Both the position numbers and the translations under genes were made by a program. A stretch of DNA of 64,000 nt, taken from assembly GCA_026874595.1 (NCBI GenBank), contig CM049313.1, positions 59,291,159 to 59,355,158 on the forward strand, written 5' to 3'. The notes under the pieces were generated by a model. The model saw only the letters and a program-made list of their open reading frames with translations. It was not told the DNA's origin and did no database searches. Of this stretch, positions 1 through 64,000 are shown one piece after another. This DNA is from Sipunculus nudus (taxonomy: Eukaryota; Annelida; Sipuncula; Golfingiida; Sipunculidae). Numbering within the stretch: the stretch's first letter is position 1; the number at the start of each line of letters is the position of its first letter.

Positions 1-1900
1 TCAAATCCATATTTCAGGTGGAAATTGGAAGGAACAGTGCATATTACACCTCTTATAGTGACACATGCCATCTCCATACAAAGTACCTACAAAGTATGGA
101 GGAGTAACTTGCAAGTGATAGTGTGGCCCTTGGATGTGTTACAATTTTAACAATGAATCTTCTGGACAAACAATCCGTAAAACGAAGCAAAAAGTCCTGT
201 CTATACATTGTATGGGTTTCATATTTCCTACATACATGGAAAAATAAGTGTAAGCTTCATTGTATATCCATGTACAGCAGTTTTCATCAACTGTTGTCAC
301 TAATCAAACGTGCTATTGTGCGGCCATTGCAGACAGATGATTCACAATCCAGCACAAAATGGAGGGGGGGGGGGGATTGGAGAATTTGCAGAGAGCCGGA
401 GAATTTACGGAGAATTTTAATGATGTTTTATGCATTCATAGTAACAAATTGACATTAAACTTGTCTGAAAACCTATACCATGTAAACCATATCATATTTC
501 TTCACCATTAAAAGACCAAATGAATTAAAAATCTTGGGATTTATTATTTTCCCTTCTACTACAGCTTTAATTATCTCATATATAACATTACCATCATTTC
601 CTTTGTTGTTAACTTTTAGTAGAGTGACCCAAGTTCAGGGTGAGAACAGCCTTCCATCCTTTTACAGCATTACCATGATAAACAATTGATAGTCTCAACA
701 TTAGGCTACAAGTAATGAATTAACACAAAAGAACACATGAGCTCACAGACTAAAGAGTAAATCTATCTCTTTGGTAACATGGTCATTTTCTCTGCTATCA
801 CCCATTAACCGGTGTAGAACAGGCTTGTATGCATGTGGCCAGAAATTCAACAGACATGCAGGGAGATATACTAATATGCTGAGTTAAAATGGAATTTGTC
901 AAACACAAGTTACTGTTAGGTGATGTTAGAATGTACACAACCATTTATTGTAAATGAAAGTGTGCCTGTAGGTTATGAGGGGTTGTCGAAATGATGAAAA
1001 ATATTTGCATCTTCATTTGAGCCTTTTTATGAGGCCCTCAATACAAGATGTACAGGCACTCTGATGCAGATTGGAGGCTCTTTTTGCATAGGCCAAAATG
1101 GCACTAATGCTAGGACAATTAAAATTTCCTTTTAAATAGAGAAGGGTATTAATATACCTGACATGTACAAGCAGGAAAACTTCTTCAGTATATTTGATTT
1201 TAAAGTTAAATTATCCACAAATTTCTACACACACGTACACCTGACCCTTATAAACCCAACTACCCGACAGCTTCAAGACACTTTTTTGCACATGACGTCA
1301 AATCTTTAGATGTTGTATGTATATCTTGTTGGATTTCCCAGTAAACAATATCATTCCAGTGTTTGGAAAGCTCGCAAGGTCATTTAAACTGTGTCAGCCA
1401 GTTTATGTGACACAGAGATGTAATATGATCAAATGATATATCAGTGCCGTGTCAGGAACTGATGTATGGGAATATTTAACAGATAATGGGAAGAGCATGT
1501 GTTTGTCACTGGTATTGTTAGGGGAGAGGTTGTTGTGGTTCACTGGGACAGGGAAACTATTGTTCAGATTGTTTCTCCGGGGCCTGTTTGAAAATTATTT
1601 CTGTGGTGGCAGTTTTGATAACCCATGAAAGTCATGACCTACCAGGTTGCTGCTTGGAACCTTGTCTCTTGTTCAGGATTATCTTCTTTTCAGGCTAGGT
1701 TATTTATTTTGCTGTTTATTTTTACAGCAGAAGAATTAAGAAAAATTCAGAAATATTACAGATGATTGCAAGAATTACTTGGTAGTTGTTTTCTGGTTTC
1801 TAGAACAAAGTTCTTTATCAGTGCTGAAAATTGGATGTTTATATATATTTGACGTATATACTTTTAAAAGTTCACTTGATGTATCACTGCATTACCTTAT
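1..1900. other. no recognisable gene; AT-rich unique sequence
   Basis: I see no protein family, RNA gene or repeat end in this stretch. The longest open frame (123-452, + strand) is short, has no recognisable domain and runs through a run of twelve G at 364-375, so it is probably chance. The sequence looks like intron or intergenic DNA. Confidence 0.6.
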
Positions 1901-2130
1901 TTTTTAGCAAACCTGTGAGCTTATGCGATGGTGTGGGATCGTCCATCGTCAGTAGGTTAACCCATACTATCTCGAAAATGGCAGGATGTAACATCACCAA
2001 ATTTTATGCAAAAATTCAAGTCATCCAAAATACTCTATTGGATTTTGCTTATTTTTTGGCTAACTACATTTTCTTAGATTTTATAGGGAAAACGCTGTTT
2101 GTTGGAATATGTTTAATCACTGCTTGAGTC
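1901..2130 (+). repeat. dispersed repeat family I, copy 1 (fragment)
   Basis: This begins TTTTTAGC and continues with CCTGTGAGCTT, a GTCCATCGTC block and a segment reading ATCACCAAATTTT. The same order of blocks occurs at 45427-45830, so it is a dispersed repeat. The short GTCCATCGT tract resembles the degenerate (GTCY)n tract near the 5' end of the other Helitron-like families here. No 3' end is visible, so the copy is probably truncated. The small open frame across it (1831-2127) is not a gene. Confidence 0.6.
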
Positions 2131-3458
2131 TACCTGAGGTCAACTGTGTTGACTACAATGTAGTCTTCTGTGTTATAGATAATATATATATTATTAGTGA
2201 GGTCAAAGTGTACAGAGAAAAGGAATATAGGCTGTGTGTTGTAGAATTATGTCGATGTATTGATTAAATCAGTGATTGGCACATTGTGTTCATAATCAAC
2301 TAGAACTGGTTTAATTTTGTATAACTGATGATCAGTCACAAATGGTGTACGATGTAAAAAAAAATTGAAATGCAAATGAGTCATATTATTTTTAGAAAAA
2401 TAAAATCAGTTCTATGTAATTTTACCTGTTTTACACTGTTCCAAATGCTGGTTTTCACAGACAAGCAAATGCTTCTTCTAAAAAAATAAATACTCTAAAA
2501 ACCTTGAAACATTTGCTGATTCTCTAAACTTCCTGGACCGGTTTTCATAAATAAAAAATTTTTAAGGAAAAGTATACAAAAATTATACTCCCAAAATATG
2601 TAACTTTAAGTTTAAACGAACACTGTTCTACAGTTGTTTTTTGTTTGTTTGCTATACCTATGATATGTTTAACTGACAGTACTTGCATGTAATGCTGTTT
2701 TTCACTTCTGGATCGGCAACTAGTTGAATATTTAAGGAGGCCTTCATTTTAGGGCCTGTATGATTGGTACATGAGAAAACTGACCTTGACACTGACTGCA
2801 TTTCGCTTTAACATATTTTATCACACTAAAGAAGTCAAGGATATAAAATAAAAGCAGTAAAATCAAAAATGACAAAATTTAATGACAATACCGGAAGTGC
2901 CTAGCTTCAAAATGGTCATATGTCATTTTATATAGCATTATACACAACATCCATGCATTATGTTTTTTTCATGTTTTTCATATGGGTCTATGGACGTACA
3001 AATGTATATGCATAGGGAGGAACAGGCTGTCCTTTATTCCTTAATAATGATGAGATCAATGTTGATCTAACACTCTTGGGCTGCAGTGTTTGCCTTAGGA
3101 TGGTCGTATATATAATTTACAGTCCCAGGTGGCTGATATGTTGACAGTGTCAATACAGATTCGGCTGGTGGTCATTAGTATGATTAATTGTTAATTATCA
3201 TGCTTTATATATGAAGTAACCAAGGAGCTGGCTTGCCCTTGTGTATTATTGACGTTAATTTAAGATTTGTGAAGAGTGTAACTTAATATAGCCTAGCTGA
3301 CAGTGAAAATATATGGAAAGTGCCATGAATTACTGTTATGCTCTCTCCACCACTGGGTCGATATTGTGTATTACAAACATAATAAGATGGCGTATTATTT
3401 TCAGACGGAACAATACAAGTTCCTCAAGCCTACAGTTGAGGTAACCAGGGACTATTTT
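2131..3458. other. no recognisable gene; AT-rich unique sequence
   Basis: Nothing coding or structured was recognised beyond short homopolymers. It is best described as intron or intergenic DNA. Confidence 0.6.
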
Positions 3459-4170
3459 TAGCTCAGCTAACTATTAGTCATCTGAGCTAAAGTCGTGGTC
3501 CATTGTCTGTCGTCCGTCCGTCCGTACGTCTGTCCGTCCGTCGATGTGGCACGTTTTGAAACCGTAAGACCTAGGAATCCAAAATTCAGCACAATGTAAG
3601 ATGTCCCCAAGATCTCCTACCAAGCCGAAAACTGGGTCTTTGCGGCTTCGTTCCTTTGAGAATTTAAGGAAAAACCTCAATTTTTTATTAAAATCCTATT
3701 TTCACACTTCAGGACTGCCTAATATCAAAACCACTCATCTGTTTTTCCTCATATTTACCATAAATATTCCTCTATATAGTTCCTATGTACATGCCAGAAA
3801 TTAAGTCTGTAAATTATAAATTCTTTAAGTTATGGGCCCAAACATAATAGACTTTGTAAAAAATCAGGAAAAATAATAACTCACTTAACATGAAAAATGT
3901 TGAAACTAGAGTCTATTTTATCAAGTATATAACTATGTTTAATTAAGATTCAATTGTTTACCCTAAATTAGATCTGAATTTTGTAAATTTTTTAAGTTAT
4001 TAGCATAAAAAAAAAATCAGTACCTTAAATTTTGCCCAACTTTGACCATGGCACGTTTTTTTCCTGTAAGCACCATTGATTTAATTTTCACAGCATGTAA
4101 ACATAAATATTTAGTTTGTCTAAATCTGAAATTTGAAAATAAAAGCTTGAAAATTAAGCTAGTTATTGAT
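3459..4170 (+). mobile_element. Helitron/Helentron-like family A, copy A1 (3'-truncated)
   Basis: The 5' end forms a hairpin: TTAGCTCAG at 3459-3467 pairs with CTGAGCTAA at 3482-3490. A (GTCC/GTCT)n tract follows at about 3507-3542, then a body nearly identical to 4205-4890 and 34654-35330. The 3' terminus is missing because copy A2 starts directly after it, so the two are arranged head to tail. A 67-codon open frame (3601-3804) recurs in all three copies. It is probably a by-product of recent copying rather than a gene. Confidence 0.75.
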
Positions 4171-7100
4171 TTTTAGCTCAGCTGACTATAAGTCATCTGA
4201 GCTATAGTCGTGGTCCATTGTCCGTCGTCCGTCCGTCTGTCCGTCCGTCCGTCCGTCCGTCCGTCCGTCCGTCCGTAGATGTGGCACGTTTTGAAACCGT
4301 AAGACCTAGGAATCCAAAATTCAGCATAATGTTAGATGTCCCCAAGATCTCCTACCAAGCCGAAAACTGGGTCTTTGCGACTTCGTTCCTTTGAGAAATT
4401 AAGGAAAAACCTCAATTTTTTATTAAAATCCTATTTTCACACTTCAGGACTGCCTAATATCAAAACCACTCATCTGTTTTTCCTCATATTTACCATAAAT
4501 AATCCTCTATATGGTTCCTATGTACATGCCAGAAATTGGGTCTGTATTATATAATTTAAAAAAGTTATGGGCCCAAACATAATGCATTTTGTAAATAATC
4601 AGGAAAAAAATTTGATCACTTAACACAAAACTTGTTAAAGCTAAGCACTTTTTTTCCAGTAATATAACTTTTATTAATCAAAATTAAATTGTATACCCAA
4701 AATTTGATCAAAATCTTTTAAAATTTTTTTAAATATTAGCAAAAATAAAAAATTGGTAACTTAAACTTTGCCCAACTTTGACCATGGCACGTTTTTTTCC
4801 TGTAACTGCTGTGGATTTAATTTTCAAAGCATGTTTTTGTTAGCATTTCAACTGTTAACATTTAAAATTTGAAACCAGTTGATCAAAAACTGTAGATTTT
4901 ATTCAAGTTTTCAAGCACCATGTCACATATTGTTTACATCAACCTAGTGTTATGCAGTTTGCTAGAGCTCAGCTCCCCAGCTTCAGCTCTAAGTTCCTTA
5001 AATTAGGCATACAGTAAGATGTCTCCAAAATCCCCTACCATGCCAAGAATTTGGTCACCAGAACTTAATTCCTTTCGAGATATTAATGAAAAACTTCATT
5101 TTTTCATTAAAAACCATTTGTTACACTTCAGGACTGCCTAGTATCAAAACCACTGATCTGACTTTGATCATATATAATATACATATTTTTCTATACATTC
5201 GCTATGCACATGCCAGAAATGATGTCAGTATTGCGTAATTGTTTTAAGTTATGTGCCCAAACAAAATTGACTTTGTAAAAAATCAGGAAAAATATTTACT
5301 TAGGTTTCATGAAAATTATTGAAGCTAGAGAATTTTTTTTAAGTATATAACTTTGTTTAATTAAGATTTAATTGTATACCCAAAATTAGATCTGTATTTT
5401 GTAAATTTTATAAGTTATTAGCATAAACATAAAATCAGTACCTGAAATTTTACCCAACTTTGACCATGGCACATTTTTTCCCTGTGAGTACTGTTGATTT
5501 AATTTTCTCAGAATGTAAACATAAGTATTTAATGTGTTTAAATCTGAAATTTGAAACTAAAAGGTTGAAAATTAGGATAGTTATTGAATTTTATCTTGAG
5601 GGTCTATTGTAGTCACTTGCTTTGTTCCAGATGCAGGTAGGCCACTCCAGGTCACTGGAAGTCAGCTATGCCAGGGTTCCTGATTTGTTTCAGTCACTGG
5701 GGGAGATCCCCTGCTGTGACAGGTGTACAATTGTTCTCATATCACACCCCCTCCCCCCCCCCCCCATGAATATATAAATATACATTTGTATGCATGATGT
5801 GGTGTTACATGACAAGATTGAGATTTATGATGATGCAATTAAGAATTATGAATCAACGTTTATATTCAGAAATATATGTTATATTGGAAATGTATACAAA
5901 TTAAACTTAAAATAAAAAAATGAGGATCTAATACAAACATGTGTTCATTATTTTCAAGCCTCAGCAGAATTGGAGATCAGGCTTTGTTTGCCCTGAATGT
6001 TTATGCAAAAGTGTTGTTAATCCCATCTCTTCCCACCCCCCCCCCCCCCCACCCCCCGGCTGTCATTGATCCTTAGCACCTCCCCGTCACCTGTGCACTG
6101 GGACATTAGTTAATATTGCAAATGTGTACAATTTTTTCAATTTGAAAGATAATTGGATTAGAAAAAATTAAGATCTAATATTGAAACATATTCTTGCCCC
6201 AGGAGAATGGAACATAAAGTGATCAGCTCTTGTCTGTCCATCACCTCTCAATTATCATTAAATATATATACTAATTATGAAATTTTTCCTTTAAGCACTG
6301 TTGAAATAACTTTCATATGCTGTATGTGTATGGATTTAAGCCATTAAAGTCTGAAATTTGAAAGCAACTTATGTATTCAGATGTGTAATATTGCAGATGA
6401 AAAACTTTAAAATATTAAAATATATTATCAGCTTTGTTTGTCTAACAGTCTGTCTGTCCTTTTTTAAATATTATGTAATTGTGAATGGACTATTTAATCC
6501 TGTAAGTATTGTTGAATTAAGTGGAAATCCTATATGTATATACACTATGTTAATACAGAGATGTTGTAACTCCCATCATTCCAGCCCTCCCCCCCCCCCC
6601 CAACCACCACCACCAGGTTCTTGCATCTGGGGACTGGAGACATCAGTTATATTTCAACTGTATACATTTTATAAAATAAAAATACATATATTTAATAATA
6701 TATATTATGTAAAATAGATCCAATTGAGCAAATGTGTAAACTACTGAACTGTCAACAAACTATCCAAAAGCCAGCTAATGATCATGGTAATAATATACAT
6801 CTTATGTTCACAAACTGCTCACATGCTTCAATTTTGACATTAGAGAATGCATGGTTTGGTCACAAAATATTATTTGCAACAATTTCTCACTCATCAATAC
6901 AAACCAATCATGTCAACCAGCCATGGCATATATTACCTTTTCATCTTAGACTTGATCTCCATTATTATTTTAGATTTTTACCTTCAAGGCCAACTTCAGC
7001 TGAGCCCAGTGACCCATATTTATAGCACCATGTCTTGAATGTTTACATCAAGTCATTGGTTAACAGTGTTCCAGGCTGTTACATAACACCTTCACTCCTT

Positions 7101-8745
7101 GCCTACTGCTTCTGTGAGTGTCTGGGTCAGGCTGGGTCAGGCAGTAATTACCAGAGAGCCTTTCTCCTCTCTCTTTCCCTTTCTCTCTTTCTAGCTCTCT
7201 TTCTCTCTCTCTCTTTCTCTCTCTCTCACCCCTATGCCTCCCTTCCTCCCTCCACCCCATTATGTTGACAGGTACTATAAACCTAATTTATTAGATATAT
7301 ATGTTGATGCAATTAAAAAATGTGAATCAACTGAAATATTCACATATATATGTTATACTCTAAATGTATAGTTACATTTTCAAACCTGGAAAAAAATGAT
7401 GTTATAAAAAAGGGAATTTATGTAAAAATTGTTCATAATTTCCTGGCTCAGAAGAATGGGAATTAAAATTATTTGCTTTGTTTCTCTAGCTTTCTTGCCT
7501 GTTTTAAATATTTAATAATTATGAATAAACTTTTTTTTCCTGTAAGCTCTGATTAATTAAATTTCATATTCTGTACGTATATGCAAGGGTATTGTAACTC
7601 CCACCATCCCCTTCCCCCACCCCACTAAGTCCTTGCTCCTTTGCACTGTCAACAATAGTGCTATTGCTATAGCATAAAATTAAATAATTTGAAGAAAATA
7701 TATACAGAGAGACAGAGGCGTTGTAACTCCCATCGTAACCCCCCCCCCCTCCATCAAGTCCTTCCGCCTGTGGAGTGGGGATTTTATAGCAACTGTATAC
7801 ATATCATAAAATAGAAAAAACAGTTTAATTAAAGTTTAAATTAAAAAAATTGGATCTCATTAGACAAATGTGTAAAATGTTGAACTGTCAACAGCCTGTC
7901 AAAAAGGTATCGAATGAAAGCGCAAGGTCAGATCTTAAAATATTATTTGCAACAATTTCTTCAATCATATCAACCAACCATAGCCTAGATTACCTCTTTC
8001 TCTCAGACTTTATCTACATTTCATAATATTTTAGATTTTAACCTTCCAGGTGTTTAAGTACTGTTGAATGCTCCCTCCCTCTTTCTCTATCTCCTTTTCT
8101 CTCTACATACAACCCTCCTTGCTGCCCACACTGTTTCCTTCTCCGAACCCCATCCCAATGTCAGCCTCAGTAAACGAGAACAAGTTAAATCAGATATATT
8201 CATATTTTTATATATTGTATAACTGTTTGTTGCCTATGTACGTGCCAGAAATTATGTCAATATTGTGTAATATGTAGATGTGGTGGGCATCAATATAATG
8301 TACCTTGTCAAGACCTAAGAGATATCATGTCATACAGTCACAATTCATAAATCCACTCTTCAGCATAGTTAATAATAACATTATATATGTCAAATTGAAA
8401 TCTTGCGGACTTCTATACACTATAGATCCTTCAACAAATAGCCTTATCATCATTCTACCACTGCTTAGTGTACTGTCATTGCATTCATATTTGCTCAAAT
8501 ATATTGCTATTTTCAACAGCTCCCAAATAAATAAAAAATAAACCACTATATTTACTCCATATTAATCCATCAGTCAGGTAATTTCATACATGATTTACTC
8601 GCATATTACATTATATTCCTTTATAATAGCCTAATAGGTCCATGATATTCATAAGGTTTGTCGACTAAATATAGTATCACAATGGTGATACATTTATAGT
8701 TCAATCATGATCAGCTGAGCGTCGTGACCCATAGGTCCCTTGTTT
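4171..8745 (+). mobile_element. Helitron/Helentron-like family A, copy A2 (long)
   Basis: The 5' hairpin is TAGCTCAG (4174-4181) pairing with CTGAGCTA (4197-4204), with an inner TGAC/GTCA stem. A long (GTCC)n run follows at about 4223-4275. Internal modules repeat loosely: the 'actgcctaatatcaaaacc' block occurs near 4448 and in diverged form near 5132, and stretches with oligo-C tracts lie near 5750, 6040, 6590 and 7740. The 3' end at about 8711-8745 reads CAGCTGAGCGTCGTGACCC, where GCTGAGC is the inverted partner of GCTCAGC at the 5' end (a subterminal inverted repeat). No Rep/helicase ORF is visible, so it is nonautonomous. Part of the 5.7-8.7 kb body may be several fused fragments. Confidence 0.65.
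7161..7250. repeat. (CT)n-rich microsatellite
   Basis: This is a pyrimidine-rich, mainly CT/TTTC low-complexity tract inside family-A copy A2. Small open frames on both strands across it are made almost entirely of Leu/Ser or Arg/Glu and are artefacts of the repeat. Confidence 0.9.
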
Positions 8746-10605
8746 TTCTGTAGTCACTTGCTTTGATTACAGATGCAGGGTCCCACTCCAGGTCACTGGA
8801 AGTCAGCTATGCAAGGGTTTCTGATTTGTTACAGTCACTGGGGGAGATCCCCTGCTGTGACAGGTGTACAGTTATTCTCATATCACCACCCCCCCCCCCC
8901 CCAAACCCACCAAGTGTTATGCAGTAATTGTTATTGTTTTAACTGTATCTCCTTAATTGTAATGCTGTTTCTACTTACGCTCTTTACACAGCGCTTTACC
9001 TATAGGGCTACTACCTATATCGTAAGGCGCTGTTTGTTATGACCTCGTATCCTGAATTGCTACACCAGAGGGGAGCACTGTATTTTTGTCCAATCAGATG
9101 AGACCTTGTGCTGGAAGACAAAGCCAAGCGAGGAATACATGGAGCCAATCATGTTTATTTCGTTTTGAGTGACAGCTCATCGCCCAGCGTAACCGTCTGA
9201 ACAGACCACAGGCTCAGAGAGAATTGCCCCTGACGTGGTTTGCTTAGGGCCTTGGGCACATAGGATGCTCGGCCGGTGAGCTGTAATTCAAACGAAACGT
9301 AACAACAAAGGCTGCGTGCACACCTCGCTGGCTTGTTTCAGTTCTGCAGACAACAGATACATGGCTACGCTAACACAGTGATAATGTCATAATCGAATCG
9401 GTCGATGATGCGAGAATGCAGAGGGAGCAATTTAAATTCGACCGGAAACTCCTCAAGCGGCGCTTGAAGCGCAGCAATGGGCGGAGCCAGGATGCCTGTC
9501 GCGTTTTTGTTTATTGGCATCTGATTGGCTGCTTGTCACATCATACGCACGTTTATTTCAGCGGACAACGAACCGCCATCTGGTGTCTAAATATATCATA
9601 AACGGTCAAAGCTGGCAGCGTGAAAATCAGTTGCTTCTTTAGAAGCGCAAGATATCCGCTGCCTCGGGAGCGTAGTTTCTACTAAGATATGCAAAAAATT
9701 TCCTTGAAAAAATAATTCAAGGTGTAATCCAGAAGATGCAATGTTGTGTAATGTAGCATTTTTAAAGAAATCAATTTTCTTTTAAATGATTTTAACAAAT
9801 ATGATTGAACCCTTCAGTATGCTTTAATTTATAAAATATGAAGCACATTATGGATAAATGAAGACACAATTAAAAATTGTGGAATCTAAATCAAGTATTA
9901 TTTTTAGATATTTATTGTTTTGCAGATTTAAAAGATATATTTTTGTGGTAAAAAAGTAAAAAACATTTGTATGCATGATGTGGTGTTATCTGACAAGATT
10001 GAGATTTATGATGATGCAATTGAGAATTATGAATCAACTTTAATATTCAGATATATATGTTAAATTGGAAATGTATAGAAATATAAACTTAAATTAGAAA
10101 ATAATTGATGTGATAAAAAAATCAGGATTTAATACAAACATTTGTTCATTATTTTCCTGCCTCTGCAGAATTTGAGATCAGGCTTTGTTTGCCCTGTTTT
10201 ATGTTGTTAATTAGCTATATTTCAACTGTATACATTTCATAAAAAATACATATATATTTAATAATATATATTATACAAAAAAATAGATTCAATTGAACAA
10301 ATGTGTAAACTACTGAAATGTCAACAGTTAATCGAAAAACCAACTAATGATCATGGTAATAGTACAGATCATTTGTTCACAAACTGCTCACATGCTTTAG
10401 TTTCAACATTAGGAAACACATGGTCAGGTCACAAAATATTTTTTGCAACAATTTCTTGCTCATCAATACAAACCAATCATATAAACCAACCATGGCCTTT
10501 ATTACCTCTTCCTCTTACACTTTATCTCCATTATATATTATTTTAGATTTTTACCTTCAAGGTTAACGTCAGCTGATCACAGTGACCCATAGGTCCCTTG
10601 TTTTA
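8743..10605 (+). mobile_element. family A 3' part, second copy, interrupted by repeat F1
   Basis: Bases 8746-8905 match 5615-5765 (the block with CAGTCACTGGGGGAGATCCC and the oligo-C run). The match resumes at 9962 with the block matching 5786 onward (TTTGTATGCATGATGTGGTG). It ends at 10571-10603 with CAGTGACCCATAGGTCCC, the family-A 3' terminus. The paralogous copy at 5.6-6.0 kb lacks the intervening roughly 1,055 bases. This shows that 8906-9961, which contains F1, is an insertion or a replaced segment. Confidence 0.7.
8962..9682. repeat. dispersed repeat family F, copy F1, with CCAAT boxes
   Basis: About 720 bases with higher GC than the surroundings are shared with 56512-56970, starting ATGCTGTTT and TACGCTCTTTACACAGCGCT and ending near TTTAGAAGCGCAAGA. 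Copy F1 carries CCAAT at 9090 and 9145 and inverted CCAAT (ATTGG) at 9513 and 9524, with a GGGCGGAGC box near 9479. The ends show weak inverted similarity (TACGCTC at the start, GAGCGTA at the end), so it may be a TIR element. An alternative is a dispersed copy of a promoter or 5' exon. The 61-codon open frame at 9416-9601 has no recognisable domain. Confidence 0.6.
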
Positions 10606-10892
10606 GGCTACAGGCATTATTCCAAGCGTGGTCCATCACTTTATTTGGTGGTTAAGTGATAAAATATATTTCTGTTCATTGTGATAGACCAAGCATTATC
10701 TGGGTCAATGTGACCTGATTTTCTGTTGTATGATGCGTTGCGATGGGGAACATTCACTTTCTAGATCCTTGTAAACTTATTTGATCAGATAACGTTATAT
10801 ATTTACTGTTTCAACATGATGGACCATGTACTTAATAGCTTAGCTTCACCTCTTTAAACTTCATTTGCACCTATAAATTAGTTTTATGAAAC

Positions 10893-11781
10893 ACAGTCAA
10901 ACCTGTCTAATGTGACAACCCAAGGGACTAGGGAAAGTGGTCGTAATAGACAGGTAGTCGTATTTGACAGAATCAGACCATTTAGGAACTGCACAAATCT
11001 AGCTGACATGTATGACGGAAATATACATATTAGACCACTTAGATACTTTATGATTATAAATAAAAACATATGGACAAAGTTGTCATAATAGACAGGTGGT
11101 CGTATTTGACAAATTCTTGACTATTTGAAACTGCACAAATCTAGGTGACATGTACGACGTAAATGTACAACTTAAACCATTTAGACACTTTATTACTATA
11201 AATTAAAACATATTTACAGAAGGGAGCCATCTTGGTGTTTCATGTATTTAGTAATTGCACAAAAATGTACATGTACTTATCTGTGTATTTTGATGTAATG
11301 CACTGAATAGATCAAAGACAGATCACAGAGGCACAGATCAAAGATTAACTTTGGGGTACTCCATTCATGTGGATTAATAGGTTGTGTGAGCCAGTCAGGT
11401 TACCTGCCTTGGGCTCCAGGCCCAGGGTTGGCCTGGGGTCCCAATAATCATCAGTAGGTGATCTGTACACACACACACCAGTAAAACAAACAGAAAGCGG
11501 TGCAAGTGACTGCAACTTTAGCTTGGTAAATCAACCGACCAGTCACCACTGGTCAGTGAGTAGCACAAAGAGTGCCCGCATTAGGCAGGTCAATTAATTA
11601 GTAATTTGTCACTTTGGTCAAGAAAAACTGCCAATAATCCATAATAGCCAGGTGGTAGTATTTCTCAGGTTTTATTTATCTATAGATAAAATAACTTAAT
11701 TTCAAGAGGGACTGATATTTAGTGGTTGTTTTAGCCAGGTGCCCGCATTTCACAGGTGGTCATTCAGACAGGTTGGACTGT
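10893..11781. mobile_element. nonautonomous TIR DNA transposon (unassigned superfamily)
   Basis: The left end reads ACAGTCAAACCTGTCTAATG. The reverse complement of the right end reads ACAGTCCAACCTGTCTGAAT, giving roughly 28-bp imperfect terminal inverted repeats. The interior repeats the theme 'GTCGTAATAGACAGGT', 'GTCGTATTTGACA' and 'CACAAATCTAG' in two imperfect units (about 10940-11080 and 11080-11220). No transposase frame is visible. Short fragments with a similar motif occur near 39733-39850 and 57107-57165. A clean target duplication could not be fixed, so the superfamily is left open. Confidence 0.65.
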
Positions 11782-14373
11782 ACAATGTATTGCCCATATC
11801 ATAAACAACATAATCTCTTGTATTATAAGTTATTAAAATATTGTTCATATGACCATGCTGTATCAAGCTTAACTTGTTTGATTTATATTCAGCATTCCAT
11901 TAAATGTCAAATCACCATGGGGAAAACAAGCCAATATTGGTGTCAACAAGACCTAATTTATTAACAGTTTATCAACATATGTAATGACCTCATTTATCAA
12001 TGTTATTACCGGTTTTTGCATCAGGTCATGTCTATGCAGCTTCCTCCAGGACAGGTTTTCCATGGACCTAGTTAAAACTTAGCAGGTTTTCAGTGGATAC
12101 ACACACAAAGCATCTGATAGAGACCTTTTGGGAAAATATGTCTAATTCCTCCTGATTTATGAAACAAAAATTGAAAATGAACCCCCTTAGAACACACCTG
12201 GCATAGTTTCCCCATTACAGGACCAAAAAAGTACACTTCAGAGGTGTTTTCCCAGAGGAATTGCAAAAAACAATCTGGTGGCTTCACTTTTAAATTTATA
12301 TTACTGATTCTTTATGGAAATGCTGAAAATAAATAATTTAATGTGTATCACCATTAAGGATAATATATGCTGTAGAGGTCAGTATATCCAAACTGACATC
12401 AAGACATAATTATGGTTAGGTTTAGTCATTAGCAGACAGTTTTGGCAAAAGGGATTTTTTCAAAAACAGAAATTAATTAATAATCATTGACTCTTGTTGT
12501 GAGTCTGTATTAAGGACCTTTAAGCCATTATTTCCTATCAATGTGCTTGTTCATCAGTCATCTGTACATGTATAATAGCCAGTAACTGCAGGGGATATTT
12601 ATTTGATCACCTAAGCACATTGAAATCAGAAATGATGGTTTTTAAGCAGTTCAGGAGTTACCACTCATTGCAAGGGGCATTTTAGGTCAAAGCATGATAG
12701 CTTTAACTTGTGTGTATGTTTGCTCTAGAGATCAAGTTAAATGATAGATATACTAGTGTCATACCCAATACCAATATATTTTGTAACACGGTTACTATGG
12801 TAACTATCATGATCAAGTGAGAGCAATCATAAAAGAATTATGAAACATTTTTGATTGTCATATAGGGATCAAATAAATATTTCCTAGGCCCGTGAATATA
12901 AATGTATTAAATGATAGTGATAGTGATATGGGCAGGATCCTGCACTCTGTTGTGATATACACACTGAGGCATATCACACAATATATTGGAATATTCTGTA
13001 AATATGAGGGGGCAATCCACTAATGGAAGTTCCCCCCCCCCTCCCGCATTAAAGACACCTGCTGCTTCTCATGTAGAATGAGGCATTCACCATTAGTTGT
13101 AGAAAGAAATATTAAGTCTTTTAGATAAGTCTCATGTCAGCTTCAATATGTATTGCCAGCTCTTATCATGACACTTAAACATTAATTACTGATGATCACA
13201 TTATAAAGCTAACTTCCATGTTTTGAATGGGAAAACAGGACAAACCTCAGTGACAGTAACATATTGGAGTCATGTTTGATTTTGAATTTTTTGCTGAAAT
13301 TAAAACATGCAACTTAATTATTTCTTTTGTGCATACAATTCAAAATCTAGAACAGGCAGCTTAGATCAAAGGTGAACCAGAATGTGCAACAAATTTATAA
13401 CCAAGTTTTAACCAGACTTGGCGGTGTATAAAGGATATAACTGCTAAAATCATCCTTGTTGTGTACATGTACTGTGTCAGCTCTTCTGAGGATGTAATCT
13501 GTTATCACAATTTTGACAGATACATAAGTGGTATGAGGTTTCTGCCTGTGTGTTAGTAGGCCATGTGTCATGTTTAGTTTTAAAAAAAACATTCTGCATC
13601 ATAGGTATTTTTTAAACGAGGCCAGCTGAAGCATTATGGGTAGAAATAGGCTGGTGCATTTTGGTACTGATGAAGGCGGTGTGCCTTATTACACAAATGA
13701 TGCATTATATGTTATTTGAAAAAGGAAAGAATTTTAGATTGATTGAGGATGTTTGCTTTATTTAAACATATATTGATTATGGCTTTTTATGTATGTGTAA
13801 ATGTTAAACTATTCCCCCAAATTATGGACAAATATATTTTCAAATAGAACTGCCTGAGAATATATATTCCAGTACATTGCTTGATCCAGGTAATATATTG
13901 GATATATTTTTAAGGCATTTAAGCACTGGCTCAAGAAATATTTATTTGATTTGAAAGTGAATCAAATATTTGAATGGTTTCTTAGGACATTTCACTAAAT
14001 AAATAATATTTTCTGAAAAATGTAAGAACAAACTATATTTTAAATCACTAACAGCCAGAAAACTTGTGCATTTATCTAAAATTATACATGATAACCAAAG
14101 CTGATCCAAAGTGACTGTTTGTAGTGGTATTATGGACAATGCTTCTTTACAAGATAAATTAATTATGCAGAAATGGGCTCAAGAAAATGTGATTTAAATG
14201 AATAAGTATATAATGAGACTCTGCTTTTCAAACAACATATGTGAAAACCTGGTTAAAATATATTCTTAGCATACAAAAATGCTGTATTTAAAGCTTACCT
14301 ACTGTAAGTTCCATGAGAAGCTGTAGCCTTCATTTGAAATATCACATAATTATCCATAAAAAGGCATAAATTG
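11782..14373. other. no recognisable gene
   Basis: AT-rich unique sequence. It contains an oligo-C run near 13030-13042 and several very short open frames without recognisable domains. Nothing coding is supported. Confidence 0.6.
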
Positions 14374-14648
14374 CATGGCTCAACATAAATGGTTAACCAC
14401 TTGCCCAGGGCACCTGAAAGTTCAGAAAATAGTGGAATGGGAACTAGAAGTCTCCTCCTACTTGCCTGACTGAGCAAGTGGGTCCAAAAAAACACCTTTA
14501 CCCAAGTAAAGGCTTGAAAAAGGATCTTTTTGTTCTTGAATACAATCAGTTATATTTGTAGGGCAAGTAAAATTCATGAAGGGCAAGAAAAAGCTAGAAG
14601 TTACTGCCTGACTGGCCAAGTATTTTCAAAAGTTAATATTGAGTCCTG
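14374..14648. mobile_element. degenerate hAT-like MITE, copy 1
   Basis: The left end is CATGGCTCAACATAAAT followed by a CACTTGCCC block. The reverse complement of the right end is CAGGACTCAATATTAACTTT. Both resemble the ends of the element at 57587-57939 (CAGGGCTCAACAT), and both have subterminal CTTGCCC / GGGCAAG motifs (14398, 14563, 14581). The terminal CAG and motif layout fit hAT elements. Target duplications are no longer readable, so this copy is old. Confidence 0.5.
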
Positions 14649-15760
14649 TATTGTGGATTATTTTTATTCATAGATGATGGTGACATTTCTTTGAAGTCAA
14701 ATAACTGAATCTGACAAAACCCCAGTCATAAAGAGTATGTCGTTTGTCAGCTGATGTATGAAATTGTTCTTGTAATCAGAACCTTGAAAAAAGGCCGTGC
14801 TTCACCTAAACAATGGCAAATAATTTTTTTTGCAAAACATTTTAAGTAAAGAAACAAACAAAAATAAAGGTGAAATACTGAGAAAGAAAAGTGCCAAAAT
14901 ATCAATATTCCAGTATCCCTGAAGAAAAATACAGTGAAATAGATAAAATACTGCTAGTGCTTTTCAGTATGATAGACTTAATAGTATTGATGCTGATATA
15001 CCAGTATATATCACCGTGGCTGGCTCATAGTATGCCCATATGTCTGTCTGTATTAGTGTATATTGATGCATACTTCTGCATGTCATTCTCCTAAACTGGG
15101 AGTGCTTTATTATACTTAAATGTGCATGTTTTCTATAATTACCACAAGAGGAATATACACCATGGAACATGTTTTTAAACAATCAGATAACGAACATAGA
15201 ATATTGTCTCTGCAATCTCTGCGTATAGGTTTTACTTTAAACAGAATGTATATTTTGGCTAGAGATGACAAAGCCATGCTGTAGTGCAGTAACCATGGTA
15301 ACAGCTGTGGTACATGATTTATTTAACTCGGCCGAAGGAAGAATTTTTGGAGCTATGAATGAGAGCAGACTGCCATCGCTAATGGTTAGGCATAAAATCC
15401 CAGGAATTTTATGACAGACAAAATCAGATATTTATGGACCTTGCACCATACGGTACCAGCAGTAACTCAGTGTGAACTAGGCATATGAAATCTCACTGCT
15501 CTCTCATGGGATGGCTGTTCCTTCATTATGAAAAGACTGTGTATGGCTCAGATATTGGTGTAATGTAACACATAAACTTAAAATTCTAAAGTTTCAAATA
15601 TACAGGGAATCTTAATCTTCATACTGTAGAGAGCACCATCTACAGGAGACATTCCTAATCATATAAAAAAGTTGCCTGTCTTATCTTGATAATTAAACAT
15701 CAGCCGACCAGTATGTTTTGTAGAGTTTAGAGTTTACCAATCAAAAGGTACATATTATTG
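14649..15760. other. no recognisable gene
   Basis: AT-rich unique sequence with only short, domain-free open frames. Confidence 0.6.
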
Positions 15761-15769
15761 CCGTGGCAG

Positions 15770-16145
15770 CCAGTCCTTACACAGTCACAAGCTGATATGT
15801 ACACAGCTGTGTGCCTTGCCTGCATGTCACAAATTTTTACACCTTTCATACTAACCTTTCCTGTTCAACACAGGTCAAAGGTTAAGGTCACACAGGCCAT
15901 CTATAAAAAAATGGTTTTGGATCTTAAATCAGATCACATTGATTTAGTGGTTTTAACTTGACTTGTACATGGCCCACCACTATTGTAAGACCTCTGTACA
16001 TTTGGGGATCATGAGGTCAAAGCTCAGGGTCATAAGGCCCTCTTCTTTAAAAACATTGTGGATGAATTTTCAGACAAACTTTTCATCCCAAACCTTTCAT
16101 CTTGCACATATGCCTCTCCTACTAATAGGAGAACCCCCTTTGTCC
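15770..16145 (+). repeat. Helitron-like family C, fragment C3
   Basis: This is a diverged fragment of the family seen at 31659-32529 and 47452-48616. It has the order ACAGGTCAAAGGTTAAGGTCA, then 'ttaacttgacttgtacatgg' and 'cccaccactattg', then a 'gaggtcaaagctcagggtca' block, then 'ttcatcccaaacctttcatc'. It lacks both terminal hairpins. Short open frames within it are not genes. Confidence 0.6.
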
Positions 16146-16904
16146 TATTGACATCACAAGATCAAGTCATGTTCACAGGACCATTCTACTAAATTATATG
16201 CTGACCAGGCTTACAATTGAATACATCGGATGTAAAATTTTTTGCCTCTGTTGCTTGGAATGCTCAACCCCTACATCTTTATACACAACTATCACTGATT
16301 CAAAACTGATTCAAACCTTAACATCTCTGCTTCCTTATTTTAAAACTGATTGACGTCATTTCCCACTGTTTCTTTATGTAATCTGGTAGTTTATTATAAT
16401 TTTCAAGAATCAGTCAGCCCCCTCTTGATATATATGGGTCTTTTGCGGTGCCCTTTCTGACCTGTGAGTACTCTAGTATTGATATGTATAATTAACCCAC
16501 CTGTTCTGACATATCTTGTTCTGATTTTACCTGAGGATGATATATATGACCAGGTGTCAGGTAGGTTTTGATGGTCTTAGGTGATAGTATTTGACAAAGT
16601 TGACCAGGATCACCCCATGGGCCTCCAGTGATATATCCTAGTGAATAATGTTAACTATACAGGGCAATGTGTATCAATTGTATCAACAAACAATACTTAG
16701 ATATGTTTGAATTATATAATTGGACCATCAGTCATTTGTACCAAGACATATAAGTCAGTGTGCATCAGTATTAATTTGTTTTGATATGTTTGTGATCACA
16801 ATGATATACATGTATAAATATGATATATTTGTATTAGTTGCATTATTGAATCAAAATTAGAAGAATTTTGTTACACAGTGTATCTTAAGAAAAAAAACCC
16901 CACT
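16146..16904. other. no recognisable gene
   Basis: AT-rich unique sequence. Nothing coding or clearly repetitive was recognised. Confidence 0.55.
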
Positions 16905-17950
16905 TTTTAGCCCTCAGCCCTTAGGCTGATGGGCTATTGTCGTCACCCAAGCTGTCTGTCCGTCCGTCCGTCTGTCCGTCCGTCCGTCCAGCGTCAGTTA
17001 ACTTTGTGAGCGGGATATCTTGAAAAGGATTCACCGTCAGAATTTTATTTCCTCGGTAAAGATGTATATCGACAAAATCTCGGTCAAGTTCGAAGATGGG
17101 TGACCTTGACCTGTTTTTCTACATTTTAGAGCTGATTATAGAAAAACACTTAGATGCTTATTACTCAGGAACCATTTGGTGGATTTTCACAAAACTTACT
17201 ATGATTATTGGGACTGATAATCTGTACCTGCTACACAAGTTTGGTGGCGCCACCTACAATTTCTGATTTTTAATGAAAATTTATCCGATTTTTCAACTTT
17301 TGGCTTGTGAGCAGGATATCTCTAAAGGGATTCACCATAAGAATTTTATTTTTTCGGTGAAGATGTATATTGACAAAATCTCGGTCAAGTTCAAAGATGG
17401 GTGACCTTGACCTATTTTTCTACGTTTTAGAGCTGATTATAGAAAAAACATTTAGAAGCTTATTTCTCAGGAACCATTGGGTGGATTTTCACAATACTCA
17501 CTATGATCATAGGGACTGATGGTCTGTAACTGCTGCACAAGTTTGGGGGCGCCACCTGCAATTTCTGATTTTTAATGAATTTTTCTTGGATTTTTCAATT
17601 TTGGCCTTGTGAGCAGGATATCTCTAAAAGGATTCACAATAGGAATTTTATTTCTTTGGTGAATATGCATATCAACAAAATCTCAGTCAAGTTCAAAGAT
17701 GGGTGACCTTGACCTGCTTTTCAAGGTCACAGAGCTTATAATAGAATAAAACTTAGAAGCTTATTTTCAGGAAGCATTTGATGGATTGTTACAAGTCATG
17801 GTACATACCTCTCCATTTTAAATTTATAACTGAGACATGTACAGATATACATCCATGTGAGAACAGATATTTAGTACTTGTCACTGTTACCACCTCTAAA
17901 CACTGTTCTTTTGGCTGAGGGCTTTTGTCAGCTTCTGCTGATATTCTAGT
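16905..17950 (+). mobile_element. Helitron/Helentron-like family D, complete nonautonomous copy
   Basis: All expected modules are present. The 5' hairpin is AGCCCTCAGCC (16909-16919) against GGCTGATGGGCT. A (GTCC/GTCT)n tract lies at about 16953-16990. About three internal units of 301 bases begin with GTGAGCRGGATATC at 17007, 17307 and 17609. The 3' subterminal inverted repeat GGCTGAGGGCT (17913-17923) is an exact reverse complement of the 5' arm. A 3' hairpin TCAGC-TTCT-GCTGA (17928-17941) is followed four bases later by CTAG (17946-17949) and then T. There is no coding capacity. The plan matches Helentron-associated HINE/DINE-1 elements. Confidence 0.8.
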
Positions 17951-18630
17951 TTATCTCTGTTATTATTAGTCTGTTACAAAAGCACCAGTATGAAGTGATA
18001 TTCAGGCATCTCCAATGAAAAAAGCTTTTAATGTTAAGTAAATGTCTTGATACAGTATCAGAACAAATTATTTTATTCATTTATTGGTTGGGAATGCCAG
18101 ATATCAAAGGGTAACACAAGTCTATATTACCACCTTTATCCACCTTTATATTTCAGTCATAATTAGTAAAATATAAGAAAGATAATAACTTATTGAAAAA
18201 ACGTGAAAAGTGTGTCTGTTTAAATGAGTATTTCGGCCATCAGTTGCCCCCTGTGTCTCATTCAGGCTTTAATGTTAATTAAGTTTAAAGGGACTTGCAG
18301 CTGGTTGATCACAGAAAAACGGAAGTGTTGTCCATCAGTGTCAGGAGAGTGTTTCATCACGACAGATTCAATGGTTACTTAACAATCGTATGATTTTATA
18401 AATGCTTTTGATCTTCTTTTTATCTGTGGTAGATTGTACAAGCATCAGTCATCATTAACTAACACCAAAAGCATAATTTGTCCTAATTGCTTCATCTGTT
18501 GTCGTGATGGGTCAAATTCACTATTTTCTAATCAGCTTAATGTTGCAATTTTACACAGAAGACATTGTTTAAAACAACAAAAATATATAGGTCATGATGG
18601 TGTGTTAGTTTCCCTCGTCATTGAATCCGC
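17951..18630. other. no recognisable gene
   Basis: Unique AT-rich sequence between two Helitron-like elements. The open frame beginning at 18434 runs into the next repeat and has no recognisable domain. Confidence 0.55.
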
Positions 18631-18639
18631 TAAAACAGA

Positions 18640-19785
18640 GTTTTGCGGATACTACGTTTTCAGCCCACTGCCGCCGCGGCGTAGGTATCTGGAGAACTCC
18701 TCCGTAACCACTGGGCGGAATTTTACGAAACCCGGGAATTATGTTCGGGTCACATGTGAACTGCTGCGCCCTGATTTTGTTTTGACCCTCTGACCTTTCC
18801 TCTGCGCTCTGCGTCCGTTTGTGCGTCTGTTTCCACACATAAACCCACATATCTCGGGAACCGTTTGACGGATCAGGAAAATTATTTTGCCGAATGTAGC
18901 CCATGGAGAGCTTTATATGAGAGCTTTATAACATACACAAAAAATGGTGGGGCCACCTGCAACCATGTTTGCACAGTGTCCATCTGTTTGTCTGCCTCGG
19001 GTTAAAATCACTCATATCTCTGCAGTGATTTGACTAATTCACCTGAAATTTGGCATGCGTATACATCCTGGATAGCTTTTCTGATTTTATGATATTTACG
19101 CTGCAGACATCCAAGCTCATATCTCGGGAACCGTTTGACCGATTGGGCCAAAATTTTGCATGTGTATAGATCTCACATAACTCTTTATATGCAAAACTGG
19201 TGGCGCCACCTGCAGCCATTTTTAGCACAGCTCCCATCTGTTTGTCTGCCATGGGATAAAATCACTCATATCTCGGCAGTGGTTTGACATATTCGCCTAA
19301 AATTTTGCAGGTTTATACATCCCTGACAGCTCTCTTGATTTTATGACAGGTGGCGCCACATGCATTCTAGTTTATGCAGCAGACATCCAAGCTCATATCT
19401 TGGGAACCGTTTGACCGATTGGGCCAAAGTTTTGCATGTGTATAGTTCTCACATAGCTCTTCATCTTACGCAAAACTGGTGGCGTCACCTTCAACCATTT
19501 TTGCACAGCGTCCATCTGTTTGTCTGCCACGGGCTGAAGTCACTCATAAACATTAGTGGTTTGACTTATCTGCCTCAAATTTTGCATATGTATACAACTT
19601 GGACGGCTTTCTGGATTTTGTGGTAGGTGGCGCAACCTACATACACCATTTGGCTGCAGACATCCATGCTAATATGCAACACTTCACTCTATTTCCCCTT
19701 GCCACTCAATCCATGCCTCACTTCACCCGTTCCACTCTGATTTAGGCGGATACACGTAGTCGCTTGTCGACTACCCGTATTCTAG
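18640..19785 (+). mobile_element. Helitron/Helentron-like family E, copy E1
   Basis: The 5' end carries a hairpin, GATACTACG (18648-18656) against CGTAGGTATC (18680-18689). The body has about three imperfect units of roughly 270 bases built on 'catatctcgggaaccgtttg', 'ccaaaattttgcatgtgtat' and 'ggtggcgccacctgc'. The 3' end has a perfect 7-bp stem GTAGTCG (19756-19762) against CGACTAC (19768-19774), then CTAG at 19782-19785 followed by T. A second copy is at 46240-47243 and a 3' end remnant near 33700-33795. No protein is encoded. Confidence 0.8.
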
Positions 19786-20194
19786 TTCATTAATGGAAAA
19801 GATCAGTCAGAAATTATCTTTAAAAAACTAGTTCATAGTGGCCTCCTTTTATCAGAAGATTAAAAATTGATGCTTATTATCATTTTTATTTCTGGTTTGT
19901 GTGTTCTTGGTACGAACTTTTGGGAAACAAGAGCAACGTAATTATTTAAGATATCATGTGTATGGAAAAGAGGGATGGTAGTTTTTTAGTTGTGCAGATT
20001 GTCAACCAATGTGTAATATGCGTCAAATAATCAATGCATTTAATTATAACCCCTCAAATTAATTATAATTTATTCTTAACTTCTAAATTGATTTGTTTCA
20101 ATGATAATATTGTGCACATGTACCAAGGTGAATCCGTCCTTGTTGGCATCAGCTGTCAAATTTGACAGTACATGCTGCTTTATTTAGGCTATTT
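19786..20194. other. no recognisable gene
   Basis: Unique AT-rich sequence between two mobile elements. Confidence 0.55.
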
Positions 20195-20203
20195 ATTGTT
20201 TAT

Positions 20204-22274
20204 GTCGAGGCCCAGATTAGAATCTGGCCCAATTTAAAACTGGGCCAGCCCAGATCAAAATTTTGATTTGGACCGGCCCAGATCAAAATCCTGTTGTGAA
20301 GACTTTAGGATTTAAATCTGGTCTGGACTAATTTTAAACTGGGCCAGCTGAGATTAGAATTTTGATCTGGGCCAGTCAGGTTAACAATCCTGTGGTGGAC
20401 TGATTTTAAACTTAGCCAGCCCAGATCAGAATCCTAATCTACTCCTTGGCTAGCTCCAATTACACTATATTTACCTAGCTGGCCTTTAATCAATTCAAAG
20501 AATTTGTAAAACATTGTAAGTTAATAATAATTAATATCTTATGATTTTATTTCATATTCTATGAAAAAATCATTGGTTGGACTCTGTTATATTTATTTTG
20601 ACAAGATTTATTCATTTTATTTTGTAATTTTACCTCTTGCGTGAAATTTTTGAAATATAATTATAAAATAATCATGTTAAACATTGGTATTTAACAGCTA
20701 AAAACTACAAATATAGCTTGCAGAACATGTGCATTAATTCAACAAACTTAGACAAAATATAATTAATAATTATTAATCTATATGTTACACAATGTAAGCT
20801 TGTGATCCAAGACCTGTAAATTTTAAAATTAAACGAGACGGTAAATTCAAAATTTTATTTGTTATTTCAAGTTATTTTTCATTTATCATAAGTTTAGGTT
20901 TTTGGTCTGTGATTCCCCCCACCCATTAATAAATTTGCACATATTGTAACATTGGACCTAGACCTAGACCTTATAAATTACTACATATTAAGGAAAGAAG
21001 GCCCTGAAACATCTTTTAAGATACTTGAACTTCAGTCATTGAAATTAGGTGACTGAAATTTAGCAAACAATTTATATCCAGTTTACATAAATTTGGTCGA
21101 TATTTGCTAATTTGTGTGAATTATTAACACGATCATAATGTGTTTAGATAGAACAGTGGGAACAATATTCACCAACTCAGCATTTTAACTATTGAAGGTA
21201 GAGAATATTTGTATTGCAGCATTTAACTATTTTCAAATTAGATTAGCTTTATTTAAGTTATTAATTTCAAAGTGAAACCTCCACCATGTTCGTCACCCTC
21301 TAAAATAAAATTCTTAATCCAATTTTCATGCATGTTCACCTGTATTTTTGAGACTGCCAAATGACAGTAATCAATCATTTTCTCAGCTGGCATGGGGATT
21401 TTCTGCTATTGAAAATTACAGTAATGGTATCACAAACCTCTCCCTAGCCCCATGCAAAGGCACAATGTCATGCTGCTCACCCCACCCAAATGAGCATGAC
21501 TGATAAATTACTTTTGTTCACTTATAAATGAGTAAAGCTGGTATTTAATTATGCATGTATATATTTAATATTACATATGTAATTTTGATTTTCAGAACAG
21601 AAAATTATCTCAGTTAAGTTGAAAAATTTTGATATTAAGTCAAGTAGATGTCTCAGAACTGACACATATTCTAAACTGTTATTAATAATGGTAGTTGGTT
21701 TAGGTGAAGTTCAAATATGAACTTGCATGCTTGGAGAATAGATGAATCCAAAGAAGCACATTACATTTGTTCGTTAGCTTTTTCCTCACTAAAATATTTT
21801 AAATGATCTTGTTCATTGTGTTTTGTGCCCTTCAGAATGTTTACTATAATATCTGATTAAAGAAGATAAAATCAAGCTAGCCTAAGATTAGATTAGTATT
21901 CTGATCTGGTTAGGCCCAGTTTAAAATCAGTCCGCCACAGGATGATAATCTTGACTAGCCCAGATTAAAATTTTGATCTGGGCCAGCCCAGTTTAAAATC
22001 AGTCTACCACAGGATTGTAAACTAAACCAGCCTAGATCAAAATTCTGATCTGGGCCAGCCCAGTTTAAAATCAGTCCAGGCTGGATTAAATCCTGAAGTC
22101 TTCACCACAGGGTTTTAATTTGGATCGGCCCAGATCAAAATTTTAATCTGGGCTAGCCCAGTTTAAAACTGGTCTGGCCCAGATTAGAATTTTTATCTGG
22201 GCCGGTCCAAATCAAAATTTTGATCTGGGCTGGACCAGTTTTGAATCGGGCCAGATTCTAATCTGGGCCTCGAC
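20204..22274. mobile_element. long-TIR foldback element, MULE-like
   Basis: The two ends are inverted copies: GTCGAGGCCCAGATTAGAAT at the left and, read on the other strand, the same at the right, with the first 27 positions identical. The arms extend about 250 bases on the left and about 390 on the right. They are built from repeated 'GGCCCAGATCAAAATTTTGA'-type units, themselves palindromic. The flanks are ATTGTTTAT (20195-20203) and ATTGTATAT (22275-22283), a 9-base target duplication with one mismatch. Long TIRs and a 9-base duplication fit Mutator-like elements. The roughly 1.4-kb AT-rich middle encodes nothing recognisable. Confidence 0.75.
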
Positions 22275-22283
22275 ATTGTATAT

Positions 22284-24282
22284 GAGCTTGATAAAGTCTC
22301 AAGGCTCAGAGGTATATGTCTCCTCTTGCAAAGAATTAAAAATGGTGATGGTAAACACACCCATTGTGGTAATATATTTGGTTTTATTCAAAGAAAGGTC
22401 TTAAATTTACTATAAAAGCAATAATTGGATTAAAAAAATAATTTTGACTAAACTAGCTTACATGTATGACAAATTTATTCATTTATTAAAGAATGTATGA
22501 TTAATCTGTCAAGTTTGCGTATTGTATATATACAGTGGATGGGGTGGTGGAGAGGGGGTTGGGGTTCATTGAAGATAATTAATGGTCAGCATAAAGAGTG
22601 GTGGAGGGGAGGGGGTTCATTGGATATGATGGTTTGTATATTCTTGGCTTATTCCAGCTTACAAGAGATGTACAAATTGTTATTAACCATGCATTATGGA
22701 TTATCTGGTCAGGTGGAAGGTAGAACCAGAAGGCAGAGTGTGGGTGGTACATTGCAGAATTGATAATCCAGACCTGTCCAGCATTACATGCACCAGTGAT
22801 TTATCAGAGAGCCCTACATCTCCTGTAGCATCCAAGGAGCAGGCTTGGGGATGGAGTATGGCAGGTTGTAATCAGCCCGAAAGAAGCTTGCTGATCAATA
22901 ACCAAGTGTCACCCAGCTTATATTTAGGCTGTGGGTCCTGTAATGTAGAGGTGCTCTATTTATATTCTATCTGATATTGCAAGAGGCTTAGGGTTAACCA
23001 TAATAGAAAGCTGTGCAAGGCAATATGTATTGATTTAGATGGACAGGATACAGCATGGTACACTCGCAGTGTTATCATTGTCACTGCCAGAGGTCTTACT
23101 GTTAAACCATTGTTATTGTCAAGCCTTGTGATCATCTGCATGTGTTGCAGGGAAGCAGTTCATCTGAATTAAATATTTGCTATAACTACTAGTGGTAGGA
23201 ATTCAGGTTGTAAAATCATAATCCATGATTAATAAATAAAAATGATTGACGATCAATTATTAATCTGTTATTTTATTAACTTCCTTCAATACCTTGAAAT
23301 CTGCTGTATACTTGTACCTAAAATATTGACCCCAGTAAATGGTCTGACATGTATATTGGTATTCACATAAAGAAACCAACAATCCATCTGTGTTAAAGGT
23401 CAACTTGCTATCAGACAATTGTTGACTGCGTAAGGTTCCGATTTGATGTTGTTTGTTACCTTGTGTTCAGATATCTGTGACAGGATAAGATTCTTTGCAT
23501 GTGCATACATAATCATTATTAATGGATTATGCAAAAATGCAATCAATTAGATTGATTTTTGGAGAAAACCACCAATCATTGATATAATTGGCACACCCCT
23601 AATAATTATCTATATCGACATGCTTGCTTTTATGTAAGTGTAAGTATTAACTTCCTATTTGCAAGCTCCCTTGAGTGTGCCAATTTGTACCCTTCCTGTT
23701 AAAATATCCATTTATGTTTTATTATCTTTTTTACTATGGGACCTGTGGTGTGCATGAACATGGTTCATCTTGGAAGGACGGACCATGTGTATCATACATT
23801 CTGCCATCCCCTTTCTTCTATACAAGCTTCAGATCAGATCTCTTGTCTTTGTTCTAGTGATAAAACAAGTTTCAAATCAGAGCTACCAGCTTAATTTGGA
23901 ATGTTGCACATCGGAGACCTCAATCTTTAGGGAAAATAAAACAAACATATCAGTCAAACATTTGAAAAAAGGGGATGTCATAAATAACATCTTAGTTTAT
24001 ATTCCTATGTATTCTGTAATGCACACATACATAATGAATATTCATGTTGGAACTTTAGGTGCTTAAATGAGAAGTCATTGAAAGCCATTTGAACGCTTTG
24101 AATTTGATTATTAATCCATAAACGATGGATTTAACCTACATGGTTAAAAATAAAGAAGAAAATGTGTGTACAATCCAAAAATTTGTTACTTATATGGGAT
24201 CTTTCAAAAGTTTACAAAAACTATTTGGGATCAACACTCACATTTTTTGGTTCTGCCATAGCCACACATTTGTGTGTTGTAT

Positions 24283-24339
<57 letters not shown>

Positions 24340-25319
24340 TATGTTGGAAATGTAACATTCATCAGTGCTACTTTGATCTTGAGGTTATTCTGTCCTTAAT
24401 CTCTCAGGTGGAGCTGATACTTGGTCAGTGCTTAGATTTAATCTTGTTATGCCCAGTCCTACAGCTACCTTTAATACAGGCCATCAGGTGCATAATATTA
24501 TTACTCCAGCCATTGAATTAAATAGAATACCACTGCCTCAGGCTGGACCATTGTATACACTTGGTTTTGATCCTGTAGCACAGTGTTTTGATCCCACTGT
24601 ATACAAACATGACTGATCTGGCTGTATATTGAAATAGCTCACTATGAATTTGTAAGTAATTATTATGCTTGCACAAGTGTTTTACAATGTACACGGTTGG
24701 AAAATACAGGAAGATATGATTAGAAGGCCAAATATGTATCCTAAGTTATGCTTGAGTAGGTTTGTTTCTACCTTTGCAGTTAATTTGTTAGGGTTTCAGT
24801 AAATTAGGATAGCAGTAACTTACAAACTTTTCAGTTTATATGACCATGCACTTGAGGTTAAACAGTTCACTTTCAGACAGACACAAAGACCAAGGACATA
24901 GTTGGCATGATCTTTAAGGCTGAATGTATTAAAAATTAAAAAGCAATAGTGTCAGACAAGTGGTAATGCAGATGTTAACATCAACCACATTTCAACATAA
25001 TTTTATTTTCTGAAAATTTAAGGAAACTTGTACATAATTTAAACTGTAATTCTTATGCGAAAAAAAATTCAAATTAAAAAGCCAGCAAGTGCGCTTTTAC
25101 CAATAGTAAAGTACTAAACAGGAGAGACTTCTATCAGCTGGGGAAATTTAGTAGGTTATGGCAAAAGTCAGACTTTATTTATGAATGGTATTTATAACAT
25201 GCATGGAGCAGACATATTGAATAAGGATTAAATTTTAGCTTAAAGTTTCCTTTTATATATAAAAAAATAAAAGGCAACCAATTTCTGATTATTCATGTAT
25301 TACTATTTATAGAATGTGC
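22284..25319. other. no recognised gene; contains a (GA)n microsatellite
   Basis: Mostly unique AT-rich DNA. A segment at 22696-22974 has an open frame of 92 codons with higher GC but no domain I recognise. Two G-rich blocks (GGTGGAGAGGGGGTTGGGG near 22545 and GTGGAGGGGAGGGGGTTC near 22600) precede it. I see no convincing exon boundaries. Confidence 0.5.
24284..24336. repeat. (GA)n microsatellite
   Basis: This is an uninterrupted GA dinucleotide run of about 26 units. Overlapping open frames made of alternating Arg-Glu are artefacts of the repeat. Confidence 0.95.
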
Positions 25320-25439
25320 AGTAGTAGTAGCTAAATTTGCACCATGAAGGTCACTGGGTATGACCTCCTTACAGGACACTGTGGCAGTAGGATACCTCCC
25401 TCAGTATATGTGTGCAGGCTAGGGGGAGGGGATGCTGAA

Positions 25440-25843
25440 TACAGCATCTTGGACATTTAGCAGTGCAGGCCAGACTGTCACAGCATCCGGATAGTAAGGC
25501 GGTACTTGGAAGGCAGCCGGGGAAATGATGGAGTTAGTCTTAGTGCCATTGATTACTGGGAAGAGAAGTGAATCCAGAAACAACGTGGCTCAAAATAGCT
25601 GCGGCCCCGAGCCAGTTGATGTGCCACTTTTTTCCTCAGCCTGGGCTTCTTTTCTCTCCAGAGAGCTGGCAGTCTGCTGGGCTTGCTGGACACTTCACAG
25701 AAATAGATCACCAGGTCATGCAGGTCATAGATGATCAGATATATTTGGCATGGTTAGATGGTCCCAGTGATTTCTCTGCCTCTTCTGTTTTTGGTGATAA
25801 AATTATGAAATTTCCTTCTCAATACAGTATTTATGTTAATTAA
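25440..25843 (+). other. GC-raised segment with overlapping short ORFs, unassigned
   Basis: This segment is clearly less AT-rich than its surroundings and is open in two + frames (25525-25734 and 25568-25843, 69 and 91 codons). A splice-acceptor-like tract (TTTTTTCCTCAG) ends at 25640. No protein family was recognised, and codon choice does not decide between the frames. It may be a lineage-specific exon, a UTR or an old repeat. Confidence 0.25.
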
Positions 25844-28800
25844 TTTTGGAATATGTAAGCTTATTGAAGTGGTTTAATTACAGATTTGACACTTGGAAAT
25901 ATTTCTTAGGTTTGAAATACGGGTAGTATAAAATTCAGTGATTGCCACCTTTCAGTGACTGTCCAGAATATATATATGTGTGATGATACTATTTAGATAA
26001 AATAAGCATATTATTTAACTAAGATTCTTTATGTATGGAATGCTGGATGCAGAATTGGGCATGTGGAATGCATGTTGAGGGAGGGATTTCATATGAACCT
26101 GTACAGTGGCATGCATGTTTTCTATGTGTCGCCCCTGGATACCATGTGGAATCTTCATGTAGCGATTCTTTTTGCCAGATATTCATTCCACATGTTGGAT
26201 CCACACATAAGGAATCTCACCTTATTTATTTAGTCAATAATGATTTTATCCCCATGATGCATTCCGCACAAATGGAATCTTAGCTGTACCCATTTTTGCG
26301 TTTAGACAGGTCCACATGACTTCAATGTAGGATGGGTTTTCCATGGTCCTAGAGCACTGGAAATTTGATATCAGGAGGTCAAAGGTCAAGATCAGATCTG
26401 AAGTTAACTTCAATTTGGTTTTAAATTGTTTAAATTCCTGTTGTGAAGGTTATCCAATAATGTCATGCTAGTCAGCTGAGTGTCACGTCCCATTGGTCAC
26501 TTGTTCTTTATTATTGTTCAGCTCAGCATTATGGACAGTGGGTCATTAATCAGCTGACCATCATGGACCATCAGAATGTCTCCTGCGGGTAAATCTTTCT
26601 CATCAAAAACAATTGTCAAGCCCACTATATTTCAAATTATTTGATGGGACATGCCAGCTGTTTCATGATTAACAGGTAAATAGTTTGTAAGTGCTGTATT
26701 ACAATTTGCTTTGAAGAAGACATGCTAAGACATGTAAGAATGCAATTCAGCTATTGCATCCTAAAAATCTCTCCAGGCTAGGGCGTGATCGAGTTTGTGA
26801 ACTGGAAGCTCTTTGGATCATAAATAAGATGAAAGAATACATAAATATTTAATGGCAGAATATTGAATTCTATGTCAGATTTAAAAAAAGAAAAATATTT
26901 AGGAATGGACATCATTGGAACCTATATATAGCATGATTTTATTGAAAAGTTACTTTGTTTCCAAGGGCAACATCATATTGACCATGTTTTAAATTAGATA
27001 GAAGTGAAGTATGTGATATTGCTTATTGCTGGATAAAAGAACCAGAGCTGCCATTTTCTCCTCTTAATATGTCGGTTATCATCTTGAGCCCAGATACATG
27101 TCTGATTGTACTTAAGTGCTACTATCTATTAAATGCCCTGACACTGTCTCTGTTAGGTATTGATACAATATTCATTTGACAAGTAAAATGAGTACTTTAT
27201 AGTCATTTGGGCCATTTCATTTGACATTTGAGAATCCTAAAATAGAGTATATGCTTCTTGTAAATTAGGATTCCCTTTTATGGAATTAACTTAGAGAAGA
27301 CTTGAGTACTTCTGTATACATGTATACCTGAATTTGTGTATATTTTTATAAATTCTGTGGTTGGATTTTTTTCAAAATAATTGCTTTTTTATGCTTTGAC
27401 ATCCAATTCCCCAATCCTAAAAAAAAATTGTTAGCACCTTGAAAATTGATAAATTTTGAAAGTAATATTCAGCTAGGTCATTAACATATTGAATTTTGGC
27501 TTTCAACAATGTTACATATACCCAGTTTGGCAAACTGTGGAATTTTTCAGAGACCTTTAGTATAAACAACTAATATGTGACATCCGGAACCTCCCGGGAA
27601 AAATGAGAATTCTGATTTTTCCAGGGAATAATGAAAATCCAGAGATAGTATGAAGGGATTCCCATTCTTTAAAAAAAAATGAGAATTCTCATTCTTCCTG
27701 GGACAAGTGAGAAATCAGTCTCTCGTGGGAGAGATTGGAATTCAGTTTTGAAATTCAGATCTTGGAAAAATGAGAATTCTCATTCTTCCTGGGAAGAATG
27801 GGAATTATTGATGCCAACTTAAATATTTTAATTTTTTTCTTACTTATTTCTCTTAACAGGAAGAAGCTTTGATCATCTTTCTTTCACATTAATTCTGAAA
27901 TGTTCAAGTGTTAACTGACATTTTGTCAGATGTGTTAGTCAATTTAACATAGATGTTTATCTTAACTATAAAGTGTATTGAAAACATTTTAAATTAACCT
28001 TGCTCATGGAATTCTCAGGTCAACCAGTTCAGATCCAAACTCAATTTGATTCCAATGTACATTGACATATATAAATGGTTATGGCCTATATATGTTAACC
28101 AGAGCAAAAATCTGGATTTATCAGTGTACTGTAATACCTGTGCTGACCAGATTGTGATTGGCTAAAGACCAGATCGAAGCACATTTAGATCAAAGTTGCA
28201 TCAGCCAGATTGAAAATTTATAGTTTGGTCTTAGTTTTGTATGATTAAGTACCATGTGGGCCTTTGGTTTAATTTATCAGTTATAAAAATTGTATGTACT
28301 GCAGTCATTAATGCCATTAAGACATTATTGTAGATCCCTAGAACATGCTAAAGAGTTGCTGGTCAGGGGACACTGCTCGGTGTGAGATTTATATGATGAG
28401 CAATGAGAGCAGTTGTCTTGTCCCAAGGCACTTTAAGAAAGCAGGGCAGAATTGAAGATAAAAAGTTGAACTGATATTGTTCATCTTGTTGTTCACATGA
28501 TGACTATTTGGGAACAAGCTGGGAAACCCCCCTTATGTAAACTCAGCACTTTCACCTACATAGGCTCCCCTCATATGAAGTGGTGATATACAGCTGAGAG
28601 ATCTTGTTTGATTTATGAAGGGAAAGTGGTTGTATGAGGATGAGAGGCCCATATGACCATCAAATGTGTGTTGGTTTGTACTGCTGTAACATATAAAAAC
28701 CCTGCTGGACCTTGGCCCAGAAAGCTGTAGATTTAATGGAGTGCTAACATGACCTTGGCCTAGTTCTTCTAACATTGCACCCATAGAAATAGGGAAGGTT

Positions 28801-29215
28801 TCCAGGTCACATTGTAACCAAGATAAATAATGGTTATCTCTTCAAAATGATGGCAACTGTCTGGGGATAACAATAGGATTACATCATTTAACCTAAGTTA
28901 GGAACACAATGAAAAAAAACATGAATTACTCTAGGATATAAAGGCTGCTTTAACAGCAATATGTATTACCATGTTTCTTGTAATGTACACTGAAGCAGAA
29001 ATTATCACAAGATTTTGTGTCAGTAAAACATTCTTGGTGTTATGCCAGAGTGGTAAGTGTGGTTCTTTTTTTCTATATACAAGATGCCTCAATGTTAAAA
29101 ATGAATTTAAACAGTATTAGATTCAAATAATGATATGATAAATTGAAATAATAGAAGGAGTTTAACCAGATCTTGTTACTTTCATATTTATGCCCCCCCC
29201 CCCCCCCCCACAGGG
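25844..29215. other. no recognised gene; mostly unique sequence
   Basis: This is intron- or intergenic-like DNA. It contains a stray nuclear-receptor DR1 site (26376-26388) next to a CAGCTGAGTGTCACGTCCC-like family-A/C 3' terminus near 26472. It also holds a cluster of GAGAATTCTC palindromes at about 27585-27800. The window 26030-26220 is open on both strands because of internal GTGGAAT/ATTCCAC inverted repeats. No coding function is supported. Confidence 0.5.
27585..27800. repeat. cluster of imperfect inverted repeats around GAATTC
   Basis: The palindromic core AATGAGAATTCTCATT occurs twice in near-perfect form (about 27678 and 27769). A further partial copy near 27604 and TTCCTGGGA / TCCCGGGAA-type flanks in both orientations accompany it. 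The block could fold into several alternative cruciforms. It is not related to any other repeat in the window. Confidence 0.6.
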
Positions 29216-29392
29216 GAGATGTGTTGTTTCAGTGGCATCATCAAGGTTACCTTGTGAATATGATAACTTTTGAATGGCTGCATATTTTTTTCCATAATGT
29301 GAAACACTCATTGTTCATCCCAAAATATCAGACATTTCAAAACCCCAGTGACCTTGACCTTCATCTTCAAGGTCAAATCTACTGAAATGTGA
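29216..29392. repeat. short fragment of a GGTCA-rich repeat
   Basis: It contains GTGACCTTGACCTTCATC followed by TTCAAGGTCAAAT, an inverted pair of AGGTCA half-sites. This resembles the interior of families C and G. A run of 17 C lies just upstream (about 29193-29209). The 70-codon open frame here is not convincing. Confidence 0.4.
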
Positions 29393-29559
29393 AAATTTTA
29401 ACACCTGTGTGTGTTACTGTTCTGTAAGAGCAAACAGAAATTACTGTGGTTATCTTTCTGTTCACAAGGGTTACAAAATTGAGATATAAACAAATGAGAA
29501 GTTATCGTGAAAAATAAAATATGTGAATAACATACCCCATCAACACAGGTGACCATTTT

Positions 29560-29940
29560 TTAGCTCAGCTGACTGTAAGTCAACTGAGGTAAAGGAATGG
29601 CGCTTTGTCCGTTGTCTGTCCGGCCGTCTGTTAGCAGGGCACAAATCGTAACTGCCGGTCCTAGAAACTTCTAAGTGAACATCCTAGGAGGTCAATAAAA
29701 AATCTCCTTTGAAACCTGAAATTAGGTCACTGTGACCTATATCCTCCGAGCTATGGGGCTTGAAAGTACCCCCCAGAAAAATAAAAAATATAATACAAAA
29801 CCTCCAATATCTTGATAATTAATGCATGGATTGTCATGAATCTTGCCTTGAATATTGACCATGACTAGTTTTGTCAGTTCCCGAAAAGTGGTGGCGCCAC
29901 CTGTATTTTTGTTATTTTAACGAATATTTTTCTATTTTTT
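29560..29940 (+). mobile_element. Helitron-like family B, copy B1 (5' part)
   Basis: The 5' hairpin TTAGCTCAG-C-TGAC / GTCA-A-CTGAGGTAA spans 29560-29591 and resembles that of family A, but the body is different ('gttagcagggcacaaatcgt', 'cctagaaacttctaagtgaa'). A weak GTCCG tract follows at about 29607-29632. The perfect palindrome GGTGGCGCCACC is at 29890-29901. The element is cut by the start of family H at about 29941. A diverged copy is at 45077-45425. Confidence 0.7.
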
Positions 29941-31657
29941 ATGCCCCCGCCGGGGCATATAGTTTTACCCATGTCCGTCATTCCGTCCTTCCGTCATTCC
30001 GTCATTCTGAAATCAAACAGTTGTAAGGACTTTTTTTTGCAATGCCTGCAGATATTGGCCTGATTTTTGGTGTGTGGGCAGATATAGACCAGTTACAGAT
30101 CGAGTTCATGTTTCCTCCCAGTTGACCTACTTTTGACCGTTTTACGGCTCCTAAACTTAGAAAATTTCATGAAAAATAGAAATGTTCATGACAAATACAC
30201 ATGTACAGACTTTTTTTCGCAATGCTTGCAGATATTGGCCTGATTTTTGGTGTGTTGGCAGATAATGACCAGTTACAGATCAAGTTTGCGTTTCGTCCCA
30301 GTTTACCTATTTTGACCGTTTTACGGCTCCTAAACTTAGAAAATTTCATGAAAAATATAAATGTTCATGACAAATACACATGTACGGATTTTTTTTCGCA
30401 ATGCCTGCAGATATTGGCCTGATTTTTGGTGTGTGGGCAGATAATGACCAGTTACAGATCGAATTCGCGTTTTGTCCCCGTTGACCTACTTTTGAACGTT
30501 TTACGCCTCCTTAACTTAGAAAATTTCATGAAAAATAGAAATTTTCATGTCAAATACACATGTACAGACTTTTTTTTTCGCAATGCCTGCAGATATTGGC
30601 CTGATTTTTGGTGTTTGGGCAGATATAGACCAGGTACAGATTGAGTTCGCGTTTCAACCCGGTTGACCTACTTTTGACCGTTTTACGGCTCCTGATCATA
30701 GAAAATTTCATTAAAAATATGAACTTTCATGACAAATACACATGTACGGACTTCTTTTCGCAATGCCTGCAGACATTGGCCTGATTTTTGGTGTGTGGGC
30801 AGATATTGACCAGTTACAGATCAAGTTCAAGTTTCATCCCAGTTGACCTACTTTTGACCGTTTTACGGCTCCTGAACATAGAAAATTTCATGAAAAATAT
30901 AAATTTTCATGACAAATACACATGTACAGACTTTTTTCGCATTACCTGCAGATATTGGCCTGAGTTTTGGTGTGTGGCCAGATAATGACCAGTTACAGAC
31001 CGAGTGCACGTTTTGTCCCAGTTGACCTATTTTTGACCGTTTGACGGTGCTCTAACATAGAAATTTCATAAAAAAGTGCACATGTACGAACTTTATTTCG
31101 CAGTGCCTGCAGATACGGGCCTGATTTTTGGTGTGTAGGCAGATAATGACCAGTTACAGATTGAGTTCTTGTTTTGTCCCAGTTAACCTACTTTTGACCA
31201 TTTGACTGCTCCTGAACATAGAAAATTTCATGAAAAATAGAAATTTTCATAACAAATGCATATGTACCGACTTTTTCTCCTCAATGCCTGCAGATACCAC
31301 CCTGATTTTTTATGTGTGGGCAGATAATGACCAGTTACAGATCGAGTTTGCGTTTCGTCCCGCTTGACCTACTTTTGATTGTTTTACGGCTCCTAAACAT
31401 AGAAAATTTCATGAAAGACAGAAATTTTTATGGAAAATGCACATGTTTGGATTTTTTTTCACAATGCCTGCAGATACTGGCCTGATTTTTGGTGTGTTGC
31501 TCGATAATGACCCGTTACAGATCCAGTTTGCATTTTGCCCTTGTTGACCTACTTTTGACCATACAACACCTCCTGAACTTAAAAAATTTTTCAAAATTTA
31601 ACAAATGTTTCTAATTTGCCCCAGGCAGGGGCATTCGTGTCGTTCCAACACATCTAG
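29941..31657 (+). mobile_element. Helitron/Helentron-like family H with nine-unit tandem array
   Basis: The 5' hairpin is ATGCCCC (29941-29947) against GGGGCAT (29952-29958), followed by a GTCATTCCGTCC tract at about 29976-30010. Nine units of about 178-183 bases then occur between about 30030 and 31600, each with AATGCCTGCAGATATTGGCC, TGACCAGTTACAGATC and GTTGACCTACTTTTGACCG. The 3' side has the inverted partner GGGGCAT (31628-31634), a GTGTCG/CAACAC hairpin (one mismatch) and CTAG at 31654-31657 followed by T. Open frames over the array repeat because the units repeat, and none is a gene. Confidence 0.85.
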
Positions 31658-31658
31658 T

Positions 31659-32529
31659 TTACTATAAAATGACAACAATCATGTCAGTTTTCAGCTGTAA
31701 TTACATCTATTGTCCCAAAACCTGGTGTATTTATTGATCACAAGTGGATGCCATATAGTAATCACCCTGTCTGTCTGTCTGTTCGTCTGTCTGCCTGTCC
31801 ATCCGTCCATCCACACAAATTTGTTTCAAGATGATAACTCCAGGTTGTATTGACACATGGATTTTTAACTTGACTTACGTATGGCCCACCACTTAGCAAG
31901 AACCTATATGATTTTGGGGTCATGAGGTCAAAGGTCAAAGTCACAGGACTAACTTATTTAAAAAGATTATGGCTGCATTTAAGCCAAGCTTTTCATCCCA
32001 AACTTTCCATTATGCGCATTTAGCTGGCTTGCCAGTATGGGGAGAGCATAAATGAATTTGGGGTCACATGGTCAAAGGTCAAGGTCACAGGGGCCATCTG
32101 TTCACAAATTTGTTTCCAGATGATAACTCCAGTTTAGTTTGAAATATTGGTTTCAAACTTGACTTATATATGGCCCAACACTTCAGTAAGAACTGTTGAT
32201 TCTGGGGTCATGAGATCAAAGGTCAATGTCACAGGACCCACCACTTTAGAAAGATAGTGGATGTATTTAAAGCCAAACTTTTCATCTTAATCCTTCCATC
32301 ATCAATATGTGGTGCACATGCCAATAGGGGAAGTTTTCTTTTGATTTTGGGGTCACAAGGTTAAAGTCACATGGCCCATCCATTTACAAATTAGTTTATG
32401 GATGATAACTCCAGTTTGGGTAGACAGGTTGGCTTCAAACTGATCACAGGACCAATATTTTGGAAAACCTCATAAACATATATCCTTATAGACAAATGCA
32501 GCTGAGCGTCGAGACCCATGGGTCTCTAG
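31659..32529 (+). mobile_element. Helitron-like family C, copy C1
   Basis: It starts TTACTATAAAATGACA with a TGACA/TGTCA stem and has a (GTCT/GTCC)n tract at about 31768-31812. The body repeats 'gataactccag', 'cttgacttayrtatggccc', 'ggggtcatgaggtcaaagg' and 'cagccaagcttttcatccca'-type blocks in three imperfect units. It ends GCTGAGCGTC, then the perfect palindrome GAGACCCATGGGTCTC (32511-32526), overlapping CTAG at 32526-32529 and followed by T. It begins immediately after family H, so the two are end to end. A perfect DR1 site (AGGTCAAAGGTCA) lies at 31925-31937. Confidence 0.75.
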
Positions 32530-33600
32530 TTTATACTATAGCCTCATTGGAATCACATGTACGTTCACTGGGCCTGTTGGGTCTCAAGGGCTAACGATTG
32601 ATATTATGTATTATTCATTTTATAGATATTCCCTAAGAACCTTGTCATATTGTTTAGATTTTTTTGCATATTAAATTTTCATACAATATAATGAATATAC
32701 TCTGTATAGATCAATATATTTTTCTGATTGCAAAAATGGAACCCTCATGAAACACTTAAAAAGTGAAAATCGTGAAAAATTAACAGAGGAATATAAAGCA
32801 AACATATGTTTAGGTGTAGGGGACATAGGTACTGGGTAGCACAGGATTAATTCTATGGCAGAAAAGCTGTACACCTAAGTCCTTTTGTAGACATCTTCAT
32901 ATATTCCTGCAGTTTATTTACAAGTAGTGTCTCATTTTATTTTCAGTCTGATTACAGGCTGTGTTGATCAAGGCAAGAAACCAAAATGTGGCAAAGATTA
33001 ATGATTATTGATATTGGTTTTCTGAGCTCATCTCTATAATGATTTGTCTAACTAGTATTTTGTCTTACATCCAGGTTTCTCCTTTGGTTCCAGGTATTTG
33101 TATGATTGTTTATTTTTTTATTTCTTCATCTTGTTGTCTGGCCTTATATTTTTTCAGCGATTGTGTGTTATCTTCCAACCAGTTATGACCTGATCAGGTG
33201 CTATGTCACTGTCTGCCCTTTTACTTGAAAGTTATATCAGATACAAAACATGTTTATTACATGGGACAAAGATGTAACAGTATCTTCAGCTTCTTAAAGA
33301 TTTCATCAGCTGAGGCCTGCTGAAATGAAATGTCAAAATTTAAAATCTGAGGAAAGTATATGCATCTCATGAAAGGCCAATTCAGTTTTATGTATTTGTG
33401 TTCAAAACATGTTGAAATCAGAGAGAAACTTTACAAATCTATACCAAGCTGTGGATCCAAATTTTTAGGATCATCTCCTAAAATTCAGTTTATATACTTG
33501 CTTCATATAGCCTCGGTCACAACCGGCTGCAGTCACGTAAAATGCAATGTACCGTGCAGTTTTCGGGACAGCAGGAATACTTAAGCCTTGGTCACAACCT
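32530..33600. other. no recognisable gene
   Basis: AT-rich unique sequence with short open frames (for example 33360-33584) that have no recognisable domain. Confidence 0.55.
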
Positions 33601-33795
33601 GCTGGGGGCACCACACACTGTAGATCACCGTTTGGTATTTGAAACCCCAAGAATACTTATGTAGCCAGCGTGTGGGAAAGGTGAGGTGTCTTCTTCATTC
33701 TCATGGCCTATGTACGGTAAGGAACATTCTGTGCCTTACTTGACCCATGCCTCTGTGATATCGGGAAACACCTAGTCGTTTGTCTACTACCCGTA
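33600..33795 (+). repeat. family E-like 3' end remnant
   Basis: The last 40 bases (CCTAGTCGTTTGTCTACTAC then CCGTATTCTGG) match the 3' hairpin and terminus of family E at 19754-19785, with CTAG changed to CTGG and one stem base changed. Upstream, a CTCGGTCACAACC / CTTGGTCACAACC pair (about 33513 and 33588) suggests an internal duplication. The rest of the family-E body is absent, so this is either a solo end or a related family. Confidence 0.55.
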
Positions 33796-34427
33796 TTCTG
33801 GTAGTACATGATACCATAATAAAAAGATTCATTCATTTATTTATTTGGCAAGCTGTATATTGAGATTGATATGATACTATTTAGAAATTTTGAAGTGATA
33901 TAAGGGCACGTTGGTGAGATGTATTCTGTTATCAAAACATCATTGCACCATGTCCATATGGTGTACCAGATACAGATAAATTTTCTAGCTGTCATCCTTA
34001 GTTCCTGGATCTGGTGTAGTCACACATTTATTAAAGTGCAGAGAGTGTTCATGGCTTTTCACATGCATGTGAGGATTATAAAGTTCTGTTTGAGCTTGTA
34101 ACACAATATTTACCTGATAGAATCTTACTTTAAACTTAGAACATCAACCATCACCTGATGTCAAAATGAGTTATTTAAACATGCCCACTTCTGAAGGAGA
34201 AATTCTGTGTCTGAAATAACAAATCAGGCAAAATTTACAAAAAGTTGTATTGGATTAATGTTGAAATGCTCATATGTATGTTTGAGAATGCTTGATTGCG
34301 AAGTCTCACTTGTGAAGTGAAATAGCTATAGGAAGTCATCTGTGTTATTACATAACCTTTAAATGACAGGACAGTCCAAGTAGTATAATTAAAGGTGAAC
34401 ACTGTCTAATTTAAAATCATCATTTTA
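33796..34427. other. no recognisable gene
   Basis: AT-rich unique sequence. The 60-codon open frame at 33919-34101 has no recognisable domain. Confidence 0.55.
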
Positions 34428-37371
34428 GGCCAAAATAAAAAAAAGGTATGGTTCTCAGGCACTTTTTATCAGAAATCAATGCGGGCGGGCGCTTTTTTTA
34501 TTTTAAATTTTTTGGTATGTTTCGATAAAAATGTCAAATGATAAAGGAAAAGCATGAAAATAACAGTTTTATTTTGCTAAATAAGTACAAGCACTACAAA
34601 ACAAAGGAAATTGTATGGTTTTTAGCTCAGCTGACTATAAGTCATCTGAGCTATAGTCGTGGTCCATTGTCCGTCGTCCGTCCGTCTGTCCGTCCGTCCG
34701 TCGATGTGGCACGTTTTGAAACCGTAAGACCTAGGAATCCAAAATTCAGCATAATGTTAGATGTCCCCAAGATCTCCTACCAAGCCGAAAACTGGGTCTT
34801 TGCAACTCCATTCCTTTGAGAAATTAAGGAAAAACCTCAATTTTTTATTAAAAACCTATTTTCACACTTCAGGACTGCCTAATATCAAAACCACTCATCT
34901 GTTTTTCCTCATATTTCCTATAAATAATCCTCTTTATAATTCCTATGTACATGCCAGAAATTAGGTCTGTATTATATAATTTAAAAAAGTTATGGGCCCA
35001 AACATAATGCATTTTGTAAATAATCAGGAAAGAAATTTTATCACTTAACACAAAACTTGTTAAAGCTAAGCACTTTTTTTCCAGTAATATTACTTTTATT
35101 AATCAAAATTAAATTGTATACCAAAAATTAGATCAAAATCTTTTAAATTTTTTAAAATATTAGCAAAAATAAAAAATTGGTACCTTAAATTTTGCCCAAC
35201 TTTGACCATGGCACGTTTTTTTGCTGTAACTGCTGTGGATTTAATTTTCACAGCATGTTTTTGTTAGCATTTCAACTGTTAACACCAAAAATTTGAAACC
35301 AGTTGTTCAAAAACTGTAGATTTTATTCAAGTTTTCAAGCACCATGTCACATATTGCTAGTGTTATGCAGTTTGCTAGAGCTCAGCTCCCGAGCTTCAGC
35401 TCTAAGTTCCTTAAATTTGGCATACAGTTAGATTTCTCCAAAATCCCCTACCATGCCAAGAATTTGGTCACTAGGACTTAATTCCTTCGAGATATCAATG
35501 AAAAACTTCATTTTTCCATTAAAAACCCATTGTTACACTTTAAGACTGCCTAATATCAAAACCACTGATCTGACTTTGATCATGTATAATATACATATTT
35601 TTCTATACATTCGCTATGCACATGCCAGAAATGATGTCAGTATTGTGTATTTTTTTTAAGTTATGGGCCCAAACATAATGCACTTTGTAAAAAATCAAGA
35701 AATATATTTACTCCCTTAACAAGGGCATTGCTGAAGCTAGAGATTTTATTGTCAGGGATGTAACATTATTTAATCAAGATTCAATTGAATACCCAAAATT
35801 AGTTCTGAATTTTTCAAATTTTATAAGTTATTAGTATAAATATAAAATTAGTACCTTAAATTTTGCCCAACTGTGACCATGGCACGTTTGTTTCCTGAGA
35901 GCACTTTTGATATAATTTTCATATCATGCACACATAAGGATTTCAGCTTTTTAGTTTAGAAAGCTGAAAGAAATTGGCCAAATATTGTAGCTTTTATTAA
36001 TGTTTTTTATGAGACCCTGTCAGACTTTGGCTCTCTCCAGCCCCTCTTGAGTCACCTGTATGTTGACCTTGTTGACCTTTCATCAAATTATGCACGCTTG
36101 AGGCGAGAATCCAGGCAGCTTATGGCCAGCCACAGTTGATCCAGGTGTCCAACCCAACTCATCTAGTAGTTTTAACCAACAACATAACAATAAACAATAA
36201 ATTAATAAATTTTTCTTGGTTTTTATTAACAAATTAAAGAAAAATAGAAAAGGAATTTGTTATTTTATAATAACAGGAAATTAACTTGCAGTTACTGATG
36301 ATTTAAGAATCTTGTATTGATGGGTAGAATGTCACATATTCCAAATAACACCATGCAGTCACCTATGGCATTTTTCAGTTCATTTTTAATGATAAAGAAG
36401 TAAATCATATTATTCATTACTAATCATTAGGGATTATATGAAGGAAATTAATGATAGACAAAGATGCAGTTGATAATATTAATCTAGATTCCTACTGTGT
36501 CTAGTGTGTACATTGATGTGAAATTAGTCCAAAATGAATTTTTTACAGTTATTTTTTTAATATAAATAAAAGCCATAAAACCAGGTACTTATGATCATTA
36601 TTTAAATGTGTGAATTTTGTATATTCTGAATTCTCAAAATCATTGTTTGGTGAAAACTGAATAAATACCAGACATGGTGCAAATACTTTGTAATTGTATT
36701 TAAATACGAATATGATTATGTACTCCATTATAAAATTTCTTGCATAAAGAATGGGAATTCAGGTAAAAATGAAAGTATATGAATACTCGTGCAAATACTT
36801 TCAAAATGTATTCATGAATGCATTCATGAATATATTCTTTAATATTATTTTAATAATCATATCAGTTATATTTCATTTTAAAAAATCATGATTCTCTTAT
36901 TATTTTTAATAAAAATTATATTTGGGACAATATTTGTAATTTTTTTAAAAATAGTTAAACTCTTATATTATATGTTCTGCTTATAAGTTATATGGCCAAG
37001 TCAAAATCTGTGTGACAATAGCACTCCATTTGTTAATAAAATAAATGAAATCAATCCTCTTCCCTGCATGTCTCCAAAGATCCTATCAAAATCATACATA
37101 AGCTAAACACCCACAACTCATAATACAGCTTATATTTATTACCACACAAAACCAGCATGTGCCTCATTTCTAAAAAAATATTTTTTTATCATATATTACA
37201 GCTGAGCGTCGTGACCCATAGGTCCCTTGTATCTTCTTGGAAGAAATGTCGGAGCGGCAGCAGCTCAAAATTGGAAAGTTTTTATTGAAAATCAAAATAA
37301 AAATGTTTGATGCGGGGGTTTAAAATTGATGCGGGCGGTGCCTGAGAACCATACCTTTAATTTTTTTGGCC
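34428..37371. mobile_element. TIR element with TTA target duplication, split by a family-A copy
   Basis: The left end reads GGCCAAAATAAAA and then GGTATGGTTCTCAGGCAC. The right end, on the other strand, reads GGCCAAAAAAATTAAA and then the same GGTATGGTTCTCAGGCAC. Subterminal GCGGGCG/CGCCCGC blocks continue the match. The bases outside are TTA on both sides (34425-34427 and 37372-37374), a 3-bp duplication as in PIF/Harbinger elements. The original element was about 330 bases: 34428-34619 plus 37233-37371. The remainder is the inserted family-A copy. A related uninterrupted copy in the opposite orientation lies at about 44800-45010. Confidence 0.75.
34620..37232 (+). mobile_element. Helitron/Helentron-like family A, copy A3 (complete, nested)
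   Basis: The 5' hairpin is TAGCTCAG (34623-34630) against CTGAGCTA (34646-34653), followed by a (GTCC)n tract at about 34670-34702. The body is closely similar to A2 (4205-5600), including the repeated 'gccaaacttaaggtac'-type and TTTGACCATGGCACG blocks. The 3' end at 37199-37230 is CAGCTGAGCGTCGTGACCC with the subterminal inverted partner of the 5' hairpin. It lies inside the TIR element 34428-37371, which fixes the order of insertion. The 67-codon frame at 34761-34964 is the same artefact as in A1 and A2. Confidence 0.8.
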
Positions 37372-37659
37372 TTAGTTACCTTATCATTCCTTCCAGTGCA
37401 GTTCAGCAGTAAAAATATAGAATGTGTTCATTGGTTAAAATTTTACCACTGGGGTTCAACAACTGCAGATGTCTTGTTTTCAGTCAGTTATAAGTTCACA
37501 GGTTCTCAATAACTGAAAGATGGTGGTCCAGTTGGCTGAGTGCCCATTTGTATCAGATAAAAGGTTATTTGGTGCATTTTTGGCACAGCTTTCAGTTAAG
37601 AGGTGCTTAAACTTTTGCGGCCTAAGATGTCTGCTGTTTTATTATGGTATAATTCTCTT

Positions 37660-38110
37660 CCAACTGTCTGTTAACTTTTAGTCTTGCTGGGAAACCTACC
37701 AGGGTTTAACGGATTTTCATGAAATTCAGTATAACTCCTTACCAATAGATTATATTGAGTTCTATTCTTGACAAAATCCAGACATATTTAATTAGGTCAG
37801 ATAAGCAATAACTTATCAGAAAATCGAGAAATATGACAGACTTTGGTAAAATTCAACAAATATTAACCAATATAATGTCTTGCTTTTGTTTAGTTCTTGG
37901 CAAAATCCAAGCATATTTAATTAGGTCATAGGCCACCAGCCTTTGTTGCCACTGTGATGACTCCCCATAAATTTGATATAATTTCATGAAACTCGCTATA
38001 AATATTTACCAATATTGTCTCCCACCTGAATTCTTTTTCTTCTCAATTCTTGACAGAATTTGCACATTTAACACGGTTAGAGGTCACATGACATACAACA
38101 TGCATATAAC
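37660..38110 (+). repeat. internal tandem fragment of a Helitron-like repeat (family K)
   Basis: Imperfect units share CTTGMCAAAATCCARRCATA and TTTAATTAGGTCA (about 37768, 37900 and a diverged copy near 38052) and 'accaatata' blocks. Unit length is about 130-150 bases. Neither terminal hairpin is present. I place it with the Helitron-like repeats by style only. Confidence 0.4.
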
Positions 38111-41100
38111 CTACTCTTCCAGTACTCATGTCTGTGTAGTATATACCATCGAAATGATTTTGTCTGGTTCAGGCATAGTTTGATTACTTTGCAAGAGAAG
38201 GTTCAACAAGCAGGTCAGCTTGATCCTGGCCTGACTTAAGTCATTTCAGTCATTGGTACTGCCATCTGGTGATTAATGTCTTAACTAACTCAGTGCAGCA
38301 TGAAAGAAAAAAAATGCAGGAAAGCACTCAGAGACTGCATGTATACCTCCGCCAATATTCTGGATCATCAGATATGGATTATTACTGGGATTCTGATCAG
38401 ACTTTCACATGTGCCATGTAAGCTCTGTTATTTTTATAAATTCGAGTTGAGAAAAATGTGTGTGACAGTTGACTTGTTTGATAAATAACAGTTTAGCTGT
38501 TACTGTCAGAACAAAGATGGCTTCAGGTAGTTAATATCTTTATACACTACAGGCAGCAGAAAATCTGACAATGTTTAGAAATTTATATTTTAATATTTAC
38601 CGTGATATTGATAAATGATGATGGTCTTAGTCTGACTGTAGAAAAATTATTTTAAATAAAAACCACAAAAGATCGTTGAAATGTGTTCAACTTCAAATAT
38701 TTAACAGACAAACCAGTGCACATGCAAAGTTAACTTGATTCTTATCTCCTTACCAGAATCCACAACATAATGAATGCTGAAGTATGTTGAAAACACAAAG
38801 CAGTTATGCATTGTCATTTGATAGGGGTGTCAGATGATGAACTTCAGTGCACAGACATTTTATGACTTCCTTCATACATCCACATGAGCCTCTTCTACAA
38901 TTTTTTAAATACATTATAGATTATTCTGGCATAAACTTCCAGATTATTGAGGTTGAACCATTGTTGACTTATTTTTGTGTGAGATAGATATTGCATCCAC
39001 ATATGGGAAGTAATGTTGTCACTGTTAGAGTAGGGAAAAAAGTAAATTGTGCTTGTGTGAAGACAAAAATTGTCCAGCCCATGATGAATTATAAATCAGG
39101 CTTCACTCTGCCAGAACTCACATTGACCAAGGTGTGTTCTTTGATGTGCACTTTACCCATGTGCAGAAACACTGATTCAAATCTATATCAGAACACCACG
39201 TTCTCAGAGACATCAAACTTGTTCTGGAGATCTACACACCTGTCATGGTTCAACAGCAACACTCCAGGTCAATTCCAGTACAAAGCCACCACTAATACTA
39301 ATCAATCACTCCACAATGAAAAGGCCTTAACACTAACAGTATAACAGAATCATTAAAACTCAATTTTTTTTATTGGGATTCAGATTGTTCCATGGGTGTT
39401 TCCATAACCCTCCACAAAAATTGCAGGAGGGGATATAGTAACACGTCTGTTCTTGTGTCCATTTGTCCATTGAGACTAGTTCAGAACCATTTGAAAAAGG
39501 CAGGTAGATTTGTGCTTTTAGGAGTGGGTGGGGTGGTGGTGGTGGCGGTGGAATGCGCCTTAGGAAATAGGAACATCACAGACTTGAAAGGATTGCTGCT
39601 TGTGGTGCTGATTGGGCTTGGTATGGTGTGTGCAAATGCATCATTGCCATCATTTCGATGCAGTGAAATAGGGAAAAACAAACATTTCCCTCTCGGTTTT
39701 GCGAATGCAAGTTACAGTGAAACGTGTAATAAGGGACTGATCAAAAGTAGTCCTTGATTAACAGGTGGTCTAATTAAAAAGATCAGTTATAACCAATGTA
39801 TATGTTTTTTGGTCCACTCGATTGTGGTCTAAGCAGGCAGGTTGTCTTTCAAAAAATGTCTACTACCCTAAGCTGGGTTAAATAGATATAATTAATCAGG
39901 AGCAGAGTAAGGTATTATAATGCTTGTACTCTGGCTGCATGGAGTGTTATTACTACTTCTGTATTTAAATTGGTATAATACACTTCTTGGAATCTTCTGT
40001 TGAATGAAGAGATGACCAGGGAGAAACAATCCATGAGAAGCAGTTCGCTTTTTGAGTGCTTTCCTATATTTCCAAAATTCAAGTGGTTTCCAAAGTACAT
40101 TGTCTGAAATAGAAATTCTCATTTCACATGTTACTTCTTATGCCACAAACATTTGTTAATTCTTATTTGCAGTGAAATGGAGAAGACTCAAATGTAATGG
40201 TTTGCATTTTACTTCTTCAAAAAAGGCTGTTTTGTCACAAATGAGCGGAAAATGTATTTTAACCAGGGAAAGCTTGTTTTTAAATAAACTTGTACACAAG
40301 TACTGAATTTAATGAAAGGACAAAGTACACAGCGAGAACACATGGTTTGATGAAGAAGTAACGTTCACCCCGTTGCCTTCATGATTACATTAGAACTGGA
40401 TGATTTATGCAGAGATTGACTTCTGTTTTCATTAAACTTCAGTTTGAAAATTTCCTTTTATGCAGAGTCACATATGTACTGTGAAGTTTACTAGATTTTT
40501 AGTTTGTAAAAAGTTATGTTAATGCATCATGTGCATTTAAGGAAACTGTCCTCCTAAGGTCTATCATGAGCAAAATATACCGGTAACCTAGGGTTTGCAG
40601 TGTTTATCTTTCCTTTTTACTCAGTTGCTATTAAGTTCTAGGGTGTGATAAGCACTCATAAAATCACTTTGGCCTGGCCAGAAAAATGTGATTTTCTGTC
40701 CTTTCAAATATGATATCCCTTTTACCAATAGCTTTGTAAGTAACCATTTGAACCAAATGAATTATGCAAATTGCTTACAGTAGGGTCACTCAATCACATA
40801 GGTAAAAAACTAGTTGTAAGGGGTGATCTGCCAGTTTGCTATGAGATACATATACAGTAGAGCCTCAGATTTCTGTATCTCTTTTTTTTCTGAAAATTAT
40901 TTTTTTCCTAAATTTAAAGTAAGGAACTTTAATTTACCTTGATTAAATGTTTTGCTGCTTTTAAAAGGAAAATAGGATTAATGATGATTAAAAATGATCT
41001 GATGAGCTAACATTGCAGTATGCCAGGATTAACATTTTTATTGAAATTCAAAAATGATATGCCAAGTGAAACAGCAGTATACTTTTTGAAAAATGTCTGA

Positions 41101-43280
41101 CTTTGCATATCTGTTACCTCAGTCAGCTGAACAAATATTTTTCGTCTGCCAAACCATTCAGATATTTGAGGTTTTATAAACTTTATTTATATTTAACGTG
41201 GATTGTACAACTAGTTATAATAACTAATACGAGGCATTCTCTTTGCCTGGGATGTTGGCACTTGGTAGTGTGTAAGGATGGAGGAAACTGTAGGACCCAG
41301 GATGAAATGTATATAGCTTGCACAATAACACAGCAGTCCTATTTGGTCATTGATCACATATTCGCTGCACAAATTTTAATGAGCCTCAAATTGCCAGTAA
41401 AAAAACCTTACCTGAGTTAGGAATGGTTTGGTTTATCAAATTGGAAAATATATTTTGGAGTACCTTGTAAATATTCAGTTACAAGGGTAGGGTTCTTTAC
41501 CGGTAGTTCATTTGTGATTAACTGTTTTCATTTAAAAGAACACAAGACTGTACATTTCACTGATTGAAAAAATGTTGGCAAGCATTGGCCTTGGTTCTAT
41601 GTAGGTGAGCCTTGGTGTGTGAAAGCTAGCTTCCAATCCAAATATGTAATCTCAGTGATGATTGTAACCTGATCCGATTTCATCCCTTCCTGCTTGCCCA
41701 TCTGTCTGTCTTTCTCCCTGTTAATGAGGTTCCTTAACAAAGTGTGAAAGAATATGGATAAAATTTGTATTTTGGTGAAGGTTCTTGTGAATTTAGAGCT
41801 CATTAGGTTTTAAAGACAATGGGTGCATTATAATTGTATGGAAACCAAGCTGTAATCCTTTTAATCAGACTCAGGTCATGACACTTGTAGCTATGCTGTC
41901 ACTAGAAGCCACTCTCCCACATTAATATAATGTAATAGCACAAGGGGTGGCACTAATGAATAAGGTTATCAACATCCATTTAAAATGCATTATTAAACTA
42001 CTTGAGAATCAGTCTGAGTTATCGGTTTTGTGTACCATTAATTCTGAAAAGAGAATGTAAATGGGACTTTTTAAATTCAATAAAAAATGGTTTCAACTTA
42101 GAGAGCACAACAATTTGGTGTATAGGGCATGACATATCTTCAGTATTATGAAAATATATATGCCCAACTTGATGTTAAACAAAATTAATGATTAAGAAAA
42201 AAAATTACAAAAGGATTATAAATTTGCATACATATACTGTACATTTGTAAAAGAGCTAAATGGAACAAGAATATAACCTACACTTGTTGATGAAACTATA
42301 ATACGTAAATCATACAATAAAACGCAACCAGGTTTCTTGACCCATGGGTCACATGTTATAGCCCACCTGAACCAACATTTTCACATATACTTAGGAGATA
42401 TGTACACAGTACAAAAGTCATACATGTATTCTGTGAATAATTTAACAGCAGTTCAACATATTTCAGCTGCAGTTTAGTAAATAAGGTCCATTTGGCTTGA
42501 CTGCAAATGGGTATTTTTTCACAGTGAGGGTGCCATAATAACAATGATTTCCATTACACCTTCACCACAAATAGGAACCATCTGGTACAGTTTGTGAACT
42601 AATACGCTGTTCATGGCCATGTGTATTATATATTAATTTTGATATTTCGCCCTAAATATTGGTTTGCTCTTAATGATAATATTGATAAAGTTTAAGCATT
42701 TACAACAGTTTAAAAAAAAACCCAGAATATTTTAAATAAATAAGCAAAAAGTTGCATTCATTACTCGGATACCTTTGTAGTTCCTCGTTCTCTGCAACCT
42801 TGACCTTCACCTACAACTGGTGTTATGAGCGGGCACAGAAAAAAGGAAAGAATGATGCATCGACTGGGAGGGCTGCCAAGATCAGTGTTGTGTCTGGCTT
42901 AACCCTACAGACCCAGGCTTATTATTACCATAAGAACACTTGTTTTTGATCACATTAGAAACAGACTCTGTGTTTATGAATTCTGAACCCCCCTCCTGTA
43001 TTTCAGCATGTACTGCTAATACCATGCTGTGCAAGACTGTTGTCAAGATGTGCCTTAAATATTTAAAACTTCCAGTGGTTATAAATACTAGAAAGTGCCT
43101 TTAGAGCATTTTGTATGTTTAATATATATGCTTATCAATAGTTTAAAAAAAAATCCTTCTGTTGAGGTTACTTGCGTGACAGGTGTGACATGTTAGTGAT
43201 AGACAAGTCATGTCTTTATGAAGTCTGTGTAACTTAACATTATTTGTTCCCCATATTAGTAATAGATGTAACAATATCTG
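38111..43280. other. no recognised gene; several domain-free ORFs
   Basis: This is largely unique AT-rich DNA. Open frames at 38991-39344 (117 codons), 39392-39757 (121 codons, with a GGT-repeat-encoded Gly/Val stretch), 41103-41420 (105 codons) and 42752-42949 (65 codons) were read. None shows a family signature or good flanking splice sites. A fragment resembling the TIR element at 10893 lies near 39733-39850. Any of these frames could be a lineage-specific exon, but I do not support a call. Confidence 0.5.
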
Positions 43281-43288
43281 ATCTACAT

Positions 43289-44312
43289 CAGGCTTGGGTC
43301 AAGTACAGGGGGTCAGTACTTGAGTACAAGTACAAGTACTTCAGAATTTGACAAGTACAAGTACAAGTACATAATTTTTCAATGTACTTGAGTACAAGTA
43401 CAAGTACAGGGGTCTGTACTTGAGTACAAGTACAAGTACTTTTAAATAAAAAACTGAAAAAGCCATTTTACTGAATATTTATTGATAAAAAAATTACCTA
43501 TATTATACACACTGTTACACTGATGGATATCCGTACTGGTACACAGAAAAGGTTGGTTGATGCTCCAATTGCTGAAAGATTTTTTGGTATTCTAGGTAAT
43601 CCAGGGTAACAGTCTTTGTGGCCTTTCAGTATTTATATACACTATTACACAGTCATATATCAGTACACAAGAAATGGTGCTTTGATACCTGAATTGCTGC
43701 AACTTAGCTGAATTTTTTTTTTATTCTAGGTAATCCACGGAGATGTCTTGATGGACTTTCAGTCTTTCACAGCGACTAGGAATGGTTGATGAAAATAATA
43801 TTTAGGTGTCATTTTCATCTACATTTCATTTAGTTATGCATACGTAAGCTGTCATTGCACTTGATGAACATGATACTCAGTGGGTAGTGTTTCCACAAGC
43901 CATTCATATAATCAGGTCTGAGGATCTCAGCAGTTTAGGACTGAGGTATAGTTTTGGTTCATCAGAACAACTCACAAAACAGGTTGAATTATTCAGTATA
44001 GTGTCAGTTCTGTCTGAGTCTGTCAGTCATACATAGTGCTTAGATTTCTGTCTGACCTGAGGTCTCCTAATGCTGTGTTTATGGCAAGTAGATAAGTAGC
44101 TCTGTATGCAAAATAATTAAAAAAAAAAATACATGTACTTGACTAGTACTTGAAATGTACTTGATTTTTCAAGTACATTTTTAGCAAATACAAGTACAGA
44201 ACAAGTACTGTACTTGGTAAAAAGTACCAAGTACAAGTACAGGCCAAGTACTGAAATATTTGTACTTGAGTACAAGTACCAAGTACAAGTTCATGTACTT
44301 GACCCAAGCCTG
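43289..44312. mobile_element. nonautonomous hAT transposon with perfect 8-bp target duplication
   Basis: The terminal inverted repeats are exactly CAGGCTTGGGTCAAGTACA (19 bp) at both ends. The flanks are ATCTACAT at 43281-43288 and 44313-44320, an exact 8-bp duplication, which is diagnostic of the hAT superfamily together with the CAGG start. Subterminal zones (43289-43440 and 44130-44312) are packed with GTACTTGAGTACAAGTAC units, the sort of array that binds hAT transposase. The 690-bp core has no transposase frame, so it would need an autonomous partner. The perfect duplication suggests fairly recent insertion. Confidence 0.9.
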
Positions 44313-44358
44313 ATCTACATAACATGAAAACATTTTAAAGGCTGCAAAGAAAAACAGT

Positions 44359-44480
44359 AGGGGCCTAGCGGTATGCAGTTGAGTGGTAACAAGTTGGCTC
44401 TCTCTGCTGTTGATCTAGGTTCAGTACCAGGGTCAGTAGTTTTCTCCATGTCCTCTGGTTTTCACCACCTCTATAGACTC
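44359..44480 (+). mobile_element. tRNA-derived SINE
   Basis: It starts GGGGCCTAGCGG. An A-box-like TGCAGTTGAGTGG (about 44374-44386) and a B-box-like GGTTCAGTACC (44418-44428) are spaced as in a tRNA-type RNA polymerase III promoter. Downstream, TTTTCTCCATGTCCTCTGG and TTTTCACCACC (44439-44469) resemble the conserved central domain shared by several animal SINE families (consensus rich in CTCCGGTTTYCTCCCACC). The 3' tail is not clear. No target duplication was found. Confidence 0.6.
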
Positions 44481-44815
44481 CTGAATACCTCCATCTGAGC
44501 CATTTGCCGATGAAGAAAAAACTTGCTAAAAACGTGCATAATCAGGAAAACGCTCCAAATGGCCGAAACTGCAAGTACAAGGGCTGTGGGTCTCGAAGCA
44601 ATGTCGTTCACAGGATTGAGTTCGGCTCTCGAATGGCATGGCTGGGTCTCCACTGCTGGGATCGGTGGAGGGAATGTGGGTTGCTTCTGGCTTTGTGGCT
44701 GTGGATGCTGTAGCTTTCTAAAAAGGACAACAGCTCGAGATGGACGATGGTAGCGCCCTCTACGGCTCCCTGCTTGGCTTGGTGTGGCACTGCGGCTGTT
44801 GGCTCAGAGAACATG
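44461..44815 (-). other. GC-rich segment with a 118-codon reverse ORF, unassigned
   Basis: Between the SINE and the MITE the base composition rises sharply. On the - strand one frame is open for about 118 codons from 44815 down to the TAG near 44475. It reads as a basic Arg/Ser-rich start (RRGRYHRPSR), a Gln/Pro-rich middle (PQPQSQKQPTFPPPIPA) and a hydrophobic segment (TALVLAVSAIWSVFLIM) followed by FSKFFLHRQ. That could be a membrane-anchored tail, but I recognise no family. No initiator Met precedes the basic part in this frame, so it may be a captured or decayed exon. Confidence 0.25.
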
Positions 44816-45010
44816 CTTAAAGAGCGCATCCCCCTGCATCAAAAATTTTTATTTTGATTTTCATCTTTCAGGAAGATAAAATTTTGATAAGATTTTTTTT
44901 GTTATGTTGTGCTTTTACCTGTTCAGCCAAAAAAAAAATGTTATTATCATGCTTTTTCCCTGATCATTTGACCTTTTTATCGAAACATACAAAAAAAGGT
45001 AAAAAAAAAA
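44800..45010 (-). mobile_element. MITE related to the TIR element at 34428 (uninterrupted copy)
   Basis: Read on the - strand, the right part matches 34508-34565 (GGTATGTTTCGATAAAA, TCAAATGAT, AAAGCATGA, AATAACA). The left part matches 37270-37315 (AAAATCAAAATAAAAAT, TTGATGC, GGGG). The family-A insertion present in the other copy is absent here, so this represents the pre-insertion structure. The terminal repeats are badly decayed, and a run of about 22 A (45001-45023) sits at one edge. Confidence 0.6.
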
Positions 45011-45076
45011 AAAAAAAAAAAATCACCAGCCTGTACTGGTTTCTGGAAAAAAGTTCCTGAGAGCAATATCTTTTCT

Positions 45077-45426
45077 TTAGCTAAGCTGACTGTAAATCAA
45101 CTGAGAAATAGAAATGGTGCTGTCCATCAGGGGATCTGGCTAGTTGCCGTCCTGGTGTTTGTTATTAGCAGGGCACAAATTGTTAAAGCTGGTTCTAGAA
45201 AGTTCTAAGTAAACATCCAGGGAGGTCCATAAAAATTATCCTTGGAAAAATGTAATTAGGCCACTGCGACCTTTATCCTCTCCGCCATTGGCCTTATAAT
45301 AATTAAAAATATGATGCAAAACATGCAATATCTTGATTATTAATGTATGGATTATCATGAATCTTGCCTTTAATATTGACCATGACTAGTTTTGTCAGTT
45401 CCCATAAAGTGGTTGCACCACCTGTA
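45077..45426 (+). repeat. Helitron-like family B, copy B2 (fragment)
   Basis: It matches B1 (29560-29935) in order: a decayed hairpin TTTAGCTAAGCTGACTGTAA, then TTAGCAGGGCACAAAT, 'gttctagaaagttctaagta', 'tatcttgattattaatgtat' and 'gaccatgactagttttgtca'. The palindrome GGTGGCGCCACC seen in B1 has decayed to GGTTGCACCACC here. The 3' end is cut by the family-I fragment. Confidence 0.65.
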
Positions 45427-45830
45427 TTTTTAGCCACCCTGTGAGCTTTTGTGATGGTGCGGCATTGTCCATCGTGTGTCGTGTGTTATGTGCCGTGCGT
45501 TGTGCGTCATCTGTACGTTAACCCTAGCTATCTCAAAAAAGGCAGAAGCTAGCATCACCAAATTTTTTGCAAATAATCAGTCAATCTTTCTCAAGTTTGT
45601 TCAAACAGTTCCAGTTCGGAGATTTTTGGCCGAGTTACAGGAGGTTGAACTTAGTCATCTATCCAAAAAAGCACACTAAAATTAAAATCTCAGAAACAGC
45701 TAGAGCTATAATCACCAAATTTTATACCAATGTTTGTCACATATGTCTTTTTTTAAATTGAGGTATTGGCGGTGCCACCTACATTGATGTATTTTTTACA
45801 AGCGAAAATGTAATTTTAAGCTCTTCTAGC
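45427..45830 (+). repeat. dispersed repeat family I, copy 2
   Basis: It shares with 1901-2130 the blocks TTTTTAGC, CCTGTGAGCTTTTGTGATGG, GTCCATCG and ATCACCAAATTTT. The (GTCY)n-like region is a degenerate TGTGTCGTGTGTTATGTGCC run. A GGCGGTGCCACCTAC site near 45769 is a one-mismatch form of the palindrome shared by other families. Open frames across it are incidental. Confidence 0.6.
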
Positions 45831-46239
45831 TAATACACTCATTTATGATGAAACTGTTAAGCTGATTGGTTTAAATTTTACAAGAATTATTCTATGGTAG
45901 GGTTCTGCCAGTTTTATAAGAATAGATTGGGTGAATACAGCTTTAAAATGCATTGTAGCAAATTGAATAAGGCTTTCTGTGTTTGAAAACAGATTTGACA
46001 ACATGCTGAGTTTCAGCAGCCAAGTCAAGAGGTCACTTAGTACAACCAGATGGGGTCCAGACATCACCGTGGCAACTGACCTGGTTCTGGCGGGTGTCTA
46101 GACAATGTGTCTAGACACAGCGTCTAGACGTCTAGACACAATGTCTAGATGCAGAATTCCCAGATTATTGGAACTATATCTTTCAACTGTTTGAAAAAAC
46201 TTGGTTTTCATTTTAAGTGAATCGGGTTTATCATCAAGT
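45831..46239. other. unique sequence with a GTCTAGAC palindrome cluster
   Basis: No gene was recognised. At about 46095-46150 the palindrome GTCTAGAC or its half TCTAGAC/GTCTAGA occurs five times in 55 bases, with short spacers. Confidence 0.6.
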
Positions 46240-47243
46240 CAATTGTGAACTGCTGCGCCCTCATTTTTGGTTGACCTCTGACCTTTCCTCACTGCCCACC
46301 GTCCATTTGTGCGTCTGTTTCCACACATAAACCCACATATCTCAGGAACTGTTCGACTGATCAGACTAAAAATTTGCACAAATGTAGCCCTTTGATAGCT
46401 TTATAACATACACTAAAAATGATGGGGCCAGCTGCAACCATTTTTGCACAGCATCCATCTGTTCATCTGCCTTTGGATAAAATCACTCATATCTCAGCAG
46501 TGGTTTGACTTATCCACCTGAAATTTTGCAGATTAATACATCCAGGACAGCTTTCTTGATTTTATGACAGGTGACACCACCTACATTCAGGTTTACTCTG
46601 CAGACATCCAAGCTCATATCTCGGGAACCATTTGACCAATATGGCCAAAATTTTGCATGTGTATAGATCTCACATAGCTCTTCATCATAGGCAAAACTGG
46701 TGGCGCCACCTGCAACCACTTATGCACAGCGTCCATCTGTTCATCAGCCTTGGGATAAAATTGGTCATATCTCAGAAGTGGTTTGACTTATCCACCTGAA
46801 ATTTTGCAGGTTTATACATCCTGGACAGCTTTCTTGATTTTATGACAGGTGGCACCACCTACATTCACCCGATTGGGCCAAAATTTTTCTTGTGTATAGA
46901 TCTCACAGATTTCTTCATCATAGGCAAAACTGGTGGCGCCACCTGCAACCACTTATGCACAGCATTCATCTGTTCATCTGCCTTGGGATAAAAATCACTC
47001 ATATCTCAGCAGTGGTTTGACTTATCCACCTGAAATTTTGCAGGTTTATACATACTTGACAATTTTCTCGATTTTATGACAGGTTGCACCATCTACAGTC
47101 ACGTTTATGTTGCACGACATCCATGCTTATATGCAACACACCTCACTCTATTCCCCTTGCCACTTAATCCATGCCTCACTTCACCCGTCCCACTCTGATT
47201 TCTGCGGATACACATAGTCGCTTGTCAACTACCCATATTCTAG
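46240..47243 (+). mobile_element. Helitron/Helentron-like family E, copy E2 (5'-truncated)
   Basis: It matches E1 from TGAACTGCTGCGCCCT onward and includes three imperfect internal units. Perfect GGTGGCGCCACC palindromes are at 46699-46710 and 46932-46943. The 3' stem has decayed (TAGTCGCTTGTCAACTA), but the terminal CTAG (47240-47243) followed by T is kept. The 5' hairpin is missing. Confidence 0.75.
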
Positions 47244-47451
47244 TTTTAAAATGTCCTAGTCTGAAACTTGCAGGTCCGAAATGTCCATTTTGCTGAAATC
47301 ATAATGACTAAGGTAGATATGCAGGACTTAAGAGGAATAATATTAAATTTTAAAAAATAAACCTTCATTCATACTCCCTAACTTTGCAAAGGTTCGCATT
47401 AGGCCTGTAGGCCTTGTTTTCATATTCTTACAAATATTTTTTTTTTTTTTT

Positions 47452-48616
47452 TTTTACTATAAAATGACAACAGTCATGTCAGTTTCTCAGCTGTGGTTAC
47501 ATCTAGTGTCCCAAAATTTGGTGTGTATATTGATTACAAGTGGATGCCCTATAGTAATCACCATGTCTTTCCGTCCATCTGTCTGTCCTTACAAATTTGT
47601 TTCCAGCAGATAACTCCAAGCTGGATTGACATATGGACTTAAACATGACTTGCATATGGCCAACCACTAAAGAAAGAACCTGTATGGTTTTTGGGTCATG
47701 AGGTCAAAGGTCAAAGTCACAGGACACTTATTTACAAGGATTAAAGCTGCATTTTAAGCCAAGCTTTTCATCTTAAACTTTCCATCTTGCACATTTAGCT
47801 GACTTGCCAGTATGGGAAGGCATAAATGAATTTGGGGTCACACGGTCAATGTCACAGGGGCCATCTGTTTACAAATAAGTTTCAAGTTGATAACTTCAGT
47901 TTAGTTTGAATTATTGGTTTCAAACCTAATTCATATATGGCTCATCAGTTAAGCAAGAACTCTGATGATTTTGGGGTCCAAAGGTCAAAAGGTCAAGGTC
48001 ACAGGACCTATTTCTTTAAAAGAAATGTGTATGCATTTCAAGACAAACTTTTCATCACAAACCTTCCATCTTCAAGATATTATAATACTTATTTGTCAAT
48101 AGGGGAAGATTCTTTTCGATTTGGGGTCATAATGCAAAAGTCAGGGTCAAAGGGCCTATCCATCCACAAAGAAGTTGATGGATGATAATTCTGTTTTGGA
48201 TAGACATATTGGCTTCAAACTTGATTAATTATTAACACACCACTTTAGTAAGAAACATTTTGATTTTCAGGGTCCAGAGATCAAAGGTGAAGGTCACAGG
48301 AGCCACATCTTAAATTGATTGTGGATGCACTGTAAATCAAACTTTTTATCCCAAACTTTCCATCTTTCACAGATGGCTTACTTGCCCAGGGTGGAATAAA
48401 TCTTTAGATTTGAGGTTACCTTGTCAGAGGTCAAGGTCACCGGACCCATTTTTTTAAAAGATTTTTACAATAATCTAAATGCTGCCAGTTCAAGGATACT
48501 AAGGTTTTTGGTCACAAGGTTATTGATTCAGGTCACAGGACTGTCATTCTGAAAAATTTCTTTAAAATATTCTTAAAGACAAATTCAGCTGAGCATTGAG
48601 ACCCCTTGGTCCATAG
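47452..48616 (+). mobile_element. Helitron-like family C, copy C2
   Basis: It follows a run of about 20 T (47436-47456) and starts TTTACTATAAAATGACAACA as C1 does. A short GTCCATCTGTCTGTCC tract lies at about 47572. Four imperfect internal units carry 'gaggtcaaaggtcaaagtca' or similar. A perfect DR1 site is at 47701-47713. The 3' terminus CAGCTGAGCATTGAGACCCC (48586 onward) keeps the family pattern, but its hairpin and CTAG have decayed to CATAG. Confidence 0.7.
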
Positions 48617-48983
48617 TTTGGCCTTATTTGTACAATCCATGTAAAGTAATAAACCTTTAAACCCACTATGCATTCCATGAGTAATGACGGCTTCAGCTCC
48701 TTGAGATGGAGTAATATTCCATGCTAAAGTAAACCCCATCATTCCATTAGCGCTCTGTGGCCTACTGGGACAGAGGCGCACCTTGGTGACTTAATCTCAT
48801 TAGTTACACCCTGGTCTTCTTGTTTTCCTTTGTGGGTCCAGTCCCAATACCTCACTGATGTTAATGAATTGGAATCTGATACCTTAGTTCTTATACATTT
48901 TAATTAACCTGAATGTATCAGCAGACAGGTGAGTCTTGTTGTATAGTTAATGTGTGATTCTCAGCATATTTAGTAGATATTAT
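48617..48983. other. no recognisable gene
   Basis: A short unique stretch between two Helitron-like elements. Nothing coding was recognised. Confidence 0.5.
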
Positions 48984-51900
48984 TGTATCCCAAGACAAAC
49001 TATGTTTTCATACCGGTCCCCCCGCTGCCGCTGCATAAAAATCTTGTTGGCGTGATAACTCAAAAAATATTTCACAGATCTTTACTAAACTTGGTATATG
49101 TAAAGATATGGGTGAGAGGACGACGCCTATTTAAAATGAGGTCATGACCTTTACTAGGAGAGTGTCCTTGACCTTGAATAGGTCCAATTTTTTGGAAAAT
49201 CGCACAAATTCTTAAATATCTCAAGAAATCTTGTATGGATTGATCCCAAAATCAAGTTGATGGAAGATCATGGATAGGGTTGTCATGTTTCAGAAACTGG
49301 TGGCGCCACCTATTATTGTATCCCCAGACAAAGTCGGGGGATACTATGTTTTCATACCGGTCCCGCCGCCGCTGCTGCATATAAATCTTGTTGGCGCGAT
49401 AATCAAAAATAAATTTCACGGATCTTTACCAAACTTGGTATATGTATAGATATGGGTAAGAGGATGACGCCTATTTAAAATGAGGTCATGACCTTATACT
49501 AGGAGAGTGTCCTTGACCTTGAATATGTCCAATTTTGGGGAAAATCACACAAATTCTTTAATATCTCAAGAAATCTTGCATGGATTTATCCCAAAATCAA
49601 GTTGATGGAAGATCAGGGATAGGGTTGTCAGGTTTCAGAAACTGGTGGCGCCACCTATTATTCTTTACTTGTTTTCGTGCCATTTAATACCCCCAAAATT
49701 CCCACCTTACTGTACTGTGAGCATTATAAGTCAAAAACTAATGGACAGATTTCTTTTATAATATGCATATACATAGGTATGGGTTATGGGATGATGTTGA
49801 TTTAAATTGGGGTCATGACCTTTCCTATGATAGTGGCCTTGACCTTGAAAATTGCCATATATGGTGAAAATCTCACACCTCTTATGATATCTCCAGTGTT
49901 GATAGCCATATGGATTTCAAACATGACTTATGTATGGCCCACCACTAAAGTAAGAACCCATAGGTTTTAGGGTCATGAGGTCAAGGTCACTGGACTGGCA
50001 TTTTAAAAGATACTGTGGATGCATTTTAAGCCAAACTTTGATATAGCTCACTTGCCAATAGTGGATGATCCATATCAATTTTTGGGTCACAAGGTCAAAG
50101 GTCAAGGCCACGGGAGCTATCTGTCCAAAAATTAGTTTCTGGATGATAATTCCTGCTTTTATTGATGTATTGATTTCAAACTTGACTTATATATGTCCCA
50201 TTGAAAAAGCAAGACTCCAATTGATTTTGGGGTCATGAGGTCAAAGGTCAAGGTTACAGGACACATCTTTAAAAAGATTGTGGATGCAATTTTAGCCAAA
50301 CATTTTATCTCAGACCTTTCATCTTGCACATATAGTTCACCTGCCAAGAGATGAAGAACCCTATCAATTTTGAGGTCACAAGGTCAAAGGTGAAGGTCAC
50401 AGGAGCCATCTGTCCAAAAATTAGTTCCTGGATGATAATTCCTGCTTTTATTGATGTATGGATTTAAAACTTGACTTGTATATGTCCCATTGGAAAGCAA
50501 GACCCAAATTGATTTTGGGGTCATGAAGTCAAAGGTCAAGGTCACAGGACACATCTTTAAAAAGATTGTGGATGCATTTTCAGCCAAACATTTCATCTCA
50601 GATCTTTCATCTTGCACATATAGTTCACCTGCCAAGAGTGGAAGACCCCTATCAATTTTGAGGTCACAAGGTCAAAGGTGAAGGTCACAGGAGCCATCTG
50701 TCCAAAAATTAGTTTCTGGATGATAATTCCTGCTTTTAGTGATGTATGGATTTCAAACTCGACTTGTATATGTCCCATTGGAAAAGCAAGACCAAAATTG
50801 ATTTTGGGGTCATGAGGTCAAAGGTCAAGCTCACAGGACACATCTTTAGAAAGATGTGGATGCATTTTCAGCCAAACATTTCATCTCAGAGAGGAAGAAC
50901 CCTATCAATTTTGAGGTCACAAGGTCAAAGGTGAAGGTCACAGGAGCCATCTGTCCAAAAATTAGTTTCTGGATGATAATTCCTTCTTTTATTGATGTAT
51001 GGATTTCAAACTTGACTTGTATTTGACCCATTGGAAAAGCAAGACCCAAATTGATTTTGGGGTCATGAGGTCAAAGGTCAAGGTCACAGGAAACCTCTTT
51101 AAAAAGATTGTGGATGCATTTTCAGCCAAACAATTCATCACAGATCTTTCATCTTGCACATATAGTTCACCTGCCAAGAGAGGAAGACCCCTATCAATTT
51201 TGAGGTCACAAGGTCAAAGGTGAAGGTCGCAGGAGCGATCTGTCCAAAAATTTATTTTCTGGATGATAATTCCTGTTTTTAGTGATGTATGGATTTCAAA
51301 CTTGACTTGATATGTCCCATTGGAAAAGCAAGACCAAAATTGATTTTGGGGTCATGAGGTCAAAGGTCAAGGTCATAGGCCACATCCTTAAAAAGATGTG
51401 GATGCATTTTCAGCCAAACATTTCATCTCAGATCTTTCATCTTGCACATATAGTTCTCCTGCGAAGAGAGGAAGAACACTATCAATTTTGAGGTCACAAG
51501 GTAAAAGTTGAAGGTCACAGGAGCCATCTGTCCAAAAATGAGTTTCTGGATGATAATTCCTGCTTTATTGATGTATAGATTTCAAACTTGACTTGCATAT
51601 GTCCCATTGGAAAGGCAAGACCCGAATTGATTTTGGGGTCATGAGGTCAAAGGTCAAGGTCACAGGACACATCTTTAAAAAGATCAAGGTCACAAGACCA
51701 ACATCTTCAACAAGATTGTTGATTGTTAGATGGAAGAAACAATCAATATGCCCAGTGTCAGTATATGCTGATAAAAATGGGGGTCTATTCTTGAAGGGGG
51801 GGGGGGCCTCCTATGTCTGGGGATACTCTGGCACCTGCGGTGCCAAGAAATGTTTAGTTTTTTACTTGTTTTCATGCCATTTAATACCCCCAAAATTGCC

Positions 51901-52562
51901 ACTTGACAGTACTGTGAGCATTATAAGTCAAAAACTAATGGACAGATTTCTTTTATATTATGCATATACATAGATATGGGTTATGGGATGATATTTTTTT
52001 AAATTGGGGTCATGACCTTTCCTATGAGAGTGGCCTTGACCTTGAATATTGCCGTATATGGTGAAAATTACACAAAATCATTAATATCTCAATAAGGGAT
52101 GCATGGATTGGTCCAAAAATCAACTTGACCGAAGATCTTGGATAGTATTGTCATGTACCGGAAACAGGTGGCGCCACCTGTTATTCTTTTACTTGTTTTT
52201 GTGCCGTTTAATACCCCATCATTGCCACTTAACAGTACTGTGAGCATTATAAGTCAAAAGTAAAAAACTAATGGACAGATTTCTTTCATATTATGCATAT
52301 ACATATACATGGGTTAAGGGATGATGTATATTGAAATTGGGGTCATGACCTTTTCTATGAGAGTGACCTTTTCTATGAGTGTGGTCTGATATTAATTGTT
52401 GCTGAAGATGGGAGGCCTATTCTTAAAGGGGGGGGGGGATTAAACGTCTGGGGATACTATGGCACCTGCGGTGCCAAGAAATGTCTAGTTGTTGCTGAAG
52501 ATGGGGGGTCTATTCTAAAAGGGGGGGGGATTAATTGTCTTGGGATACTATGGCACCTGCGG
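48984..52562 (+). mobile_element. Helitron/Helentron-like family G, composite copy G1 with duplicated ends
   Basis: There are two 5' termini: a decayed GTATCCCAAGACAAACTATG at 48984 and an intact one at 49318 with hairpin ATCCCC/GGGGAT. There are three 3' termini. GGCACCTGCGGTGCC hairpins lie at 51830-51844 (then TTAG) and 52461-52475 (then CTAG at 52485-52488), and a truncated one at about 52551. The 3' block ATGTCTGGGGATAC is the inverted partner of the 5' GTATCCCCAGACA. Between them lie copies of a 330-bp 5' module and a six-unit array of about 290 bases. Nothing is coding. Repeated ends suggest read-through or tandem rolling-circle products. Confidence 0.8.
49900..51720 (+). repeat. tandem array of ~290-bp units inside G1
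   Basis: Units start at about 50171, 50461, 50748, 51001, 51291 and 51575, giving periods of 290, 287, 253, 290 and 284 bases; an older partial unit precedes them. Each unit holds GTCCCATTGGAAAAGCAAGA, GGGGTCATGAGGTCAAAGG, 'ttcatctcagatctttcatc' and GTCACAAGGTCAAAGGTGAA. Perfect DR1 sites (AGGTCAAAGGTCA) lie at 50092, 50238, 50815, 51068, 51357 and 51644. Confidence 0.85.
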
Positions 52563-55500
52563 TCTACCTTATGTGACCAGACCATTTAATTAGATCTAAT
52601 TAAGACCCATACATGTGAAGTGAATCTGTATCCCATCAGAAACACCTTTATCTCCTGCACAAAAAAAAAATGACACACACTGTAGGTACATGAAAGTATA
52701 ATATCAGTCCTTTAATGGCAGATCTCAATTTAATGTTAGAAATTAATTACAATGTACCAATTATAATTGCTCATCAGTCAGAACTTTGAATCATTGATCC
52801 TGCCCTGCCATACTCATTTACAAAGCTTTGTAAATAACATAGGCTTACGATGAGGAAATGTATGCTTTCATAAAATTAATGTGAGCAAATTCTAGAAAAG
52901 TCTGTGTTACTTCATGCCCAAGGTTACTACCCACACATATATAGGCTATATTATTACATACATTAGCAAACATATACAGCTTTATATCAGTTGAGATGAT
53001 GTACAGGCCTATATAAGGTAAAAAATATATACTCTTAAAGAACTGATCAATTCCAATTATTGGTCAGTAATGATCAACCAGTATTTTCTGAGGATTATTC
53101 AGGAAGTTACAGCCATTTCCAAAATGATAACAGTCATAGTCTAGCTGTCTGATAAACTATTAATTAATGAATGTTTTGATAACATGCAATGATAAAGTAT
53201 CTTACCACTGCGACCACAAACTATCTGCATGGTTATAAAATAAATCTGAAACCATGGCAGACATCAGTCTTTCTTGATGTAATGTCAGATATTTTTTAAA
53301 TCCCATCCACAAAAGAGCAGCCTGATTAAATGTCACGTTTATCAGTAATTATACGGAAACCAATGTTTTATGTTAAGAAAATCAGTAATAAGTTACGGCA
53401 AGTCATTGTGTGATGCAGGTTGTATTCAGAATGATCCAGTTCACTTTTAAGGATTTTTTTATCTTCTTAATGATTAAAAATCTTTCTACACCAATCTACT
53501 GACCCAGTTCCACAAAACAAGGAGGGGTGGAGGGGGAGGGGCACATATCTAGGGGTGGATGGATCATGCAGGGTGATAAGCCTTGAGGGAAGTTGGTATG
53601 TGTTCAATTGGATGCCATTCTAGTTATCCTACATGAAGCAAACAGTCTTGTTCACAGCTGATTCTGAGTGTTTGTGTGTATGTTTCCGCAAGTATCTGAA
53701 GAATGGTCCTCCTGATTTAATTAAAATTAATTTACAGGTGGAGAGTGTGAGAATATCCAAGTGATTAAATTTTTGCATGAATCCCAGTGGAAATAATCGT
53801 GGGATGAGCATTTCATGGGGTTTGGCAGCTTTTTTTATGTTTTGACTTGCAACCTGTGACTATCTGTAGGGCTTGAAATGTGTTGTCACCAGGGATAATG
53901 AAGTCACACCATTTCCTAGAAAGGTGGCAGTATTGTCATGAATGTTGATCATTGAGAGAATAATCCAGGCCTGCTATAACGCAATACCAAGCTGTGTTTT
54001 CAAGACAGATTTCCATCGAAAAAACATTCCCAGGAAAAGTATGTGGTTAACAACCAATACTTCAGGTAAACATCTTGAGTTGTTTTCTTTGAGCACCATC
54101 TTATGTGCAGGGTTTGTGCCCCCTTATAATTTTTGACAGGTAGAATTTTTCTTTTAAAATCACAGGGTTTTACAAGTTACTTGTAACTACTCTTATCTTC
54201 TATTGAAACTGATCTATACTTAATGCATTTATATTTTAAGTGTTTTACACTGGGTGAATTCCACAAACTATTGATACTTTTCCTTCTTGAGTGATGGGTT
54301 AAATATATACAAAGTGTGTACAGGTTTGGTCTACCTGTCTGTAACCTGGGACCTATATATACCTCATCCCATTAGCAGCAGGTGAAATGAGACAGAACAG
54401 GTAGCAGACAGAAACTTGTTCGCAGAAATGAACTGCACTGTGTTGCCATTATGTCATGAAAACATTTCGTCTGCCAGACAGTACAGCACAGGCAAATAGT
54501 ACGTGAAAATTATTAGTGCACCTGTTGCATGGAGCTATTGGCAACAGTTTCTGAGAAACTGAAGGTATTGCATCTAAAGCCATCCTGTGGAGCATTAAGA
54601 AAGCTTCTTACTTATGTACAGACATGTATAATTTGTGTTACACATACTGCATTTTAATTAAATTTTTTTTGCTCAGCATGCAATTCTTGGAAATCATATG
54701 TCAGCCATTATTTTGTCTGCTTGTCTGTGTTCATACAGTATTTAAATCTCCTGCTAAAATGTGGACCAGTGTAGCAAAAGGTAAATGCCTTTTCCTTTTT
54801 GACATATCTGGGTCAGGGATCAAAGGTCAAGGAGTTAAAGGTTAGAGTTCAGGTGTCAGATGATGAAACCTTGATATCTTCATGGTGTAGTATCTTAAAA
54901 TTAAACTTCAGATTGATGTGACCCAAATATTTTTAATTATGCTTAAATATAGAGCAGGGGTAGATGGGAAAATATGAAAAGGTCAGTGGACAGATCAGTG
55001 AGCGGAAGCTATGTGATAGAATCATTAGTCGTCTTGATGTTCCTCTGATATACAAAGTAATGCTATATTGTTAATACTGTTTTAGAGATGCCACTATGAG
55101 GTGCTAACAAAATGTGTCTTCTGGTAATTCCAGGTAGTGAGATATAATCTGTACTGTCTCAGGCAGTCTGCCAGTTCCTGTGAATCAGCCACCCACAAAC
55201 CTGCCTTGTGTACTGCTGTTTATGTGTTTGGTACTGCTGGGTCTTCACCAGCTCATACAGTCTGTATACAGTCTGGGTCTCCTAAAAAATACAACATAAA
55301 GCAAGATAAATATAAAGCCTTAATCATCTACTCTGTGTTATATAAATAAAAACATTTCCTTGGGTGAAAGAGGAATATACATCTTCGCACATTGTCAAAG
55401 TTTTTCAAGGAAACCCATCTGTAAACTTGTCAGGTTTTCCTCGGTTAAGTTTAAGCAGATTGACGCACTTGATGGCATCATGCCTACATAAACAGATGCA

Positions 55501-55850
55501 GCGCTGATGTAGTTGTTGTGTTCCACAATGATAACTCAAAGTTACAACCTTCAGGTGCCTTTATTCATATAAAGTTTGTCTGATCCATTTCTTTCAATGT
55601 GAACATAGACTTTTGAAATCTACCTGAAAACTGACCTATATAAAAGAACAACAGCAGAATGGTATGTGTTCAAAGGTATGAAACTTGCCAGCCTATTTTG
55701 TCATGGCTGATTGAGTGATGCTTAAAAATTTTTCAGAACAGCAAGATAATATCTGTCTCAGGAAGACTGTTAGAGGGAGCAGAGGAAAACTGATGGTAGG
55801 CACTGGTTGTATCAAAGAATCAATCAAATATTAATCATTTGTTGTCCCTC
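52563..55850. other. no recognised gene; one weak micro-exon candidate
   Basis: Mostly unique AT-rich DNA upstream of the CRTC exons and possibly part of the same intron. At 54739-54780 a 42-base stretch is bounded by TTCATACAG and GTAAAT and is open in one frame (FKSPAKMWTSVAK). I do not recognise it as CRTC. Other short frames (53942-54136, 55137-55349) have no signature. Confidence 0.45.
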
Positions 55851-55851
55851 G

Positions 55852-56060
55852 CTTCCATGGAAAGGTGGACATTGATTTGGGTTTGTTTGTCTGTCCGTTT
55901 GTTGGCCCCTATGTCTGTCTGTCCGTCAGTTTTTTGTTTCCATGCAAAAACTTTCCTAAATATTATCCGATTTCATTCAAATTTGGGTCAGTGATTGCCC
56001 TCATACATACCATGGTTATTATAGGTTTTGGAGTTTTTGTCTGAAAATAATTTACCATCA
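55852..56060 (+). repeat. Helitron-like 5' fragment with (GTCY)n tract
   Basis: It contains TTGTCTGTCCGTTTGTTGGC and then GTCTGTCTGTCCGTCAG (about 55888-55929), followed by 'atccgatttcattcaaattt', the usual style of a Helitron-like 5' module. No hairpin or 3' end is readable. The family is not otherwise present in the window. Confidence 0.45.
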
Positions 56061-56511
56061 GCCATAAAAACAAACAAACAAACAAAAATTCCCTTTTGAT
56101 CCCAATTCACAACAAAAATAATGACATGTAAAGACATCTGCAGGTGACAATGAAAACACTGGTACTATGACATATGGAGACATGTTCAGGGAAAAAAAAA
56201 CTAAAACATATTGAGAAGGCAAGCCTAAAGATCACAGGAAGCTAAAATAACAAGAGGTGGAAGCGGAGGACATAAATTCCACAAATTTACTTGTTATACA
56301 TTATGTGCATCCTATGTTTTCTCATGATATCATCTTTGTAAGTCAATATCCGTGTAGCATCAGCATAACCAGTAAAACAGCACACCACTAATAAAAACCG
56401 AGATGACCAACTATGCTGTTGTGCCAACTAGTTTTGGTCAGGGCTGACTTGAGTATTATGATTTTGAATTCACTATTCAAGTTTGTATACCCTTGATATC
56501 TAATGCAGCAA
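56061..56511. other. no recognisable gene
   Basis: Unique AT-rich sequence with a short (AAAC)n run near 56066-56088. Confidence 0.5.
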
Positions 56512-56970
56512 GATGCTGTTTACGCTCTTTACACAGCGCTTTACCCATAGGCCAACTACCTATATCATAAGCTCTGTTTGTTATGACCTTGTATCCTGAA
56601 TCTATACACCAGAGGGAGCACTGTATTTTTGTCCAATCAGATGAGCAAAGCAAATTGGTTTACCAGCCAAGCGAGGAATACACGAAGCCAATGTTGTTCA
56701 TTTCATTTTGAGTGACAACTCATCGCCCCAGTGACCGTTTGGACAGGCCACAGGCTCAGAGAGAATTGCCTCACACGTGGTTTCTGGGTGGAGCCTGATG
56801 CCTATCGAGTGTTTGTTGATTTGCATTTGGTTGGCTGATAGTAGCATCAGCAGTTTCTTAAGCAGACAGGCCCATGTGCACCACCTGGTGTTCAAGTGCA
56901 TCATAAACAGTCGAAGCAGTCAGCGGGGAAAATCAGTAGCTTCTTTAGAAGCGCAAGAACGTAGAAACTA
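56512..56970. repeat. dispersed repeat family F, copy F2 (internally deleted)
   Basis: It is collinear with F1 (8962-9682): TACGCTCTTTACACAGCGCT, GAGGGAGCACTGTATTTTTG, GTCCAATCAGATGAG, CTCAGAGAGAATTGCC and TTCTTTAGAAGCGCAAGA. It lacks the roughly 250 bases around 9225-9470 of F1. CCAAT at 56633 is conserved with F1. It lies about 1.1 kb upstream of the first CRTC exon seen here. Open frames on both strands are short and differ from those in F1, which argues against coding. Confidence 0.65.
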
Positions 56971-57586
56971 TTTGGACCAAAATTTAATTTAGTTAGCAAG
57001 GATTACATATTTAAAATGTATAAAACACTTAAAATAACGACTAGTTGTTTACAGTCCCGATTCTTTTTGCTCCCTGGATCAGACTCTACTTAGGCTACCA
57101 CCTGTAAAATATGACCACTTTATTTAGGTCCTGTTGGTGGTTGTAATTACAAGGTTTTATTGTACATAACAATTCTGGTACTGTTGACACCTGCCCACTG
57201 TCCTTGTGTGGCAGTCCAGTCAAAACAGGTCTGAAACATTCATTACTGACCCAGTGACCATCTTTTAAAGCTGGTTAACCCCAACTGCTGTCTGACCACT
57301 GATCACTGACTTCTGATAATTAGCTGCTGATCTTTGGTGTACTGGAACTATAGGGTTTGAATCTGACAGGAGAGTTGTTTGTAGTATTGGACAAAAATTC
57401 TTATTAAGTGTTAAATAACATGACACATTCAAGTCAGGAGGAATCCAAGACCAAAACAAATAAACTGTGTCACAGGACTTAGTGCCATAAACTGTGGCAC
57501 AGGGATAGAATATCATAATATTTATAATAAAAGTTCAGATAATGTGCACACTCATTACTTTTTCTATTTGGGATTGAAGGGGTGAG
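56971..57586. other. no recognisable gene
   Basis: Unique AT-rich sequence. Weak similarity to the end of the TIR element at 10893 (CAAGGTTTTATTGTA, near 57152) was noted. Confidence 0.45.
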
Positions 57587-57939
57587 CAGGGCTCAACATC
57601 AACTTTACTTGTCCTTAAAAATTCAGATATCCCTGCCACAAACACAAGTGTTAAACAGGAAAATTTTGCAACAAGAAACATGTTTAGATGTTTATTTGTT
57701 AAAAGAATTTCTCTTTAGTATTGGGACAGATAAACAAACAGGTTATTTAAGACTGAGGTATAATCAATATTATTTTATTTCTCTAAGAAAGAAAATGGCT
57801 ATAAGAAGATTAGTTGAAAAATTTAGGCAATTTGGACCCAGTGGAGGCAGGTAGGAGGAAACTTACTTTTGCCCTGCCACCCTATCCTAGAACTTTAACT
57901 CGGCCAGGGCAAGCAGTTAATCATAAATGCTGAGCCCTG
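57587..57939. mobile_element. hAT-like MITE, copy 2
   Basis: The left end is CAGGGCTCAACATCAACTTT. The right end, on the other strand, is CAGGGCTCAGCATTTATG. Subterminal ACTTGTCC and GGGCAAGC motifs match those of the older copy at 14374-14648. The flanks GGGGTGAG and GTGAAGAT are not a clean 8-bp duplication, so the hAT call rests on the termini. The reading frame 57582-57854 is not a gene. Confidence 0.55.
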
Positions 57940-58071
57940 GTGAAGATATATGGCCTCTTACTTCCTGTGACACAGGTAATCTTGTCAAAAGTATGTGCTT
58001 CCTGCTGGGGAACTGATTAAAGGATCACAGTGATTGTGACCACTTTCAGCAGGCCATTTTTTATTTAACAG

Positions 58072-58131
58072 GAAATGAAGAATGAAAGTGCAACAACGAG
58101 ATCAGTTCATCAAACACCACTTGAGTTTAAG
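58072..58131 (+). CDS. CRTC: probable CRTC exon preceding the SPPADTSWRR exon
   Basis: A 60-base interval lies between an acceptor (TTTTTTATTTAACAG, ending 58071) and a donor (GTAAAT, from 58132). Only one of its three frames is open, reading ATTRSVHQTPLEFK at its end, and that frame runs in phase 0 into the exon at 58966. In vertebrate CRTCs the segment just before this point contains SPHRRPLSVDK. Here SVHQTPLEFK keeps S-x-H-x-x-P-L with the same spacing, which is my reason for the call. The known function of this linker, between the CREB-binding N-terminus and the SIK site, is regulatory. The match is short, so an unrelated or alternative exon remains possible. Partial gene: other exons were not found. 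Confidence 0.55.
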
Positions 58132-58965
58132 GTAAATACAGGAACGGTAATATTGTTGGCCCTGTGCAAAGTGAAACCTGTAATGTGTTCTCATCAGGAG
58201 AGGTTATTAAGCGGGGGAGTGCTGTCAGATTGATGTCTGCACATTCAATCATTACTGGGAAATTTTTTTACCTCTTCCATTCCAAGATTGAGTGAGGTCA
58301 TATTTTGTTCCAGTTTAGTCTCACAGGGTGGTTTTTCAGTATAATATACACAAGCTATTGTCATATGGTCAAATATCAGTCAAATTAATCTTTCAGCATA
58401 CATCAAATTAAACAATATATAAAAATGGTTGTCATAAATTTCATTTTCCAAGAAGTAAAATTTGTTCCAATCCAGACGTGGCTACATGTATTTTTTGTCA
58501 TTGTATATCCTTCTTTGAAAGAAGAACTACCAGTGGTATGTAGTGGAGCCACAGAAGAATTCAATATTATGTCTAGAAATTATAAGTTGATTTTAATCTG
58601 GATGGGTTTGAATGGTTTTACTCAATTGATGATACTTGATCAATTTGAAATTGATAACTCAAATGTCTATGTAGACACAAGTTAATTTTCCTTGAGATAA
58701 CCCCAAATTTCTGTACACTGTACAGACACCAGTCTGTAATTTCTGAGGTACTATAATTGCCTGTAATAAGATCTGCCTGAATGGAGGTCCCAATATTTAC
58801 ATTGATTGCTTATTCTTTTTAGGCTATATATATCACACTCTGTATCAAATACGGCAGATCATGAAGGAACATAGGTTCATATGCAATGTTACACATACAT
58901 GAATTATATACATCTACTTCATTTTGTCAAGAGTGCCAGCCTTGTATTCCTTAACAAGATCTCAG

Positions 58966-59027
58966 GTGGACTGCTCACCATATGGAGTCACGTACTTATC
59001 CCCGCCGGCGGACACGAGTTGGCGAAG
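58966..59027 (+). CDS. CRTC: CRTC (CREB-regulated transcription coactivator) exon, partial gene
   Basis: The exon follows TTGTATTCCTTAACAAGATC-TCAG and ends at a strong donor (AAG|GTAAGT). In the frame starting GTG GAC it reads VDCSPYG, two residues, then YLSPPADTSWR, and the last Arg codon is split by the intron (phase 2). Human CRTC1 has the same PYG-x-x-YLSPPADTSWRR block, directly followed by TNSDSALHQS, which carries the SIK/AMPK serine that binds 14-3-3. CRTCs sit in the cytoplasm when phosphorylated and, after calcineurin dephosphorylation, enter the nucleus and bind CREB bZIP to drive cAMP-responsive genes. Base composition is clearly more GC-rich than the flanks. The next exon is not visible before the window ends, so the intron exceeds 4.9 kb. 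A different + frame is also open here but gives no recognisable peptide. Confidence 0.9.
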
Positions 59028-59439
59028 GTAAGTAGCAACATTAAGGTATGCAGTCGTATGCATTACGTGTGCAAATGGAGTTGGGAATTGGACAATCATT
59101 ACTGCATATATGCGTATGCAGTAAGTATGCATTTATACATATGGGTATGCAGCACATTTTGTTTGCTCAGGGTAGCGATTGAAAACATATATGCATGGTA
59201 AGAGATACAGAAATGCCAAACTTTTACGTAAGTAATCGGGTATTCCTGTGGCAGAAGAATTCTCTACTCCTGGATCTCTATGATATAGGCCTGATTTTAC
59301 CACATACGTACCACAAATGCATACATATTAATGGAATCACAGGTGTCTGTTTTCCAGCTGCATAACACAGATGTACTGCATACTCACAAGTATTGCATAC
59401 GCAATAAACGGAATGCTAGCTTTATCTTGTTCACTCGTT
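59028..59439 (+). other. start of CRTC intron, unique part
   Basis: Unique sequence after the donor at 59028. Several TATGCAGTAAGTATGC / GTATGCAGTC-type TATGC motifs cluster at 59040-59160 (at least seven), an unexplained local repeat of TATGCA/TGCATA. No further exon was found. Confidence 0.6.
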
Positions 59440-62159
59440 GTATCCCCAGACAAAGTCGGGGGATACTATGTTTTCATACCGGTCCCCCCGCCGCCGCCGC
59501 TGCCGCCGCATATAAATCTTGTTGGCGCGATAACCAAAAAAATATTTCACGGAACTTTACCAAACTTGGTATATGTATAGATATGGGTAAGAGGACAACG
59601 TCTATTGAAAATGAGGTCATGACCTTTATTGGAGAGTGTCCTCGACCTGGAATAGGTCCAATTTTTTGGAAAATCACACAAATTCTTTAATATCTCAAGA
59701 AATCTTGCATGGATTTATCCCAAAATCAAGTTGATGGAAGATCATGGATAGGGTTGTCATGTTCCAGAAACTGGTGGCGCCACCTATTATTCTTTACTTG
59801 TTTTCGTGATGTTTAATACCCCCAAAATTGCCACCTTACAGTACTGTGAGCATTATAAGTAAAAAAATAATGGACAGATTTCTTTTATATTATGCATATA
59901 CATAGGTATGGGTTATGGGATGATGTTTATTCAAATTGGGGTCATGAGCTTTCCTATGATAGTGGCCTTGACCTTGAATATTGCCATATACTGTAGATTC
60001 AGATAATATTGTGTGCTTAAAATTTCGTGGTTTTTGTACAAAACACATATCGTGGGGTATTTTAATTCGTGGAAAGACAAAGAAAACTTTAGAAAATTAT
60101 TGTTATTAATACCTCCATATGCGCAAGGAAGACGAGCCCTATGTACACAGGTGCTTTGGCTCAGATGCTTATCGCACGGTGCGCCTGTACCGCGGTCAAT
60201 CAGGTCAGTGTTGAACAAACATGCTCCGCCCGACGCGAGCCTAACAAAGAATTAATCAGCCGTGACCGACACGTGCTGGGCGATACATCGGCTGTTAGTT
60301 GTAACACCCGATACATCGGCTATCAGTTATAACACCCGATCACACCACGTTAACAGAAAACGTAAATCATCACTTGACCGGGGGAAAAAATAAACGGGAC
60401 CGTCCACATGAAGGTTTTTAACTTTTTTTTTATCTAGGCGGTAGTCACATGTGGCGCCTGTAAATCCCTGACGGGGCGGTGAGACGAGACACGGTTCGTT
60501 CGTCATTCATCATGTCAGCTATATTTGGAGATTATAAAGAAATAATTAGCCTAATAGTATTCGGTGATGCTTACTTACGCTAACATATATATGTACCACT
60601 ATCGGCAATATTCGGAAAAAGTACCGCCTTATTCGGAATAAGTGCTCTTTCGCGTCCCGCGGTAATCAAGGTAATGCAAATGAGTTTACACGGCCCTTGT
60701 CTTTTGGACCAATAGGTAGCGTAAGTCTCGTTTAATATCTATTGAAAGAAGGTTGAAAAGCTATGGTTACGAACATTGGAACTTGTGTACCGTTCTTGGC
60801 GTGTCAGAACTACCGCTTTGCTCGACAGAAATGTGATATTGTTCTTGAATTTTTCATCCGAAATGCTGATAAGAGGAAAATACGTTTTCAGTTTAAATTA
60901 TACTTTGATATTGTTTTATTGTAAAGATATCAGGGGGCCGTGTTCGTACGATATTAGGGGAAATAATTTAATTGACAAAAGAATATTTATAAATCCCGTA
61001 TTTTTATAGTAATTTACGAAAAGCAATTCAGTGCATTTAATGATTGTATCAAAAACAATCATAAAAAAGTAATAAACAATTTTTGTATCTTTATTGAAAA
61101 TTCAGCCAGCGTTAACAATTATGAATATAAAGTCGACCACCAGCTGCCGTTGAGATACCGTATATCCTCTGACCGTGTGATTTTTTGATCGTTGGAATCA
61201 TGAATTCGTGGATTATCTTGATCCACGAAAACCACGAAAATAAAATCCCAACTAATATTTCTGAATCTACAGTATGGTGAAAATCTCCAGTGTTGATAGC
61301 CATATGGATTTCAAACATGACTTATGTATGGCCCACCACTAAAGTAAGAACCCTATAGGTTCTAGGGTCATGAGGTCAAAGGTCAAGGTCACTGGACTTG
61401 CATTTTAAGAAATACTGTGGATGCATTTTAAGCCAAACTTTCATCCCAGGTCTTCCATCTTGAATATATAGCTCACTTGCCAATAGTGGATGATCCATAT
61501 AAATTTTGGGGTCACAAGGTCAAAGGTCAAGGCCACAGGAGCTATCTATCCAAAAATTAGTTTCTGGATGATAATTCCTGCTTTTATTGATGTATTGATT
61601 TCAAATTTGACTTATATATGTCCCATTAAAAAAGCAAGAGTCCAGTTGATTTTTGGGTCATGAGGTCAAAGGTCAAGGTCACAGGACACATCTCTAAAAA
61701 GATTGTGGATGCATTTTCAGCCAAACATTTCATCTCAGATCTTTCATCTTGCACATATAGTTCTCCTGCCAAGAGAGGAAGAACACTATCAATTTTGAGG
61801 TCACAAGGTCAAAGGTGAAGGTCACAGGAGCCATCTGTCCAAAAAAATTAGTTTCTGGATGATAATTCCTGCTTTATTGATGTATAGATTTCAAACATGT
61901 CTTGCATATGTCCCATTGGAAAAGCAAGACCCAAATTGATTATGGGGTCATGAGGTCAAAGGTCAAGGTCACAGGACACATCTTTAAAAAGATCAAGGTC
62001 ACAGGACCAACATCTTCAACAAGATTGTGGATTGTTAGATGGAAGAAACAATAAATATGTGTCAGTATATGCTGCTAAAAATGGGGGTCTATTCTTAAAG
62101 GGGGGGGGCCTACTATGTCTGGGGATACTCTGGCACCTGCCATGCCAGGAAATGTCTAG
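59440..62159 (+). mobile_element. Helitron/Helentron-like family G, copy G2, in the CRTC intron
   Basis: The 5' terminus GTATCCCCAGACA with the ATCCCC/GGGGAT hairpin is at 59440-59466. It is followed by a CCG-rich tract and the 330-bp module ending in GGTGGCGCCACC (59773-59784). The internal 290-bp-type units carry DR1 sites at 61373, 61517, 61663 and 61953. The 3' end has ATGTCTGGGGATAC, a decayed hairpin GGCACCTGCCATGCC (62132-62146) and CTAG at 62156-62159 followed by T. It is interrupted by the transposon at 59991-61272. No coding capacity is seen. Confidence 0.8.
59991..61272. mobile_element. TA-flanked TIR DNA transposon nested in G2
   Basis: The ends are CTGTAGATTCAGATAATATT and, on the other strand, CTGTAGATTCAGAAATATTA (13 bp identical, longer imperfect). 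Subterminal TTCGTGG motifs occur at both sides. TA is duplicated at 59989-59990 and 61273-61274. Copy G1 preserves the empty site (GCCATATATGGTGAAAA, 49854-49870), which confirms both ends and the duplication. TA duplication fits Tc1/mariner-type elements, but no transposase is present. The interior includes a CpG-rich block (60120-60490) and a 28-bp tandem duplication (60281-60336). Confidence 0.85.
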
Positions 62160-62271
62160 TTTATTTAGGGGACATTATATAAATCTGTAATTTGATTTTT
62201 TTGCAGAATATAAATAATTGATCTGATTACTTTTGTGTATTAAGAGCAGGGTGTCATATATAAGCAGGGGC

Positions 62272-64000
62272 ATGTTGAGTCTTGTCATATGACATGTTCC
62301 AGGCATAGCCTTGTCATATGACATGGTCAAGGCTGAGTTGTGTCAAGTCATATCATATGACATAGTCAAACTTGAGCCTTGTCATATAACATGGTCTAGG
62401 TTAAACCTTGTCACATTACATGGTCCAGGTTAAACCTTGTCACATGACATGGTCCAGGTTGAAGCTTGCACATGACATGATCCAGATTGAGCTTTGTCAT
62501 ATGGCATGATCCAGATTGAGTCTTGTCAAGTGACATGATCCAGGTTGGGTATTGTCAAGTGACAAGATCCAGGTTGGGTCTTGTCAAGTGATATGATCCA
62601 GCTTGAGTCTTGTCAAGTGACATGATTCAGGATGGGCCTTGTCAAGCGACATGATCCAGGTTGGGTCTTGTCAAGTGACATGATCCAGGTTGGGTCTTGC
62701 CAAGCAACATGATCTGGGTTGGGTCTTGTCTAGTGACGTGATCCAGGTTGGGTCTTGTCATGTAACATGATCCAGTTGGGTCTTGTCATGTAACATGATC
62801 CAGGGTGGGTCTTGTCATGTAACATGATCTAGGTTGGGTCTTGTCATGTAACATGGTCCATGTTGGGTCTTGTCATGTAACATGATCCAGGTTTGGTCTT
62901 GTCAAGCGACATGATCCCACATGGGTCTTGTCAAGCAACATGATCCAGGTTGGGTCTTGTCAAGCAACATGATCTTGGTTGAGTCTTGCCTAGTGACATG
63001 ATCCAGGTTGGGTATTGTCATGTAACATGATTCAGGTTGGGTCTTGTCATGTAACATGATCTAGGTTGGGTCTTGTCATGTAACATGATTCAGGTTGGGT
63101 CTTGTCCTGTAACATGATCTAGGTTGGGTCTCGTCATGTAACGTGATCCAGGTTGAGTCTTGTGAACTAACATGATCCAGGTTTGGTCTTGTCATGTAAT
63201 ATGATCCAGGTTGAGTCTTGTGAACTAACATGATCCAGGTTGGGTCTTGTCAAGTTATATGATCCAGGTTGGGTCTTGTCTAGCTACATGATCCAGGTTG
63301 GGTCTTGTCAAGCGACATGATCCAGGTTGAGTCTTGTGAACTGACATAATCCAGGATGGGTCTTGTCAAGCAACATGATCTGGGTTGGGTCTTGTCTAGT
63401 GACATGATCCAGGTTGGGTCTTGTCATGTAACATGATCTAGGTTGGGTCTTGTCATGTAACATGATCTAGGTTGGGTCTTGTCATGTAACATGATCCAGG
63501 TTGGGTCTTGTCATGTAACATGATCCAGGTTGGGTCTTGTCATGTAACATGATCCAGGTTGGGTCCTGTCATGTAACATGATCCAGGTTGGGTCTTGTCA
63601 TGTAACAGGATCTGGGTTTGGTCTTGTCATGTAACATGATCCAGGTTGGGTATTGTCATGTAACATGATCCAGGTTGGATCTTGTCATGTAACATGATCC
63701 AGCTTGAGTCTTGTCATGTAACATGATCAAGTTTGAGTCTTTTCATGTAACATGATCCAGCCTGAGTCTTGTCATGGAACATGATCCAGGTTGAGTCTTG
63801 TGAACTAACATGATCTAGGTTGGGTCTTGTCAAGTTATATGATCCAGGTTGGGTCTTGTCAAGCTACATGATCCAGGTTGGGTCTTGTCAAGCGACATGA
63901 TCCAGGTTGAGTCTTGTGAACTGACATAATCCAGGTTTGGTCTTGTTAACTGACTTGATCCAGGATGGGTTTTGTCAAATGACATGAACCTGATTAATTC
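62272..64000. repeat. 29-bp minisatellite array, runs off the window
   Basis: About 59 head-to-tail units of 29 bases, built on GATCCAGGTTGGGTCTTGTC followed by ATGTAACAT. Each typical unit contains the 13-base palindrome TCATGT-A-ACATGA. Units at the left edge (62280-62400) are diverged (TCATATGACAT), while those around 63410-63660 are nearly identical, as expected for an array homogenised from the middle. Variant units with GTGAACTAACAT or CAAGCGACAT recur as higher-order blocks (63120-63330 resembles 63780-63960). Confidence 0.95.

Follow-up and report, generated by a model that had tools for sequence, protein, structure and literature searches.

The window, by which we mean the whole 64,000-nucleotide stretch of the Sipunculus nudus genome analysed here (C8, 59291159-59355158), contains elements of the repeat families AJ, D, G, H and I (Table 1). 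Elements of D, G, H and I have in common a hairpin at the 5' end, an inverted copy of the 5' arm near the 3' end, a 3' hairpin and a terminal CTAG|TT, while AJ follows the same plan with a terminus that is mostly CTTG|TT instead. There are 482 listed open reading frames in the window.

Table 1. Repeat elements and element ends located in the window
Feature	Position	Strand	Parts and support
AJ 5' ends, two in succession (3455, 4170), plus internal sequence	3455..5600	+	
AJ-type 3' end	8712..8742	+	CTTG|TT
D element	16907..17949	+	5' arm AGCCCTCAGCC 16909-16919; hairpin partner 16924-16935; GTCC 16954-16989; 302-bp tandem 17004-17794; 3' arm GGCTGAGGGCT 17913-17923; hairpin; CTAG|TT at 17949; ends via 20 genome copies
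I element	18621..19785	+	mutated 5' arm GAATCCGCTAAAA; partner TTTTGCGGATAC; 3' arm TTTAGGCGGATAC; 3' hairpin GTAGTCG..CGACTAC; CTAG|TT
AJ-type 3' end, diverged	26473..26503	+	CTTG|TT
H element	29939..31657	+	ATGCCCC hairpin; TCCGTC tract 29974-30007; 180-bp tandem 30022-31560; 3' arm GGGGCAT 31628-31634; hairpin; CTAG|TT; supported by 10 genome copies
J part with AJ-type 3' end	31741..32528	+	CAGCTGAGCGTCGAGACCCATGGGTCTCTAG|TT
AJ element	34619..37229	+	5' TTTTTAGCTCAGCTGAC..CTGAGCTA hairpin; (GTCC)n; 3' arm CAGCTGAGCG; hairpin; CTTG|T
I element, internal and 3' part	46210..47243	+	CTAG|TT
J part with degenerate AJ-type 3' end	47564..48615	+	
Compound G	48985..52563	+	5' ends 48985 and 49318; 288-bp tandem units; 3' ends 51814-51857 (TTAG), 52445-52488 (CTAG) and a cut one 52536-52563
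G element	59438..62159	+	arm 59440-59452; partner 59454-59466; interruption 59991-61272; 3' arm 62116-62128; hairpin; CTAG|TT

A preliminary description of this DNA had claimed a common order of parts across the families, closed by CTAG|T. The arms and tracts that it named are present in the window (arms at 16909/17913 in D, at 59440/62116 and other positions in G and at 29941/31628 in H; GTCC tracts at 4227, 16954 and 34676). The order holds for AJ, D, G and H, except that G, which like H otherwise resembles D in the order of its parts, has no GTCC tract, and the terminus holds for D, G and H but mostly not for AJ. The tandem unit is 302 bp long in D, 180 bp in H and 288-289 bp in G. The GTCC tract of I is weak, and the 5' arm of this family is known from a single, mutated window copy at 18621.

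The same description had taken A for a whole family. A, which carries the 5' end, and J, with the 3' end CAGCTGAGCG..GACCCATRGGTCCCTTG, appear to be the two halves of the single family AJ, of which six 3' ends, two of them degenerate, are found in the window. The AJ 5' arm GCTCAGCTG is complementary to the 3' arm, exactly over 9 bp in one window copy, a length reached by 34 of 1000 random placements. This complementarity and the position of the two ends suggest that both ends of the element at 34619..37229 come from one copy.

Within a single window copy, the exact H arm of 7 bp is no better than chance, this length being attained in 276 of 1000 random placements; the proof for D, G and H is carried by genome copies. 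Subterminal inverted repeats on the fetched copies are 11 bp long in D, 13 bp in G and 11 bp in H, where HINEs are expected to have at least 11 bp; the AJ arm (9 bp exact, one window copy) falls below this length. The 3' stem-loop that HINEs have outside the 3' subterminal repeat is present in D, G and H, and also in I and AJ. The shared body plan across AJ, D, G, H and I is confirmed as real.

This body plan is already published, with its microsatellite, tandem repeats and TT sites, for the HINE/DINE-1 elements of Drosophila and a mite (PMC4067079) and also for the oyster (PMC7492417), and AJ, D, G, H and I are additional members of the Helentron/HINE/DINE-1 kind. The features in common with HINE/DINE-1 elements and Helentrons, as given in the available text of the former report, are the subterminal inverted repeats, an inverted repeat beside the 5' one, the microsatellite, central tandem repeats, the 3' stem-loop, insertion at TT or T-rich sites and a Rep/helicase/endonuclease partner that shares terminal structures, matched here at the 3' ends of AJ and H (PMC4067079). 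The 11 Cg_HINE elements of Crassostrea gigas are likewise built from a 5' subterminal repeat, an inverted repeat, a microsatellite (GTCY/GTCC in several), satellite-like tandem repeats, a 3' subterminal repeat and a palindrome, and have T-rich empty sites without target site duplication; in the available text no autonomous partner is linked to them in oyster, whereas the 3' ends of AJ and H occur on Helentrons here (PMC7492417). Helraiser/Helibat has a similar 3' hairpin and CTAG-3' end but differs in its TC start, its AT target and the lack of inverted terminal repeats (PMC4778049).

Genome-wide copies and insertion sites

Exact word matches on the two strands of the 1.43 Gb genome were compared with matches to the same word read backwards, counting single words in the case of the arms, irrespective of proper pairing. 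The D arm word was found 2137+2161 times (44+34 reversed), the G arm word 4251+4315 times (9+13 reversed), the H word ATGCCCCYGCC 4610+4519 times (88+98 reversed) and the 3'-arm word of I 1698+1801 times (10+9 reversed). The 31-mer at the 5' end of A yielded 6988+7093 matches, 14,081 in total, vs 0+0 reversed.

For the reading of ends, we selected 20 D, 10 G and 10 H copies from chromosome C1 for which both arms were listed. Both ends were readable in 39 of the 40; the exception, a G copy with an unreadable 3' end (L032), was excluded from the counts of ends and of empty sites. All 39 consist of a T-rich 5' flank, a hairpin, the inverted arm, a 3' hairpin and CTAG (with two one-base variants) followed by T. 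In the 5' flank, T occupies position -2 in 39/39 copies, -1 in 37/39 and -5 in 38/39 (the exception being an H copy), while at position -3 T prevails in D and H, and A in G. The 3' flank starts with T in 39/39 copies and with TT in 38/39, and the insertion target approximates TT(T/A)TT^TT.

We searched the window and the fetched loci for the joined flanks of the 39 copies, and for 15 a match spans the junction. Of these empty sites, 8 differed by 0-2 extra nucleotides (L011, L013, L017, L024, L034, L036, L037 and L040, with an identity of merely 71% for L034), whereas the filled copy was short by at least 8 nucleotides in 3 (L007, L020, L043), and 4 were uninformative (L009, L014, L018, L022). 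No clear target duplication was seen beyond TT, which can be read either as shared between element and target or as a 2-bp duplication. The D copies are young, with a median divergence of 3.05% from a script-made consensus.

Autonomous Helentrons

A search for PF14214 gave 143 matches in the genome, 14 of which lie within open frames of at least 1000 amino acids. Helitron_like_N and PIF1 helicase were identified in four translated frames; an endonuclease match was above the cut-off in L001 and L004 and below it in L003, and in L005 endonuclease-like code, judged by eye, is located further downstream in a broken stretch.

The 3' sides of 34 Helentron regions (L001-L006, L047-L060 and L061-L074) were surveyed for the ends of the window families. 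Sense AJ-type 3' ends are present at 8 of the 34 loci, or 9 counting L006, a duplicate of L005 (L003, L005, L006, L054, L058, L062, L065, L070 and L073, diverged in L058); this count leaves out partial matches in L072 (24 nt) and L066 (12 nt), and antisense AJ-type ends lie within L058 and L066. Because AJ-type ends are common, a lone one near a Helentron is weak evidence, but co-terminating Helentron copies are strong evidence. Between L003 and L054, identity is 98.8% along the 1,026 bp that separate the stop codon from the end of CTTG|TT, and the two sequences diverge immediately behind CTTG|TTT, which fixes the 3' end of that Helentron.

The H end was found in 1 of the 34 regions, L055, with 33 of 33 nucleotides identical. 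It is located about 310 bp beyond the stop codon at which a short endonuclease match ends (E 0.00014, under the cut-off, with an earlier stop in frame). The interval between this stop and the H end contains a single diverged H-like unit, matching at 66.7% across 150 bp, and the final 55 bp of H are matched at 84%. Judged from this single copy, the 3' tail of the Helentron resembles the H 3' module, although it may instead be an old H fragment that landed at this place.

The 3' ends of D, G and I were absent from all 34 regions, and the first-lineage Helentrons (L001, L002, L047-L053, L056, L057, L059 and L060) had no 3' end of a window family within roughly 2.6-3.1 kb downstream of the stop. 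In the sequence upstream of L003, L005 and L055, searches for hairpins, arms and A5/H5 yielded no Helentron 5' end, and the upstream piece of L055 had no match to a Helentron N-terminus. The identification as HINE/DINE-1 elements is upheld by the anatomy, the ends of the 39 copies, the empty sites and the presence of Rep-helicase-endonuclease Helentrons, some with the same 3' ends. The additional suggestion that one machinery mobilises many families by structure rather than sequence is unsupported: AJ and H each match the 3' end of a different Helentron, in the manner of published families and their own Helentrons, and no partner of D, G or I is among the 34 regions.

Orientation relative to genes

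The strand on which the elements lie, a subject absent from the preliminary description, was analysed in introns and in the window. Among 126 matches to kinesin-domain exons we chose by eye 17 genes, all of one gene family, with matched exons in order, fetched 4.8 kb inside an intron of each and probed these with an oriented HINE library cut from the window. The introns contained 18 HINE clusters, of which 17 are in sense and 1 in antisense direction, the latter a weak 78-bp match to family I (L091). Clusters were found in 12 of the 17 introns; in 11 all are sense and 1 is tied (11/11, p = 0.001). A thirteenth intron (L080) has a sense AJ-type end as its sole HINE signal, and GTCY tracts, found in three introns, are sense in 6 cases and antisense in 0.

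In the window, 15/15 clusters are on the + strand, although the copies from which the library derives match + by construction and the direction rests on the termini, for which 22/22 matches are on +. The GTCY tracts number 8 on + vs 0. Copies nested in a HINE matched in the window run parallel to it in seven cases (L007, L013, L017, L020, L024, L037 and L043) and opposite to it in one, the D copy L022; this count leaves out L018, L034 and L040, in which the surrounding host sequence was weak or could not be recognised as a HINE. Overall, copies of all tested families tend to share the direction of the host gene in the S. nudus genome.

T-rich target sites number 304 in sense vs 233 in antisense direction in the HINE-masked introns and 211 on + vs 249 on - in the window. 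With counts so near even or reversed, target composition cannot yield 17:1 or 15:0 and was rejected as a cause of the orientation bias.

Strand agreement between families

The places of A listed on C1 form same-strand runs, some with repeated spacing that may represent duplicated arrays. Because of these spacings, the oriented words of D, H, G and I were listed as well (for each family the first 100 places, which all lie on C1), and the strand was compared between nearest places belonging to different families. The two were on the same strand in 58/61 cases at <10 kb, 82/92 at 10-25 kb, 82/94 at 25-50 kb, 104/139 at 50-100 kb, 111/167 at 100-250 kb and 85/178 at 250-1000 kb, which is a decay to chance beyond 250 kb. 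Without A, the values for the same six bins were 28/29, 39/49, 30/38, 45/66, 52/85 and 25/64, with weaker agreement at 10-50 kb. Since pairs share places, pairwise p-values are not independent and a count restricted to a single adjacent pair of different families at each locus (<25 kb within the pair, 50 kb or more between loci) is safer; it gave agreement in 52/59 loci, and in 41/47 without A. The observed total was reached by 0 of 300 shifts of the strand labels.

As no non-HINE interspersed family had been chosen from the fetched loci, we used as control the word GGTTCGANTCC, which we take to be that of the tRNA B-box (5063+5858 matches vs 695+645 reversed). After thinning to 5 kb, 76 of the 100 listed places were kept and 24 dropped. 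The strand matched that of the nearest HINE in 2/12 cases at <10 kb, 4/10 at 10-25 kb and 3/10 at 25-50 kb, that is, in 9/32 within 50 kb and below one half. The strand agreement is not common to this control.

Discussion

To our knowledge, it is not settled how Helitrons and Helentrons choose and open their targets. We suggest that the families described here are non-autonomous rolling-circle HINEs that would be mobilised by the Rep/helicase/endonuclease Helentrons of the same genome, AJ and H each presumably by the different Helentron whose 3' arm and hairpin it matches. Insertion occurs at T-rich sites of about the form TT(T/A)TT^TT, and the element would take the sense direction of the local transcription unit irrespective of its family. 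Rep may attack T-runs left single-stranded by transcription on the non-template (coding) strand, for instance in R-loops or bubbles, so that the bias would arise at insertion. On balance, we consider it probable that HINEs are moved by Helentrons of the same genome and lie in sense with transcription, with such an attack as the most likely cause.

The main rival, in our view rather unlikely, is that insertion is random and that antisense copies in genes are then purged because of early polyadenylation, mis-splicing or antisense promoters. Selection commonly shapes intronic transposons, which speaks for purging, as does the distribution of polyadenylation hexamers in the 10.1-kb library (7 sense vs 20 antisense). 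However, the two I pieces and the J piece of the library are free of hexamers both ways, and yet I is sense in L081, L089 and L093. With gene fractions of 0.5-0.95, close copies agree in 59-83% of cases under a simple model of purging inside genes only, vs the 95% (58/61) observed in a sample drawn blind to genes. It is because of these hexamer-free pieces, the shortfall of the model and the young age of the D copies that a bias at insertion is favoured.

Alternatively, the polarity could follow replication, by insertion into the lagging-strand template where forks run along genes. Such polarity is found in the bacterial IS200/IS605 elements, which resemble the elements studied here in having an HUH-type nuclease, terminal hairpins and strand-polarised insertion, but in which it follows replication and not transcription. 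A single-strand mechanism of this sort predicts local strand domains, as observed, but agreement fades within about 100-250 kb, which is closer to the size of genes than of replicons, and within the sampled genes the bias towards sense is near complete, making this explanation improbable. Even less credit is due to tandem or segmental duplication, or to insertion beside other HINEs in the same direction, with no link to genes. Some spacings of A on C1 are repeated (190971/191203/197886 and 455489/455727/462444), and Helitrons are reported to lie near other Helitrons in bat and maize (PMC4067079). Against this, different families at varied spacing agree, as do 41/47 independent loci without A, and a sense direction in 11 separate genes is not predicted. 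That the families are MITEs or TIR transposons with inverted ends and a TT duplication is barely credible and was rejected: the inverted arms near both ends and the TT on either side of readable sites would fit, but the 3' arm is subterminal, with the hairpin and CTAG beyond it, the ends are asymmetric, there is no duplication beyond TT, and the gene-carrying elements with AJ and H 3' ends are Helentrons.

Previous studies bear on the preferred reading, Rep attack on an exposed coding strand, in both directions. A single-stranded mobile intermediate is a published hypothesis for Helitrons, and the available text of the same report leaves the strand of the host gene unmentioned (PMC4067079). 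Helraiser inserts preferentially into promoters and gene bodies, the enrichment being stronger where expression is high, with no test of orientation in the available text (PMC4778049). Counting against a sense polarity, intronic INE-1 elements on chromosome four of D. melanogaster reportedly have both orientations (PMC5624886), and oyster HINEs are described as lying "in both orientations" genome-wide, with no test against gene strand in the available text (PMC7492417). In the literature searched, which leaves most subscription journals outside, no title or abstract opening on gene-strand polarity of Helitrons or HINEs was found.

The strand polarity, rather than the published body plan, is the part worth following. 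That families of different sequence share a near-complete sense polarity would implicate the coding strand, in single-stranded form, as the target, and annotated mollusc genomes already allow a check of this polarity. Our judgement is evenly balanced on the broader reading that integration is coupled to transcription, with Rep joining the element to exposed non-template T-runs, and that HINEs of every family preserve the direction of transcription in the germline and could serve as a fossil strand map in which unannotated transcription units also appear. If true, the strand of a HINE would be a marker for transcription units.

Insertions and tandem repeats in the window

The copy of HINE family G at positions 59438-62159 is interrupted by a 1.28-kb element with terminal inverted repeats. 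Judged against the G copy near 49856, this insertion appears to be accompanied by a TA target duplication.

Positions of the inserted element and of tandem repeats in the window
Feature	Window positions	Description
1.28-kb element	59991-61272	terminal inverted repeats CTGTAGATTCAGA / TCTGAATCTACAG
Minisatellite	62276-64000	29-bp unit, ~55 copies; reaches the window end
Palindromic tandem units	21898-22238	based on CTGGGC(T)GGCCCAG

Helentron coding sequences

The Helentron proteins of two loci in the Sipunculus nudus genome, L003 and L004, start with a region that matches PF04843, the name of which derives from a herpesvirus tegument protein, whereas the protein of locus L001 has a match to an OTU protease. 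The coding frame of L003, L004 and a further locus, L005, contains 63-bp (21-residue) tandem repeats that seemingly differ in copy number among these copies.

Strand and spacing on one chromosome

Among the matches listed on chromosome C1, tRNA B-box words near HINEs were more commonly located on the opposite strand, with only 9 of 32 within 50 kb sharing the strand of the nearest HINE. Copies of HINE family A are densely clustered at 96 kb-1.15 Mb of C1 in assembly G000, nearly all on the same strand among the matches listed, and their repeated spacings suggest an amplified array.
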